A DNA stretch of 64,000 nt from Photobacterium angustum (lineage in GTDB: Bacteria; Pseudomonadota; Gammaproteobacteria; Enterobacterales; Vibrionaceae): NCBI RefSeq assembly GCF_002954615.1, contig NZ_MSCJ01000003.1:1559368-1623367 (forward strand). The letters run 5' to 3'. A program made the position numbers and the translations under genes. Shown here piece by piece: positions 1 through 64,000 of the stretch. Within the stretch, counting starts at the first letter, position 1, and the number at the start of each line of letters is the position of its first letter. The notes below the pieces were generated by a model. It ran no database searches, was not told the DNA's origin, and saw only the letters and a list, made by a program, of their open reading frames with translations.

Positions 1-237
1 TTAGCAGCACATCAAAATGCCTTTGAATCACTTATTATTTTTTCCATGGCAATTGTGTTAGCTATCGCAACAGGCACCACAAATGAAAAAATTCAGTTCT
101 TGGCACTTCTCCACGTTAGCTTTAGAGTTGTCTACCACATACTGTATCTAATAAATCTCGGTGTTTTGCGTTCCATCGCTTGGACGATAGCAATCGGCTG
201 TTCATTTATCATTATGGGACAATGCCTGTCGAGTTAA
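1..237 (+). CDS. MAPEG-family membrane protein, C-terminal part (5' truncated)
   Basis: The reading frame is open from the first base of the window to the TAA at 235-237, so this is the last 78 residues of a longer gene. The residues before the internal ATG at 46 (LAAHQNAFESLIIFS) match the AHQN-x-x-E signature of MAPEG proteins (membrane-associated proteins in eicosanoid and glutathione metabolism), which are normally about 130 aa with four membrane helices. The visible part has two or three hydrophobic stretches, as expected for the last helices. Bacterial members such as YecN are inner-membrane proteins of mostly unknown substrate. A hairpin terminator follows about 115 bases downstream. 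The family call is from remembered motifs; the function is not determined. Confidence 0.75.
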   Translation, partial: LAAHQNAFESLIIFSMAIVLAIATGTTNEKIQFLALLHVSFRVVYHILYLINLGVLRSIAWTIAIGCSFIIMGQCLSS

Positions 238-569
238 TCAAGAGTAAGACATAAAAGTAAATTGAAGGTGCGACTTGATAAATGCACTTGATAAAAAGCA
301 TTAGCCTAACTATACATTTATATGCAAGTGTCTAGGTCATCATAAACCATTGCCCCTCATTCCAAATATGTGACTAGAGGGGCTTTTTATTTCAATAAAA
401 TACAACCCATTTTTATATCTGTGCGCTATATCCTATGTGTAATTGGATATATTTTGATATTTTGCATGCGATTTTTTGATATTAATTTAACGATGGCAGA
501 TTTTATTGAATTTTATTGATAACACATTCTTTGTTATTAATCTGATATCGGTTGGAATGGAGATTTACG
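238..569. other. Intergenic region with terminator and leader of the 52-aa gene
   Basis: Contains one clear hairpin terminator (352-392). The remaining AT-rich part probably carries the promoter of the small gene at 570, whose Shine-Dalgarno-like TGGAG lies at about 558-562. No other ORF of interest was seen; a 17-codon frame near 282 looks random. Confidence 0.5.
352..392 (+). terminator. Rho-independent terminator of the MAPEG gene
   Basis: A perfect 7-bp stem, GCCCCTC (352-358) with GAGGGGC (377-383), is followed by a T-rich tract (384-392). The loop is 18 nt, a little long. Confidence 0.75.
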
Positions 570-728
570 ATGAATCACTGGACAGACTTTTTCCCTTATG
601 TCGCTATGGCGATTAAAGTCATTGCGTTAATGGTTGCAGGATATTTTGCGATCAAGTGGCACTTCGATCAAGACAGAAAACTGAAGAATAAAGAAAAACA
701 AGAACAGCAAATTAAGACGCCAGATTAG
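570..728 (+). CDS. Small single-pass membrane protein (52 aa), unknown function
   Basis: ATG at 570 is preceded by a TGGAG Shine-Dalgarno-like sequence and the frame ends at TAG 726-728. The product begins MNHWTDFFPYVAMA, has one predicted membrane helix (about residues 9-30) and ends in a strongly charged, glutamine- and lysine-rich tail after KWHFDQDRK. A hydrophobic first half and a cytoplasm-like basic tail are typical of bacterial membrane microproteins. It stands alone between a terminator and the convergent toxin gene. I do not recognise the family. Confidence that it is real rests on the ribosome-binding site and on the non-random composition. Confidence 0.6.
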   Translation: MNHWTDFFPYVAMAIKVIALMVAGYFAIKWHFDQDRKLKNKEKQEQQIKTPD

Positions 729-820
729 AGGATCTTACCGCGTAAATACTGCCAAGTTCCCTTTTTACTTTATACATTTATAAATAGCAGTATTTGTATT
801 CTTTTCATTAGTAATATCTA

Positions 821-842
821 GAGAGTCATTAAGATGACTCTC
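821..842. terminator. Hairpin between convergent genes, possible terminator
   Basis: GAGAGTCA (821-828) pairs with TGACTCTC (835-842) around a 6-nt loop, between the 3' ends of the 52-aa gene and the Cry-like gene. Neither side has a convincing T-tract, so termination is only suggested by position. Confidence 0.35.
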
Positions 843-855
843 CAAATACAATACC

Positions 856-2499
856 TTATTTCTTCACCGCTTCTTTTAAAAGCGCCGCTCCTGCCAGCCC
901 AACTAACGGCAATGCATCAACAGAACCACCGCGCCTATCACCTCTATCATCATCGTTCCCATCTGTGGCATAGGCCCAAAATTCATCACGAGCAGCCTCA
1001 TGTTCAGATGTTATACACGAGTAAGCATCTAATTGATGAATTTCACTTAACACGTCAAGATCTGGCTCTTCAATGGATGATATGTAATGTTGCTGAAGAA
1101 ACTCTTCATTCTTATTTTTAGGTGGTACCCAAGTAAAGCCCAAAATCAAACAACCTATAGCCTGATGAAAATATGCACTATGAGTCCAAGCTGTCATCGT
1201 TGAAAGTCGACGAGGAAAAAATGCGACTTTATGTTCATGTTGGAATTGAGCCTCATAACTATCCCATAACTCATAATCTTTATCATTAATATCATACAGC
1301 GTTAAATGTGACGGTAGACTCTGAGACTTTATTACTGCATAGGATATTGGAAATTCTTCACCTTCAATACTCTCTATCGTGACATTTTTTGTTTCGACCC
1401 CTGATGCTGGATAAGCAATAATATTTGTTTTATTTACTCTATGACCATCATTATTAATAGGTCCCTTACCATCCGGATAATAAACATCTAAGTTTACTGG
1501 GCGCCCATCGAAGTAATCAAGATACAGTGAAGTGAAAGATAGCGTTGGCTCTCTATATACTCCTCCTATCACCCCACTTCCACCATGGGTAACTTCATTA
1601 CACTCTTGATCCCAATCATCCGCAGTGCCGTAAGCTGGAGAGTAAATATCAGGAAATTTACTTGAATCCAATTTAAATGGAGCTGGATTTGCATCAACAT
1701 CCATTTGCCTAAACATTTCTATAAAGTCATCACAATATTTTACAGCGATGGCGTTGGACGCAAAAAAATAATTGTAAGTATCAGTACGATGTTGCCCTGC
1801 AGGAGGACTGTTTTTTTCCAATTTATCTCTTTGGTTTTTAACCATCAGTTTAAAGTAATCAGAATATTGCTTTTTATAATCTTTCATTTCTGATTTTAAC
1901 AAGTCATACGTATTTTTAGATAGATTGTCTTTGTGATGCAGTAAAACATCCCTTAAAAAAGTCATGTGTAACGAAGCGAAAACACCATATAATGGAAACA
2001 AAACATATTCATAGCCTTTTTGTTGAAACTCTGGGCCCTCTCTTATGAAGTCATCATTTATCGTAATAATAAGAGACGTTATCTCCTCAGGAGAAGCGCT
2101 TTTGACAAGTTTTAAATAATTTTTTAGAGAGAGATTCATGCCTGCTACTATTGTACTTAGTCTTGAAAAAACCTCTTCGTCTAATTTTTCATCAATCAGT
2201 TCTTCTACTTTGTCTTTTATTTTTCCCCAAACATCTTCTTTCGGTGACGGCCACAATAAACGCACGAGAAATGACACAACACCGCCAACTTCAGGAATAA
2301 AATTTAAAGCAAAACCCAGTGAACTTTTAAAGATTTCAATCACATCTGAACCTGAAAAGTCAGGGTAATTAATAGTGTAACCTTTATCACTACTTAACTC
2401 GTTATTACCGCCTAAACTACGAGCAATGCTATTGCCTGATAACAGAGACATCGCAACTAATGCTGATATTTTTTTTAACGCTAATCTTCTATCATTCAT
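856..2499 (-). CDS. Cry-like pore-forming toxin (delta-endotoxin domain I) with Tat-type signal
   Basis: 547 aa. Residues 1-28 read as a twin-arginine-type signal (DRRLALKK followed by a hydrophobic run, cleavage probably near SIA). Residues about 50-250 resemble the helical domain I of Bacillus Cry toxins: FIPEVGGVVSFLVRLLWP followed by VWGKIKDKVEELIDEKL matches the helix-1/helix-2 region, and YVLFPLYGVFASLHMTFLRD matches the conserved 'LPLYAQAANLHLLLLRD' helix-5 block. Domain I inserts into target membranes. The second half is beta-rich and not recognised; it would be the receptor-binding or oligomerisation part. The C-terminus is odd: an acidic/arginine linker, then GGSVDALPLVGLAGAALL and a lysine-rich end, resembling a membrane-anchor tail. 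The gene stands alone, convergent with the 52-aa gene, with about 500 bp upstream. NCBI-style naming would be 'Cry8Ea1-family'; the target organism is unknown. Confidence 0.8.
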   Translation of the reverse strand: MNDRRLALKKISALVAMSLLSGNSIARSLGGNNELSSDKGYTINYPDFSGSDVIEIFKSSLGFALNFIPEVGGVVSFLVRLLWPSPKEDVWGKIKDKVEELIDEKLDEEVFSRLSTIVAGMNLSLKNYLKLVKSASPEEITSLIITINDDFIREGPEFQQKGYEYVLFPLYGVFASLHMTFLRDVLLHHKDNLSKNTYDLLKSEMKDYKKQYSDYFKLMVKNQRDKLEKNSPPAGQHRTDTYNYFFASNAIAVKYCDDFIEMFRQMDVDANPAPFKLDSSKFPDIYSPAYGTADDWDQECNEVTHGGSGVIGGVYREPTLSFTSLYLDYFDGRPVNLDVYYPDGKGPINNDGHRVNKTNIIAYPASGVETKNVTIESIEGEEFPISYAVIKSQSLPSHLTLYDINDKDYELWDSYEAQFQHEHKVAFFPRRLSTMTAWTHSAYFHQAIGCLILGFTWVPPKNKNEEFLQQHYISSIEEPDLDVLSEIHQLDAYSCITSEHEAARDEFWAYATDGNDDDRGDRRGGSVDALPLVGLAGAALLKEAVKK

Positions 2500-2532
2500 A
2501 AATACATCTTAATAATAAATACTATGCCTGAT

Positions 2533-2562
2533 AACTCTGTGGCTAAATGCAATTACTCGTAC
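2533..2562 (+). repeat. 30-bp direct repeat, copy 1
   Basis: Reads AACTCTGTGGCTAAATGCAA... and is repeated at 2920-2949 with 4 mismatches in 30. Copy 1 lies just upstream of the toxin start. Confidence 0.6.
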
Positions 2563-2919
2563 CTTAAGCCATGAAGTCATAAATACTCGCAACATTCTGC
2601 CACTGATAATACCCCGTCAGAAAATTACAATGTTAACGTTCGGTAAAAAACCATGAAGAAGTAATAAAAAATAAGAACCCAGCATTACTAGGTTGTTGCG
2701 ACTTATATTAAAAGCAACATTCTAATAACTCTTTTATTACGTGTAGAAATAAGAAATGGGTCACTACTTATATAATAGCGAAAGGCATGCGCTAAATTAC
2801 ATGTAAATATTGAAATAAACCAAAGGGGCTAGTGTTGCAGAATATGGTTATAGTTTTTTATTGAAAGCGTTATTTCTTAATCAGCAAAAGTGAGGACATG
2901 AACGGCAAATATGGCCGTT

Positions 2920-2949
2920 AACCCTGTAGCTAAATCCAATCACTCGTAC
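2920..2949 (+). repeat. 30-bp direct repeat, copy 2
   Basis: Reads AACCCTGTAGCTAAATCCAA..., in the same orientation as copy 1, and lies about 50 bp upstream of the pseudouridine synthase start. Confidence 0.6.
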
Positions 2950-3001
2950 TCTCCCTCATAGAGTGGTAAAATCCACGCCCCATTTTGCGATAGATTAAGC
3001 C

Positions 3002-4675
3002 ATGTACGATTCCCTTTTTACTCCATTTCGCTCATCGATTGAGGCTATCGCCTTACCTGAACGTTTTACTTATCCTTTTTGTTATAAGCCACATCCACTT
3101 AGCGTGTTAGCTGCACAAGAGTTGCAACAACACCTTAAGACACAAACCGAATGGCAACACGATTTTGGTTTAGATCGCTTAAATGAAGACAGTGATAATC
3201 ACGCCATTGGCAATATGTTCGGTGTGTTAGTGGTACAAAGCGAGCAAGGTAACATCGGTTATCTATCGGCATTTTCAGGCACTATCGCAGGGCAAACACA
3301 GTTACCCCACTTTGTTCCACCTGTGTTTGATGCGCTTAACACCGATCCTGAGATCCAAGCGATTAAACGCGCGCTTACAGCACTAGAATCTGACATTGAA
3401 TCTATTGCGTCTTCGCCTCAGTTCATTGCGCTGCAACAGCAATATACTCAAGCGAAAACGCAAGCTGAGCAAGAATCTGAAGCCTTTCGTTTACAGATGA
3501 TTGAACAGCGAAAACAGCGTAAATTACAACGCAAAGCTGCCGAGCAAAGTGATGATGAAAACGTTAAAACTGAAGTGTTTCATCGCCTAGCCCGTGAAAG
3601 CGCTTACGATAAACATCAGCAAAAAGCCTTGCGCCAACAGTGGCAACAAACGCTGCAATCACTAAGCGAACAGCTTGAAGCAGATACCACTGCACTTGCT
3701 GAACTGAAAGCTAAGCAAAGTAAATTAGCAGCACAATTAGAACAAACTATTCATCGCCAATACCGCTTTGTCGATCAGTTTGGGGAATATAAAGATCTTA
3801 ACCAGTTGTTTGATGAGCCATTACGAGGTGCGGGCGATTGCGCTATCGTAAAACTGCTTCAGTATGCGTTTAACCACCAATTAACACCGTTAGCAATGGC
3901 AAATTTCTGGTGGGGTAAGTCCCCCGCGCCACAAATGCTAAAACATGCTTATTTTTATGAAGCATCAAAAAATAAATGTGCGCCTATTTTAGCCCATATG
4001 TTGTCTGGCATTGAGATAGACGAGAATCCGCTAGAGCAAAACCCAGCCGAAGGCAAAGAGCTAAGTATTGTTTATCAAGACGATGCGATGGTGATTGTTA
4101 ATAAACCTGCGGAGTTCTTATCTGTGCCCGGTAAAACCATTACCGATTCAGTATATAGCCGAATGCAAGCTATGTTCCCAAATAGCGATAGCCCGTTGAT
4201 TGTCCATCGTTTAGATATGTCGACCTCTGGTTTAATGGTGATTGCTTTAACCAAAGATGCTCACAAAGCACTGCAAAAACAGTTTATTGAGCGTACTGTC
4301 GAAAAACGTTACGTTGCCCTATTAGAAGGTAACAGTGAAAGTGATAACGGGCTGATTGATTTTCCAATGCGTGTAGATTTAGACGATCGTCCTCGTCAAA
4401 TCGTGTGTTACCAATACGGCAAGCCAGCACAAACCACATGGGAATTGCTTGAGCGTAAAAATGGCAGAACCAAAGTCTATTACTACCCGAAAACAGGTCG
4501 TACACACCAACTTCGTGTGCATTCTGCTCATGTTAAAGGGATGAATATGCCTATTGTCGGTGATGATTTATACGGGCAAAAAGGCGATCGTTTATGCTTA
4601 CATGCTCAATACTTGGCATTCAACCATCCAACAACTAGCGAGCGTATGGTGTTTGAAGTCGCTGAAGACTTTTAA
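3002..4675 (+). CDS. RluA-family RNA pseudouridine synthase with N-terminal extension
   Basis: 557 aa, about twice the length of E. coli RluA. The catalytic domain is the last ~200 residues: VHRLDMSTSGLMVIAL carries the invariant HRLD with the catalytic aspartate at about D405, preceded by MVIVNKPAEFLSVPG and followed by GRTHQLRVH, all canonical for RluA-type enzymes that isomerise uridine in rRNA or tRNA. The N-terminal ~350 residues include a long glutamine/glutamate-rich coiled coil (about 130-265) followed by a segment containing GAGDCAIVKLLQYAF, an arrangement I recall from larger RluA-like proteins of Vibrionaceae. The target nucleotide cannot be assigned from sequence. A strong terminator follows. 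Confidence 0.85.
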   Translation: MYDSLFTPFRSSIEAIALPERFTYPFCYKPHPLSVLAAQELQQHLKTQTEWQHDFGLDRLNEDSDNHAIGNMFGVLVVQSEQGNIGYLSAFSGTIAGQTQLPHFVPPVFDALNTDPEIQAIKRALTALESDIESIASSPQFIALQQQYTQAKTQAEQESEAFRLQMIEQRKQRKLQRKAAEQSDDENVKTEVFHRLARESAYDKHQQKALRQQWQQTLQSLSEQLEADTTALAELKAKQSKLAAQLEQTIHRQYRFVDQFGEYKDLNQLFDEPLRGAGDCAIVKLLQYAFNHQLTPLAMANFWWGKSPAPQMLKHAYFYEASKNKCAPILAHMLSGIEIDENPLEQNPAEGKELSIVYQDDAMVIVNKPAEFLSVPGKTITDSVYSRMQAMFPNSDSPLIVHRLDMSTSGLMVIALTKDAHKALQKQFIERTVEKRYVALLEGNSESDNGLIDFPMRVDLDDRPRQIVCYQYGKPAQTTWELLERKNGRTKVYYYPKTGRTHQLRVHSAHVKGMNMPIVGDDLYGQKGDRLCLHAQYLAFNHPTTSERMVFEVAEDF

Positions 4676-4704
4676 AGCCTAAATAACACCGTAAAAACGA
4701 CATT

Positions 4705-4740
4705 GGCTGACACATTTTTTGTTATGTGTCAGCCTACTTT
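4705..4740 (+). terminator. Rho-independent terminator of the rluA-like gene
   Basis: GGCTGACACAT (4705-4715) pairs perfectly with ATGTGTCAGCC (4724-4734), an 11-bp stem with an 8-nt T-rich loop, followed by a T-rich stretch. It overlaps the start of the small frame at 4724. Confidence 0.75.
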
Positions 4741-4906
4741 CTTTCTTGATGAATCCACATGCTGGCGTGAGCGCCTACAACGTTCAGAGCAATACTTCAC
4801 TTCATCCCAACATTGTTGCCACTTCTTGCGCCAAGTAAATGGTCGTTGGCAAACCACACACACCTTAGCGGGTAAATTTGATTTTTTGTGCATAGAATAT
4901 AATTAA
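4724..4906 (+). CDS. Possible small protein, unknown function
   Basis: A 60-codon frame from ATG 4724 (extendable to TTG 4703) to TAA 4904-4906. The product is rich in Cys, His, Trp and Gln, with a segment [12 protein letters not shown], and the base composition matches the upstream enzyme rather than the AT-rich intergenic DNA nearby. Against it: the ATG lies in the 3' arm of the terminator hairpin, and there is no clear Shine-Dalgarno sequence. It could be a real small gene, a remnant, or a chance frame. No family recognised. Confidence 0.35.
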
Positions 4907-4984
4907 TGTTCGTGAGCCCTATTAAACATATGCACAAAGCCAGCACATCGATCATAGTAATAAATCAAAAGGTTGAATTAATCA

Positions 4985-5710
4985 TTATTCTAAATCAATG
5001 GCTCGACAACGAATGGACAACATAGACATAGCAGCGCCAGAAGATAACGTTCTTATAAATTGCATCGCTTTATTTAAATCTTCAGGTTCGATCTTTAACT
5101 CGTTAGAAATTCTTCCGTCATTTGTCATATCTGTATTTACAACACTCGGACAAAGACAACACACGGTGATATTAAATGGAAGTAGTTCATCGTATAACGA
5201 CTGACTATAACTAATAATGGCAGACTTAGTCGCTGAATAAGCTGCAATCTTACTTACCGGCACTAAACCTGCTGTAGAGCCAATATTATAGATTTCACCA
5301 AAACCTTGTTGCTTCATCTTAGTCGCAACAAAGTTACAAACCATCATTGTTGATAATAAGTTAACATTGATTAAACGACTCAAATCAGTAAAGGACATCG
5401 AAATATTGCCAGCAATTAATACACCTGCACTATTTACTAATACATCAATATTTTCATAACGATTTAGAATAATAGGAATAACCATTTCCATTTCTTCAGA
5501 TAAATTAAAGTCAACATTATATATATCTACTTGAGATAAAGGATATTGTGATTCAATTTCAACTTTTGTTTTTATTAGCCCATCATCATTACAAGCAATT
5601 AATATAAGTGAAAACCCCTGTTCAACAAAATAATGAGCAAGAGATCTTCCAATACCACGGCTACCACCAGTAATTAAGGCCCATTTTTTTCCTTTAACAT
5701 CTGTGTTCAT
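4985..5710 (-). CDS. Short-chain dehydrogenase/reductase (SDR)
   Basis: 241 aa, normal length for classical SDR enzymes. The NAD(P)-binding TGGSRGIG lies at residues 14-21, the structural NSAG at 93-96, and the catalytic Ser145, Tyr158 and Lys162 (YSATK) are all present, so it should be an active oxidoreductase. The substrate cannot be told; the sequence resembles the DltE/YqjQ-like general SDR group. The last ~40 residues diverge from the family. The gene follows the 53-aa gene at 5777 by 66 bp on the same strand and may share its transcript. It lies at the edge of the AT-rich fimbrial island. Confidence 0.85.
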   Translation of the reverse strand: MNTDVKGKKWALITGGSRGIGRSLAHYFVEQGFSLILIACNDDGLIKTKVEIESQYPLSQVDIYNVDFNLSEEMEMVIPIILNRYENIDVLVNSAGVLIAGNISMSFTDLSRLINVNLLSTMMVCNFVATKMKQQGFGEIYNIGSTAGLVPVSKIAAYSATKSAIISYSQSLYDELLPFNITVCCLCPSVVNTDMTNDGRISNELKIEPEDLNKAMQFIRTLSSGAAMSMLSIRCRAIDLE

Positions 5711-5776
5711 ACTAGCTTAAACCTTCATAATTATTATTTTGTTAATTTTAAGATGTAAAAATTACCACACAAAAAT

Positions 5777-5938
5777 TTATTTTTCATTAGACGACCTCTT
5801 TTTTAAATAGAGGTTTTCTTTAAGTCTATGTTTACTTTGACTATTGATGATTGATAATAATGATACGGTTCCAGTTTTATCAAATGCTCTTTCAATAGTT
5901 TTATAAAACATCTTGTCTATTTGCTTCTTACTCATCAT
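5777..5938 (-). CDS. Small basic protein (53 aa), unknown function
   Basis: ATG ATG at 5938/5935 is preceded by AAAAGGTG at a good Shine-Dalgarno distance; the frame ends at TAA 5777-5779. The product begins MMSKKQIDKMFYKTIERAFD, is lysine-rich and probably helical, and has no signal peptide or membrane segment. It sits immediately upstream of the SDR gene in the same orientation and may be co-transcribed. No family recognised. Size and charge would suit a small regulator, but that is only a guess. Confidence 0.5.
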   Translation of the reverse strand: MMSKKQIDKMFYKTIERAFDKTGTVSLLSIINSQSKHRLKENLYLKKRSSNEK

Positions 5939-6344
5939 CAAAAACACCTTTTAATAACATCAATTCCTCTTATTATTCATCATTCATTTTTATCAGAGAG
6001 AAATGATTTATAATTATCTCTCCATTTAATAGTTTTTTTAACTCAAACGTTAGGTAACGCTAATATATCATCACAATTATTAACTGATTACTCAAAATCA
6101 TTTAAACCTGCATTGATATTAGAACCACCTCTTAACTACAATTTTTTGTTAGATATAAAAGGTGCACTTCCTTGTGCTATGGTAAATTTATTGATTTATC
6201 GTTAAGGTTACTTTTAATATTATTAATATAAAGACTAATCCCAACATGAAAACTGTATTGGCAATTATATTTCTATAAAAAATAAACTAAATATATAAGT
6301 TATGGGAAATCGTATTACTTAATAAAATCATTAAAATTTTTCAG
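5939..6344. other. AT-rich intergenic region
   Basis: About 400 bp between the 53-aa gene and the AraC-type gene. It contains weak AT-rich inverted repeats only. One plus-strand frame ending at 6205 stays open for about 63 codons but has no usable start codon; it may be a remnant. Confidence 0.4.
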
Positions 6345-7064
6345 TTAGTTAATCAGTTTACGATATTCAACAGGTGTACAGTTAAAACTCTTTTTAAATA
6401 CTTTGCCAAAATAAGAACTGCTACCAAAACCAACTTCATGTGCAATTTTACCTACTGATAATTTAGTCCCACGAAGTAAAGTAGCAGCCTCCGTTAAACG
6501 TAAATGATTAGTTAACTCTTTTAGTGAAGTGTTTTTTTTACTTAATTCCCGATATAAAGTAGCAGGCGATAAATAAAGAAGTTCACAAATTAAATCGTAA
6601 CTCCATTTTCTTTTCAAATCATTTGACACTAAACATGTAATAGAATTAATAATATCTGATTCATTAAATTTAGAAATCATTTTATCATTAACGGTATGAT
6701 AAAAATTAACATACAATGCATTAATAATATAGTTTTCTGTTCCTAAACCACATGATAACACTTCTACTTTTGATTTAAGATAATGAAAATAAAATTTATA
6801 ATACTTATTCCAACGCTTGTTAATTATAGAGTAAATAATTCCATCTATATTTTCAGTATTCATAAAAAAAAATTTGTAAACATGACCTTTCTCTAAAAGA
6901 ATAATTTCATTCTCACTATAATCAACACAACCAGAAGATGATTTTATAGTTATCTTTTCACATCCTGAAAAAGAAATAATATGATTATTCTTTGCTAAGA
7001 AAGAAACCTTATTATCTAATAAAGTATTTAATGCAAACTTCTTTTCTTTCTCTACTATTAACAT
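6345..7064 (-). CDS. AraC-family transcriptional regulator
   Basis: 239 aa. The C-terminal ~90 residues form the double helix-turn-helix of AraC/XylS regulators: SYDLICELLYLSPATLYREL (first HTH) and VGKIAHEVGFGSSSYFGKVF with FNCTPVEYRK (second HTH plus signature). The N-terminal ~145 residues are not a recognisable sugar-binding domain and resemble the short N-termini of virulence/fimbrial regulators such as Rns/CfaD or ToxT (inference). It lies at the promoter-distal end of the fimbrial operon, same strand, separated by a probable terminator, so regulation of the fimbriae is likely but not shown. Very AT-rich, like the fimbrial genes. Confidence 0.85.
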   Translation of the reverse strand: MLIVEKEKKFALNTLLDNKVSFLAKNNHIISFSGCEKITIKSSSGCVDYSENEIILLEKGHVYKFFFMNTENIDGIIYSIINKRWNKYYKFYFHYLKSKVEVLSCGLGTENYIINALYVNFYHTVNDKMISKFNESDIINSITCLVSNDLKRKWSYDLICELLYLSPATLYRELSKKNTSLKELTNHLRLTEAATLLRGTKLSVGKIAHEVGFGSSSYFGKVFKKSFNCTPVEYRKLIN

Positions 7065-7147
7065 AACTCCACACGAATAAATAATTTTTTAAAATTATAT
7101 TTGTATTACATTTAAAAGATAATATACAAATAACGATAACAACTAAC

Positions 7148-7174
7148 AAAAAATGAAAACTATCGTATTTTCAT
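7148..7174 (-). terminator. Probable terminator at the end of the fimbrial operon
   Basis: On the minus strand ATGAAAA pairs with TTTTCAT (7-bp AT stem, loop of 8) and is followed by a run of six T. The stem overlaps the stop codon of the adhesin gene (7171-7173). The stem is weak in energy. Confidence 0.5.
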
Positions 7175-8124
7175 GAATAAGTGATATTCACTGTCACCTG
7201 TGATCTTACGTCCCCGGCAGAGAGAGGGACTCCTTTTACAACACCATAATCCGCTGATAAGTTTAACGATTTATAAGAGTTATTTACTGTTCCTATTTTT
7301 TGAACTTCATTTTTATTAATTTTTTTTCCATTGTTAAAAAAGCTAATACCAATGCCTTTAGCAGGATTATCAGCAGTATTTTTGAATACACTATTATCGG
7401 TGTTACTTTCTAATTGGCCTTCTAAACTATAACTCAAGTTTGTAGATTTAGCACAATGTATACTTAAATCAACATTCTTTCGTGAAGATTTGTTTGGGTT
7501 ATAATTATTAAGTGTTACCTGAGTATCATACGCATTGGCTTCACAAGTACCAGTCGGTATAACAACATCATTTCCAGCCAAAATTCGCCATCCATATGTA
7601 TCACCATCGTCACGTAAATTCTTCATCTTCGATCCTTTCGCCGGACGATTCTCCTGATGATATTCAAAATAACCGATCGGTTGACCTTTCTTAATTATCA
7701 CTCCATTCGCATTAGAAGTTGGTGATAAAGTAAACTTTACATCTAGGGGATGATACGCACCGTCTGATATCTCATGAGTATCACCAAGTTGCGCTTGCAT
7801 AGGGAAACTATACCTCTTTCCCCACCAATCAAGAGACCCATTTTTAATTTTTTCTGGCGCAATAAATTCATTACCCTCCGTTGGCCAAAAGATATCAATT
7901 ACCCACTGGGGAAAATCATCTTTACAGTCAATCTCACTAGACCCCTGACTAAAATCAATAATTATGTTTTCATGCGCTCCAATTTTTGGTACTAAACTAA
8001 CAGTAACGTCTGCCTGTTTTGCACCTCTATAACTAATTATTTGTCCTGTAGATCGAACCCTGCAAGTAAAAGCAAAAGAATTGAATGAAAACAAAAGAAA
8101 AAAGCATATAAATATTCTAATCAT
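7171..8124 (-). CDS. fimH: FimH-like two-domain tip adhesin
   Basis: 317 aa with an 18-residue signal peptide ending NSFA; the mature protein starts with Phe, as in E. coli FimH, where Phe1 is part of the mannose pocket. The lectin domain (mature ~1-165) keeps the FimH-like Cys3-Cys49 pair, the CKDDFPQWVID loop (aligning with FimH CHNDYPETITD, so Asp47 and Asp54 are kept and Asn46 is Asp), HQEN aligning with FimH Q133/N135, and the NDVVIPTGTC linker (FimH NNDVVVPTGGC). The pilin domain keeps IHCAKSTNLSYSLEG (FimH VYCAKSQNLGYYLSG) and ends in the usual alternating hydrophobic strand. It is the last gene of the operon and would sit at the fimbrial tip, binding host or environmental glycans. Sugar specificity is not proven. 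Confidence 0.9.
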   Translation of the reverse strand: MIRIFICFFLLFSFNSFAFTCRVRSTGQIISYRGAKQADVTVSLVPKIGAHENIIIDFSQGSSEIDCKDDFPQWVIDIFWPTEGNEFIAPEKIKNGSLDWWGKRYSFPMQAQLGDTHEISDGAYHPLDVKFTLSPTSNANGVIIKKGQPIGYFEYHQENRPAKGSKMKNLRDDGDTYGWRILAGNDVVIPTGTCEANAYDTQVTLNNYNPNKSSRKNVDLSIHCAKSTNLSYSLEGQLESNTDNSVFKNTADNPAKGIGISFFNNGKKINKNEVQKIGTVNNSYKSLNLSADYGVVKGVPLSAGDVRSQVTVNITYS

Positions 8125-8130
8125 AAAAAC

Positions 8131-8673
8131 CTACAGATATTGATAAGTAACAGCGATTGTTGATTTGATCGTGCCTTTAGTGATATTTCCCGAAGGACTA
8201 TAAGCTCTTACTGATAAGGAATAATCCACAGAGTTATGTATAATTTTTTTTTCTACATAGCTACCATTATTTACTAATTGATCATTATCATCATTTTTAA
8301 TTTGAATATCTAAATTCTTTGCCGTTCCGGTATTTTTAAAATCACCGGCGTTAATGCCTTTTTCAGAATTAAAAGTAGCACGTACTGTAAAATTGTTAAT
8401 TGGGCAATGTTCTAAATGTAATGTTAACTGCTTCCATGGGCTAAAAGATCTTTTATTAATAAAATCACCTGTTTTCAATGTCCCAATATCAATATTTTCA
8501 TTAACGGGTACAGACTCACATGGTAATATAACTACTTTACCATAAACAGTAATTTTAGGCGGCCCAGAACTGAATGCTGTATTAGAAAAAAAAGGTAACA
8601 ATAATAAAATTAAAGAATACTTTTTTTTATAAATATTCAATGTTAAAAATTGCTTGGGAACGGACATGTCCAT
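8131..8673 (-). CDS. fimG: FimG-like minor pilin / tip adaptor
   Basis: 180 aa. After a signal peptide (about residues 1-35, unusually long n-region) the protein reads ITVYGKVVILPCESVPVN, matching FimG ITVNGKVVAKPCTVST, and LTLHLEHCPINNFTVRATF matches FimG VALELTNCPVGTSRVTASF; the C-terminal IKSTIAVTYQYL matches the FimG end. Two cysteines form the usual pilin disulphide. It would link FimF-like and adhesin subunits by donor-strand exchange. The start ATG 8673 overlaps the 3' end of the upstream pilin gene by 47 bp and is preceded by AAGGT; ATG 8667 two codons in is an alternative. Confidence 0.85.
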   Translation of the reverse strand: MDMSVPKQFLTLNIYKKKYSLILLLLPFFSNTAFSSGPPKITVYGKVVILPCESVPVNENIDIGTLKTGDFINKRSFSPWKQLTLHLEHCPINNFTVRATFNSEKGINAGDFKNTGTAKNLDIQIKNDDNDQLVNNGSYVEKKIIHNSVDYSLSVRAYSPSGNITKGTIKSTIAVTYQYL

Positions 8674-9163
8674 AGATTACCTTATTAGTTGTCGCTTTTA
8701 GTCGTGCATAATAGTTGATCACATTACTACCAGGATGTAATGGTATCCATTGCGTATTATTCATTAATTGATTAATCGGTTTTTGAATTTTGTTTGAATT
8801 TAGTAATTGGATTGCAACACCTTCTGTCGAACCTGGTACTTTATTTATTGCCAATAGATTTTTATCAATATTATCTTCTTCGCCTTTATACACAACTTTT
8901 ATCGCTTTTACAGAATCACCACAATGAATAAGATTTATTGAAAATAAAACATTAGCTGTCACAGCACCTTTATAACTTAACTGCTTTAATGGATTATTAA
9001 ACAAATTTACATCTATATTATTAGGGACTACTTCACAACTATTATCAATGACATTTCCAGTAATATTTATCGATGTCTTTTTAATTTCATTAACTAACGT
9101 AATAGAATATGCTGACTGTACAAAAAAAATGAATATAAAGGATAATACTAGTTTTACTGACAT
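8627..9163 (-). CDS. fimF: FimF-like minor pilin / tip adaptor
   Basis: 178 aa with a signal peptide ending near QSAYS. The mature region SINITGNVIDNSCEV matches FimF STITIRGYVRDNGCSV; INLIHCGDSVKAIKVVYKG matches FimF ILLSPCGNAVSAVKVGFTG; INYYARLKAT matches FimF LNFYARLMAT. It is therefore a single-domain adaptor pilin of type 1-like fimbriae, assembled in the periplasm by the chaperone and inserted between the rod and the FimG-like subunit. The start overlaps the end of the usher gene by 10 bp, indicating translational coupling. Confidence 0.85.
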   Translation of the reverse strand: MSVKLVLSFIFIFFVQSAYSITLVNEIKKTSINITGNVIDNSCEVVPNNIDVNLFNNPLKQLSYKGAVTANVLFSINLIHCGDSVKAIKVVYKGEEDNIDKNLLAINKVPGSTEGVAIQLLNSNKIQKPINQLMNNTQWIPLHPGSNVINYYARLKATTNKVIYGHVRSQAIFNIEYL

Positions 9164-11637
9164 AATAACCCTTTCACTATCACCGGTTTTTTGGTTTCAT
9201 TATTAGATAAATGGTAACTCGCTTGACATGATTCATTTCTATTTATTTCAACATTTAATTTACCATTTTTAGGTAGCCCTGTTAGATAAACAGAACCATC
9301 TGTAGATACCATTGAAGATATTTTATTATCACCAAGTAAGTTTACTGATGCTCCAAACGGAATAATTCCGTTTTTATAGTTAAGTTTAAATAACGCTTTA
9401 TAGCCAATTTTCGCATTAAATTTTGCTAAAACAATAGCATCAACAGTTGGGACAACATTTATTATAGGCATAGCTATATCTACATTATTAGGATAAGACT
9501 CAGGGTCTAAAGCAATACGATTACTTCGATAGTCGTTAAGTGTAGGAATTATTGCAAATCCTGATTTATTAGTTTTAACATCTGATTCATTAGTAACTTT
9601 TATATTTTTTGCATCATTAACTTCAATCAATGCGCTTGAGTTATATATTGGCTGACCTAGTATTATATTGCCATTATAATAAATCATACCACCAGTGGCA
9701 TTAAAATTAATATTATACCCATTGTTATCTTTACCGAATATCAAACCTTGACTGCCATAATTATTGTTATTATTAACATTGACACTCATACCACTTGATT
9801 TTTTATACCTATTTATATTGATACCATAAGTTAAATGATTTCCATTATTTAAACTACCATTTATACCTAATTGACTACTTGAATCTCCCTTCAAATCAGT
9901 TGATAACCCATAACTTATATCATCAATTTTATCATTTAATGATGTATTAATCCTTGCATCATTAAAAAATGACATCGGAATTGATGTATTAAAGTAAACA
10001 GAATTATTATTTCCTTCTCCATTATAATTAGACTGACTATTTAAACCTAAAGAAAATGAAATCCCTTTGTAATAATATGAGGAGGACAGATTAAAATTAT
10101 TAATATTTTTACAGCTATTGTAATAGCTATAAATGTTATCATTTACATACAATGACAATGAATTATTTAAGTTTTTACTAAGACTTATTGAAAGTGTGTT
10201 CTTCTTTAAACTTCCATTATTAGTCTTATCATTGATGAAATATTCAGAATCATCCAATTGTAAATCACCATTTTTTGAATAATGACTAAAATCCAAGCCA
10301 AAATTTATATTACTTCTAATAAAATCTTTCTGATATTTTACGCCGAAAATACTTCCTTTCTTAACTCTACTATTTGCAGACTTAATTCTTTTATCTGTAA
10401 CACTAGTATTTAACGTACCGTAACTCCCTAGATTTTTCGTTAATCCTATATTGTAAGATTGATATTCACTCGCTAATTGCACACCAGTTGAAGCAGTCAC
10501 CCCTTGTGAAAACCCGTGATTAAGGGTTGCTTGCATGAATGTAGGGTGAGGACCACTCTCACCTCTATAGTTACCAAATGTTATTGCGTAATCAGTTTGA
10601 TTTTCACGCTTTAATAAAGGTGAACTGGCGTAAGGAACAATGAATGAATGTGTACTGCCATCTGCCTCTTTAACAATTACTTTAAGGTCACCATTTCCTG
10701 TTAATGAATTAATATCTCTAATGACAAATGGTCCAGATGCTACATGTGTTTGGTACACCTTATAGCCATCCTGATACACTGAAACTGTTGCTTCACTTTT
10801 CGCAACCCCCCTAATGTCAGGAGCATAACCAAGTAAACTATCAGGCCTCATTTGATCGACTGATGACAATGAGATTCCACGTAATGGAAGCGTAGTAAAT
10901 GAATCACTTATTGGTGTATATATTCTTCCAATTTTTAATCGCGATCTTAATGATGGCAAATCTCGTTCTGCAAATACTGATAAATTATTAAATGAACTAA
11001 TATCATCATTACTATGATTAGAATTAAAACTTTGATTTAGATAGGAGTTATCTCTAAATCTCCAAGCTCCAATATTAATACCTGTCAGTAAATTTAAATA
11101 GTTATCACTTTCATAATTATTGTCATATTTTGATATACCTGAAGAAAAATTATAATTAAGTAACCCTGCATTTACACCATTAGTCCATTCATCAATTGGT
11201 ATATATCCCTTTGGCTTAATAGTTAAATTAGCCTGGGGGATTGTCATTAACAATTTCATTTTCGATACATTAATTACAGCTGTCGCAGATTTAATGTATT
11301 TTGAAATATCAACGATTTGATCTTGATATTTTTTATTTTTAAAAATATTTTTTTTAACGCCTAACTGTATATAATACCCTACTGTTAATATTGGCACTAA
11401 CTCAGTTTTATTTTCATTTAAAACAAAGTTCACTTCTTTATCTGAAATATATTCCCCATTTACGTAAACGGAAACCTTATATTTACCCGGAGGAAGTTCT
11501 AAACCATTATTAAACATTTTAAGATCAACTAAATCGCTATCATCATTTGTTAAAAAATGAGGATCGAAATAGGTATTCGCAACACAATTAACATTATAAA
11601 ATAAAGTAAACAGAAATATTTTTATTCTTAATTTCAT
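9154..11637 (-). CDS. fimD: Outer-membrane fimbrial usher (FimD/PapC family)
   Basis: About 827 aa from the preferred start. After the signal peptide (MKLRIKIFLFTLF...CVA) comes YFDPHFL, the start of the usher N-terminal chaperone-binding domain. The 24-strand barrel follows, with hallmark blocks LRSRLKIGRIYT, LPLRGISLSS, RPDSLLGYAPDIRGVAKS, VYQDGYKVYQTHVASGPFVI and DGSTHSFIVPY around the plug. The C-terminal domains end with PVIVKGLLCQ, with two late cysteines. It is the secretion pore that orders the subunits. An ATG 11 codons upstream (11670) is possible, but a 10-bp hairpin covers that stretch, so ATG 11637 is chosen. Overlaps the fimF-like gene by 10 bp. Confidence 0.9.
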   Translation of the reverse strand: MKLRIKIFLFTLFYNVNCVANTYFDPHFLTNDDSDLVDLKMFNNGLELPPGKYKVSVYVNGEYISDKEVNFVLNENKTELVPILTVGYYIQLGVKKNIFKNKKYQDQIVDISKYIKSATAVINVSKMKLLMTIPQANLTIKPKGYIPIDEWTNGVNAGLLNYNFSSGISKYDNNYESDNYLNLLTGINIGAWRFRDNSYLNQSFNSNHSNDDISSFNNLSVFAERDLPSLRSRLKIGRIYTPISDSFTTLPLRGISLSSVDQMRPDSLLGYAPDIRGVAKSEATVSVYQDGYKVYQTHVASGPFVIRDINSLTGNGDLKVIVKEADGSTHSFIVPYASSPLLKRENQTDYAITFGNYRGESGPHPTFMQATLNHGFSQGVTASTGVQLASEYQSYNIGLTKNLGSYGTLNTSVTDKRIKSANSRVKKGSIFGVKYQKDFIRSNINFGLDFSHYSKNGDLQLDDSEYFINDKTNNGSLKKNTLSISLSKNLNNSLSLYVNDNIYSYYNSCKNINNFNLSSSYYYKGISFSLGLNSQSNYNGEGNNNSVYFNTSIPMSFFNDARINTSLNDKIDDISYGLSTDLKGDSSSQLGINGSLNNGNHLTYGININRYKKSSGMSVNVNNNNNYGSQGLIFGKDNNGYNINFNATGGMIYYNGNIILGQPIYNSSALIEVNDAKNIKVTNESDVKTNKSGFAIIPTLNDYRSNRIALDPESYPNNVDIAMPIINVVPTVDAIVLAKFNAKIGYKALFKLNYKNGIIPFGASVNLLGDNKISSMVSTDGSVYLTGLPKNGKLNVEINRNESCQASYHLSNNETKKPVIVKGLLCQ

Positions 11638-11643
11638 ACCATA

Positions 11644-11670
11644 TTGCCTTATAATTGCCCTATAAGGCAA
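11644..11670 (-). promoter_or_regulatory. Hairpin covering the usher ribosome-binding region
   Basis: TTGCCTTATA (11644-11653) is a perfect 10-bp inverted repeat of TATAAGGCAA (11661-11670) with a 7-nt loop. On the minus-strand transcript the downstream arm contains ATAAGG, the only purine-rich candidate Shine-Dalgarno before ATG 11637. There is no T-tract, so translational control of the usher is more likely than termination. Confidence 0.5.
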
Positions 11671-11679
11671 ACATAATTG

Positions 11680-12366
11680 TTATATAGAACCAGCTTTAAT
11701 TACGTCAGATGTCCCACCATAATCATTAATTGTTTGATAAGTTATCTTTCCTCTATAATTTTTTTTATTATCAATTTTATGTTCAGAATATGGTGCAATC
11801 ATCGTTGGTTCTAACTTTCCTTTACCAACAATCATGTTGATTATTGTTATATAATAAGGTGTTGGGTTAGATATTGTTATTTTATCTCCATGTCTGGAGA
11901 ACTTAATCATAGATTGTGCTTTTATAGGTGTGACTTTAAACTTATGAGGCCTATAAAATAGTTTTATTCTATTATTTATTGCTATTTGAATTATATTTTT
12001 CCCCTTATCTTTTTCAGATAAACTTGGAATTGCTTTAACATTAACCCAATACAATGATTCACGATCTTTAGCTAAACTCTCTTTATTAACACCGACAATT
12101 CTGAGCAAATTTTCTTCTTTACCCTTCATTACAAATAATGGTGGCGTAATAATAAAGTCATTTGTTTTCTTATTATTACTTTTTGTTATATATGATTGAA
12201 TTAAATAGTTACTATCTTTTTTATTATTAGAAACTGATAATTCAACTTCTTTTTTTGAACCATCAAATATAACTCTTGTTTGGCCAAGTGCAATACCAGC
12301 ATATGTATTCACTGAAGTTAACACTGCAATCAATAATGTGCATAAATATAAAAATTTTATTTTCAA
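11680..12366 (-). CDS. fimC: Periplasmic fimbrial chaperone (FimC/PapD family)
   Basis: 228 aa from TTG 12364-12366. The frame can be extended to ATG 12414, but that stretch is a terminator hairpin; TTG has AAGAGA upstream and gives a clean signal peptide (MKIKFLYLCTLLIAVL...TYA). The mature protein shows IALGQTRVIFDGSKKEVELSV (conserved Arg of the subunit-anchoring site), the G1 strand ENLLRIVGV and IAINNRIKLFYRP (conserved Lys and RP), as in PapD-like chaperones. It folds pilin subunits by donor-strand complementation and delivers them to the usher encoded 10 bp downstream of its stop. The unusual TTG start and upstream attenuator suggest low expression relative to the pilin. Confidence 0.88.
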   Translation of the reverse strand: MKIKFLYLCTLLIAVLTSVNTYAGIALGQTRVIFDGSKKEVELSVSNNKKDSNYLIQSYITKSNNKKTNDFIITPPLFVMKGKEENLLRIVGVNKESLAKDRESLYWVNVKAIPSLSEKDKGKNIIQIAINNRIKLFYRPHKFKVTPIKAQSMIKFSRHGDKITISNPTPYYITIINMIVGKGKLEPTMIAPYSEHKIDNKKNYRGKITYQTINDYGGTSDVIKAGSI

Positions 12367-12379
12367 AACGATTCTCTTT

Positions 12380-12412
12380 AAAAAAGTTGCAACTACATTT
12401 TGCAGTTGCAAC
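12380..12412 (-). terminator. Attenuating terminator between major pilin and chaperone genes
   Basis: GTTGCAACT and AGTTGCAAC (12386-12394 and 12404-12412) form a perfect 9-bp stem with a 9-nt loop; on the minus strand six T follow (12380-12385). It lies 10 bp after the pilin stop codon and ahead of the chaperone start, as in other fimbrial operons where most transcripts end after the pilin gene. Confidence 0.75.
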
Positions 12413-12424
12413 ATTACTTTTTAA

Positions 12425-12988
12425 TTAACTATAAATAATACTGAACGTAGTTGTTGCATTAGCAGTACCAGGTGTTGCGCTACCCGAATTTGATACATAA
12501 TTTGCCGTGAATGGGATAACGTTTGTACCATCATGGAATTTAACGGCCGTCGTTGGCGTACTATCATCAAATTTAACTTTATTATTTGTACCGTCATAAA
12601 TATCAATACCAACATTTTTTGCAGAGCCTGCAGCATCTGTTAATGCCAGCGAACCATTAGCATCTGTTGCTCCTAAAAACGACATTGCAACGTTTTTATA
12701 TGTAGCCGTACTACAGTCATCTAGCTTAATATTGAAATGATGAGATGATGATACTGAGTTAGGATCTTTTAAGGTAGCAGCTTTAACCTGTCCCATTTGT
12801 ACTGTTTGATCAATTGAATCAGGATCAACAGCACATGCACCTGCTGTTATTTCACCTTTAAAGTTTACTGTACCGCCATGTACTACTAATGGTGTTGTTG
12901 GCGGCGTTGGATCATCTGCAAATGCTGCTGATGCGACACCAAAACTTGCTAATATTGCTAACGAGCTGATTACAATTTTCTTATTCAT
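12425..12988 (-). CDS. fimA: Major fimbrial subunit (type 1-like pilin)
   Basis: 187 aa. Signal peptide MNKKIVISSLAILASFGVASAAFA is cleaved before DDP. The mature protein has GTVNFKGEITAGACAV (donor strand followed by first Cys), a second Cys in KLDDCSTATYKNV, an AxNVGIDIYD block (typical 'GVGVQLYD' of FimA proteins) and the terminal beta-strand TTFSIIYS with the penultimate Tyr of chaperone-usher subunits. Alanine/threonine-rich composition and promoter-proximal position fit the rod-forming pilin. A sigma-70-like promoter lies upstream and an attenuating terminator directly downstream, which would favour pilin over the assembly genes. Confidence 0.9.
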   Translation of the reverse strand: MNKKIVISSLAILASFGVASAAFADDPTPPTTPLVVHGGTVNFKGEITAGACAVDPDSIDQTVQMGQVKAATLKDPNSVSSSHHFNIKLDDCSTATYKNVAMSFLGATDANGSLALTDAAGSAKNVGIDIYDGTNNKVKFDDSTPTTAVKFHDGTNVIPFTANYVSNSGSATPGTANATTTFSIIYS

Positions 12989-13039
12989 GATTAATATCCA
13001 CTTTACTATTCTGATTTACAGCTTTTATGCTGCAGACGA

Positions 13040-13068
13040 ATAATATTCAGCGCATTCCTTAATAACAA
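13040..13068 (-). promoter_or_regulatory. Sigma-70-like promoter of the pilin operon
   Basis: On the minus strand TTGTTA (13063-13068) and TATTAT (13040-13045) are separated by 17 bp, giving a leader of about 45 nt before the pilin ATG. No pair of long inverted repeats flanks it, so an E. coli fimS-type invertible switch is not visible. Confidence 0.5.
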
Positions 13069-13164
13069 CTTATTGATTTATTATTTCTATATAATGATTA
13101 ATTTTTTCTATTAAGAATAAAATATAAAATAAGTTTTTAATATAAGTTGATTAATAAATGTTAT

Positions 13165-14091
13165 TTAATCTTTTAATCTGTACATCCGACAAGCCGCAAC
13201 AAGGGATCGCATGTGAAATGCTTTTTCAATTGCTCTCGGAAAAATAAGGTAAATACTATATTTTTTATCACTAGCAAGAGGATAAAAGTTTAGTCCTAGT
13301 TGTTTTGCTATTGAAGATAATCTAGAAGGAAGAATGGTTCCATAATCGTCAGCTCTTAGTGAAAATGACAGACTAAAGATACTTGAGAACTCTGAATATA
13401 TTTTAGGTTTTTGAGTAGTTGATTTTATCAATTGCTCGTATATTTTACGTAAACAAAAATCTTGTTTTAACACCAACATTTTTTGTTCTGATAAATATTT
13501 CACTCCTACAGGTATTTGTGAAGCATCAGGTTTTGACTGCGAATCAGTACTGGTAACGAAACTTAATGTATCATCAATGACTTTTAGTACTACCATATTA
13601 GCCAATTTTTCTATTGCATCATCGCCATAAATCAAGATCGCATCTAACTTATTGTTTTCCATTTGATATATCAATGAATCGTTAGAGTCACTATGAAATT
13701 TAAGGTCAATGTCTTGACACCTTTCGTTAAAGCTCTTTATCAAATAAGGAACAAGATCTACAGATAATGAATTTACAATTCCGACGTTCAGTTGCTTATC
13801 GCTTAATCCTGAATTTGCTTTAGCTTTTGCTATACCGTCAGTTAAGCTTTTACTCGCTTGAATAACAGATTCATAAAGTATTGATGCTGATTCAAGAGGC
13901 TCCAAACGTCTGCCATTTCTTTTGAATAATTTAAATCCTAAATCTTCTTCAACTTCACGTAATATTCTATACACCGATAATTTATTTATACATTGACTAT
14001 TAGCAACAATCTCGACACTTCCTGATTTTATAAATTCAGAGAAGACTTCTAATTTTTTTAATGTTGTGGGTAATACAGTACGCGATGGCAT
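13165..14091 (-). CDS. LysR-family transcriptional regulator upstream of the fimbrial operon
   Basis: 308 aa from ATG 14091. The longer frame to 14157 is less likely because that part carries a TATAAT-like promoter element and does not match the family. The N-terminal HTH is LKKLEVFSEFIKSGSVEIVA...KLSVYRILREVEEDLGFKLFKR, a diverged but recognisable LysR domain. The effector domain (about 95-308) has LNVGIVNSLSVDLVPYLI and a substrate-binding fold pattern. It precedes the pilin gene on the same strand, 176 bp away, and shares its AT-rich composition, suggesting it belongs to the fimbrial island and controls it (inference). The ligand is unknown. Confidence 0.8.
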   Translation of the reverse strand: MPSRTVLPTTLKKLEVFSEFIKSGSVEIVANSQCINKLSVYRILREVEEDLGFKLFKRNGRRLEPLESASILYESVIQASKSLTDGIAKAKANSGLSDKQLNVGIVNSLSVDLVPYLIKSFNERCQDIDLKFHSDSNDSLIYQMENNKLDAILIYGDDAIEKLANMVVLKVIDDTLSFVTSTDSQSKPDASQIPVGVKYLSEQKMLVLKQDFCLRKIYEQLIKSTTQKPKIYSEFSSIFSLSFSLRADDYGTILPSRLSSIAKQLGLNFYPLASDKKYSIYLIFPRAIEKAFHMRSLVAACRMYRLKD

Positions 14092-14241
14092 AATTTTACT
14101 TATATATTTATATTGTACTATTATATAAACACAACTTATGCCGCATTCAAATAACATTAGTTTTTTTAATGTTATTTATTATTAAATTTAATTCACAGTT
14201 TGATAAGCACGATTAGATCGTTACATTAATTTATATTTTTA

Positions 14242-15153
14242 TTATTCGATAGCTTCGGTAAATAACCAATCACGAAACACTTGTACTTTAGCTATATCGA
14301 TTGATTCTGGTTTATAAACCACAAAATAAGCGAGTGGGGAATCAAATTGGATATCTGGAAATAATCGTACTAACCGCCCTGCTGATAAATCATCTTTCAC
14401 CATTACACTTCGCGCTAATGCAATACCACCACCATCAATGGCCGTTTGTAATACCGCAGCCGAGTTATTAATTTGAATATTATGGGCTGATTGATGCTCC
14501 GCTACGCCAGCTTTATCTAACCATGCTGACCATGTTGGAAAGCCTGAGTGCTCATCCATAGACAGATCATGAATGAGTGTTTGTGCTAATAATTGTTCTG
14601 GTTTTATTAAGCTATCTGCTTGTGCTAATAACTGTGGCGAACAAACGGGAAACACTTCTTCTTCCATTAATTTCTCTGCCACCAGCCCTTGCCAATTTCC
14701 TGTGCCATAACGCACACCAATATCGACGCGCTGAATAACAAAATCTATCGGTTTTAAATTGGTGTCTAATCGCACATCGGTTTCTGGACATAACGCTTGA
14801 AAGCGATCAAGCCTTGGTAATAACCATTTAGCAGCAAACGCTGGACTAACGGTCACAGTTAATATGCCGCACGTAGGGCTTTGCTGAAGTAGCTCTAACC
14901 CTTGGGAGAGTTTATCAAACCCAGCACGAATTTCTGGCAAGGCACGCTCGGCAGTTTCAGTTGGCAGTAGTCGAATTTTGCCACTGTTAGCGCGGTGAAA
15001 TAACGGCGTTTCTAACCATTCTTCCAATGTTCTGACTAATTGCCCTACCGCCGCTGGTGTGACATTTAGCTCTTCTGCTGCAGCAGAAAAACTTTGGTGA
15101 CGAGCACTGGCTTCAAAGGCTTTTAACGCATTCAAATGTATCGGTAATTTCAT
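14242..15153 (-). CDS. LysR-family regulator (GcvA-like), divergent from the dehydrogenase operon
   Basis: 303 aa, standard LysR length. The start MKLPIHLNALKAFEASARHQSFSAAAEELNVTPAAVGQ is the GcvA-type HTH ('LRAFEAAARHLSFTRAAEELHVTQSAVS'), followed by LEEWLETPLFHR. The effector domain has VSPAFAAKWLLPRL, FVIQRVDIGVRYG and EEEVFPVCSP, all usual for this branch. It is divergent from the SDR-cupin-amine oxidase operon, with 163 bp between, so it most likely regulates that operon and itself. GC content is clearly higher than in the neighbouring fimbrial genes. Confidence 0.88.
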   Translation of the reverse strand: MKLPIHLNALKAFEASARHQSFSAAAEELNVTPAAVGQLVRTLEEWLETPLFHRANSGKIRLLPTETAERALPEIRAGFDKLSQGLELLQQSPTCGILTVTVSPAFAAKWLLPRLDRFQALCPETDVRLDTNLKPIDFVIQRVDIGVRYGTGNWQGLVAEKLMEEEVFPVCSPQLLAQADSLIKPEQLLAQTLIHDLSMDEHSGFPTWSAWLDKAGVAEHQSAHNIQINNSAAVLQTAIDGGGIALARSVMVKDDLSAGRLVRLFPDIQFDSPLAYFVVYKPESIDIAKVQVFRDWLFTEAIE

Positions 15154-15205
15154 ATCGGTAAAGTTTTTCTTTATCGGTTTAACAGATTATCTCATTTGTC
15201 GAAAC

Positions 15206-15237
15206 AGCTAATAACAACAAAAATGTCAACATTAGCT
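15206..15237. promoter_or_regulatory. Possible LysR operator in the divergent promoter region
   Basis: AGCTAAT (15206-15212) and ATTAGCT (15231-15237) form an inverted repeat with an 18-bp spacer between the divergent LysR and SDR genes. Position fits an activator site; the spacing is longer than the classical T-N11-A box, so this is tentative. Confidence 0.3.
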
Positions 15238-15316
15238 ATCAACCCAAGCCTAGCATGAAAGTTTTTCTTTTGTTGATAGTCGTAGTTAAAAAACGCTAAA
15301 CAGAGAGAGCAAAGCC

Positions 15317-16090
15317 ATGAGTGATCTATTTTCAGGTAAAAAACTATTAGTGATCGGCGGTACAAGCGGCATGGGTTATGAAACCGCTCGTCAGGTGTTA
15401 GAGCAAGGCGGAAGTACTGTGATTGTGGGTCATCGTGCTGATAAAGCCGAAAACGCGCAGCAAGCATTAGCCACGTTAGGCGCTGTTGAAGCACTAACGG
15501 CTGATCTCACCAGTGAAGCTAGCGTTAATTCGCTTATCGACACCATTACTGAAAAACACCAAGACATCGATCTACTGGTCAATGCCGCTGGTGTGTTTTT
15601 TCCAAAACCGTTTCTTGAGCATGACAGTAACGACTACGATAAGTATATGCAGCTTAACCGTGCCTTTTTCTTTATCACCCAAAAAGTGGCAGCCAATATG
15701 ATTGCGAATGGCTTAAAAGGTGCGATTGTAAATATCGGCTCGATGTGGGGGAAACAAGCCATTGCTGCAACACCATCATCGGCTTATTCAATGGCAAAAG
15801 CAGGATTACATGCACTCACTCAACATTTAGCGATGGAGTTAGCGGCAAGCAATATTCGCGTTAATGCGGTGTCACCTGCGGTTGTACAAACACCGATTTA
15901 TGAAGGCTTTATTCCTAAGGCTGAAGTACATGATGCACTGCAAGGCTTTAATGATTTCCATCCTATTGGTCGTGTAGGTACGCCTGAAGATATTGCCAAT
16001 ACCATTACTTTCTTACTGTCTGATAAAGCTAAGTGGGTAACAGGCGCTATTTGGGATATCGATGGCGGTGTGATGGCAGGGCGTAATTAA
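15317..16090 (+). CDS. Short-chain dehydrogenase/reductase, first gene of three-gene operon
   Basis: 257 aa. Cofactor motif GGTSGMG at residues 14-20, NAAG at 89-92 and catalytic Ser142, Tyr157 and Lys161 are all present, with the C-terminal [13 protein letters not shown] typical of FabG-like classical SDRs (WVTG...DGG). It should reduce or oxidise a small carbonyl or hydroxyl compound with NAD(P). Next come a ChrR-type cupin (108 bp downstream) and a flavin amine oxidase, and a GcvA-like LysR gene is divergent; this suggests an inducible detoxification or catabolic unit, substrate unknown. Confidence 0.88.
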
Positions 16091-16198
16091 TCTCCTTCTT
16101 TTTAAAGCTCACTTTTTAGGGCGATAGATATTCACTATTTGCTATTTCACTACTTAATTATCTTACTGTCGCCCTTTATTTAAATCTAAGAGGTCATC

Positions 16199-16873
16199 AT
16201 GCAAATTAATACTGACTTTACTCGCCCTGTCACTATTCGTGGTGATCGTTATCATTGGGTGCCATCAACACAAACGGGCGTTGAACGTATGATGCTGGAT
16301 CGTATTGGCGATGAAAAAGCACGTGCGACCACTGTTGTTCGTTATGCTCCTCATTCTTCATTTCCTAATCATGCTCATCCAGGGGGTGAAGAAATTTTAG
16401 TGCTATCGGGAACGTTTTCAGACAGTACAGGCGATTATCCTACTGGCTGGTATTTACGTAATCCTCCCGCATCTTCACACGCGCCTTTTAGCCACCAAGG
16501 CACGACGATTTTTGTCAAATTATGGCAAATGCGCGAAATCGAAAAAGAAACACTGCGTGTAGATACCAACGATCCCGCTAATTGGAAAGTGATTGAGGGT
16601 CGTGAAACATGCCCATTATTTTGCAACCCATTTGAATCGGTCAGTTTACAGAAAGTCCCTGCACTTAACCTTGTGTGTGATTTGTCGCTCGATGCCACGG
16701 AGATTTTAGTGGTGACTGGCTCTGTAAAACATGACGGGATCACTTACCCACAAGGAAGCTGGCTGCGCTTACCTAAAGGTTCAGCAGCAACCGTTACCGC
16801 GGAAAAACAAGGTGCAACGGTGTTTATCAAACAAGGTGAATTTGCCAATATTGAAAGCGAGGCTACGTCATGA
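16199..16873 (+). CDS. ChrR-type double-cupin protein
   Basis: 224 aa with two cupin halves (about 25-115 and 125-215). The first has the metal-binding pattern NHAHPGGEEILVLSG (His58, His60, Glu64), like the cupin domain of the anti-sigma factor ChrR; the second (ILVVTGSVKHDGITYPQGSWLRLP) keeps the fold but lacks the histidines. There is no zinc-binding anti-sigma N-terminus and no sigma-factor gene nearby, so it is more likely an enzyme or sensor partner of the flanking oxidoreductases. GAGGT precedes the ATG. The stop overlaps the next gene as ATGA, showing translational coupling. Confidence 0.85.
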   Translation: MQINTDFTRPVTIRGDRYHWVPSTQTGVERMMLDRIGDEKARATTVVRYAPHSSFPNHAHPGGEEILVLSGTFSDSTGDYPTGWYLRNPPASSHAPFSHQGTTIFVKLWQMREIEKETLRVDTNDPANWKVIEGRETCPLFCNPFESVSLQKVPALNLVCDLSLDATEILVVTGSVKHDGITYPQGSWLRLPKGSAATVTAEKQGATVFIKQGEFANIESEATS

Positions 16874-17976
16874 TGGATAAAAAAATAGCTATTATTGGTG
16901 GCGGTTTAAGTGGTCTTTATGCCGCGTATTTACTTGAACAAAAAGGGATCACAGATTATCTGTTATTAGAAGCCCGTGATAGTTTTGGGGGTCGGATCCA
17001 ATCTTTCACACCACACAACACTGAAGCCAGTTTTGATCTGGGGCCAGCATGGTTTTGGCCTGACATTCAACCTGAGTTTTCACAGCTTATTAATGATTTT
17101 CAGTTAGACAGTTTTGCTCAATACGATACCGGTAACATGCTTGTAGAGCGTTCGTTATCTAAAACACCGAATGAAATTTCAGGCTTTGTCACAGAGCCTA
17201 CTTCTATGCGCCTAACTCAAGGTATGAGCGGCTTAATTAAAACGATAAGCGAAAAACTCACTAACACTAATATTCATTGTTCGAAACAAGTGACGAAACT
17301 TGAGCGGCAGGAAAACAAGGTTATTATCCACTACCACGATAGTCAAAATAACACTCAGCAAATGGCAACAAGTGATCATGTCTTGCTCGCGCTGCCACCA
17401 CGGTTAGCGATTGAGCTCATTGAATTCTCGCCTTCGTTACCAGAAACACTTATACAGCAATGGCAACATACAGCGACCTGGATGGCACCTCACGCGAAAT
17501 ATATTGCTGTTTATGAGCGTCCATTTTGGCGAGAGCAACAGCTATCAGGCAGCGTACGCAGTATGGTTGGCCCTATGGTTGAAATTCATGATGCATCGCT
17601 AAGCACAGAGCCAAAACATGCTGCTTTATTCGGGTTTATTGGTATTCCAGCTCAGCAACGTAAGGATATCGGGGAAGAGCAGATTAAGGCTTATTGCCAA
17701 CAACAATTGGTACGTTTATTTGGCGAGCAAGCAGTACAGCCTACAGCTCATATGATAAAAGATTGGGCGCAAGATACATTTACTGCCACAACGCTGGATA
17801 GCCAAGCATTAAGCCATAGCTTAGCACCGCCTCGATCCCCCATTAATAATACTTGGTCGCAACACTTAACAGGTATTGGCAGTGAATGGGCAACGGAATT
17901 TCCGGGTTATTTAGCCGGGGCAACAGAAGCGGCTGAGTTAGGTGTTGAACGGTATCTGGCGCTCTATGAAAAATAA
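16870..17976 (+). CDS. FAD-dependent amine oxidase-family protein
   Basis: 368 aa. The N-terminus has the dinucleotide-binding IAIIGGGLSGLYAAYLLE, then EARDSFGGRIQSF, the GGR motif of flavin amine oxidases, and near the C-terminus TEFPGYLAGATEAAE, matching the family's FAD-binding 'GYMEGAVESG' region. It is shorter than typical monoamine oxidases (about 450 aa). Probable reaction: FAD-dependent oxidation of an amine or related compound in the cytoplasm; the substrate is not identifiable. ATG 16870 overlaps the cupin stop (a second ATG follows at 16873). The transcript ends at the terminator at 18016. Confidence 0.85.
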   Translation: MMDKKIAIIGGGLSGLYAAYLLEQKGITDYLLLEARDSFGGRIQSFTPHNTEASFDLGPAWFWPDIQPEFSQLINDFQLDSFAQYDTGNMLVERSLSKTPNEISGFVTEPTSMRLTQGMSGLIKTISEKLTNTNIHCSKQVTKLERQENKVIIHYHDSQNNTQQMATSDHVLLALPPRLAIELIEFSPSLPETLIQQWQHTATWMAPHAKYIAVYERPFWREQQLSGSVRSMVGPMVEIHDASLSTEPKHAALFGFIGIPAQQRKDIGEEQIKAYCQQQLVRLFGEQAVQPTAHMIKDWAQDTFTATTLDSQALSHSLAPPRSPINNTWSQHLTGIGSEWATEFPGYLAGATEAAELGVERYLALYEK

Positions 17977-18015
17977 GCGCCAAGACGGGGGCAATCAAAC
18001 TTTGTCAATAAAATT

Positions 18016-18040
18016 GCGTAATGATGTATTACGCTTTTTT
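18016..18040 (+). terminator. Terminator after the amine oxidase gene
   Basis: GCGTAAT (18016-18022) and ATTACGC (18028-18034) with a 5-nt loop, followed by six T. It overlaps the last codons and stop of the convergent yjdM gene and may work in both directions. Confidence 0.8.
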
Positions 18041-18364
18041 AACAAATTTTGCAGTAACCATCATGTCACCAGCGCCATCAAGTTTACAGTCTAGTTGGTG
18101 GTCTTTACCTTCAACAATACGTTTAATGACCGCTTTAGTTCCAATTTTTAGTACCAGTGAACTGCCTTTGACTTTCAAATCTTTAATTAGCGTGACCTTA
18201 TCGCCCTCTTGCAATAATGTGCCGTTAACATCTTTCATTATAATAGTTTCTTCCTCTGCAACTTCCGCAGGGTTCCATTCATAGGCACATTCAGGACACA
18301 CTAGGTTCGCTTGATCTTGGTAGACATATTCAGATTGGCAGTTTGGGCACGGCGGTAAAGACAT
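18029..18364 (-). CDS. yjdM: YjdM/PhnA zinc-ribbon protein
   Basis: 111 aa from ATG 18364; seven extra codons upstream are possible but E. coli YjdM starts exactly at MSLPPCPNC. The N-terminal zinc ribbon has CPNC at 6-9 and CPECAYEW, and the C-terminal part shows [16 protein letters not shown] and a C-terminal FVKKA, nearly identical in pattern to E. coli YjdM (formerly PhnA). Despite the old name it is not a phosphonoacetate hydrolase; the cellular role is not settled. Single gene, convergent with the amine oxidase. Confidence 0.93.
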
Positions 18365-18439
18365 AATCACAACTTCTTTAATCAATTAACAATAATGCGC
18401 ATTATGTTAATAGTTATAGCTAGCTAATACGAGTTTAAT

Positions 18440-18469
18440 AAACCGCAATCGCTTGACTGATTGCGGTTT
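18440..18469 (-). terminator. Hairpin terminator after the LRR gene
   Basis: AAACCGCAATC (18440-18450) pairs perfectly with GATTGCGGTTT (18459-18469), loop of 8. On the minus strand only a short, interrupted T-tract follows. Confidence 0.6.
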
Positions 18470-18485
18470 ACGTTAGTGATACGGC

Positions 18486-19319
18486 TTATTTAAGAACCGT
18501 TACGCTGTCATCAGCTTCATAATCGTCTAACTTTGGATTAGCACTAATATCAAGTTTTGTTAATGGATTATCCGTTAACCATAGCGAGCGTAATTTAGGA
18601 TTTTTACTCACATCAACTGACGTCAGCTTATTATCCGTCAGTCTTAGTTTTTCTAACTGCGCGTTATGAGTAACATCTAACGCAACCACTTTGTTATACA
18701 TTAATGATAAGCTTTTTAACTTACTACTCTTGCTTACGTTAACGGTTGTCAGTTGGTTTTCAGCCAATCCCGCCTGTACTAAATTCGGATTGTGGCTAAA
18801 ATCAACGGTCGTGAATTGATTTCGATCTGCCCATAAGTATTTTAGCTGCGGGTTTTTAGATAGATCTAACGTAGTCAATTTATTTGCTACTACCGCTAAA
18901 TCTGTCAAATTAGGGTTATGACTCAAATCAATCTGTGATAATAGATTAAAACTAACCCCTAATTCTTTTAATTGTGGATTTTGACTAACATCAATGTTGT
19001 CGATCTTTGATTTGGTGATAAATACACTTTCTAGGGCTGGGTTATGGGTTAAATCAACATGCTTTAACTCAGAGCCTGATACCTGTAATTCTTTTAATGC
19101 CGGGAAATTTGCTAATTCATCGATGGTGTTGATAGAAAATTGACTACAATCTAACTTAGTGATCGTAGCTGGATCTTCAATTTTCTGAGCCATTACACAC
19201 TGCTTAAAATTATCATCTTTGAATGGTATTTCACTTACCTTACTGTAATCGGCTGCAGCGACTTGTCCTGAAACCATTAACGCTAATGCAGTGAACGCAA
19301 ATTTCTTTGTTAAATCCAT
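18486..19319 (-). CDS. Exported leucine-rich-repeat protein
   Basis: 277 aa from ATG 19319, where MDLTKKFAFTALALMVSGQVAA forms a normal signal peptide; an in-frame ATG at 19376 lies inside a terminator hairpin and is rejected. From about residue 60 it consists of roughly ten LRR units of 21 aa of the form L-x-x-L-x-x-x-x-N-x-L-x-x-(V/I/L)-D-(V/L)-S-x-N-P-x, as in KLRSLWLTDNPLTKLDISANP, similar to the internalin-like/TIGR-type LRRs of marine bacteria. One cysteine pair lies before the repeats (FKQCVMAQ and TKLDCSQF). It is probably periplasmic or secreted, in protein-protein or surface interaction. Its leader contains the hairpin at 19349-19386. Confidence 0.85.
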   Translation of the reverse strand: MDLTKKFAFTALALMVSGQVAAADYSKVSEIPFKDDNFKQCVMAQKIEDPATITKLDCSQFSINTIDELANFPALKELQVSGSELKHVDLTHNPALESVFITKSKIDNIDVSQNPQLKELGVSFNLLSQIDLSHNPNLTDLAVVANKLTTLDLSKNPQLKYLWADRNQFTTVDFSHNPNLVQAGLAENQLTTVNVSKSSKLKSLSLMYNKVVALDVTHNAQLEKLRLTDNKLTSVDVSKNPKLRSLWLTDNPLTKLDISANPKLDDYEADDSVTVLK

Positions 19320-19348
19320 AACTAAACAAACTCCCAAATATATAAACG

Positions 19349-19386
19349 AAAAAACCGCGTGAATGATTTCAAACATTCACGCGGTT
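19349..19386 (-). terminator. Strong terminator between selB and the LRR gene
   Basis: AACCGCGTGAATG (19353-19365) and CATTCACGCGGTT (19374-19386) form a perfect 13-bp stem with an 8-nt loop; on the minus strand a T-run follows (19349-19354). It ends 30 bp before the LRR start codon. Confidence 0.85.
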
Positions 19387-19530
19387 GAGAGCTTAGTTAG
19401 CAAAATACTGTAGGGGAAATATAGGTTACAAAAATTTGCACCGGATCAAATAAATACTTTTTAAGTAAGCACTATTCCATAAAGTCTTGTTTACATTTCA
19501 GTCAGTAATAATAAATAGCAACTACATTCA

Positions 19531-21360
19531 CTAAACCCATGATTTTAAGATAATACGCTCATCACCATCACGACGAACCCAACCATCTTTTTCCATTCTA
19601 TTTGCTAATGGGATTGAGTATTTTCGACTTAATGCTGTGCGATCTTTAATATCTCCCATCGATATACGATCTTGGGGCTGATGCTCTGCTATCACGGCTT
19701 TAACTAAATCAAGATATAAGCCCATATCGAAGTAAATGGTATCATCCAAAGCGGTAATATATTTTTGATGGCTGAGTTGTCTAAGCCACTTTTTACCACC
19801 AGCAACCGTCACTTTATTCAGCTCTAGCCCTGCTTTACCTAACTCGCGTATTTGTTGCAGAATCTCTTGTGCCGCAGAAGGTAATTCGTCTTCGTTATCA
19901 CCTTGCCCTAAGCACCATTTGCCATAACTAACATGCACTTTTTCTTGCAGCTTTAATTGCTGCATTAAAATATCAATCACCGCTTCATTTATACGTAGAC
20001 GTGTTGCTATTTCGGCAGATGACATTGAGATCCCATCAGACAGTAACGTCTGTATTTGTATATAACTATCAGCTAACCAGCTATCTTCTAAACAATAAGG
20101 CGTTAAATAAGTTTGACCTTGTGCCGGCTCAAAACCTGCTTCGATTGTTTCAAAGTAACCTTGTAGAGCGAGTAACATCTCACGTTGTGATTCAGGCTTT
20201 AAAAGCGCAGGTAAATTATCTAATGCTTGGTATAAACGGCGTTTTTGATAACCCATTACAGGTTTTGACCACACAATTTCAGCACCGTGTTGTAGACCAC
20301 AGCCACCTTTTTGGATCATTACTAATCGTTGCCCAAAAATCATTGGGATGGGCTTTTCAAAGGTTAGTCGTGCTAATTGAGTATTCGGAATATAACTTAA
20401 CAATGCCGAGCCATGCCAAGTTCCCATTGCAACTTCAACATGACGTTGTTTACGTTGCTTGAGTTTGTCTGCCGTTTTATTGATACGAACGATGCTCTGA
20501 CTATGTAATGGTGGGGTTATTGTCGCAGATGTTAATAAGTGCCCTCGCCCTACTTCTTTACGGCTGATCCCTTTAACATTCACAGCAACACGGCAGGTGG
20601 CAGATAACTGCTGATGTTGTTGATGATAAGCTTGCAGAGAACGAACTGTCCCCATGATGTTACTAGGAAAGCAGCGAACCTTATCGCCAATACTCAACGT
20701 CCCCTGTGCCAATGTACCTGTAAGTACGGTGCCCATGCCATTTACGACAAAAGAACGATCGATATACATTATTGGGGCTACGACCTGATCATCTGCAACA
20801 TAAGCCAATGCTTTACGCTCAATATTAGCTTTAACCGCCTCAATCAGTAGATCACGTAACGCAGGAATGTTGTCATTTTTTAATGCTGATACGCTGATAA
20901 TCTCAGGTAATAAACCCGTCATCTCCATTACATTATCTAGGGCTTGATCTTCTACCGCACTGAGTTGCTCTGCCGTGACTTTATCGCGCTTATTAATACA
21001 CACGACGATATCTTCTATTCCCATCGCATGTGCAACTTGTAAATGTGAGGTAGTCATCGGCATCCACCCTTCATCTGCCGCTATAACCAGCAATAAAACA
21101 TTAAGGTGCCATACACCTGACACCATATTACGTAGATAACGCTCGTGTCCCGGGACATCCACAACACCAATGGTATTATTGTTATCGTCTTTAAAATAGG
21201 CAAAACCCAAATCTTGTGTCATACCTAATTGTTGTTCATGTGGACGCGCTGTGACGATACCTGTGAGTGCTTCAATTAAAGCGGTTTTACCGTGATCAAC
21301 ATGACCAGCCAAACCAATAACGGCTTGATATTTTTCTACATTATGAGGCTGTGAGACCAT
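19531..21360 (-). CDS. selB: Selenocysteine-specific elongation factor SelB
   Basis: 609 aa, close to E. coli SelB (614). The GTPase domain has GHVDHGKT (19-26), GMTQDLGFAYF, DVPGH (68-72) and NKRD (123-126, in place of the usual TKAD). EF-Tu-like domains II and III follow. The C-terminal ~250 residues are winged-helix domains; the last shows RKYSIPLANRMEKDGWVRRDGDER, the SelB WH4 pattern ('RKYALPLLE...R.GD.R') that binds the SECIS hairpin. It delivers selenocysteyl-tRNA to UGA codons. The SelB-specific GMT(I/Q)DLG(Y/F)A segment separates it from EF-Tu. selA is not in the window, so it could also be a SelB paralogue. Confidence 0.82.
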   Translation of the reverse strand: MVSQPHNVEKYQAVIGLAGHVDHGKTALIEALTGIVTARPHEQQLGMTQDLGFAYFKDDNNNTIGVVDVPGHERYLRNMVSGVWHLNVLLLVIAADEGWMPMTTSHLQVAHAMGIEDIVVCINKRDKVTAEQLSAVEDQALDNVMEMTGLLPEIISVSALKNDNIPALRDLLIEAVKANIERKALAYVADDQVVAPIMYIDRSFVVNGMGTVLTGTLAQGTLSIGDKVRCFPSNIMGTVRSLQAYHQQHQQLSATCRVAVNVKGISRKEVGRGHLLTSATITPPLHSQSIVRINKTADKLKQRKQRHVEVAMGTWHGSALLSYIPNTQLARLTFEKPIPMIFGQRLVMIQKGGCGLQHGAEIVWSKPVMGYQKRRLYQALDNLPALLKPESQREMLLALQGYFETIEAGFEPAQGQTYLTPYCLEDSWLADSYIQIQTLLSDGISMSSAEIATRLRINEAVIDILMQQLKLQEKVHVSYGKWCLGQGDNEDELPSAAQEILQQIRELGKAGLELNKVTVAGGKKWLRQLSHQKYITALDDTIYFDMGLYLDLVKAVIAEHQPQDRISMGDIKDRTALSRKYSIPLANRMEKDGWVRRDGDERIILKSWV

Positions 21361-21673
21361 TACTACGACCTAATTGAAGTGAATAATATTTATATTGAGA
21401 TAAGGTACTAATTGTTGCGCATGTTGAGGCATGAATACGCAGTCATTAATTTATAAAGGTTTATCATCAAATTCTTGAGGTGATAGTAATAAACTTTCGG
21501 ATATTAGTAATTGACTAGTATCAATTTGTATAACAAACAAATATTAGGCTTGTTTTTTAATGAAGTATTTTTGCTTTTATCTGTATGATATTTATTCATA
21601 CTCTTTATTATTGTCTATTCGCAAGCAATAAAAAGCCCCGCTTATTGCAGGGCTTAGTTCTATTTTTAAATTT
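21361..21673. other. Intergenic region upstream of selB
   Basis: 313 bp holding the selB promoter region and the terminator of the lipoprotein gene (21628-21654). No ORF with a ribosome-binding site seen. Confidence 0.5.
21628..21654 (-). terminator. Terminator of the 199-aa lipoprotein gene
   Basis: On the minus strand AGCCCTGC pairs with GCGGGGCT (one T-G wobble), loop AATAA, followed by TTTTTATT. Position is 20 bp after the lipoprotein stop. Confidence 0.8.
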
Positions 21674-22273
21674 CTATCTGATCACGTTATTGTCTTTCAT
21701 ATTCGTGATTAATATTCCCGTTAATTCATCAATAATATTATTCATATCACTTGGATCAACAGATTCTGATGATGTTGACCAAATCGGGTTATGACTTTGC
21801 GTATCAAATAAGGTGAATTCAACGTTCACAAATTCATAAGAAACAGAGTAACTATCATCGTAAATATAACTATAAGAAGTATTGTAGTAACTGTTAAAAC
21901 TAATACCTCGGTTATAGCTATATCCCGTATTACCCGGATATCTTACTTCTTTATCTTCAATGTTTATCAATTTTGCGACAAAAACGGTTTGTGTATTATG
22001 TTTTTTCACATAAGCCGCAATATCGCTTTTAGACGGTAACTCGTTAGGAAAAACTTGCGAACTCGGGATCGCATTTACTCCATGAGTTTGTAATTGTTTT
22101 ACCATATCATCTTCAAAGATCCGTCTTACACGTAAATTGTCAGACATAGCAACAACCATCGTGCTTTTTATTGGAAACTTTGTATATGACGTGTCCACCC
22201 AAGATGATGTTAAATTACTTGAGGAACACGCTGTTAATAGACTGCTTAATAATAAAATAAATAGATAACGCAT
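21674..22273 (-). CDS. Lipoprotein of unknown function (DUF4136-like)
   Basis: 199 aa. The signal peptide ends in the lipobox LLTAC with Cys16, so it is lipidated; Ser at +2 favours the outer membrane. The region WVDTSYTKFPIKSTMVVAMSDNL... followed by RVRRIFEDDMVKQLQTHGV resembles small DUF4136-type lipoproteins (inference). A Tyr/Ser-rich insert lies at about 115-145. It is transcribed divergently from a Sel1-repeat lipoprotein gene, with only 61 bp between, so the two probably share control signals. Function unknown. Confidence 0.75.
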   Translation of the reverse strand: MRYLFILLLSSLLTACSSSNLTSSWVDTSYTKFPIKSTMVVAMSDNLRVRRIFEDDMVKQLQTHGVNAIPSSQVFPNELPSKSDIAAYVKKHNTQTVFVAKLINIEDKEVRYPGNTGYSYNRGISFNSYYNTSYSYIYDDSYSVSYEFVNVEFTLFDTQSHNPIWSTSSESVDPSDMNNIIDELTGILITNMKDNNVIR

Positions 22274-22334
22274 AATACATCCCTTAACTTATGTTCTAAA
22301 ATTAACAATAGTACAGGGATAGGAGAAATCAATT

Positions 22335-23468
22335 ATGATACGACTATTATTACCAGCTTTATTTTTATTTTCCGGCTGTTCTTTAGATATTTTTGATCGT
22401 AATAATAACACTACGGTTAATAACAAAAAAACAGATATAAAAAGTCTCGGCTCTAATATGAAAAACATCCCTCCCCCTAACCCGACATCTTTACAGGAGC
22501 ATATTTTAAAACTAGAAAACGCTAACACCCATCCTATTGAAAAATCAAACCATATTACTGAAATAGAAAAACTTGCAGAGAACGATCCTAATGCCATGTT
22601 CTATCTGGGTACACTATATAGAAATGGAAAGTTGCTCCCGTTGTCACCTGAAAAAGCACGGGAACTTTATAAAAAAGCGGCAGATAATGATCATATAATC
22701 GCACGCTATTACTACGCATTAATGCTTATTGATGGTGAAGGAGGAAATAGCGATCATCTTGAAGCTGAACGTTTGTTATTTATTAATCATTCAAAATCTC
22801 ATTCTCCATCTTCTTATTCTCTTGCTTACCTTTACTTTATTAATGATGAATATATAAACACAATTAAAATCATGGAGGGGGATAATATAAAGAAAAGTAA
22901 AGAAAATGAATATTTACTGGCTATTTCGTACCTTCAAACAAATAATAATATTGAACGAGCGATTGAGCTTTTACAGTCTTCAGCCAATAAAAATCATATT
23001 TATTCACACCATACACTAGGAAAAATTTATCGCTTTGGTATCCATAATGTAAATCGCGATCTAGAAAAAAGTTACTTCCATTTTTCTGCTGCAGCAAAAG
23101 ATAACGATCCAAAAGCACTATATCAACTTGCTACATTAGGGTTTAAATACCCTTTCCTGATTGAAAATGATTATGACGTAGCATTAAAACAGCTAACTAT
23201 AGCGGCCAATAACCAATATGAGCCAGCCACGTTCCAATTGGCTAAGTTGTATGATCAAGGGTATCAAATTAAGCAAGATTATAAAAAAGCACTCTATTGG
23301 TATCAACAATCTGCAGATTTTGGTAATAATCAGGCGATGTATAATTTGGCAAGTATGTACGCGAATGGAGATGGCGTTGCTGAATCTTATGAAAAAGCGG
23401 AATATTGGTTAGAAAAAGCAGCAACTAACGGTAATGAACGCGCACAAAAATTACTTTCTGAACAATAG
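22335..23468 (+). CDS. Sel1-repeat (SLR/TPR-like) lipoprotein
   Basis: 377 aa. Signal peptide with lipobox LFSGC (Cys15). At least five Sel1-like repeats follow, e.g. AMFYLGTLYRNGK...KARELYKKAADNDH and the C-terminal AMYNLASMYANGDG...KAEYWLEKAATNGN, with the A-x-x-x-L-G-x-x-Y-x-x-G pattern. Such proteins act as scaffolds in the periplasm or envelope. The GGAG Shine-Dalgarno sits 8 nt before the ATG. It is followed by a convergent boundary with the giant-protein locus. Confidence 0.88.
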   Translation: MIRLLLPALFLFSGCSLDIFDRNNNTTVNNKKTDIKSLGSNMKNIPPPNPTSLQEHILKLENANTHPIEKSNHITEIEKLAENDPNAMFYLGTLYRNGKLLPLSPEKARELYKKAADNDHIIARYYYALMLIDGEGGNSDHLEAERLLFINHSKSHSPSSYSLAYLYFINDEYINTIKIMEGDNIKKSKENEYLLAISYLQTNNNIERAIELLQSSANKNHIYSHHTLGKIYRFGIHNVNRDLEKSYFHFSAAAKDNDPKALYQLATLGFKYPFLIENDYDVALKQLTIAANNQYEPATFQLAKLYDQGYQIKQDYKKALYWYQQSADFGNNQAMYNLASMYANGDGVAESYEKAEYWLEKAATNGNERAQKLLSEQ

Positions 23469-23532
23469 TACTTATTGTCCCTCTCACTTTATTTTTCATT
23501 TCATCCCCCCTTTATTTCCTCTGAATTTAAAA

Positions 23533-23569
23533 CAAAAAAAACTTGCTTGGCGAATCATTGCCAAGCAAG
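23533..23569 (-). terminator. Terminator at the end of the giant surface-protein locus
   Basis: CTTGCTTGGC (23542-23551) pairs perfectly with GCCAAGCAAG (23560-23569), loop of 8; on the minus strand eight or more T follow. It lies about 35 bp after the stop of the 920-aa gene. Confidence 0.85.
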
Positions 23570-23604
23570 CGTTCCCGTTAATAAATAACGATAATCAATA
23601 AATT

Positions 23605-26367
23605 TTAATCATCAATTTTTATACCAAAGGTTAGTGTTACCGTATCGCCAGGTATAACTGTTCCAACTGTTCCTGTAATTGTGCCTGAACTACCATTCAC
23701 TATATTATTCACCGTACCAGCAGTAATTGATGGTACGCCACCAGCAACAATAAATGAGGTATAAGCAGGCGTTATATCTGAAATTGAAACATTTAGTGCA
23801 TCTTTAATCCCTACATTTTTAGCGATTAATTGATAGAGTACGCATCGGCCTGGCTCAACTGAAAGTTGAGTCGTTAAATAAGGGCCATCAGCAACACCGT
23901 TACAAGTGGTATCAATCGCTTGAAGTTTTTTCACCTCCATATTGGTGTTAGATACTCTTGTTGAATCAATGATTTCAATCACACCACAAGGGCTTGTTAG
24001 GGTTAATGTAGTAAGGTTTGTAACACCTTCCTGCGCATTTGCAGGCACAAATACTTTCACTAAGAGCAGTTTTGTAGATTGCCCTGCAATACTTGTAATA
24101 GATGTAATAGCAACATCTGCGTTGGTTAAATCACCAGAATTATCGGTATCTTCATAAATGACAGAAGTAAACCCAGCGATACTGTTTACAACTCCAATGG
24201 TTATAGGCCCAACGGCATCATTACTGTTATTTGTTAAGGTATGAACATACACTTTTGATCCACCAACATGTGTCACACCAGCCAGATTATTTGATGAGCC
24301 CACACATAAACCACTGTTATCTACAGTAACGGCATCATGTTTTGTATCTGTTGCCCCTGTGGTATCGGAAGTAACTTTAAAGTAGATAGATTGTGTTGTA
24401 CTACCTGCAGAAGCAGGGACGGTGACATCTGCGTAGACAAGTACAGCTGCATCTGGGGCTAAAACAGGGATACCAGAGATAACATTGTCAGTTGCGTCTT
24501 TGAACACAACAGTCCAATCTGCAGGTAAATCCCCTGCATTAAAATCATTATCACTGTATTCAAGTTTATAACCATCCGCGGCTGCTGATGTATTGGTAAC
24601 GTATAAGGTAAAACGTGTTGTCTTACCAGGCTCGACACTATTTGTGGTAACCGCCGAGGCTTCTGCACCAGCACCAAAACCACAGTTGTCATCAGCAGCA
24701 TCACAGCTATCTTCTGTTGTGGTTGCTGTTTCAGCGCGGAAGTTATTCGTTAAATCAACCGTGCTAAGTTCGATAGCACTTAACTGATCGATAACCGTAT
24801 TCGATTTCGAAATGTCATTCGATGAGGTTGCTCGTTTAACGACTTCAAATGGCCCACCCGTTGCATTTGGCGGTAACGTTGCCACTAGCACCACTTTATA
24901 GCCACAGTTACCGTTTACATCTGTTACTTGATAAATACGACAGGTTTGTCCTGACGCTGGGATCCTACCAGTATCAGGATTACTATCGTTATCTGTATCA
25001 ACTAACGGTGTAACGCCATCACTTTTATAAAGGAAGAAGCTAGTGCCTGCTGGGAAGGTAGAGGTTTCATAAGTAATGTTAAATGTATCTTCCGCATTAC
25101 TTGTGTTCCAAATATAGTTGGTAAAGTAAACACGCTCACCTTGTTTCGCTGATGGTACATTCACAGTTTCATGATTGGTATCATCATTACCATCACAGTT
25201 ACTATCTGTACCTGGTGTACAACCACCGTTATTTGCTATCACACTATATTCAGCATTGATTCTGAACGGCACAGTGTTGGTATCAGTAGATTCCAGTTCG
25301 CTATTATCAACTTGCCCACTGTTATCTTCATCGAAACCATAAACACCAAAGTTATAAACTGTACCCGCTGGTGCGCCATTATCAATCATCACTTCAAATG
25401 AAATAGTTGCTGATTCGTTTGAAGCTAGACCATCCATTGTAAATTCAACAATATCGCGGGTTGGACAACTAATTGGGTTATTAATACAAGTCGTGAAACT
25501 CAAATCTGATGTCCCATCAGAGCCACTACCACCAGCGGTATTATTTGATGGTGATATCTGCGTACCCGAGACACTCCAATTTACACCACCGTTAAAGCGC
25601 ATTCCTTCAGGCAATTCATCTTTTAAGATAATGCCATTGGTATTGGCAGGATTCATATCCGTGATACCAATATTGGTATACGTGAAAGTAACAGTATAAG
25701 GCCCGCTTGGTGCAGCGCCATTATCAGCACTGATTGCTTTTGTAATATCAATAATCGGTAAATCAGTGACAGTTACTGTATCTGTATTAGTTTCATTACC
25801 AACCATACCGTTAGCAACGGGTACACCGTTCACATTCACTTGCTGACTGGTTGCGGTAATGGTTAATGAATCAGACTGGTTAAGTGCAGCCGCTGCATCA
25901 ATATCAGTCACAATTACAAAGGAGTAACTTTCGCCCGGAGCCAATGGTCCAATAATATCTGAGTTAGGATCTATCGCTGCAGCTCCAGCATCGGCCACGC
26001 CATCATTTGGCGAAACATCAGGATAAATCGATGCACCAGAAATAACCGTTCCAGGTGGAACAATATCTAAATCATAAGTATCAGTAACATTACCTGTGTT
26101 AGTTAGCACATGAGTAAAGGTTACCTGACCACCTGCCGCACCTAGTTTAGACTGATCAAACGTCAACGTCATTGCAGCTACAGGTTGTACAACAGTTTCA
26201 ACTAAATTTGACGTTGTACTACGATCGATACCAGCACTGTCTCGATACGTCGCACCTGCTTGGTTTTTTATCACTGTTCCTGATTCAGTTAATGCAACTG
26301 CATAAAAACTCATCAATAACGAAACAGGCATCAATACCTTGATGATAAACCTGTAGAAGACATTCAT
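23605..26367 (-). CDS. Exported DUF11-repeat surface protein (920 aa)
   Basis: Signal peptide to about residue 25, then ESGTVIKNQAGATYRDSAG...SN, an N-terminal motif shared with the 1,105-aa and barrel proteins of the locus. The rest is a string of about six beta-sandwich domains of the DUF11/'conserved repeat' type (VTFTHVLTNTGNVTDTYDLD, YTVTFTYTNIGITDMNPANT, TRFTLYVTNTSAAADGYKLE), with paired cysteines in several. The last domain (EVKKLQAIDTTCNGVADGPY...VEPGRCVLYQL) ends on the terminal strand LTFGIKIDD. No membrane anchor or barrel. It follows the OmpA-like lipoprotein gene by 18 bp with a GGAGG Shine-Dalgarno, so it is in the same operon as the barrel gene. Probably a secreted structural or adhesive subunit (inference). 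Confidence 0.75.
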   Translation of the reverse strand: MNVFYRFIIKVLMPVSLLMSFYAVALTESGTVIKNQAGATYRDSAGIDRSTTSNLVETVVQPVAAMTLTFDQSKLGAAGGQVTFTHVLTNTGNVTDTYDLDIVPPGTVISGASIYPDVSPNDGVADAGAAAIDPNSDIIGPLAPGESYSFVIVTDIDAAAALNQSDSLTITATSQQVNVNGVPVANGMVGNETNTDTVTVTDLPIIDITKAISADNGAAPSGPYTVTFTYTNIGITDMNPANTNGIILKDELPEGMRFNGGVNWSVSGTQISPSNNTAGGSGSDGTSDLSFTTCINNPISCPTRDIVEFTMDGLASNESATISFEVMIDNGAPAGTVYNFGVYGFDEDNSGQVDNSELESTDTNTVPFRINAEYSVIANNGGCTPGTDSNCDGNDDTNHETVNVPSAKQGERVYFTNYIWNTSNAEDTFNITYETSTFPAGTSFFLYKSDGVTPLVDTDNDSNPDTGRIPASGQTCRIYQVTDVNGNCGYKVVLVATLPPNATGGPFEVVKRATSSNDISKSNTVIDQLSAIELSTVDLTNNFRAETATTTEDSCDAADDNCGFGAGAEASAVTTNSVEPGKTTRFTLYVTNTSAAADGYKLEYSDNDFNAGDLPADWTVVFKDATDNVISGIPVLAPDAAVLVYADVTVPASAGSTTQSIYFKVTSDTTGATDTKHDAVTVDNSGLCVGSSNNLAGVTHVGGSKVYVHTLTNNSNDAVGPITIGVVNSIAGFTSVIYEDTDNSGDLTNADVAITSITSIAGQSTKLLLVKVFVPANAQEGVTNLTTLTLTSPCGVIEIIDSTRVSNTNMEVKKLQAIDTTCNGVADGPYLTTQLSVEPGRCVLYQLIAKNVGIKDALNVSISDITPAYTSFIVAGGVPSITAGTVNNIVNGSSGTITGTVGTVIPGDTVTLTFGIKIDD

Positions 26368-26385
26368 ATGACGCTCCTCCGCCGA

Positions 26386-26928
26386 TTATAAGCTATTTAC
26401 CGGATTCATAATGTTTGACTCCAGTGTTTGCTTTGAATTATCAAAGAACATTGTCACTGGCTCATGATTCGCATCGAGTAAAATAAGTTGGGTACGGCGA
26501 TTTGCTCGGTTTTCTTTCTCACTGTTTGTTTTAACGAACAGCTCTCTTTCACCCGTACCAATCAGAGCCATCCTTGATGGAGAAATACCCTGACTCTGCA
26601 AATAGTTTCCAACTACTTCAGCTCGGCGAATAGAAAGTGCATCGTTATATTCATGTGAGCCAACTGGATCCGTAGAACCAACTACAGCAACATTAAAAGA
26701 TGGATTCTGTTGCAATACTTTTACTGCATTCGCTAGACGGCTCATTTCAGCTGATGTTAAATCTGATTTATCAAATTCAAAGTTAACAACACTTGGCCAA
26801 GCGTCTACCACAACTTTTGGTGCCGCTTTTTGACACGCTAAAGGGCCGTAATCTGCATATATTGCTTTATCACTGACACACCCACTTAGATAGGTACAAA
26901 CAAGCAATAAAAATAATCTTACTTTCAT
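26386..26928 (-). CDS. OmpA-family peptidoglycan-binding lipoprotein
   Basis: 180 aa. Lipobox YLSGC with Cys17. After a short linker the OmpA C-terminal domain (about 45-150) has FEFDKSDLTSAEMSRL, VVGSTDPVGSHEYNDALSIRRAEVV and LIGTGERE; Asp87 and Arg102 match the diaminopimelate-binding residues of OmpA/Pal. The GSTDPVG variant replaces the common GHTDxxG. It tethers an outer-membrane component to peptidoglycan. It lies 13 bp after the barrel gene and 18 bp before the 920-aa gene, all on one strand, so it is most likely a fixed partner of the barrel protein. Confidence 0.9.
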   Translation of the reverse strand: MKVRLFLLLVCTYLSGCVSDKAIYADYGPLACQKAAPKVVVDAWPSVVNFEFDKSDLTSAEMSRLANAVKVLQQNPSFNVAVVGSTDPVGSHEYNDALSIRRAEVVGNYLQSQGISPSRMALIGTGERELFVKTNSEKENRANRRTQLILLDANHEPVTMFFDNSKQTLESNIMNPVNSL

Positions 26929-26941
26929 TAGTTAGTTACCT

Positions 26942-29900
26942 CTATTCACTCAACCAGCCAAACAAGCCTTCATCAAGTTTGAACATCATGTTGAAATAAA
27001 AACCTTGCAGGTTATAACCTTGTGGGTCGAGATCGCTGTCTTTGAACCCAATACCGTTATAGCCAATACCCGCGCGTAAATTTTTCATTACTAGATAGTT
27101 GATACCTAAGCCATATGAATAACGGCGACTACTTAATCCATCGGTACCGAGTACACCTGCGTGTAAATCAAGATCCCAACGACGATTGAGGTAGTAAATC
27201 ACGCGTCCATCAATAATGGTTGATACTGAATCGTAGCTATAATCGTATTCGTTATAGTCTTCCCACTTAACCCCTAAGCGGCCCGATAGTAACCAATTTG
27301 ATGCTGGCTGATAGTTATGGTGTGTTGATAGAATATGAGCGGTACGTTTGACATCATTGCGGTCAATCTTCCACTCATAAACACCTAGCATGTTATAGAC
27401 GTTTGTTAAACGTGGACGGTATGAAATACCTAAGCTTAAATGTTGGTTCCAAGTGTTAATCGCTGCATCATTATCAACATAGCGGAACTCTTCACGAACC
27501 AAACCACTCCAATCTTGGGTCAAACGCGTTACCCATGCCCCTAGTAGACCATAGTAATCTTCGGTATCACCATGACGATATTCGATACGTCCTGTGGTTT
27601 TATAATTTGGGTTACGGATATCAGCGATACCTAATGAAACAGCCACGCCTGATGTACCTTCACCTTTAATGACTTCGATATATTCAGCTGATGGGTCAAT
27701 GCTGATCCCTGGCACCAGTTCAAACTTGCCACGGTAACCATTCGCCACTTCCAGAATACGGCCGTCTGATGCACCTCGTTGACGGAACTCACTGAAAGTA
27801 CTACCACCATGCTGCCAATCTACATCAATACCTGCGGTTAATAAGCTGGTAGTACCGCTACCTAAGTTACTAATACCGCCTAGTGAATCAATATATTCAT
27901 AGTTAGCATAAAGGTTCGCTTGTTTATGTATATTCCAATCCGCTTTGATATTGAAACGCTGCTGTGCGTTGCTATTGAAGCTACGCTCATACTCTGTATC
28001 GAAACGACCAGCTCGATTAAAGAGGTTAAAGCTGCGACCTAAACCGAAGATTGCTGTAGTGAATTGTTCGGTTTCACCCGTGCTGGTTTCATTTTTGATG
28101 TAACGAGAACCTAAACGAGTCGTCCATGCACTGCCAAACAGTTTAGTATCTAACGTAGCGCCAGCTGACTGTTGTTTCTCGCTCGTTTCTAGAGATTCAG
28201 AGTGGGACGCTTCAACATTCAAGTTAGTTAAACCCATTAACTTCTGACGATGACGTAAGCGAACTTCTTGTCGTGCTGGCGTCACACCACCAGTTATGTT
28301 GGTAAACCCTTTCTCTGCATATGCATATTCTAATTCGGTTTGACTTGAATCAGTCCAATCACGCTTCAAGCGAAGTTTTACTGCTGTACCGCGTTCAAGT
28401 TTTTGACCATTAGTCGTAGCATTAGAAGTGATAGTATTGGCACTTTCACTACCTTCATGGCTCATTGTTGCCACTGAAGCAGTTAATTGTGTTTGGCTAT
28501 CAATATTGTAGTTAGCCCAAAGACTCCCTAGCTTATAGCCCTCTAACTCATGTGTATTTTGCTCGTATGATAAACCCATAGCGAGCGATGGTGTAAAGAG
28601 GTAAGAGAGACGACCACCAGCGATAGTATATTTATCACCATCACCTTCTAAGTCATACGATATGCGTACTTTTATTGGGTCAAGATTTTCATCGATACTT
28701 GGGATCACTCGGTTGAACATAATTTGTCCAGTGAAGTAATCGATAGTGTAATCAATGTAGCGAATTAAGTTTTGTTCGGCTAATACTAAGCCAGGATTAT
28801 CACGGCTATAAGTCACTAACGTAATGGTATCGCTGTGGCGGATAATACGACCGTCACCTATGTCGTAAAACATCGCTGTACCGTTACCATTAATTTCAAC
28901 GACTTTATGTAAATCTTCAGGTCGTGCGGCATAAGCTTGCGCAATAAAACGACCATCGTTGTACATACCGTTAAAACCGTTCAGCACTTGGCTTGTGATA
29001 CCTAAGTCAGCCACATCCGCACCATCTGATGTGCTGTAATCACCCCACATCGCAAAGTGACGTTCTCTTTCTAACTTAGCGAACCATTTACTGGTACTGC
29101 GTGCATCATAACCACGGATACTTGCATCTCCTGGTAATGGATAGTAACTATCAGGGGCGATTTCACGTAGATATTCTTCGTCATCCTTGTCGCTGTCATA
29201 GCTTAATGTTAAGTGCATGCCTCCTTTAACCTGACCTTTCATAAAGATGGCTGCACGTTCATCATCACTATAACTATCATCTTCATAGCCTTCAGCTTGG
29301 CGAGATGGCTCTTCACCACTGATTCGACCATAGCGTCCAGTATATTCAAGTAAGCCAGAAACAAAGAGTGGGCGAGCTGCCGCTACTTGGTATACACGAG
29401 CGGTGTCAGCGATATCATTTAATGACGCAGTGATATCCATTGCACCCGTTGTATTCGAACTACGTAGGTAAACTGTTTTCTCTCCGTTTACGACACGTAC
29501 TTGATGACCTGTTTCATCAGGGTGAATATCAGGCTCTAACCAATTATTCTCTTTATTTGAATTCAAGGTTACGAAGTAAGTACCACGGGCTATCTTGTTA
29601 TTCTTATCAAATAGCTTGATATTGAGTGGAATAACAGAGCGTCCACCATCAGCATGTAATACCTTGCCATCAGTGCTTAAGCTAATTCGATCAGCTGAAT
29701 CAGGATGAGAGAACACTTTACTTAATAATGTACGCTCATTTCCGAAATCATCTGTCGCTTTCACTTCAACAAGGTTATCGCCAGGCTCAAGATTAACCCC
29801 ATACCAACCGAGTATTTGTGCCTTTTCTTTCTCATTACGAATTTGCTCACCTAACTGCGTATCGCTCACTTTACTACCATTCACATATAGCGATGGTTTA

Positions 29901-32900
29901 ACAGATGCAGGGACAACGATAATGAAACGTCCGTGGTAGCTATAGTCGCCTTTTGGCCAATACCATGTTCCTTTTTTCGCTTCTGCACGCGTAATTTTTG
30001 CAGCATCTTTTTCTGGTAATGGGATATCTTCTTCTATCTTGTTATCAATATTGAGGCGAGCAGCATAAGGGATGTTGTTATAAGACGTTTCCACTACTTT
30101 GGTATTAAAATTACTGGTTTGAAGTTTTTGCTGTAGTGGAACGAGTAGGTCTTCTTTATCAGCAAAACCAAATCTTAGTGATGCATCATCACCCGCAAGA
30201 TAAACATACGCTTCATCCTGAACACCTGACGGTAATAGGTTATAGAACTCTTTCATTGAACGCTCACTACCCGAACGTAACTCAAGAGCATAACCTTTGA
30301 AACTATGTAACGTTGGTGATAGCGATGACGCTTCGTTGTTAGACGTTGTTGCTTTTGGACCACTAACAATACCCGAGGTTAATTCATTTCCTTTACGCTC
30401 AACTGTACGATTGCTTAGTCCTTTAAATTGCTCAGTAGTATCAAATAACCAATCACCATTGATGTCTTTATTTCGCCCTTTTAGCTCATTATAAACAGCC
30501 TCTGGGTTATTCTCTGGGCATGGTGCTACAAAGTCTGCTTTATGGAATTCACCACGACGTAAATCAACAAATCGTGAATCACCCATTCCTGCATTACGTG
30601 TATCAATTGCTTGTAATTCGACACCTTCTGGTAATGTTTGCTTATCAACTTTTAGTACATGAGTACCCGGTTTCACACCAAACATCGAGTACTGACCGTT
30701 TTCATCAGTTATGACGTAATCACCTGTTTCTAGGTAGATTTTCACACCACCAATTGGCCACGCACTACTCTTAATATCTTTGTTACAATGTCCATCAACA
30801 TACACTTTACCGAAGATGATACCTCGTTCTGACATTACCCCAGTTTGCGTAATACCCAGTTGATATCGTGCAATATTTGAAGATGTTGGCTGACCATTAT
30901 CTAACGAGCTGATGATACTTGACGCTAATGTGTTCGCGACAGCTTGTGCTGAGTTAATACCATCAGAGTCAACTGCACCTGCTGTAAGTTGAAGGAGGTA
31001 TGTAACAATATAAGTACCATTATTTGGAGCGATAGTAGAACCATCGACATCACCAAGGTTAAACTCAATACTGTATGTTCCTGTTTGGATCGGATCTTCT
31101 AATGGCTGATCATTGAGACGCGCACTACCTTTCATGTATTTGAAACCATACGGTAGCTCATCAATAATACGTGTATTATAGAACGTCGATTCAGGTAAGT
31201 TATTTTTCAGTGTTAAGGTGTATTTAACAAATTCACCTATTTCAGCCGTTTCTTTATCTGCTGTTTTCTCTAATGTTAGGCGTCTATCTAAATTCGATGG
31301 ATCTAAAGGTATATCAAAAATGTTTAATCCATTGAACGAACTTATATAGAATAACCCTGAGTTTTCTTCTCCTGTATAACCGTTTGCACCATAAGATGGA
31401 GCTGAAACTTGGTAAGAATTAAAGACAAGTGGATCTTTATATTGTGTTGGCCATGAATATCCTTCTGGTGGCTCAACAATGATAAAGTAACCTTCATTTG
31501 AAATTGGTAGTTTTGGATAGAACACACGACCGTTTTCATCCGAAACAGCAGTAGCAATAGGTTCACCTAATACATCAGGTACTTTACCATTAACGGTTTG
31601 GTAGAATTTAACCACAGCACCTTCAATACCAGGAATGAGATCGCCATTTTTATCGTATTTGAAGTGAGTAGAATCAAAGACTGTGAACTGTGGGCTTACT
31701 GTCGCAACATCTTGTAAGAAAACAGTATTATTTTGTGTATCACGTACCTCAACCGTTAATTTATCGTTTGGATTAGATTCAATACCACAATTATTGAAAG
31801 TTTTGCCATTTAAGCCACTGGCTCTAAAGTTAATAATGTCGTTAATTTGTGACTGTTGTTCAGCTCGGCTGACTTCACCAGCTCTCCACACTCCTGGGAA
31901 GGCTTCATGGCAGTAATTAGAATCCCTTGCCTGTGGCCCGCTCTGATCATTCGGCTCTACCGCACTGATAGGCATTACACTTCTGAAAATACCTGTATCA
32001 GGCCCTGTTTCAGCAAATACCCAATAGAACTCATCACCAAATGATGAACGTAACTTAACAGGGAAACGAGAATCTTTAGGACCAATAAAATCAATGACAG
32101 AAGAATCTAGATTCGCAATAGGTAAGTTGATGCGTGCATGAATGGCATCAATTTTAGGATCGTGACCCGGTGTGCCTTCGCGGAAGTAAAAATCAGTTGG
32201 CAAGAAGTGAGCTTCATTCGAATAATTAATGCCTTTATCATCAAAATCAATGGCTGAAGTATCAATGGTCTCAAAGTCAATTAATTTGCCGCCTGATTGT
32301 AACCCAATTCCACTTAACGTATTACATTGAATATTACTTTTAACAATAAGTGGATCACCAGCTAGTAAGTTAACAGATGCTTGGCTAAATACTTTAAATT
32401 CAGGAGAGTTATTAATATTGTTAACTTTTGAATAATAGGTGAAATGCCCAGATGTTCCTGGTTCCATATTAGAAGGGGTAACTAAGAAACCCATTTTCTC
32501 GACAATACCGTTACCATCCCATACCGAATAATCGATCCATTTTAATAAGCGATCATCGCCGTTTGTTATTTCACCAGTATTTAAACCAACAAGTACAATA
32601 CCACCATTAAATTTCGCTAACGGTGAAGCAATGATAATTGGCGAATAATCACGCTTAGGTTGACCATCAACCACTCTATCTTGTTGAATTGTTACATTCG
32701 CAGGTTTTTTAACCGTAATCAGTACACCAGCATGCCTTTTTTCAACTAATGTGCCGCTAGCATCTTGCGTAGAAAATACATAAGGTTCAGTTGCAGCTTG
32801 CGGACGCTCTGTACCCACACTGTTATAAACAACCTTATATTCAATATCTTCACCGCTCTTCACTGGAGATTGACAGACAGGATCTGATCCTACGGTTAAA

Positions 32901-33550
32901 TTTAATGCGGGACCATCAACAACAATTACTTCAGCATCAGTTTTCTTAATTAAATCAGGATCGCCACTTGATTGTGCATTAAGAGATAATAAAAAGTTTT
33001 CATTTTCTAATACTGAACTTGGTGTTGTCACAACATAACTAAGTTGTAAAAATTCTCCAGGAGCTAAAGTTGGTGTAATATAGCTACCATCTTCATTTTT
33101 CTCTAACTCTCTTTCACCAGGATTAAATAAGCCATCTCCATTTTCATCAATATATATTTTTATTTCAGTTCCTTCTGTATATATATCACCACTATCGCCT
33201 GGTAAGTTATTTACATTTAATATATAAGAATCATCTTCATTCCCTGTATTTTCAATAGTGACTGGAATACTTGCAGTACCGCCAATGGGTACATAGCGGG
33301 TAAATTCAGGATCAGAATCACCGTTATCTGTCGGTGAAATAGTATAACTATAAACACTGGCAACGGTTACATATGAATAATTAGATAAGACCTTAACATC
33401 TTCTCCCAATTCAGTATTAAAATATGTCATCTCAGCTTGATTCAATATTTTAGTACCGGCACTTGTTATAGAAAATGCATATGAACTCATACATAATAAA
33501 ATGAATATAATAAAGCTTTTCATTTTAGACATAAAATTTAAGAGTGCCAT
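26942..33550 (-). CDS. Giant outer-membrane protein: DUF11/SdrD_B/Ig-like passenger with C-terminal beta-barrel
   Basis: 2,202 aa; GGAG lies 8 nt before ATG 33550. Signal peptide to about residue 28, then SAGTKILNQAEMTYFN, the N-terminal motif shared with two other proteins here. Beta domains follow to about residue 900, including a DUF11 domain near 755 (LTLEKTADKETAEIGEFVKY). An SdrD_B/CarboxypepD_reg-like domain sits near 912 (IIFGKVYVDGHCNKD...ENGQYSMFGVKPGTHVLKVD), and an Ig-like, invasin-type domain near 1,290-1,390. From about 1,395 the pattern is amphipathic strands with aromatic girdles (LEYTGRYGRISGEEPSR, HLTLSYDSDKDDEEY), ending in GLGINYLVMKNLRAGIGYNG and FYFNMMFKLDEGLFGWLSE. That is about 800 residues of beta-barrel. 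Followed by the OmpA-like lipoprotein gene. Proposed as an export or anchoring platform; not a known usher, autotransporter or TonB receptor by the motifs seen. Confidence 0.78.
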   Translation of the reverse strand: MALLNFMSKMKSFIIFILLCMSSYAFSITSAGTKILNQAEMTYFNTELGEDVKVLSNYSYVTVASVYSYTISPTDNGDSDPEFTRYVPIGGTASIPVTIENTGNEDDSYILNVNNLPGDSGDIYTEGTEIKIYIDENGDGLFNPGERELEKNEDGSYITPTLAPGEFLQLSYVVTTPSSVLENENFLLSLNAQSSGDPDLIKKTDAEVIVVDGPALNLTVGSDPVCQSPVKSGEDIEYKVVYNSVGTERPQAATEPYVFSTQDASGTLVEKRHAGVLITVKKPANVTIQQDRVVDGQPKRDYSPIIIASPLAKFNGGIVLVGLNTGEITNGDDRLLKWIDYSVWDGNGIVEKMGFLVTPSNMEPGTSGHFTYYSKVNNINNSPEFKVFSQASVNLLAGDPLIVKSNIQCNTLSGIGLQSGGKLIDFETIDTSAIDFDDKGINYSNEAHFLPTDFYFREGTPGHDPKIDAIHARINLPIANLDSSVIDFIGPKDSRFPVKLRSSFGDEFYWVFAETGPDTGIFRSVMPISAVEPNDQSGPQARDSNYCHEAFPGVWRAGEVSRAEQQSQINDIINFRASGLNGKTFNNCGIESNPNDKLTVEVRDTQNNTVFLQDVATVSPQFTVFDSTHFKYDKNGDLIPGIEGAVVKFYQTVNGKVPDVLGEPIATAVSDENGRVFYPKLPISNEGYFIIVEPPEGYSWPTQYKDPLVFNSYQVSAPSYGANGYTGEENSGLFYISSFNGLNIFDIPLDPSNLDRRLTLEKTADKETAEIGEFVKYTLTLKNNLPESTFYNTRIIDELPYGFKYMKGSARLNDQPLEDPIQTGTYSIEFNLGDVDGSTIAPNNGTYIVTYLLQLTAGAVDSDGINSAQAVANTLASSIISSLDNGQPTSSNIARYQLGITQTGVMSERGIIFGKVYVDGHCNKDIKSSAWPIGGVKIYLETGDYVITDENGQYSMFGVKPGTHVLKVDKQTLPEGVELQAIDTRNAGMGDSRFVDLRRGEFHKADFVAPCPENNPEAVYNELKGRNKDINGDWLFDTTEQFKGLSNRTVERKGNELTSGIVSGPKATTSNNEASSLSPTLHSFKGYALELRSGSERSMKEFYNLLPSGVQDEAYVYLAGDDASLRFGFADKEDLLVPLQQKLQTSNFNTKVVETSYNNIPYAARLNIDNKIEEDIPLPEKDAAKITRAEAKKGTWYWPKGDYSYHGRFIIVVPASVKPSLYVNGSKVSDTQLGEQIRNEKEKAQILGWYGVNLEPGDNLVEVKATDDFGNERTLLSKVFSHPDSADRISLSTDGKVLHADGGRSVIPLNIKLFDKNNKIARGTYFVTLNSNKENNWLEPDIHPDETGHQVRVVNGEKTVYLRSSNTTGAMDITASLNDIADTARVYQVAAARPLFVSGLLEYTGRYGRISGEEPSRQAEGYEDDSYSDDERAAIFMKGQVKGGMHLTLSYDSDKDDEEYLREIAPDSYYPLPGDASIRGYDARSTSKWFAKLERERHFAMWGDYSTSDGADVADLGITSQVLNGFNGMYNDGRFIAQAYAARPEDLHKVVEINGNGTAMFYDIGDGRIIRHSDTITLVTYSRDNPGLVLAEQNLIRYIDYTIDYFTGQIMFNRVIPSIDENLDPIKVRISYDLEGDGDKYTIAGGRLSYLFTPSLAMGLSYEQNTHELEGYKLGSLWANYNIDSQTQLTASVATMSHEGSESANTITSNATTNGQKLERGTAVKLRLKRDWTDSSQTELEYAYAEKGFTNITGGVTPARQEVRLRHRQKLMGLTNLNVEASHSESLETSEKQQSAGATLDTKLFGSAWTTRLGSRYIKNETSTGETEQFTTAIFGLGRSFNLFNRAGRFDTEYERSFNSNAQQRFNIKADWNIHKQANLYANYEYIDSLGGISNLGSGTTSLLTAGIDVDWQHGGSTFSEFRQRGASDGRILEVANGYRGKFELVPGISIDPSAEYIEVIKGEGTSGVAVSLGIADIRNPNYKTTGRIEYRHGDTEDYYGLLGAWVTRLTQDWSGLVREEFRYVDNDAAINTWNQHLSLGISYRPRLTNVYNMLGVYEWKIDRNDVKRTAHILSTHHNYQPASNWLLSGRLGVKWEDYNEYDYSYDSVSTIIDGRVIYYLNRRWDLDLHAGVLGTDGLSSRRYSYGLGINYLVMKNLRAGIGYNGIGFKDSDLDPQGYNLQGFYFNMMFKLDEGLFGWLSE

Positions 33551-33586
33551 AAGCGCTCTCCACTGGCTAATAATTCAAAGAAAGAT

Positions 33587-33644
33587 AGGCTTATTAAACA
33601 TATTTAAATAAATACGTTTAATAAGCCTCCCAATTAAGGGAGGC
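33587..33644 (-). promoter_or_regulatory. Two overlapping, mutually exclusive hairpins before the barrel gene
   Basis: GCCTCCC (33625-33631) pairs with GGGAGGC (33638-33644). AGGCTTATTAAAC (33587-33599) pairs with GTTTAATAAGCCT (33616-33628). The two share bases 33625-33628, so only one can form. They sit between the stop of the 1,105-aa gene and the barrel gene, where they could attenuate read-through or protect the upstream message. Confidence 0.55.
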
Positions 33645-33659
33645 TTGTATTTTTATTGA

Positions 33660-36600
33660 TTAGTCAACACGAACAGTAAATATACCTACAGCTTTATCAC
33701 CAGGAGCTAATGTAGCAACGTCAAAGTCAACGTTAGTACCATTAACATTCGCAGTGATATCAGCACCAGTACCAGCCGCTGGATAACATAAGTTACCTAA
33801 GTCAGCTTCAATAGCAGTGTCGATTGGGTATGTTGGATCCGTTGGTGTAACAGCCACTGCAACATCAGTCGTTAGACGACAGTCATTCGGTGCTTGTGCA
33901 GTTTCTAGCGTTGTATTCGCTGGAACAGCATCCGTAATTACTGTGTTAAGTGCTGGTGTTTGGCCTTGGTTCCAAGCAACAAGCATCCAAATTACACATT
34001 GTTGAGGCTCAATACCTTCGAAGTACTGAGTGAAACCAGTATCGGCAGTACCGTCACAGGTTGCATCAGGAGCCGCATATTTGTATAGGCGAACCTGACC
34101 ACGAACAATTTCAGTGGTATCTAGAGCGCTAGTTGTTAGTGAAGAATCTGAATCAGACTCAGCCGTAATGGTTGTAATGTTCACACTACCTGGTGCAGCA
34201 TTAGCAGGGCCAAATACTGTCACTTCCATTGGAATAGTTTCACCAGGTTCTAAGTTAAACATTGGTGTACCATCAGGTTTACAAGTAAGCTCAATGGTTT
34301 GATCTACACCGTCAGTACCTTCAACTGTGATTGTCGGTGAAATTGCAACACCTGCAGGACACAATGCTGTGATAGCTGTATCTGGAGTACCGTTACCATC
34401 AGTGTCAATCTCAATTTTGTGCGTGAAGCCATTATCATCAGTCGCAGCTAATGTAATATCAGACTCTGTAGTATTACCAGTATTTGTTAATACATGGTCG
34501 TAAAGTACAGAACCACCTGGCTCAACTTGGTTTTGACCTGTTGGAGGGGTAATTGCGATAGATTTCGCAGATAGAACATCAATTGCCTCAACCTTACGGT
34601 CTTCAGCGCCTGAGTTTGCAGAGGTTACTTTAATAGAGATAATATAATCATTATCACCATCAACATTGGCATCAATCGTACCAGGCTGTTGACTATCAGC
34701 TAATGCTTTAAGCGCATCAGATGGTAGTGTAATTTCAGCCGTTACGAACTGTACTGCGCCACCAGGAATTTGTGCTGTAGCAAAGATTTGTGCACCTGTA
34801 CCTGGAATATCTACAGTACCATCGGCGTTAGTATCAATACCTGCATCAAGGAATTTCACAGTCCAGCCATCAGGCAATGCTGTGTACCAAGAATTAGATC
34901 CTGCGTCATAACTACCTTCAGCAGCAAGCGTGAATGAATCTTGACCACCGCCTTTGTTAGCAATATAAATCGGTGCCGTTACTGTCGTAGCTAGAGGTTG
35001 GTCATTGAATACTGTTGCAATATCGTCAGCAGGCGTACCGTCAGCATCTAACACACCATCAGTCACATCGACTAAATCAATATCCGTTGCTGGTGCCATG
35101 TCACCATTAGCATCAATAAACGGATTATTTGACACATCAACCGTTGGAGGCGTTACACTTGTTAAACGCTCAATTTTGCTATCCGTCTTAGTACTATCAT
35201 TAACCGATGTTGCTGTTGTAGTCGCCTCGAATGGACCACCAGTCGCACTTGCAGGCAAGCTAACGACAACACGGATCAATGTTTGGTTACACGCAACAGT
35301 AATACCATCAACAACTGTTGGAGCTACACCTGCAGCCACACAAGTCGATGCTGGAATTGCACCTGTATCTGCAATACTGTCACTACTCGTGTCAACTAAA
35401 GGACCAGTACCTGTATCGTTAAAGAACTTGAAGGTTGTTCCAGTTGGATATGGGTTAGTTGGGCCATTTACAGTCACAAGGTTAAAGGTATCAGTACTAT
35501 TACCTGTGTTAGTAATAAGGTTATAGAAGAACACATCACTACCAGCTGATGCATTGTCTACAGTTTGTACATTATCTTCTGTACCATCATCATCACCACC
35601 TTCACCACTCGTTGATGGGCCATTACTTCCTGTATCAGTAATAGAGCCACCATAGGTATTTTCTGAAGTGATTGGGGTTGGATTAGTAATGATTGGACCA
35701 GGTTTGGTTGGGCTACCACACTCATTATCATCGACATAATCGGTGTCACCAGAGCCACCGTTTAAGTTTGCACAGATAAAGGCTTGGTTATTAATGTCTG
35801 TACCGCCTTCCACCATGTTTGGCGAATACCAAACAGAGAAGTTCATCGATACCGTACCGCCAGAAGGTAGTGAGTTATCAATCGCAAACACACCAGGAAC
35901 AACTGCATCAGCAGTATCACCATCATGGTTAAGATCTAAACCACCAGCAATACCACCTTCACCGCTATTTTCAAGTGAACCATCTTGGTCTAAATCAACG
36001 CTAACACCAGATGAATTTAGTAATGAGTTTTCATCTGTTAAGTTAGCAGCACTTGTTACAGATGTATCACCATCAGCAACAACTAAACCTGGGCTAGAAA
36101 GTGATGAAGTAATTAATGTCGTGCCATCAGGAATACCATCAAACATGTGAACATCTGTTGCGGAAGTATTACCTGTATTCGTTGCAACAATGCTGTATTG
36201 AATAATATTTACAGCTAAATCTGTTGAAGGGTCACCATCGACATCAATACCTGTGGATGACTCTGTACCACCTTTGATTTCGTTTGCTGTCTTATTCACA
36301 TTAATAACAGCATCGTTAGTAATAGTGATTAAGTCACCATTCGTATCATCAGCACTATCATTATTAGCACCAATATCTGAGACCGCATTTGCAACAGGAG
36401 CACCTGTACCTTCATGTGCTTGAGCTGTAAATGTGACACCTAACTTATCACCGACTTGTGCAGAGCTTGGTACTTCAACTGCTAATATGTAGTAATAAGT
36501 CTGCCCTGCTGGAATGGTAACAACAGAACCACTTGGGATTGCTGCTTCACCATTATCCGGTCGACCAGTTTCATTTCCATCCCAGTACATAGTGATACTG

Positions 36601-36977
36601 TTTGCATCAATATCATCCGTACCACGGGTGTCTCCGCTAGGTAAACCTTGAGCATAAGATAATGTAAAGTCTTCTGGACCATTACCATTATTCGTTAGCT
36701 CGTGGACAACATATTTAACTTGACCAGCGGCAGCTGTATCATCAAAGTCATCCTCTAATGTCGCGGCATAAATTTGCGCAACTTTTACTACAGCTTCATT
36801 AGAGAAGGCTTGGTAGGTATTCCCCAACGAATCTTCATAGTCAACTTTAGCTTCATTTTTAATTTCAACGCCGGCTAGAGTTGTAGATGCAAGGGCTTGG
36901 CTAGTAAGTGTACCTGCACCTATCGTTATGAGACCCGCTGCAACCCATCGACATATAGGTTTTAAATGCGTATTCAT
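33660..36977 (-). CDS. Exported DUF11-repeat surface protein (1,105 aa)
   Basis: Signal peptide ends near SQALA; AAAGGTAACC lies before the ATG. The mature N-terminus STTLAGVEIKNEAKVDYEDSLG...SNEAVVKVAQ carries the same motif as the barrel and 920-aa proteins. Then come about seven acidic beta-sandwich domains of the DUF11/'TIGR01451' type with repeated NTGN (VHELTNNGNGPEDF, LITNTGNSTDTFNL, DHVLTNTGNTTESD), rich in Asp, Thr and Gly and poor in Lys. The last domain repeats the D-x-T-C-D-G-x-A-D...Q-C-V cysteine pattern of the 920-aa protein and ends AVGIFTVRVD. It lies 92 bp after the small DUF11 gene. Likely a major extracellular subunit, perhaps S-layer- or fibre-like (inference). Confidence 0.75.
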   Translation of the reverse strand: MNTHLKPICRWVAAGLITIGAGTLTSQALASTTLAGVEIKNEAKVDYEDSLGNTYQAFSNEAVVKVAQIYAATLEDDFDDTAAAGQVKYVVHELTNNGNGPEDFTLSYAQGLPSGDTRGTDDIDANSITMYWDGNETGRPDNGEAAIPSGSVVTIPAGQTYYYILAVEVPSSAQVGDKLGVTFTAQAHEGTGAPVANAVSDIGANNDSADDTNGDLITITNDAVINVNKTANEIKGGTESSTGIDVDGDPSTDLAVNIIQYSIVATNTGNTSATDVHMFDGIPDGTTLITSSLSSPGLVVADGDTSVTSAANLTDENSLLNSSGVSVDLDQDGSLENSGEGGIAGGLDLNHDGDTADAVVPGVFAIDNSLPSGGTVSMNFSVWYSPNMVEGGTDINNQAFICANLNGGSGDTDYVDDNECGSPTKPGPIITNPTPITSENTYGGSITDTGSNGPSTSGEGGDDDGTEDNVQTVDNASAGSDVFFYNLITNTGNSTDTFNLVTVNGPTNPYPTGTTFKFFNDTGTGPLVDTSSDSIADTGAIPASTCVAAGVAPTVVDGITVACNQTLIRVVVSLPASATGGPFEATTTATSVNDSTKTDSKIERLTSVTPPTVDVSNNPFIDANGDMAPATDIDLVDVTDGVLDADGTPADDIATVFNDQPLATTVTAPIYIANKGGGQDSFTLAAEGSYDAGSNSWYTALPDGWTVKFLDAGIDTNADGTVDIPGTGAQIFATAQIPGGAVQFVTAEITLPSDALKALADSQQPGTIDANVDGDNDYIISIKVTSANSGAEDRKVEAIDVLSAKSIAITPPTGQNQVEPGGSVLYDHVLTNTGNTTESDITLAATDDNGFTHKIEIDTDGNGTPDTAITALCPAGVAISPTITVEGTDGVDQTIELTCKPDGTPMFNLEPGETIPMEVTVFGPANAAPGSVNITTITAESDSDSSLTTSALDTTEIVRGQVRLYKYAAPDATCDGTADTGFTQYFEGIEPQQCVIWMLVAWNQGQTPALNTVITDAVPANTTLETAQAPNDCRLTTDVAVAVTPTDPTYPIDTAIEADLGNLCYPAAGTGADITANVNGTNVDFDVATLAPGDKAVGIFTVRVD

Positions 36978-37069
36978 AAAGTGGTTACCTTTTAAGGTCG
37001 TTAATTTAATTTACGATAATGTAGCTAAACCCTTGCAATAAGCATGGGGTAGTGCCATTTACTTATCGG

Positions 37070-37555
37070 TTATTTAACTTCGATACGATAAGTAAAAATT
37101 TGTTTTTCCTTTGAGTTAATCGGAACATTTGGAGTCCAGCGAATAGCTGTGTATTTTTCAGGTGGGATAATAACTTCAACTTCTTTACCATCCTTCATAA
37201 CCATTCTTTTAACTGGTTCCGGTTCGAATGTTTTGCCTCCATCAATACTTACAACAAAATCTGAATTAATTTTTGTGTTATTAGTACCGGGAACAAAAAA
37301 TGTATTTTGAGGAATAGGACCAGTAATAACTAATCCCTTAAGCTCTTTATCTGAGTTATTAGTATAAGTGAGCTTATATTCAATCTTATCTTTAGGATAA
37401 ACTTCAACAGCTGGTTTTAACTCTTCATCTCCATCTTTATTTAAAGTAACAAGATATGCGTCCATTTGGCTTGATAATGGTTCAACTTTCTTTTCTGCAA
37501 ATACAGAGAAAGACATAACCACTGCAGCAAATACGATTAGTAATAGCTTTTTCAC
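37070..37555 (-). CDS. Small exported single-domain DUF11-like protein
   Basis: 161 aa from GTG 37555. GAGGTG lies 4 nt before this GTG, whereas the upstream ATG (37567) has no Shine-Dalgarno; starting at GTG also gives a standard signal peptide MKKLLLIVFAAVVMSFSVFA. The mature protein is a single DUF11-like domain: VYPKDKIEYKLTYTNNSDKE, LKGLVITGPIPQNTFFVPGT, IRWTPNVPINSKEKQIFTYRIEVK. It ends exactly on the terminal strand, like the last domain of the giant proteins. It is the first gene of the second transcript of the locus. It could be a cap, adaptor or polymerisation subunit (inference). Confidence 0.8.
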   Translation of the reverse strand: MKKLLLIVFAAVVMSFSVFAEKKVEPLSSQMDAYLVTLNKDGDEELKPAVEVYPKDKIEYKLTYTNNSDKELKGLVITGPIPQNTFFVPGTNNTKINSDFVVSIDGGKTFEPEPVKRMVMKDGKEVEVIIPPEKYTAIRWTPNVPINSKEKQIFTYRIEVK

Positions 37556-37567
37556 AATACACCTCAT

Positions 37568-38089
37568 TATTTAATTAGTCTGCGATAGTATTAATGCTAA
37601 TTACGTGCCAATGATAACTTATTAATTAATTAATAATCTCACTTAAAAAATCAATTATTCATATGCAAATTGAAATTTTTATTATTATGCAAATCCGATT
37701 AATAAATCCAATTTACGACATGAGTAATTTTAAACAACAGCAAATATTTTTTTATCTTATTTGCAAGAAAATAACAGCCTTTCACCTCCCTAACATAAAT
37801 ATAAAATCATCATTCTTTAATTCATTGAAATATTAATATTAAGAATCAATCCAAATATTTAGAATAATAAAAATAAAAACGTGGCATTCATTTGAATGCA
37901 TAGAATAAATGCCACAAAATAAGTAGCTAAAATTTTAAAATTGACCAACAAACTATTATTGGCAATATTCAAACCTATACGCCTAGATGATTATAATGCA
38001 GTTAACCATACAAACTTTGCTTATTACTAATAATCCTAAATAGAAACAACTTTACTAAAAATAATACTTTTTAATAATTATGAGGCATA
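37568..38089. other. AT-rich intergenic region between the two halves of the giant locus
   Basis: About 520 bp with no ORF. It contains the terminator at 37870-37915 and, between there and 37555, the probable promoter of the small DUF11 gene; no unambiguous -35/-10 pair was chosen. Confidence 0.5.
37870..37915 (-). terminator. Terminator after the four giant genes
   Basis: GTGGCATT (37881-37888) pairs with AATGCCAC (37908-37915); an internal alternative stem GCATTCA/TGAATGC also exists. On the minus strand GTTTTTATTTTT follows. Confidence 0.65.
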
Positions 38090-38205
38090 ACACTTTACCT
38101 GATGATTCAGTAAAAACCTGTGTATCTTGAATAAGATTACGCACCGTTTCTCTAACATTAATTCACCAATGCCTGTATAAGGTTGATCTGACCGTATCTT
38201 TTATC
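38090..38205 (-). pseudogene. Decayed remnant of a third copy of the giant-protein C-terminal module
   Basis: The minus strand between the stop of the 2,388-aa gene and about 38090 is recognisably similar to part of that same gene (compare 38131-38205 with about 38505-38590). Reading through a frameshift and a stop it gives KDTVRST and then TVRNLIQDTQVFTESSGK, against KDTVRAT and [18 protein letters not shown] in the intact copies. Only the start of the final DUF11 domain survives, so a neighbouring copy has been deleted or recombined away. Confidence 0.7.
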
Positions 38206-41200
38206 TTATTGAATCACTACTCGGTAAATAACGGTTCCTGATACGCCAGCAGCAAGAGAACCATTCATTTCCCAACGAATATTGCCTTCATATCCAGCTG
38301 AATTAACGCCATTAACTATCACTATGTTACAAACGAGTGAAGCAGGAACCGTACCATTACTACACTGTACCGCTTGATTAAGTTCGGTAAATTCAGGCGT
38401 ACTATCAAAAATAACAACATCGCTGATTGGTGCATTGCCCACATTCGTGAACGTCACGACATATTCCAGTACATCACCTGGTCGCCCTTCATTACTGGTT
38501 ACCGCTTGACCATTCTGAGTAACATTACGCACCGTTTTCTCTAGCCTTAATTCACCCGAGCCTGTAAAGGTTGCTCTAACCGTGTCTTTATCTAACACGG
38601 TACGCGTTATGCCATGCCCTGTATTCGTGGTATCTGCAAAAGTCATATCAGCTTCAATATCGTAGTGATAATGAGCATTCATCGGTGCATTAGCAGGGAC
38701 GGTGACTTTACTGAGTAAACATACGGCACTATTGCCACTCACTGCGACTGGATTCACCACTTGCGCCTCAACACCATTAAGCGTGCCATCACAATCGACA
38801 TCGTGGTAGAGCACCGTACTCCAACTGGTATTCGTTGGTGAAGCGCTTGAATTAATGATGGTGAAGTTAACATTACCGGATGTCGCAGCAGTAAATTTAT
38901 GTGGGAAGAACACCACGCCACCGGGGGTGGCTTCACTGAAGTTGTCTGGCTCCATACGTGGCTCACGCACTTTACCGAAATCTAAACCGAAGATTTCATC
39001 ACCTGCATTCGCATTCACGGCCATTTGACTGTCGATAACACTGTTACTCGTCACTTGTGGGATGCCTGTGACATTCGCTTCACTGATATCAATCCAATCC
39101 GCTTGTTTGACGACATCTAACAATAAGTTTTTACCCGAAAAGTCCACCCCGATGATAAATTGATAGGTTCCGTCACCGGATGTGATTTCAGTGCCAATCA
39201 CATCACCAGTAGTAAACCCTGTTACCCCGGTATCATTGAACGTAACCGTCACAGTGAAGTTACCTAACCCAATTTCACTACCATCTTGTACACCATCGTG
39301 AGCCGCAGTTGCCCCACCGATACCATTATCTTCAAACACTAAGCCGTTCAATACGATACGATTGAGCAGTTCAAACCAGTGATCTTCCACTTCCCCATCA
39401 GCTACTAAACCTGACACACTGTCACAGGTATTTATCGCCGAGCATAAACGTACGCGCATAACGGTATAGCCGTTGAAACCTTCAGCACTGTTCGCATCTA
39501 ATGTGATTGGAATATTGTTAAGACCTGTCACAACAGCTTCATCATCAATGAGGAATTCATTTGGATCGTTAAAGTCACCGTCATTGTTGATATCAACCCA
39601 GATATTGACATACCCAGTACCCACCACTTGTATCGGTAAGGTGGTTGGTGTCTCAACAATAATCTGACCAGGAATATTCAGATCTTCATCATCCTGACCG
39701 CTACTGTCATCTCCTGATGCATCAGCCGTCAGCCATTGACCAAACTCTGGATCCCAACGACTACCCAGTAGTAAATCGGCAGTACCATCTGTTGCGGCAT
39801 CAAAGTATTGGTGCCCTGCTTCACCATAACTGGCTAGTGCATCACCATAATCGGTCGAGTCGTAACACCCAGCCCCATCATTACCTTGTAAGCTGCCTTG
39901 ATCGGACGCGGTAACATATTCCACCTCACCAGTAACGACGTTAACGCGATAAACCACGGCGCGATCATTGAGATCTATCCCACCATTATTATCGCTGTCA
40001 TGGTTCCCCCCATTGGTGATGGCATAAAGACTAATGCCGTTGTCCATTACAAGTGCCCCTGCTTGTAACTTGCCATTACTATCAAGGGTAGGCTCTGCAC
40101 CAAAGTAACTAAGCGCTTGAGTTGTTACCGCGCCAGTCGATAGGTTTACGGCATAGAGGTTATCGCCATCTAAATCCAATAAATACCCAATGCCTGTTTG
40201 ACTATTAATCGCTAAATCGGCACCGACATTAATTGCTCCTCCACCAATCGACCCACCCATTACCGCTATATTTAGAGGTATGGCGGTAAAGGTTTGTGTT
40301 GCTAATTCAATTTTAATGATGGAATCCCATGATGTTCTCCAGATAATCAAGTGGTTACCATCAGAAGTTACATCACCGGCAGTCGGTGGGCTTAAGGTTG
40401 TTGAAGTGCTGGACGTTGTGGAATAGCCGCTATTGCGTAACGATTCATCTGGATTAAAGCCAAACGTTTCACCATCTTGCAAACGACGGAGTGATGTGGC
40501 GGAATCTGCTCTTATCTCACCAAGATCAATAAAGCTTGTTCCATTTTTATCTGTCACAAATAAGTGGTGAGTACGATCGGCATGAGACATATCGGTAAAG
40601 GTACCGTAAATTAATCCATCAACACGGTTAAAACCTATAGCATTTATATTGGCGATATTCGATTGATTGGTAATCGCAATTGGATTGACGAGATCAGAAA
40701 ATGTGACTGGATTACTTGGTACGTCAAGGGAGGTATAGCTGTAATCACTACTACCAACGGGGCGAGTGGTTTGAACAATTAAATCACATTGAGTATTACT
40801 CACTAAATCTGATATCAATACTCGGTAATCTTCTACCTCACCGTCATTCGCTCGTCCCATCGGGCTATTACAATCGACATTACTACAGAGGCGAACACGT
40901 AAGTAGGTATGCCCGACCACGGCACCTGATGGGATCGGCACCGTGAAGTTATTCAGGCCAATGGCGGCATTCGTTTGAGTAATGACTTGCTCTCCTAAAT
41001 CATCCCAATCACCATCAAGATTGAAATCCATCCAACCATAAATCCGTTGCCCTGTACTGGTACGTGCCGCATCTTCGACCACATTAACTGCGACACTCAG
41101 GTTTTCGCCAATGGTCGCAAGTGCTAATACGGTAACGCCATCTTCGTCATCAAAATTGTTATTATCATCCGCACGGGCAAGGATATCTTGTAAATTACCA

Positions 41201-42737
41201 TTATCTGCATCCCATTGGTTACCTAAACGCAGATCGATAAAGCCGTTATCATCCGTATCGACCTGCACATGGTGCGCCCCATCATTATCGTAAATGGTCG
41301 TGTAATCATTGATCCCTGTACCTGCTGTGGTATCAACTGCATCACCAAAATCAGAACCTAATACATCTGGTGCATCAGTGAAACAGCCTTTTTGTAGGTT
41401 GAAGCTATCCCCTGTACTCCCTGTAAATCCGAAACGAACCATGTTGTTGCCAATATCATTACGGATATTGCGAGTAAATTGACCGACCATCACACCATCC
41501 ATGTAGTAGGTAAATTGGTTGGTCGTCGGATCCCAATAGAACTGTGCGATGTGATAACGCCCATCTTCCAATTCGCCACCCGCGACAGAGGTTGCAGGGA
41601 TAAGGGTGTTTGCCGGATCTGGGGTATAGATGTCCCCGTTAAGATATACGCCTGTATGATCAATATATTGTCCACCGAGCGCATCATCAGTAGCACCTAT
41701 AAAGGTGTTATCAAAAGTATCAAACTCAAACACAATGGACGGTTGTACACGCTGTCCACCGAAGTTATCGCCCACCCCTAATCCACCACCGAAATCACCT
41801 ACCGCATTCAAGTCACGAGGATCAGCAGATAAAACAAAGGTCATACCGTCAGCCCCCGCTTCGCCTGCCGGCCCCCCGGTATTGGCACTGCGATCACCGA
41901 GATATACGGCGAGCTCTGCATACATCGGCTGATTTAAATCGATGTATTGCAAACTCCACAGGTACCCTGCTTGGTTCTGTGTATTGGTCGTTACAACATA
42001 CTCACCATTGGCATCAAGGTAAGCATCCCCTCCTTCATACACGACAGGAGATTCACAAACATTCGGTTGAACAACATTGGTGATATTGGGTGTCACGGTA
42101 TCTGTGTCATCTTCACCGTTATTAAACCCATTGTTTGGCGTGGAGTCGGTATCATTGATCGAGGTTTCAATGATTTCACCACTAATAGGAGGAGCTGTGG
42201 AAGATTGAGGAGCAAGGCGGATCACTGCATAATCGTTAAATCCGAGACCAATTGCCCCAAGATCCAATTCCCCCGTAATAGGGTCATAAATCGTTGTTGG
42301 CGTTACTCCATCTCCTTCATACGCCCTAACAAAGCTGTAGCCGGCAGGAATAGGTAGGGTGACTTTGGTGTTTAACGCAATGGTCGTTCCCTTATTCTCA
42401 ACTTTTACCACCACATTAAATGGAATACCTAACGTGACATTCACTCCCGGCTCTAATTCTAAATCTAATTCTAAGTCACCGGGTGGTTTCAGTGATATTT
42501 GATGATCTTCTACTTCACCGTCACCAGCACTGCTCATTGGACTGCTACAGGCTTCACCACTCGAACAAACACGTAAACGGGCAAAGGTATCTTGAATTTG
42601 AACATCAGCAGGGACTGTAAAGGTTAAGATGCTATTACCTGATGCATTAACGGCAACGGTCGCTCTCTCATCATTATCAAAGGTGCCGCTAAGGTCGAAA
42701 TCAATCCAACCATAAAGGTTATCATTTCCTGATGTCA
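38206..42737 (-). repeat. Large tandem duplication, copy A
   Basis: About 4.5 kb matching 45395-49926 at a constant offset of 7,189 bp without net insertions or deletions over its length. Most of it looks 97-99% identical, except for a diverged block at about 40130-40800. Identity was judged by eye. Confidence 0.85.
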
Positions 42738-45372
42738 CCACAGAGACAGTTAAGGCAACATTATCGCCCGCTGTTAATATGGTCGTAATCGAAGGTTGAG
42801 TAAATCCATCCTCATCATCAGGGGTTAAACCATTGGTATCATCACCATCAGCAATAGTATTAGGTTGACCGTCACTTTCACTATCGGGTGCATTACTTCC
42901 TAAATATGGTAAACCTGATTCAAATAAGTGCCGAGGCCCTCCGTCAGCAAGCAACGTCGCATAACCATTCGCTGTTGGCGCATCTGCAAAATCTAACGGT
43001 AAATTTGCAAAACGACAACGAGCACCATCATTTTGCGAGGTTGAAGCATTCATTTGAGTAAAATTAGCAGCAACATAACCCCCCGAAGGTAAGTTTGGAT
43101 TTGAAATATCTATACGAATAATACGGCCTGGATTTGGATTTTGTGAGGCATACATAAAGCCTTGGTCATCAAAATAGACTGCTCCCCATCCAGTAGAGGT
43201 TGTACCCGCAGTACCTACAGATCCGAGATTAGTTCTCGCACCACTCGCGGGGTCAAAGCGAACTAAACTGCCCGATGGTGTTAACGTATACAACATATTA
43301 TCAACAGGGTTAATGGCCATATCAGCCATGACAGGTGCAGATACTGTCAATTGTTGAATTTGCTGTAAGTACGTCGCACTGTTTGGATTAACATCGATTT
43401 TATATAGGCTTGTGCCACTGCTTGACATCAATAACAAATTGCCACTGTCATCAATATCACCACTATTGTAATTAGACAGTGCCATGGTGCTTCCTGTTAG
43501 CGGCAATACAAAAGCATTACCGCCACCATCAATCATCAAAACAGTATTGGTATTCCTAATATTATCGCCGAACAAGGTATTAGTAATAACGTTATAACCT
43601 GTCCCTCCGAATACTCCTGTTGATGATGGTAAGACATTATTAAAGAGAGGAGTGATAGCACCTGTCGCTAAACTAACACCGGTAATATCTGTTGGGGAGT
43701 TACGAAGAAGATAAGCATCTGGGCTGCAGGTTGCGAAAGGTGTTATAGCGAAATCACCAAAGTTAACATTCGATGCGACACCCGCTGTAACAGAAACAAT
43801 ATTAGCAGAGCTTGAATGAAAATTGCTTGGGTCGCCAATAGTGCCTCCTGAATAAGCGCCTGTAGTGGTGTTTAATATCGGTTGTACTGGTGGGCATGTT
43901 GGTGAAACAATATTAGTTTCATTTATCGCTTCATAGACTTGGTAAGTACCACTCGTTCCCGCTGAAATTGTGTATGAACCCGTTGTAGGATCTGCTGTTG
44001 TTGCATAACACTGTCCAGTTGCTACGTTATAAGCGACTACGGGAACCGCAACACCTAGCCCAGCCTCAGTGCCATCTTTAACGCCATTGGTCGCTGTGCC
44101 TCCTCCGCTACCATTGTCATTAAAAACAAACCCTGATATTTGAGCACCGATCACAGTTAATTGGTAGTCTTCCACTTCACCATCATCTGATCCGCCATTG
44201 GGAGAATTACAATCAGCATCAGAGCAGACACGAACACGAAGATAAGTAGCACCTAATGTCGCAGTTGGAGGAATTGTAACAGGGTAACTTTGGGTTGATG
44301 AACTTGCAGAAGTATTAGAAATAATTTGCTCATTGGCATCGTTCCAATCTCCATCTTGATTCCAATCAACCCAAGCATAAAGACGTAAACCTACTAATGT
44401 TGATTGGGGATCTTTTGTAATAGTAATAGAAATATTAGTATTACCACCTTGAATAAACGAATCAGTCCAACTTACACCGTCTTCATCATCTGTGTTGTCG
44501 ATATCATCAGCTGTTGCTGCCGCATTTTGCGAGGAGCCATCATTACCGGTATCTGTACCATCCCATAATGTTCCTAATGTGATATCAACTTGAGTATCTT
44601 CATCAGTATCAACAAGAGCATGGCTTGCCCCATCATTGCTATCTAACGTTTGATAATCACCACTGCCAGTACCTGCGGAAGTATCGGGGGCATCACCATA
44701 ATCACGCTCAGCAAAAACCTCGGCCTCAGTACCTTCGATACCAAGAGTAAACCCATTCCAATTTTCATTACTTTGACTTGTCCAAGATACGGTTGAGAAT
44801 GCAGCTTCTTCTGTAAACCGAATACAACCATGAGGCTCACCTGTTGTTGCATTTAACTGGTATTGTGCGCCAACAATTTGCTTAACAACATTACCACAGC
44901 CCCAAAAACCACAGGTATTGCCACCACCAGTTTGACTTAATATTTCAAAATCACGATCAAAGGAATAACCATTACCATTCAAACTGACAAAACAAAAAAC
45001 AGGGTTAGCAATAGGCTCTGAAAATGTCAGTGTATTTACACCCTGTCTAGATAAAGCAATAATTTCACTTGCTGTCGGTATATTATCAACATAACCACTT
45101 GTAAATGGTGATATTGCAGGATTCCTTGCTCCTCCTTGACTAACCCAATAATCAGTACCACTTCCTGTTAAAATAAAGCTATAACCATTAGGCTGTGAAT
45201 AAGAAACAGTTACTGTAGAGCCCGATGTCACTATTTGGCCTGATGCCGTACCAGAACCTGAATTTCCTGACACCCAATCAGTCCAATATATTGGAACAGC
45301 AAATACATTATGACACTGAAAGAAAATGCAAAATAAAAACAGGGAGACAAGTCTTCTTGAGATATTTTCCAT
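38206..45372 (-). CDS. Giant secreted modular protein with lectin-like, GEVED and DUF11 domains (2,388 aa)
   Basis: Start ATG 45372 is chosen because AGGTG lies 6 nt upstream; a GTG three codons earlier overlaps that site. After the signal peptide comes a unique N-terminal domain (about 30-225). Four modules of the GDAPD...GEVED type follow (ends [32 protein letters not shown], each with a CSxxxxC pair). An SdrD_B-like domain ([11 protein letters not shown]) and two propeller-like domains are present. An L-type lectin-like domain lies at about 1,104-1,333 ([43 protein letters not shown]). The C-terminal module of about 385 aa (VFEDNG...[21 protein letters not shown]...[17 protein letters not shown]...) ends VIYRVVIQ. 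No membrane anchor. 22 bp after the preceding giant gene, so one operon. Probably a long adhesin or fibre component. Confidence 0.8.
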
Positions 45373-45394
45373 TTTGCACACCTAAATGAATCAA

Positions 45395-48300
45395 TTATTG
45401 AATCACAACTCGGTAAATAACGGTTCCTGATACGCCAGCAGCAAGAGAACCATTCATTTCCCAACGAATATTGCCTTCGTATCCAGCTGAATTAACGCCA
45501 TTACTTATGACTATGTTACAAACGAGTGAAGCAGGAACCGTACCATTACTACACTGTACCGCTTGATTAAGTTCGGTAAATTCAGGCGTACTATCAAAAA
45601 TAACAACATCGCTGATTGGTGCATTGCCCACATTCGTGAACGTCACGACATATTCCAGCACATCACCTGGTCGCCCTTCATTACTGGTTACCGCTTGACC
45701 ATTCTGAGTAACATTACGCACCGTTTTCTCTAGCCTTAATTCACCCGAGCCTGTAAAGGTTGCTCTAACGGTGTCTTTATCTAACACGACACGCGTTATG
45801 CCATGCCCTGTATTAGTGGTATCTGCAAAAGTCATATCAGCTTCAATATCGTAGTGATAATGAGCATTCATCGGTGCATTAGCCGGTACGGTGACTTTAC
45901 TGAGTAAACATACGGCACTATTACCACTCACTGCGACTGGATTCACCACTTGCGCCTCAACACCATTGAGCGTGCCATCACAATCGACATCGTGATAGAG
46001 CACCGTACTCCAACTGGTATTCGTTGTTGACGCGCTTGGATTAATGATGGTGAAGTTAACATTACCGGATGTCGCGGCAGTAAATTTATGTGGGAAGAAC
46101 ACCACGCCACCGGGGGTGGCTTCACTGAAGTTATCTGGCTCCATGCGTGGCTCACGTACTTTACCGAAATCTAAACCGAAGATTTCATCACCTGCATTCG
46201 CATTCACGGCCATTTGACTGTCGATAACACTGTTACTCGTCACTTGTGGAATGCCTGTGACATTCGCTTCACTGATATCAATCCAATCCGCTTGTTTCAC
46301 GACATCTAACAATAAGTTTTTACCCGAAAAATCCACCCCGATAATAAATTGATAGGTTCCATCACCTGATGTGATTTCAGTACCAATCACATCACCAGTT
46401 GTAACCCCTGTAACCCCTGTATCATTGAACGTAACCGTCACTGTGAAGTTACCTAATCCGATTTCACTACCATCTTGTATACCATCATGAGCCGCTGTTG
46501 CTCCACCGACACCGTTATCTTCAAACACTAAGCCGTTCAATACGATACGATTGAGTAATTCAAACCAGTGATCTTCCACTTCCCCATCAGCTACTAAACC
46601 TGACACACTGTCACAAGTATTTATCGCCGAGCATAAACGTACGCGCATAACGGTATAGCCGTTGAAACCTTCAGCACTGTTCGCATCTAATGTGATTGGA
46701 ATATTGTTAAGACCTGTCACAACAGCTTCATCATCAATTAAGAATTCATTTGTATCGTTAAAGTCACCGTCATTGTTGATATCAACCCAGATATTGACAT
46801 ACCCCGTACCCACTACTTGTATTGGTAAGGTGGTTGGTGTCTCAACAATAATCTGACTAGGAATCGCCAAATCTTCATCATCTTGACCATTGGTATCATC
46901 CCCTGATGCATCGGCCGTTAGCCATTGCCCAAACTCTGGATCCCAACGGCTACCCAGTAGTAAATCGGCTGTACCATCTGTCGCGGCATCAAAATATTGG
47001 TGTCCTGCTTCACCATAACTGGCTAGTGCATCACCATAATCGGTCGAGTCGTAACACCCAGCCCCATCATTACCTTGTAAGCTGCCTTGATCGGACGCGG
47101 TAACATATTCCGTATCTCCAGTAACAACGTTAACGCGATAAACCACAGCGCGATCGTTAAGATCTATCCCACCATTATTATCGCTGTCATGGTTCCCCCC
47201 ATTGGTGATGGCATAAAGGCTGATACCATTGTCCATTACAAGTGCTCCTGCTTGTAACTTGCCATTACTATCTAACGTTGGCTCTGCACCAAAGTAAGTG
47301 AGGTTACTACTGGTCACTGCTCCCGTCGTCAAGTTGATGGTATATAAAGTGTCACCTTCTAAATCCAACAAGTAGCCCACTCCCGTTTGACTATTAATGG
47401 CTAAATCAGCACCGACATTAATTGGGCCGCCACCATAACTGCCTCCCATCGCGGCAATATCGATTAACACCGTGGTGAAAGTTTGGGTTTCTACATCCAC
47501 TTTAACAATCGAGTCCCAAGATGTACGCCAAATGATCAACTCACTCCCATCAGCAGTGACATCACCCGCTATAGGCGCACTTAAAGTAACGGTCGGCGCT
47601 GACGTTGAGGTATAACCGCTGTTACGTAAAGAGTCTCCAGCAGTGAAAGTAAAAGTATCGCCATCTTGAAGACGACGTATTGCACTGCCTGAAGCTGCAC
47701 GAATTTCGCCTAGGTCAATAAAGCTATTTCCTGTTTTATCCGTTACAAATAGGTGGTGAGTACGATCGGCATGAGACATGTCGGTAAAGGTACCGTAAAT
47801 GAAACCATTCACACGGTTAAAACCAATCGCATTAATATTGGCGATATTGGTCTGATTGATAATCGCAATCGGATTCACAATATCAGAGAAAGTAATTGGG
47901 TTACTTGGTACATCTAAAGAGGTATATGTATAATCACTCGATGCCACAGGCCTGATGGTTTGCATGATCAAATCACACTGATTATTACCAACAAGATCAG
48001 AGAGCAGAATACGGTAATCTTCTACCTCACCATCATTTGCTCGTCCCATCGGGCTATTACAATCGACATTACTACAGAGGCGAACACGTAAATAAGTATG
48101 CCCGACCACGGCACCTGATGGGATTGGCACCGTGAAGTTATTCAAGCCAATGGCTGCATTCGTTTGAGTGATAACTTGTTCACCAGCATCATCCCAATCA
48201 CCATCAAGATTGAAGTCCATCCAACCATAAATACGTTGACCTGTACTGGTACGTGCCGCATCTTCGACCACATTAACCGCGACACTAAGGTTTTCGCCAA

Positions 48301-49926
48301 TGGTCGCAAGTGCTAATACGGTAACGCCGTCTTCATCATCGAAATTGTTATTATCATCCGCACGAGCAAGGATATCTTGTAAATTACCGTTATCTGCATC
48401 CCATTGGTTACCTAAACGCAGATCGATAAAGCCGTTATCATCCGTATCTACCTGCACATGGTGCGCCCCATCATTATCATAAATGGTAGTGTAATCATTG
48501 ATACCTGTCCCTGCTGTGGTATCAACCGCATCACCAAAATCTGAACCTAATACATCTGGTGCATCAGTGAAACAACCTTTTTGTAGGTTGAAGCTATCCC
48601 CAGTACTCCCTGTAAATCCGAAACGAACCATGTTGTTGCCAATATCATTACGGATGTTTCGGGTAAATTGTCCTACCATCACACCATCCATGTAATAAGT
48701 AAATTGGTTGGTAGTCGGATCCCAATAGAACTGTGCGATGTGATAACGTCCATCCTCCAATTCACCACCCGCGACAGATGTTGCAGGGATCAAAGTATTG
48801 GCTGGATCTGGGGTATATATGTCCCCGTTTAGATATACACCTGTATGATCAATATATTGTCCACCAAGCGCATCGTCTGTAGCTCCAATAAAGGTGTTAT
48901 CAAAAGTATCAAACTCAAACACAATGGACGGTTGTACACGCTGTCCACCGAAGTTATCGCCCACCCCTAATCCACCACCGAAATCACCTACCGCATTCAA
49001 GTCACGAGGATCAGCAGATAAAACAAAGGTCATACCGTCAGCCCCCGCTTCGCCTGCCGGCCCCCCGGTATTGGCACTGCGATCACCGAGATATACGGCG
49101 AGCTCTGCATACATAGGCTGATTTAAATCGATGTATTGCAAACTCCACAGGTACCCTGCTTGGTTCTGTGTATTGGTCGTTACAACATACTCACCATTGG
49201 CATCAAGGTAAGCATCCCCTCCTTCATACACGACAGGAGATTCACAAACATTCGGTTGAACAACATTGGTGATATTGGGTGTCACGGTATCTGTGTCATC
49301 TTCACCGTTATTAAACCCATTGTTTGGCGTGGAGTCGGTATCATTGATCGAGGTTTCAATGATTTCACCACTAATAGGAGGAGCTGTGGAAGATTGAGGA
49401 GCAAGGCGGATCACTGCATAATCGTTAAATCCGAGACCAATTGCCCCAAGATCCAATTCCCCCGTAATAGGGTCATAAATCGTTGTTGGCGTTACTCCAT
49501 CTCCTTCATACGCCCTAACAAAGCTGTAGCCGGCAGGAATAGGTAAGGTGACTTTAGTGTTTAACGCAATGGTCGTTCCCTTATTCTCAACTTTTACCAC
49601 CACATTAAATGGAATACCTAACGTAACATTCACTCCCGGCTCTAATTCTAAATCTAATTCTAAGTCACCGGGTGGTTTCAGTGATATTTGATGATCTTCA
49701 ACTTCACCGTCACCAGCACTGCCCATTGGACTGCTACAGGCTTCACCACTCGAACAAACACGTAAACGGGCAAGGGTATCTTGGATTTGAACATCAGCAG
49801 GGACTGTAAAGGTTAAGGTGCTATTACCTGATGCATTAACGGCAACGGTCGCCCTCTCATCATTATCAAAGGTGCCGCTAAGGTCGAAATCAATCCAACC
49901 ATAAAGGTTATCATTTCCTGACGATA
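45395..49926 (-). repeat. Large tandem duplication, copy B
   Basis: Partner of 38206-42737. The stretch 48890-49549 against 41701-42360 differs at only a few positions, while 47320-47990 against 40131-40801 is clearly diverged. Confidence 0.85.
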
Positions 49927-52255
49927 CTACAGGTACTGACATGGTCACCGTACTACCACCAGATAATATTGTTGATATCGATGGCTGAATAAATCCATCT
50001 TCATCATCCGGAGTTAAGCCGTTAATATCATCTCCATTTGCAGTCGCGGTTGGCTGACCGTCATTTTCATTATCAGGGTTATTAGAGCCTAAATACGGTA
50101 AACCGATGTCGGTTTGGTGGCGAGGACCATTATTAGTTAAATCTGTGCCGTATGTATTTGGTGCATCACCAAAATCTGTTGGTACGGGAGCATAGCGACA
50201 CCGTGCGCCATCGTTACCACTTGCTGGCTGACCATTTGTAAGAAAAGTTGCATTAACTAACGTCGCAGCTGGCGCTGATAAGTTCGATAAATCAAATCGC
50301 CATAATGCACCGTCATTATTATTAGAGGCATACATAAAGCCCATATTGTCAAAATATAAAGCGCCAACCGCTCCCGAACCCGACATATTTGTTGTGCCCA
50401 AATTTGTCACAGATACAGCATACGTATTTGTTTGACGATTGATGGTTAAATCATAACGATAAAGTGATTTATCGTTGGTAATACCCCATGCTATTGACGT
50501 ATCAAGCGGATGAATCGCGAGATCACCAACAAAGGTATTCGTAGACGCAGAACGACCTAGATATTGACCATAAGTTTCAGAATTAGGATTCACATCCACA
50601 AAATAAAGACGTCGACCATTCGCTCCTCCGCCCGACAACAATACTAGTATGTCGTCATCAGTGACGTCTCCTGCAGGAAAGCTGATTCCGTTGAGTTCTG
50701 GCACATTAAGCCTTAAGACGGGTTGATGTTGACTATCAAAAGCAACGACATCTGAATTGGTTGAACCGCTATTCGCGTAAACCCCCCATAATAAGTTTTG
50801 GGCAACACTATAGCCAATACCGTTGTATGTCGGAGAATGTGTAGAACCTAGCTGTGTTTCCGACGCTGTTACCAAATTCACTTGATACAATGATCTGGGT
50901 GTATTTTTAGTCAAATACGCATTGGTATCACAAGTAGGAAATGTATTATCAATCACAATGTCACCAAAGTTTACATCAGTAACAACGCCAGCAGTGACGG
51001 TAACAATATTCGCAGTTGAGGAGATATGTGAAGCAGGATCGCCTATTGTACCGCCTCCGCTAGTGCCGGTGACGGGATCAACCGTCGATTGCGTTGGTGG
51101 ACAAGTCGGAGAAGTGATGTTAGTTTCGTTTATGGCTTCGTAAACTTTATAGGTACCAGTCGTTGGAAGCGATATTGAATATGCACCCGTTGTCGGATCT
51201 GCATTAGCCGCATAGCACTGTCCTGTTGCTGAATTATAAGCCACAACAGGCACAGTTATTCCCAGACCAGCCTCACTTCCATCTTTGACACCATTGGCCG
51301 ATGTACCACCTCCACTACCATCATCATTAAAAACAAAGCCAGAAATAGAAGGAGGCGGATCAAATGTATAAGTACAAGAAACATCGTCACCATTATTTAA
51401 TGTAAACGTCGTCGCACAACTGAGGTTATTTAACGTATAGCCAGTTGGACCATTCCAACTTAAGGTATACGAGCTAGGCGTCATCGCTCTGGTGTCACCT
51501 GAACTAAAGTTGGCAGCTATATTTCCACTATCTGTCGCTATTAATGTAAAGTCACCAGGAACCGCACTGCCTCCTGGATTCACAACAGCGTTCAAGGTTA
51601 GGCTACCTTGCACAAAGGAATAGGCCTTAAAGGACACTAAATCTAACGCTGCGCCGGAACGGCCATCAAAACCAGCTAATGCTTGACCTGCAGGAGCAAC
51701 AACACGATTATAATATGATCCCCCGTATGCATGATTAGGTCCTATTTGCCCAGTTGATGGCGATGCTGGCGCTGCTGCAATTTCTAATCGATTTGTTCCA
51801 CTATTAAAAGAAACAGGCGCACAATAAAGACGAAACCACCCCATTACAGGCCACGTTGTGGTTTGAGCATCAACACCAACAACAGCTTGATTTGCTGGAC
51901 AATTTCCTGAATATTGCGTCCCTGATGTTGGCCCACCCCAAGGCGTGTTGCCAGAGTATGTTAACGTGGCAACACCACCAGATACATTAACTGTTGAGCA
52001 GCGACCTCTTAAGGCTGTTCCATCAAGAGTCCCACCCGAATTTGAGTTATAGAACTCAAACCCTGTCATTAATTGACCGCTTGGGCAGTTTTTAACAGAA
52101 AATGGAGATCCCCCCATACCACCGATGGAAAGTAAGTCGCTTTGATATACTAAACCCACACCTTCAGCAGAAAAAACTTTCTGACTAAATAAGAGTGTCG
52201 AAGTTAAGAGAAGTAATCTAAATATTATTTTTATTGTTAGGATTTTAATAAGCAT
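45395..52255 (-). CDS. Giant secreted modular protein, tandem paralogue (2,286 aa)
   Basis: ATG 52255 is chosen over 52276 because GGAGGA lies 9 nt before it, inside the longer frame. Signal peptide ends FSA. The N-terminal domain (about 20-220) has three repeats of CPxxQxxxGxxx ([43 protein letters not shown]), a lectin/beta-prism-like pattern not found in the paralogue. Next are an SdrD_B-like domain ([11 protein letters not shown]), a propeller-like domain and three GEVED modules ([24 protein letters not shown]). The L-type lectin-like domain (about 1,003-1,232), a second propeller-like cassette and the common C-terminal module ending VIYRVVIQ complete it. The last ~1,500 residues are nearly identical to the downstream giant; the N-terminal ~770 are not. 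Likely alternate versions of one surface adhesin. Confidence 0.8.
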
Positions 52256-52459
52256 TCGAATTAATTCCTCCATCAAAAAATAATTAACTCTATTTTTTGA
52301 AATCTATAAAAGGAAATAAGCAAAGTTTATACCATTTCAAATTCATCAATTTTCTTATATATACGTAAAGTAGAATACTATTTTGCTAATCATTATTTAA
52401 TTTCATTGCAATTATGAATTTTAATATTATTAAAAGTTTAATTTCCGTTTTAATAAATA

Positions 52460-55400
52460 TTAATCCACCTTAACTTGATAACTCACATAACCACTCTCAC
52501 CAGGAGCTAGATTATTATTGAAATGCCATTCAACTGCACCTTGATAACCCGCATTATTAGTACCATTAGGCGTTAAAATGGAGCTGCAAACTAACGTTCC
52601 TGGTAGCGATACCGCAGGAGGCGTACATAAGATTGTCGTCGATAATGATGTGAAATCTGGGATCAAATCAGAAATAATTAAATCATCGACATCACCTAAT
52701 CCATTATTTTTAAAATAGATTCTATATTCTAAAATATCGTTAGGTTTGGCCTTATTACTTCTTGATTCACCCGTAGATGTAGTGATATTTAGCACTGTTT
52801 TTTCTATTTCTAAATCACTAGAACCACTGTAAGTCACTTTAATTGTATCTGTATCGGAAACCTGACGAACAATGGGTGAATTACTAAACGTTACATTCGC
52901 AATAAGTTCGTAGCGACTAATAGCATTGAGTGGCGTATTGGATGGCATCATAGATTTAACAACAAGGCATATTTCAGGTGCAGAATCTGCATTCATATTG
53001 AATGGCGCAACCACAGCGATATCTGCTGGCATATCTAACACACCGTTACAGCTAATATCTTGATAAATAATATGACTCCAGTTGTACCCTGATGGCGATG
53101 CTTGTTCATTGGCTAAACTAAACGTTACCGTACCTGACGTATCGATAATAAATTTATGGCTCAGGAAGACTGGTAATCCAACTAAGGCATCGACAGAATT
53201 ATCAGGTTCTAAAACCGGCTCTTGGACTTTACCAAAGTCTAAATTATCCAAAATATCACCAGCAGTAGCGTTGATCAGCATTTCACCGTCAAGTAATGAA
53301 TTATTAGTAACTTTCCCCACTAAATCTAATGCAGGATCTGTAACATCACTTTCTGATATATCAATCCAAGCAGCTTGCGAAACCACGATCAACTTGACGT
53401 TTTTTTCTGATAAATCAACAGGGATCACAAGAGTAAAACGACCATCTCCTGAGGTAATAGTTCGGTTGATCTCTTGTCCGGGGTTAAAACCCGTTATTGC
53501 TGTATCATCATAAACCGCTTTAACAATGAATCCATGTAAGCCTTGTTCATCACCAGCCTGAATACCATTATGTGCAGTGGTAGCGCCTTTTCCGTTGTCT
53601 TCAAATACTTTCCCATTTAAAGTGATGTCCATATCAACAGGTACATTAGCACTAAACTCCGATGTATCTTGCAGTGAACCAAGCCCGCCGGTTGTTATAC
53701 GATAAGCAATAACTGTAATTTCATCACCATTTACGAGTCCTGGTACTGCTGTAACGTCATTGAGGTTAGAACCAACAACACCTGTAATACTGTATAGATA
53801 CGTTTCACCTTCCCCAGCAGCACGACTATCACCACCAGTATCACCTGTACCTGCATTGACTTTATAAACTTCAAAGACAAATTCACCCGTACCACAAACA
53901 CTGCCAGTCACGGTTAAATTGGTACCGTCATAAACTGCACTATCAATTTCAGGCCGTGCTAAATTGTTATTTGCCCCAGCTCCGGTATTGTTATTACATA
54001 TATCATTATTAAGAGATACGCCATCACCAGTGGCACCATTTTGTAAGTCAATAGAATTGGAATCATTGTTGCTGAAGGTATTTTTAGTAATTAAGTAGCC
54101 TCTAACATTGGTATTTCCATCAATGGAAACACCCGAACCACCATTATTGTGTAAGACATTACATTCAATGGTTGAATGGCGACCACTTCGATAATGAATG
54201 GCATCACCATCAGCATTTTGAATATCATTACTCGTGATAGTTTGGTTTAAATCAACGGCTGAAGTAAGGCTCTGGTTAATACCATCCCCCGTTGCTTCAC
54301 GTAATATATTACCTTGAATATTTAGATAACTTGGTGCGCCTCGAGCAATCACAACATTATGATAAGGTGTCGCTGCAGTAGAGGTTGTTCCTAATAATTG
54401 GTTATGAATCACTTGCCAATTAATCACATTAGTTTGTGATGTTAAATTATTAAATGAAATATTATTATGTGCTGTCTTTATTGCGTTATAACGGATCACA
54501 CCACTGTCACCAGTTAATGCACTATTTCCGGCATTAGAAATAGCAATACCAGCACAACCTAATGATGTTCCGCAACCTTGGTCACCAATCACATCATCAT
54601 TACCAGCAGGATCAATACCAATGAGGTTATTTTCAATTAATGTATCTGTAATATTGGCTGCATTAACGTTAATTCCTAGCGAACCACCAGTCAGAGATAA
54701 ATGTTTAACCGTCGTATTATCAGCACTGATAGTAAGCAGTTCAGCATTGTAGGGGCTAGCATTGGTTGCCATATCAATTTGTAATTCAGGTTTAGCTAAT
54801 GGTGGGATAACTTCTGTTGTACATCCAGTATTACTCCCCACTATTTGTGCCGCAGAATAATTTCCAGGATTAGAATCAACAACTGTTATCCCGTTGGTAT
54901 GGCTATACACAGTTCCATCAATAGTTGTATTGGCACCATTCATACCTGTGATAGCAATCAGTGATGATGTTGGTGTGATGACCCACCAATCTACACTTGC
55001 ATCAGTATCATTGGCAGGAACTGCTGGGACAAAGCGCATTTCGTTAGCACCAGCAATAGTATTAGCATTAGTAATAAATTGATTTAACGAGCCTTGCGCT
55101 GTGTTATTTAAATTTGTAACAACGTTATAAGAGAAACCAAAATCTAAGTTATTCACCGCCTGTGACATACCCGAAAATTCAATTCGAGTAATATGTTCAC
55201 GTAAAGAAAGGTTACCCGTTCCATTGTTGGTTGCACGATCGCCATCCCAACCACCAAAACAAGAACCCGTTGTATTGATCGGCGTTGCATCAGCGACCCC
55301 ATCCCCATTCGCGTCACAATAACCAGTCGCAAAGGTACCATTTATATTATCCGTCACTGCTGTGGTATAGGTTTGATCAGCGACTGCGCTACCTGTTGCT

Positions 55401-56764
55401 GGCGGATTAGGCGAAACAAAATAGGTGACGCCGGGAATTTGTAAGAATGAATAATAGCCATTGGCGTCAGTTGTTGTGGTATAACTAGGCGCACCATCGG
55501 CGGCATTTGGAATACCATCACCGTCATCGGTATAAACATAAACACTCACGCCACTGACAGGGATTTGATCAGTCATGCCACTATCACCGTTCACATCATC
55601 ATAAACATGCCCTGTAATGTCTACACAGCCAACACAGGTCATGTAATCTTCGATTTCCCCTGCGTTGTTTAATGCGCCTAACGAACGGGTATCTTCATCA
55701 CTACCTGTTGCTGATGTATTAATAAGTGTTGAGCTGATACGTACACGTGAGAAGTAATAACCATTAGCCGTTAAATCAGCAAGAGAGTTCCATGTTAATG
55801 TTTGAGTTTGGTTATTTGTGCCTGTTGGTACAACAAATGCCCCCCCCGGGCCAGTACCATTGGTAATTAATTCATCGACATCAAAGGTACCGCTGTTATC
55901 AAAATCAAACCATGCATATAAATAGGCATCAGAACCCGAAGTATTGGTTGCATCTGCAGAAATGGAATAAGTAGTGTCAACAAAACGAACACTTGGATAT
56001 GTCACGCCATCCTCATCATCTCCTGCAACGCCATAAAATGTACTACCAGCATTATTATCATCAGCCGTGGCATCTGCATTTTGAAGCCCAGTGTCATCAT
56101 CATCTGGGATATTCACACCTAAATATGTCGTATATTCACTTTTTAATGCGCGATGAGAGGGTCCGTTATCGCCTTGTCGTGTACGATAATTATTAAGCCC
56201 TGTACCATTTGAAGCATCAGGCGCATCACCATAATCTTGAAGATAAGGTTCAAAATACACATCCATTTGTCCCCATGCTTCACCGCCACCACCAACTAAC
56301 ACATCAGAGGCCACCGTAAAGGTCGTCCCTAGAGGAATAACATCCCGATTGACGACTCTCTGGGTATTTCTACCCGTTTCACAGTTACCTCCGGCAGTAT
56401 GACCACCATTAATTGTTTCTGTTATACCATTAGGAAAATAATACGTTGCTTTGTCATCTGCATTTAAGGTTCTAATTGTTCCTTTTTGAACAACTACATC
56501 ACCCATAAAAAAAGTGGACGAACCATTAAATACACGACACCCGCCACCTGCATTTAAATAGTTATCACCATTTCTACCAGCGAAGACACGCATACAATAA
56601 TATTTACCCACAGGCGTACAGGTTTGGAAAACACCATCAGAAAAACCACTATTACTAATTACACGAGGCTGTTCCGCATTTAATTTAAAACTAATCGCAC
56701 ATAGAAAAAATGCACTTATGTATAATTTAAATGCTTTCTTAAAAGGTATGAAATTTTTATTCAT
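52460..56764 (-). CDS. Giant secreted protein with parallel beta-helix and common C-terminal module (1,434 aa)
   Basis: ATG 56764 is preceded by GAGG repeats; two in-frame ATGs lie just upstream. Signal peptide ends KLNA. A unique N-terminal domain (to about 170) with cysteines is followed by a GDAPD...GEIED module (YGDAPDASNGTGLNNYRT, NNAGEIEDYM) and an SdrD_B-like domain (ITGHVYDDVNGDSG). About residues 560-945 form a right-handed parallel beta-helix of NosD/CASH type (LIENNLIGIDPAGNDDVIGD, STIECNVLHNNGGSGVSIDG, YLITKNTFSNNDSNSIDLQN), a fold common in polysaccharide-binding or -cleaving proteins. The common C-terminal module follows (VFEDNGKGATTAHNGIQAGD...FGKVQEPVLEPDN...) ending YVSYQVKVD. 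About 205 bp separate it from the next giant; no clear terminator there. Confidence 0.8.
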   Translation of the reverse strand: MNKNFIPFKKAFKLYISAFFLCAISFKLNAEQPRVISNSGFSDGVFQTCTPVGKYYCMRVFAGRNGDNYLNAGGGCRVFNGSSTFFMGDVVVQKGTIRTLNADDKATYYFPNGITETINGGHTAGGNCETGRNTQRVVNRDVIPLGTTFTVASDVLVGGGGEAWGQMDVYFEPYLQDYGDAPDASNGTGLNNYRTRQGDNGPSHRALKSEYTTYLGVNIPDDDDTGLQNADATADDNNAGSTFYGVAGDDEDGVTYPSVRFVDTTYSISADATNTSGSDAYLYAWFDFDNSGTFDVDELITNGTGPGGAFVVPTGTNNQTQTLTWNSLADLTANGYYFSRVRISSTLINTSATGSDEDTRSLGALNNAGEIEDYMTCVGCVDITGHVYDDVNGDSGMTDQIPVSGVSVYVYTDDGDGIPNAADGAPSYTTTTDANGYYSFLQIPGVTYFVSPNPPATGSAVADQTYTTAVTDNINGTFATGYCDANGDGVADATPINTTGSCFGGWDGDRATNNGTGNLSLREHITRIEFSGMSQAVNNLDFGFSYNVVTNLNNTAQGSLNQFITNANTIAGANEMRFVPAVPANDTDASVDWWVITPTSSLIAITGMNGANTTIDGTVYSHTNGITVVDSNPGNYSAAQIVGSNTGCTTEVIPPLAKPELQIDMATNASPYNAELLTISADNTTVKHLSLTGGSLGINVNAANITDTLIENNLIGIDPAGNDDVIGDQGCGTSLGCAGIAISNAGNSALTGDSGVIRYNAIKTAHNNISFNNLTSQTNVINWQVIHNQLLGTTSTAATPYHNVVIARGAPSYLNIQGNILREATGDGINQSLTSAVDLNQTITSNDIQNADGDAIHYRSGRHSTIECNVLHNNGGSGVSIDGNTNVRGYLITKNTFSNNDSNSIDLQNGATGDGVSLNNDICNNNTGAGANNNLARPEIDSAVYDGTNLTVTGSVCGTGEFVFEVYKVNAGTGDTGGDSRAAGEGETYLYSITGVVGSNLNDVTAVPGLVNGDEITVIAYRITTGGLGSLQDTSEFSANVPVDMDITLNGKVFEDNGKGATTAHNGIQAGDEQGLHGFIVKAVYDDTAITGFNPGQEINRTITSGDGRFTLVIPVDLSEKNVKLIVVSQAAWIDISESDVTDPALDLVGKVTNNSLLDGEMLINATAGDILDNLDFGKVQEPVLEPDNSVDALVGLPVFLSHKFIIDTSGTVTFSLANEQASPSGYNWSHIIYQDISCNGVLDMPADIAVVAPFNMNADSAPEICLVVKSMMPSNTPLNAISRYELIANVTFSNSPIVRQVSDTDTIKVTYSGSSDLEIEKTVLNITTSTGESRSNKAKPNDILEYRIYFKNNGLGDVDDLIISDLIPDFTSLSTTILCTPPAVSLPGTLVCSSILTPNGTNNAGYQGAVEWHFNNNLAPGESGYVSYQVKVD

Positions 56765-56901
56765 CAACCTCATCCTCATGAAAAGGTAATTTTTCGATTT
56801 ATATTTTAACGTGTGTAAATTGTCGTCTATTTGTTCCGTTTCATTTATTAGAAAGTAGAATATGACTTAAATATCAATTTAATTAATTAAAAACATGCAA
56901 T

Positions 56902-56933
56902 AAAAAAAGCGCCAACTTATGTGACGCTTTTTT
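56902..56933 (-). terminator. Terminator after the first giant gene
   Basis: On the minus strand GCGTCA and TGGCGC pair (one wobble) around CATAAGT, extended by A-runs pairing with T-runs, followed by seven T. The symmetrical A/T flanks would also work on the plus strand. Confidence 0.75.
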
Positions 56934-56949
56934 AAATAACGAATTGTAT

Positions 56950-59900
56950 TTAATTCACTTTAACGCGATAAATGACTTGTCCACTGCTACCTGCACTCAT
57001 TGTACCTGCCATATCCCATTCAATATTTCCTTCGTAACCAATTTGATTCGTTCCATCAGTAGTTGAAACGGTACATGTTAGCCCCGTTGGTACTGTCGCA
57101 TCTGAACATAGTACGGCTTGACTCAACTCGGTGAAATCTGGGGTTGAATCGAACAGTTTTACATCACTAATATTGGCATTACTGAAGTTTTTAAAGGTAA
57201 TGACATACTCTAAAATATCACCCGGTTTGGCATTGTTTGTCGTCCCCGGTGGGGTTCCTTCAGTAATGTTTTGTACGGTCTTCTCTATCGTTAACTCACC
57301 ACTGCCAGCAAATGTCACTCTGACTGTATCTGTATCGGTTAATTGTCGAGTGACGCCGCTATTAACGAAGCTCATGTCCGCTTCTATATCGTAATTGTAA
57401 TTACTGTTCGCTGGCGCATTGCTCGGCGATTGCACTTTAGAGAGTAAGCAAACAGAAGAGCCTGCTGTTGTGGCGACTGGGTTCACGACTTGATTATCGC
57501 CACCATCTAACTCGCCATTACAATTATTATCAATAAAGAGTATCGCTGACCAACCGCCAATACCACTTGGGCCTGTCGTGTTATTGATGATATTGAAGTT
57601 AACATTACCTTGGGTATTGACTGTGAATTTATGACTAAATAGCGCTAAGCCTCCTGGCTCTATTTCTGTAAAGTTATCAGGCTCCATATACGGCTCACTA
57701 ACTTTACCAAAGTTAAGACCTGATAAGTTATCACCCGCTTGCAGTACAACGGTCATTTGGTTATCCGTGACACTGGTACTTGTCACTTGTGGGATACCGC
57801 TAACATCCGCTTCACTGATATCAATCCAATTGGCTTTTGAACCAACCCGTACAATGATTGGCTGCCCTGCTAATATCACTGGCACTGCAAACGTATAACG
57901 ACCATCACTGCCTGTTAACGCCGTTGCTATGATGTCACCGGTGTTATAACCCGTAATATTCGGTCCATTATAAATGGCTTGTACTTTAAAGTTCGCAAGG
58001 CCTCGCTCTGTGCCATCTTGAATACCATCATGGGCATCTGTTGCACCACCGACACCGTTATCTTCAAAGATGATGCCACTGATAGACATTTGCTGAAGCA
58101 CATTCACGGTGTAATCTTCTACCTCACCATTATCCACTGTGCCTGTTGGCGCTATACATTGATTCGCTGCACTACAGAGACGGATTCGAATAAAGGTGGT
58201 GCCATCATGCCCATTACTGATCCCTGTTGGTAAGAAAGTCGGGATCGTATTGAGACCTGCGGTAACAGGGAAGTCTTGTACCACATGCTCACCAGGGTTA
58301 TTCGTGAAGGTACCGTCGTTATCTAAATCCATGAAGATATTGATATGACCACTACCGCCTGTCACCACAACATCAATGTCATTCGATACGCCAACGAGCA
58401 TATCACTCGGTAGGGTGACCCCATCTTCATCATCGCTACCGGTCACATCATCACCCGTTGCATCGGCGCTAAAGAATGGATAAATATCTGGATCCCATAC
58501 CGTACCCATAATTAAGTCTGGCGTACCTTGTAGGCTCACATCACGATTTCTATGGCCTACTTCACCATAGCTTTCTGGTGCATCCCCTTTATCTCGGCTA
58601 GCAATACAGCCCGATGCATCTTGGAAACCAAGCTGGGTCTTATCACTGGCAACGATATAGTTACCTTGTTTAGTGATAAGGTTGATACGGTACATCGCCA
58701 CTCTGTCGGAAGTGATATCATAAGCACCATCTTGATTGGTATCATGATGACCAAAGTTGGTCATCGCATATAAGTGGTTCACATCATCGGTAACAACAGC
58801 ACCACTCCACGCATTCGGTGCTTTACCTTGGAAGTTAATGTCTTCAACCGTGACCGTATTACTCACCGGATCTAAGATATAAAGCTTAGGCTGAGTCGGC
58901 TCTAACAGGGTGAACGTCAGTCCTGCTGCAAACCCTCTACCTGTCAAATCCACAGAGTAAATATTGCCATCGATTTCTGAAATCGCCCAGTCCGCACTGG
59001 TTCTCAATAGCCCTGTTCCGGTATCAATCATGGCTGACGGTGTAGGTTTCACTTCAAAGGTCATGGATGGAATATCAATAATTAAGTAACTGCTCCACGT
59101 TGAATGCGTCACATAATATTTCGTTCCATCACGGGATAATGTCCCCATATTTGACTGAGGTAAGACAGGTGGGAATAGCCCGAATAGCCCTGCAGCGGTA
59201 TTTAATGGATTACCCGTGGTGACACTTCTCGATGTGCCGCCATCAATACGGCTTACCGTGTAATTACCCGCAGCGCGAGGAGCCCCCATCGGTACCCATG
59301 TCACACCTGTTCTATCTGTCATAATGACCGCTAAATTACCAGCACCATCTCGATACGTAGAGTACATGCGTCCATTATCACGGTTTATGGCCAGCGAGTT
59401 CAGTCCACTATAAACAACACTGTTATTTAAGGTGGTAAATGAGAAACTCAATGGCTGCACTGGTGTTACCGCAGAGAAACTGTAATTAGGATCACTTGGT
59501 GCTTGCGTGACATAGAAACGGTCACACACATCATTGACTTGGAAATTACTGATCATGATACGGTAATCTTCGACCTCACCATCAGAAGCTTCACCTGTTG
59601 GGGTATTACAGCTGGTATCTGTAGAACACACCCTAACCCGTAAGTAGATATTACCTAACGTGACGGTTGTTGGAATGGTGGTTGGGAAGGTCAACATACC
59701 TTGTGCTGCGGTTGGTTGATTCACCACTAACTCAGTCACCGGATCCCATACACCATCGGCATTCCAATCCATCCAGGCGTAAAGTTGGAGACCATTAAGG
59801 GTGGATTGTGCGTCTTTCGTTACTGTAATTTCGATATCAATCGTATCACTTGGTGCTGCTTCTGTTGGTAACGTAACGCCATCTTCATCGTCAGTACCGT

Positions 59901-62900
59901 CTAAGTCATCAGCAGTGGCAGTCACATTTTCTAGTTCACCTGAATCAATATCCCACGCTGTGCCTAGGGTAATATCGACTTGATTGTCACCATCCGTATC
60001 AGCTTTATCATGTCGTGCACCATCATTGAGTGATGTAGTTTGGTAATTCCCCATACCTGTGCCTGATGTGGTATCAGGTGCATCACCATAATCTTGTTCA
60101 ATCGCAGCAACTTGACAACTATGTTCAAGCGCTCCAACAAACCCATCGAACGCCGTTGAGCCATTCCACATAACAACTCGATGAATCGGGGTTCCACCTG
60201 TATCTGTGGTATTCACTTCAAATGCAGGACCATTATCTGGATAAGATTTGGTTGCGATAACATTGTTATTTAAATCCAATGCGACAACAGAAATGGTACC
60301 CGATGAACCAGAAGGATCACCTACGGCTGACACTGTATTCGCCGTTCTTGGCGTACCATCTACATTCACCAAGGTGTAAGAAACAGCGTTACTAGAAGCG
60401 AAGATCATTTTGCTATCGACTTGATAGCCAGCAGGTTCACCATGCCCAATAATATTTGCATCTTGAATGTAACCATATGGTGCACTTCTTGATACTTCTT
60501 CCACCAATAAACCTTTAGATTGCCAAGTCGTTGCTGGATGTCGTCCCGACGATAGACCATCAGTGAGATCAGTATAGGTTGTTGCTAGACCCGTTGAGCA
60601 TTCATAAACTTGTAATTGATGATCTTCCACCTCACCATTTGACGCAATACCGCCTGTATCAGCACTGGTTAACCCATCGCTTACTGGTGCCAAACGCACA
60701 CGCATATTGTAAACACCGTAACTAATAGCACTAATACTTGGCCATGTAATATCATAACTGGTCAAAGTATTATTTGATGGAACAGTTTGAGTGATCGCTT
60801 CAGTTGTATCAAAAGTACCATTACGATCAGTATCGAACCATGCAATAAGAGTTGCATCTTCCCCTGTGTTATTAAACACTTGTGCTGTTGCGGTATAGCT
60901 AGTCTCATTCAATTGAAGTTGAGGTAACGTTACCCCTTGCTCATCATCGCCAGTAGCATCATCAAATGTTGCATCACTGCTTGCCATTGATGCTTCACCA
61001 TCAACATTATTAGCACCGAGATACAAGGTTGACGAGAAAATATGTTTTGGACCGTTTTCAGAAAGCTCAACAAGGTAGGCTTGTGGCGCATCACCACCAT
61101 CCATAAGCGTTTCATCAGCAACAATAGTTAAAGTATGATCTTCTACTTCACCAACACCGAAATTACCGCCCATATCAGCATCTGTCAGCGTATCTGTTGT
61201 AATACGTAAACGAATGAAAGTATCACCACTTGCAGGCGTTGCACTGTAACCACTAAAGGAAAGTACAGCGACACCATCACTGGTATTATCGGCATCAACA
61301 CAGTCAGCAGAAGCAAACTCTCCCGCTTGACCAAAATCACCACTGATATCAAAATCAACCCAGCCGTAGACAGTCGCACCTAAGTCATTAGTACCATCAT
61401 GATCGTTACACGTTACCGCAACCATATAATTGCCAGTTGAACGAATATAAACCGGTGTGGATAAAGCATCCTCATCATTAGTGGCTGCAGCATTATCACC
61501 CGTAGCGTCTACTGTTGGCACACCATCAGCTTCGATATCTGTTGCCGCGGTACCCATGAAGATAATAGAAGATGCAGGGTGAGTTGGGCCGCCCGATGCT
61601 CTGAGTGTTTTATAAGTATCAGGTGCATCACCAAAGTCTAACGACACCAATGAAATATCATCACGGAAGTCAAGATCTTCTTTGAGCGGAACAATCGCAC
61701 CATCAACAGCATCGGTATCAACATCACCAAATATGGTGACTAAATGTGACACTGTATTTTGAATAACTTCATCGGTTGGGCTCCAATTACCAGGCGATGT
61801 ACCAATGACTGTTGAATCATCAATCGCATCGAAAATATCTAATAACCCATCACCATCAGTATCCACAGTACTAGTCACGGAATTAGGATGACTAGGGCCA
61901 TTTTCAGCAACATCATCAATGCCATCAGCATCAGAATCTGCATCAACATAATCAGGTACCGTATCGCTATTAACTAGCGCAGTTGCATCGGTATTCACGG
62001 GTGTTAAGCCTAATCCACCACTTGAACTCGTGGTTAAATAAGCTGTGTTCAGACCATTATTGGAGATATATTGAGCGAAGGTATCTGAATTAGGTAAAAT
62101 ATAGCCATCAGAGGTTTGTGCTTCGATATTATCAGGAATACCGTCATCATCAGCATCAATATCTTGATGGTGTCCCTCTTGAGTAACCGCTAAATCTCGT
62201 GTTAAGAATTCAACACCACAAATAGCGAAGTCATTACCCTGACCACTATTGTTACTACCACTAGCGACAAAGTTATTTCTCACCGCTAAGGTGGTTAATG
62301 GCTCGTTGGCTGCAGGTGTGTAATCAAACGTATAATAATGCTCACCATTAATGATCGTTTCATTTGGATTAATGATTTGATTATTAATCACACCTTGCGT
62401 TGGCGTCATCGTTGTTTGTGACATCAGAACGCGTAAACGGTATGTTTCACCTGCTTGTAATGTGACTGACGGTAGGTATTGTGGTAATACACGATAGAAT
62501 TCGTCATTAAATGATGTTGCATTTAAACCTTGTCCATTACAGCGCCCTGCCGTATCAAACTCATTACACAATGTTAAATATGCGTAATAGCGACCACTGC
62601 TACAACTACCACCATAACCTTGCCAAGTGTTATTCACTTGGTTACCAGTGTTACTTCCCATGCCATTTTGTCCAGCACAGACCAATGCATTACCTGATGG
62701 GTTACTATCACCAACACCACCTACATGTGATGGTGAATAATAGAAACCATCACCAGTATGTTTAACAAGTGGACATTGATTTGGATCGTTTGGATTCGCA
62801 GCATCAAAGTAATCTCTGTAGATATAATTAGGATCATATCCAAGCTCATCGACATCTAAAATACCGTCGTTATCATCATCGATATCAATAATGTCTGGTA

Positions 62901-64000
62901 CACCATCCCGGTCAAAATCTGACTGTGATGACCCACCTCCCGTCCCACCACTTGCGACTACTCGAATAGAATAATCTTCGATTTCACCTTGGGTTAATTG
63001 CACCCCAAGAGCACGTGGGTCTTCATCTGTATTCGTGGCACCAGCGAGTGCTAATTTAGTTTCAGACAAGCGGAAACGAATACCATAATGCTGATTCACT
63101 AACGGCCAACTAGTAATATTTCCCCAAGTCACGCTGTAATTAGTCGCTGAGCCACCATTATCAGGAATCACTATTGCGCCATCATCTGCAGGACTGCCGA
63201 TCGACGTTAATTCACCGACATCCAATTGACCATTGCGATCTGAATCTAACCACGCATAGAGATAAGCATCAGCGCCAGTGTTGTTAGACACTGACAAATC
63301 AAAGCTTACTAAATTATCCGTTTCATTGACGGTTACTTGGGTGGATGGTAAAGAGTCTTCATCATCACGTGTAGCTGTTGGCGTACCAGAAGTATCATCT
63401 GTTGTAGGGTGTGACGCCGTATAAGTTGTATTGTACGTTGAACGGTTATGAGGATCGGGATCGGTCGGATTAGTACCAATATAAAGATTTGCACTTGGAA
63501 GATGCGCAGGACCTTCATCATGTATACGAGTATGGTAATCAACACTGGTATTAGTTGAAGAAGTACCTAATGCCGTATCACGTAAATCACCAAGATCAAA
63601 ACGTCCAATATAAACACGGTGGTCTTCGATATCACCGATGGCATCAACAATGCCTAAAGAACGTGGATCTTCGTCTGTACCTGACTTACCTTGAAGATCT
63701 ATTTGATCCTGTGATACGCGAATACGCATAAAGTAATAATCGTTCACGAGATTATTAGGCAATATAAATCCAACATCAAATAGAGTCGCATTATTGGTAT
63801 ATAAAGCTTCGCCTGTAATACCTCCATTGGTACGATTAATAGCTTCATCTACTTCAAAAATGCCATTTTTATTCCAGTCAATCCAACCATAAAAATAAGC
63901 TGAACTACCTGTCGTATTGGTCATCGGCTCAAAACGTATAATGTGTGAACCTGTATCGCTACCTACATTAATAATGTTATTTGGATAATAAAGATCTAAC
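56950..64000 (-). CDS. Giant secreted modular protein, 5' end beyond the window (more than 2,340 aa)
   Basis: The frame is open through base 64000: upstream of the internal ATG 63924 it still encodes GEVED-module sequence ([14 protein letters not shown]), so the true start lies outside. Visible are six GEVED-type modules ([48 protein letters not shown]), most introduced by a GDAPD-like segment. Calcium-binding thrombospondin-type-3-like Asp repeats lie at about 62940-61830 ([19 protein letters not shown]). A propeller-like domain is encoded by about 59530-58600 ([10 protein letters not shown]...DASGCIAS). The common C-terminal module (about 58090-56950: [20 protein letters not shown]...[14 protein letters not shown]...) ends VIYRVKVN. 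A terminator follows. Likely a very long calcium-stabilised extracellular adhesin. Confidence 0.8.

Follow-up and report, generated by a model that had tools for sequence, protein, structure and literature searches.

Organization of the locus

A gene cluster of Photobacterium angustum that encodes giant exported proteins raises the question of whether these proteins, a barrel and a peptidoglycan anchor encoded with them form a dedicated machine, and by what rule its parts would be joined. Coordinates are given as positions in the window, the whole analysed stretch of 64,000 nt on contig NZ_MSCJ01000003.1. The ORF list and translations confirmed nine consecutive minus-strand ORFs, P0001 to P0009 (23605-63999), all placed as in the preliminary description. 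P0001 to P0008 comprise 920, 180, 2202, 1105, 165, 2391, 2293 and 1439 aa, and P0009 is an open frame of 2349 codons. Crude hydropathy classified the N-terminus as signal-peptide-like in eight of the nine proteins. The exception is P0009, whose 5’ part is cut off by the contig end, located precisely at window base 64000, so that no signal peptide is visible. The array of giants extends past the window, with further giants at the opposite end of the same contig. The statement that usher genes are absent held for the operon and failed for the neighbourhood, where a FimH-type chaperone-usher cluster is located 10.6 kb off (7171-12988; usher at 9154-11670, 410.7 bits).

Two giants, P0006 (38206-45381, minus strand) and P0007 (45395-52276, minus strand), carry GEVED and L-type lectin domains and have 4.7 kb in common at 91% DNA identity. 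P0008 (52460-56779, minus strand) combines GEVED with a weak beta-helix match, and P0009 (56950-63999, minus strand) contains six GEVED stretches. The C-terminal module attributed to the giants is real, with a length of about 389 aa, and maps to 38209-39375, 45398-46564, 52463-53638 and approximately 56953-58116, respectively. Its position is strictly C-terminal, as 60 of 61 full matches end 0-1 aa before the stop, and pairwise comparison of 16 cargo proteins gave N-terminal matches in only 51 of 120 pairs. The module probably serves as a docking signal for dispersed cargo.

P0003 (26942-33550, minus strand) is the candidate base or translocon and is composed of an N-terminal donor hairpin, DUF11, SdrD_B-like and Ig-like domains and a C-terminal beta-barrel, which covers approximately aa 1390-2202 (26945-29383, minus strand; boundary estimated). 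The claim that this protein ends in an outer-membrane-type barrel was supported by the better-modelled parts of an AF2 prediction, which resemble outer membrane barrels, and by weak porin similarity. The model as a whole is poor (mean pLDDT 50.6), and the about 36 strands were counted from it. No Pfam or NCBIfam model matched the P0003 barrel. P0002 (26386-26928, minus strand), likewise described before as an OmpA-type lipoprotein, has a lipobox-like LSGC and matches the OmpA domain of Pfam (E 2.7e-20), consistent with a role as peptidoglycan anchor.

Co-occurrence of barrel, anchor and cargo

The full-length barrel was found in 17 of 52 genomes of the genus and the 389-aa module in the same 17. 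Had most genomes with giants been devoid of the barrel, this would, as stated beforehand, have spoken against a joint system; the opposite was observed, with the module in none of the 35 genomes of the genus that lack a full-length barrel. In wider samples of the phylum and the class, the barrel accompanied the module in 7/7 and 8/9 module-bearing genomes, the one exception (G803) being an 88%-complete MAG. At E 1e-20 or better, a search of 369 genomes sampled from the class detected P0003-family barrels in 51. The anchor follows the barrel closely: among 19 loci outside model building, OmpA is fused to the barrel in 13 and adjacent to it in three (16/19 together). The order P0005-P0004-barrel-OmpA-P0001 is kept in five Photobacterium loci and in a Halomonas locus (L010).

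That barrel, OmpA protein and cargo represent a co-inherited system can be stated with high confidence. It appears very improbable that the co-occurrence stems from common descent of a small number of lineages and not from function: the 17 genomes of the genus may represent one or two clades, and the co-occurrence p-values ignore phylogeny, but in the phylum and class samples the link recurs in several further families, with different gene placement. Co-occurrence and adjacency or fusion support the preliminary description in that cargo, a single barrel and a single peptidoglycan anchor form a constant set. In a genome of another Vibrionaceae genus, six module proteins on two contigs accompany a single barrel, none of them located beside it, a pattern of scattered cargo as in a dedicated secretion system. 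Such dispersed cargo and the OmpA-barrel fusions strengthen the reading as a dedicated machine, to which the analysis below adds a proposed assembly rule that had not been foreseen.

The adhesion-type domains of the giants, GEVED and L-type lectin, would also suit an adhesion island without export of its own, in which the barrel is an anchored adhesin or an autotransporter-like protein, the giants take a different path out of the cell and the genes are merely co-inherited. We consider this improbable, since module proteins encoded far from the barrel occur almost only together with it in the samples searched, and since 15 barrel members gave no Pfam match to autotransporter, TpsB, usher (PF00577) or DUF560 families at E 0.01.

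Apparent complementary split of DUF11 between protein ends

DUF11 domains at protein C-termini stop before the last two strands in 87 of 90 cases, as opposed to 7 of 156 internal ones. It is just these two strands to which the hairpin at the start of P0001, P0003 and P0004 aligns. P0001 (23605-26367, minus strand), an exported DUF11-type protein, carries this donor hairpin at aa 26-64 (26176-26292, minus strand; donor HMM E 6e-22, P0001 being one of the model’s 17 sequences) and a C-terminal region with a truncated DUF11 acceptor (23608-24000, minus strand), which matches model positions 11-92 and ends 2 aa before the stop. The exported P0004 (33660-36977, minus strand) has its hairpin at aa 32-70 (36768-36884, minus strand) and a DUF11-like tail; its assignment as acceptor relies on a tail motif, as the copy in the window scores below the acceptor threshold, which five other copies of this protein passed. 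Both proteins are candidate links. In P0003 the hairpin occupies aa 28-65 (33356-33469, minus strand), and a complete internal DUF11 with Lys, Asp and Asn is present at 30842-31300 (minus strand). The hairpins of P0003 and P0004 were called by the same donor HMM, to whose sequences both proteins belong. P0005 (37070-37567, minus strand) consists of a signal peptide and one truncated DUF11, and is a possible cap or chaperone.

Donor matches are N-terminal in 50 of 51 cases. On the complete DUF11, the alignments of the 49 distinct hairpins all fall between positions 95 and 126, and none of 62 acceptors extends past position 97. Comparison of the hairpins with DUF11 by hhalign gave a P value of 0.0015 over template positions 100-125, with a probability of only 17% for this short stretch, and none of 200 column-shuffled controls reached the score. 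Scores of single hairpins against the DUF11 model are low (median 3.5 bits, a value reached by 7.8% of letter shuffles). In the 19 loci outside model building, acceptor ends occur beside 18 barrels and the donor was called on 11 barrels and not on the remaining 8; among 24 distant barrels from an earlier set it was called on six (L034, L037, L038, L040, L041 and L042) and on none of the other 18.

The new observation is, as judged from sequence, a complementary split of DUF11 between the N- and C-termini of proteins. In agreement with donor-strand assembly at this level, the acceptor is devoid of its last strands and an N-terminal extension corresponds to the missing ones. This suggests a rule for fibre assembly and not a secretion signal only, and we moderately favour assembly of the locus proteins through predicted donor hairpins.

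Alternatively, the module could be a plain secretion or sorting signal read by an exporting barrel, comparable to the C-terminal domain of type IX cargo, with the shortened DUF11 as a complete fold and the hairpins as an unrelated small domain. Dispersed cargo with one barrel and the strict C-terminal position of the module fit this explanation equally well, and the hairpins are weak singly and uncalled on many distant barrels. However, it leaves unexplained why DUF11 commonly stops at the same point at C-termini and rarely does so internally, and why the hairpins match just the missing positions at the opposite end of barrel and link proteins. We regard it as rather unlikely.

Conservation of putative bond-forming residues

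Complete DUF11 domains conserve Asn in 52/52 and Asp in 52/52 cases and Lys in 46/52, the other six having gaps at this position. Asp is retained in 58 of 62 acceptors and Asn in 47 of 49 donors. The DUF11 of an Acinetobacter barrel protein aligns with 9IFR (E 6e-4), in which Lys715, Asp748 and Asn806 correspond to the Lys, Asp and Asn found here, the Asn match being read from the alignment. In CLIPPER (DUF11) isopeptide domains, the bond is intramolecular and located in a stalk (PMC12617251); the words “barrel” and “secretion system” are absent from the paper’s text. The domain family is the same, but here the Asn strands and the Lys/Asp part reside on different proteins. Since the Lys and Asp of CLIPPER persist in most acceptors and its Asn in the hairpin, the joint between donor and acceptor may be covalent, and we tentatively suggest a Lys-Asn isopeptide bond, with the odds rather against it. 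In P0005, which has Gly at the Asp position, and in four acceptors without Lys, such a bond is impossible by known chemistry.

Relation to known secretion and fibre systems

Type IX secretion relies on a large outer membrane barrel with an OmpA-family partner and on cargo that is encoded in scattered places and ends in an Ig-like sorting domain, and in these respects the proposed system is similar. Nevertheless, 15 barrels matched no T9SS family, and NCBIfam SprA gave no match at E 0.1. PF14349 (SprA) was unmatched in 6/6 genomes, where the control was also unmatched everywhere. Neither Por_Secre_tail nor CHU_C was among the Pfam matches of the four window giants and eight other cargo proteins.

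The tip adhesin of chaperone-usher pili has an acceptor and no donor. Type 1 and P pili resemble the system proposed here in strand completion, in a basal outer membrane barrel and in an acceptor-only tip. In these pili, an incomplete Ig-type domain is complemented by an N-terminal extension of the following subunit, with an outer membrane barrel at the base (PMC9715654). In contrast, DUF11 here is devoid of two strands rather than one, and the barrel has an OmpA partner. Membership in the chaperone-usher class was rejected, as the 15 barrels carry no PF00577 domain and PapD models matched none of the nine locus proteins at E 0.01. Two-partner secretion, autotransporters and T11SS were discarded on the same Pfam search, which yielded no TpsB, autotransporter or DUF560 domain.

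Archaeal threads (Saci_0406) are described in the same work as assembled by head-to-tail donor-strand complementation, with an apparent intersubunit isopeptide bond that connects Asn57 with the N-terminal amino group (Asp24), and with a putative cap protein (PMC9715654). Likened by description, they share donor strand, apparent bond and cap with our model, and differ in being archaeal and in their bond chemistry.

Proposed assembly and significance

In the mechanism we propose, the proteins would be exported by their predicted signal peptides, P0003 would insert as a large barrel and P0002 would tie it to the cell wall. The two strands missing from the DUF11 of links and giants would then come from the hairpin at the N-terminus of the protein that follows, with P0003 (donor only) as the base, P0001 and P0004 (both) as links and the giants (acceptor only) as tips. 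More speculatively, the DUF11-hairpin joint might turn covalent, and the chain may finally leave through the P0003 pore, for which we see about even chances. In fused forms OmpA lies between hairpin and barrel, so that such hairpins may be periplasmic, which complicates their role as base of an outside fibre. Overall, we lean slightly towards the locus being a dedicated system that builds anchored surface fibres. It is a bolder and doubtful reading that it represents an unrecognised Gram-negative pathway of export and fibre formation, in which an anchored barrel of about 36 strands serves interchangeable giant adhesins joined head to tail through isopeptide domains that are split by nature; cargo and links would carry the Lys/Asp catcher C-terminally, links and barrel the Asn tag N-terminally.

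The gene set is conserved and apparently unstudied: no paper on such a system was found in open-licence PMC full text. If true, the proposed assembly would explain docking and display of giant DUF11/GEVED adhesins in Gram-negative bacteria, and the rule of donor only, both or acceptor only would predict base, link and tip from sequence. It would also make split covalent tags available from nature, and, should the split isopeptide domains prove real, would stand beside the chaperone-usher pilus as its covalent counterpart.

Nine genes encode a barrel protein, its partners and giant exported proteins

The nine consecutive minus-strand genes announced in the preliminary description were recovered as nine ORFs occupying 23605-64000, from P0001 (23605-26367, minus strand) to P0009 (56950-63999, minus strand), which lacks its 5' end because the window sits at the end of contig C3 (1,623,367 bp). 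Since ORFs were taken mechanically from six frames at all loci, their starts are approximate. Pfam assigned GEVED domains to the giants P0006-P0009, an L-type lectin domain to P0006 and P0007, an OmpA domain to the lipoprotein P0002 and DUF11/SdrD_B-type domains to P0003, whose C-terminal end is a beta-barrel.

The nearest named relative found was Photobacterium lucens (best segment 88% identity, match spanning all 2202 aa of P0003). AF2 gave a poor model of residues 1050-2202 (mean pLDDT 50.6, pTM 0.33), with about 36 consecutive strands by hand count; its better-modelled parts matched outer-membrane barrels and a GH2-type Ig-like domain upstream of the barrel. Profile comparison agreed with this reading, returning weak similarity to the porin OmpT for the barrel and, for the Ig part, a beta-galactosidase C-terminal domain. 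No Pfam or NCBIfam family matched the barrel fragment. The motif RYIDYTIDYFTGQIMF at about residues 1595-1615, inside the barrel part matched in the most distant relatives, could be a plug.

P0006 and P0007 (38206-52276) have 4.7 kb in common at 91% DNA identity, covering their C-terminal two thirds, and unlike N-termini, which we read from the sequences as domain shuffling among the giants. At the contig's other end (L078, 7389-15257), a giant matches window positions 56838-64000 (P0009) at 97-99% identity in two blocks. Its middle is unlike P0009 and broken across two overlapping frames, and the pair represents either mosaic paralogues of recent origin or an artefact from assembling a circular replicon. 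The window also carries a separate minus-strand chaperone-usher cluster (7171-12988) encoding a FimH-like adhesin, two more Fimbrial-domain proteins, an 838-aa usher and a PapD-like chaperone, together with an AraC-type regulator (6345-7064).

Gene order is conserved and barrel and cargo module co-occur

A search for related loci yielded eight, six from Photobacterium and two from Halomonas. The order P0005-P0004-barrel-OmpA-P0001 is conserved in L003, L004, L006, L007, L008 and the Halomonas locus L010, is partly visible on the short contigs L005 and L009, and is also present in G061, a genome of another Vibrionaceae genus (L038, L073). In Acinetobacter, a plasmid carries the barrel, OmpA and P0001-type genes in succession with a P0005-like gene upstream, and the P0004 position is taken by consecutive shorter ORFs, either DUF11/NEW3 or hypothetical. 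In Acinetobacter haemolyticus (L034), the plasmid bearing the barrel operon was typed as mobilizable, and arsenic-resistance genes lie within a few kb of the operon. Among 24 loci from outside the genus (L034-L057), OmpA is encoded by a separate adjacent gene in 7, within an adjacent larger protein in 2 and as a fusion with the barrel in a single ORF in 8, including L054, whose barrel match itself comes from the phylum-sample search; it was not found in the remaining 7.

The giants share a C-terminal module (A3) of about 389 aa. In the genus searches, where every candidate was scored, the full-length barrel was detected in 17 of 52 genomes and the module in the identical 17; an eighteenth genome, G020, matched the barrel protein through a short DUF11 stretch only. 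The phylum sample gave 52 barrel and 7 module genomes among 398, and the class sample, searched with broader models, 51 and 9 among 369; misses are possible in both because scoring was limited to the top first-look candidates of each genome (2 for the barrel, 4-5 for the module). The barrel accompanied the module in 17/17, 7/7 and 8/9 module genomes of the genus, phylum and class samples, respectively. The one module genome without a barrel match, G803, is a MAG of 88% completeness and 330 contigs; the barrel is present in its congener G691. Uncorrected p-values, which ignore phylogeny and come from samples sharing ancestry, were 4.6e-14 (genus), 4.5e-7 (phylum) and 6.5e-7 (class), and, likewise ignoring phylogeny, 3.4e-6 (phylum) and 4.2e-6 (class) without the query genome. 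Gene order and co-occurrence thus bear out the constant grouping of cargo, barrel and anchor proposed earlier.

Cargo also lies far from the barrel. G061 has one barrel locus, whereas its module-bearing proteins number six, are spread over two contigs and nowhere adjoin the barrel; the module runs to the C-terminus in five, and the match in the sixth ends early. Remote cargo was also found in the Photobacterium genomes G005, G008, G024 and G028. Full module matches (n=61, a few P0001-type proteins included) end 0-1 residue from the stop in 60 cases and 8 residues from it in one. Among 16 cargo proteins the module matched in 120/120 pairs, a result of selection, and the N-terminal parts in 51/120, by inspection mostly via GEVED-type regions. 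Of the 17 module-bearing genus genomes, 14 have a short open frame (140-178 codons) whose match is confined to the module end, and the two that were read comprise just the final DUF11 behind a signal peptide (166 aa, L081 7091-7591; 139 aa, L086 5674-6093). An acetate-kinase-like gene, identified from its N-terminus, lies within a few kb of each orphan; a similar neighbourhood in G022 (L090) holds a full cargo protein of 870 aa. In several Photobacterium genomes module-bearing open frames reach 7,600-8,131 codons.

C-terminal DUF11 domains stop where an N-terminal hairpin aligns

A complete-DUF11 model of 126 positions was built from 52 internal domains, in which Asp at position 40 and Asn at position 103 are invariant (52/52 each) and Lys at position 6 is present in 46, with a gap in the other 6. 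These positions align with Lys715, Asp748 and Asn806 of the CLIPPER domain 9IFR, a solved structure in which the last strand comes after Asn806 (PMC12617251). All 62 acceptors, that is C-terminal DUF11 domains without the last two strands (59 from the module model plus P0001, P0004 and P0005), matched the model, none beyond position 97 and 13 no further than position 77. Over all loci, distinct C-terminal matches ended at positions 84-99 in 87/90 cases, at 100-117 in 1 and were complete in 2; for internal domains the counts were 7/156, 50/156 and 99/156, a model made from complete internal domains favouring the internal figure and being unable to shorten the C-terminal ones. Asp is kept in 58/62 acceptors and Lys in 49/62 by strict pattern, or in 56/62 when alignment rows are read (4 without, P0004 and P0005 ambiguous). 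P0005, a single truncated DUF11, has Gly at the Asp position.

After the signal peptide, P0001, P0003 and P0004 carry a hairpin, termed the donor, whose consensus reads G-T-x-I-x-N-x-A ... S-N-x-V. A model from 17 such N-termini, run over 2892 ORFs, gave 51 distinct matches, of which 50 were N-terminal. All 49 distinct hairpins placed on the complete-DUF11 model fell within positions 95-126 (start at 95-103 in 48, at 113 in one), and 47 have Asn at column 103. Single hairpins score weakly (median 3.5 bits, reached by 7.8% of letter shuffles); profile-profile comparison aligned the donor to template positions 100-125 (P 0.0015, probability 17%), a score reached by 0/200 column shuffles. By sequence, then, the protein ends appear complementary, the hairpin aligning where the C-terminal DUF11 stops. 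Among 92 distinct acceptor-ended ORFs, 19 bear a hairpin and 73 show none, some of the latter having their 5' end cut by the locus border and hence an unseen N-terminus; no hairpin-bearing barrel protein has an acceptor. Two observations count against this split-domain reading: donors were called on the barrel in only 6 of the 24 distant loci (L034, L037, L038, L040, L041, L042), and the window copy of P0004 falls below the acceptor threshold.

Nineteen further loci (L101-L119), picked from the class sample by barrel alone and absent from donor, DUF11 and OmpA model building, were used as an independent test. One or more ORFs with a truncated DUF11 at the C-terminus were present in 18/19, with 34 such ends altogether; two ends in L117 were called complete and counted as ambiguous. 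The barrel starts with a donor hairpin in 11/19 and has none at threshold in 8/19, L117 carrying one on a separate upstream ORF. In 13 of these loci OmpA is part of the barrel protein, inserted between its N-terminus and the barrel; a further 3 have an adjacent OmpA and 3 have none. The genome of the window encodes a second, shorter barrel (1199 aa, L100 8528-12627 on G000:C1) with a 168-aa OmpA-like protein right behind it. Nearby, at G000:C1:686716, an open frame of 3033 aa matches DUF11; neither donor nor acceptor was called at L100.

A candidate fibre assembled through complementary ends

Usher, TpsB, autotransporter and DUF560 models gave no match on 15 barrels, and we do not assign the locus to these systems. 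Type IX secretion follows a cargo logic resembling that of the barrel and module; the cargo scanned had no T9SS-type C-terminal domain, and membership is not assigned here either. In the SprA genome search the control itself gave no match anywhere. Searches of open-licence full texts, outside which most subscription papers and preprints fall, yielded no description of the system.

Every step of the mechanism proposed here is derived from sequence. By donor/acceptor logic, P0003 (donor only) would form the base of a fibre, P0001 and P0004 (donor and acceptor) would be links, and the giants (acceptor only) would be tips competing for a donor; we guess that P0005 caps donors. The chain may pass through the barrel. 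In the fused proteins OmpA separates the hairpin from the barrel, which places that stretch in the periplasm, and the hairpin may lie on either side of the membrane. Acceptors mostly keep Asp and Lys and donors keep Asn, so that an intermolecular isopeptide bond between them is possible, an idea for which archaeal threads (PMC9715654) offer a likeness. The candidate P0003 system would work like chaperone-usher pili.
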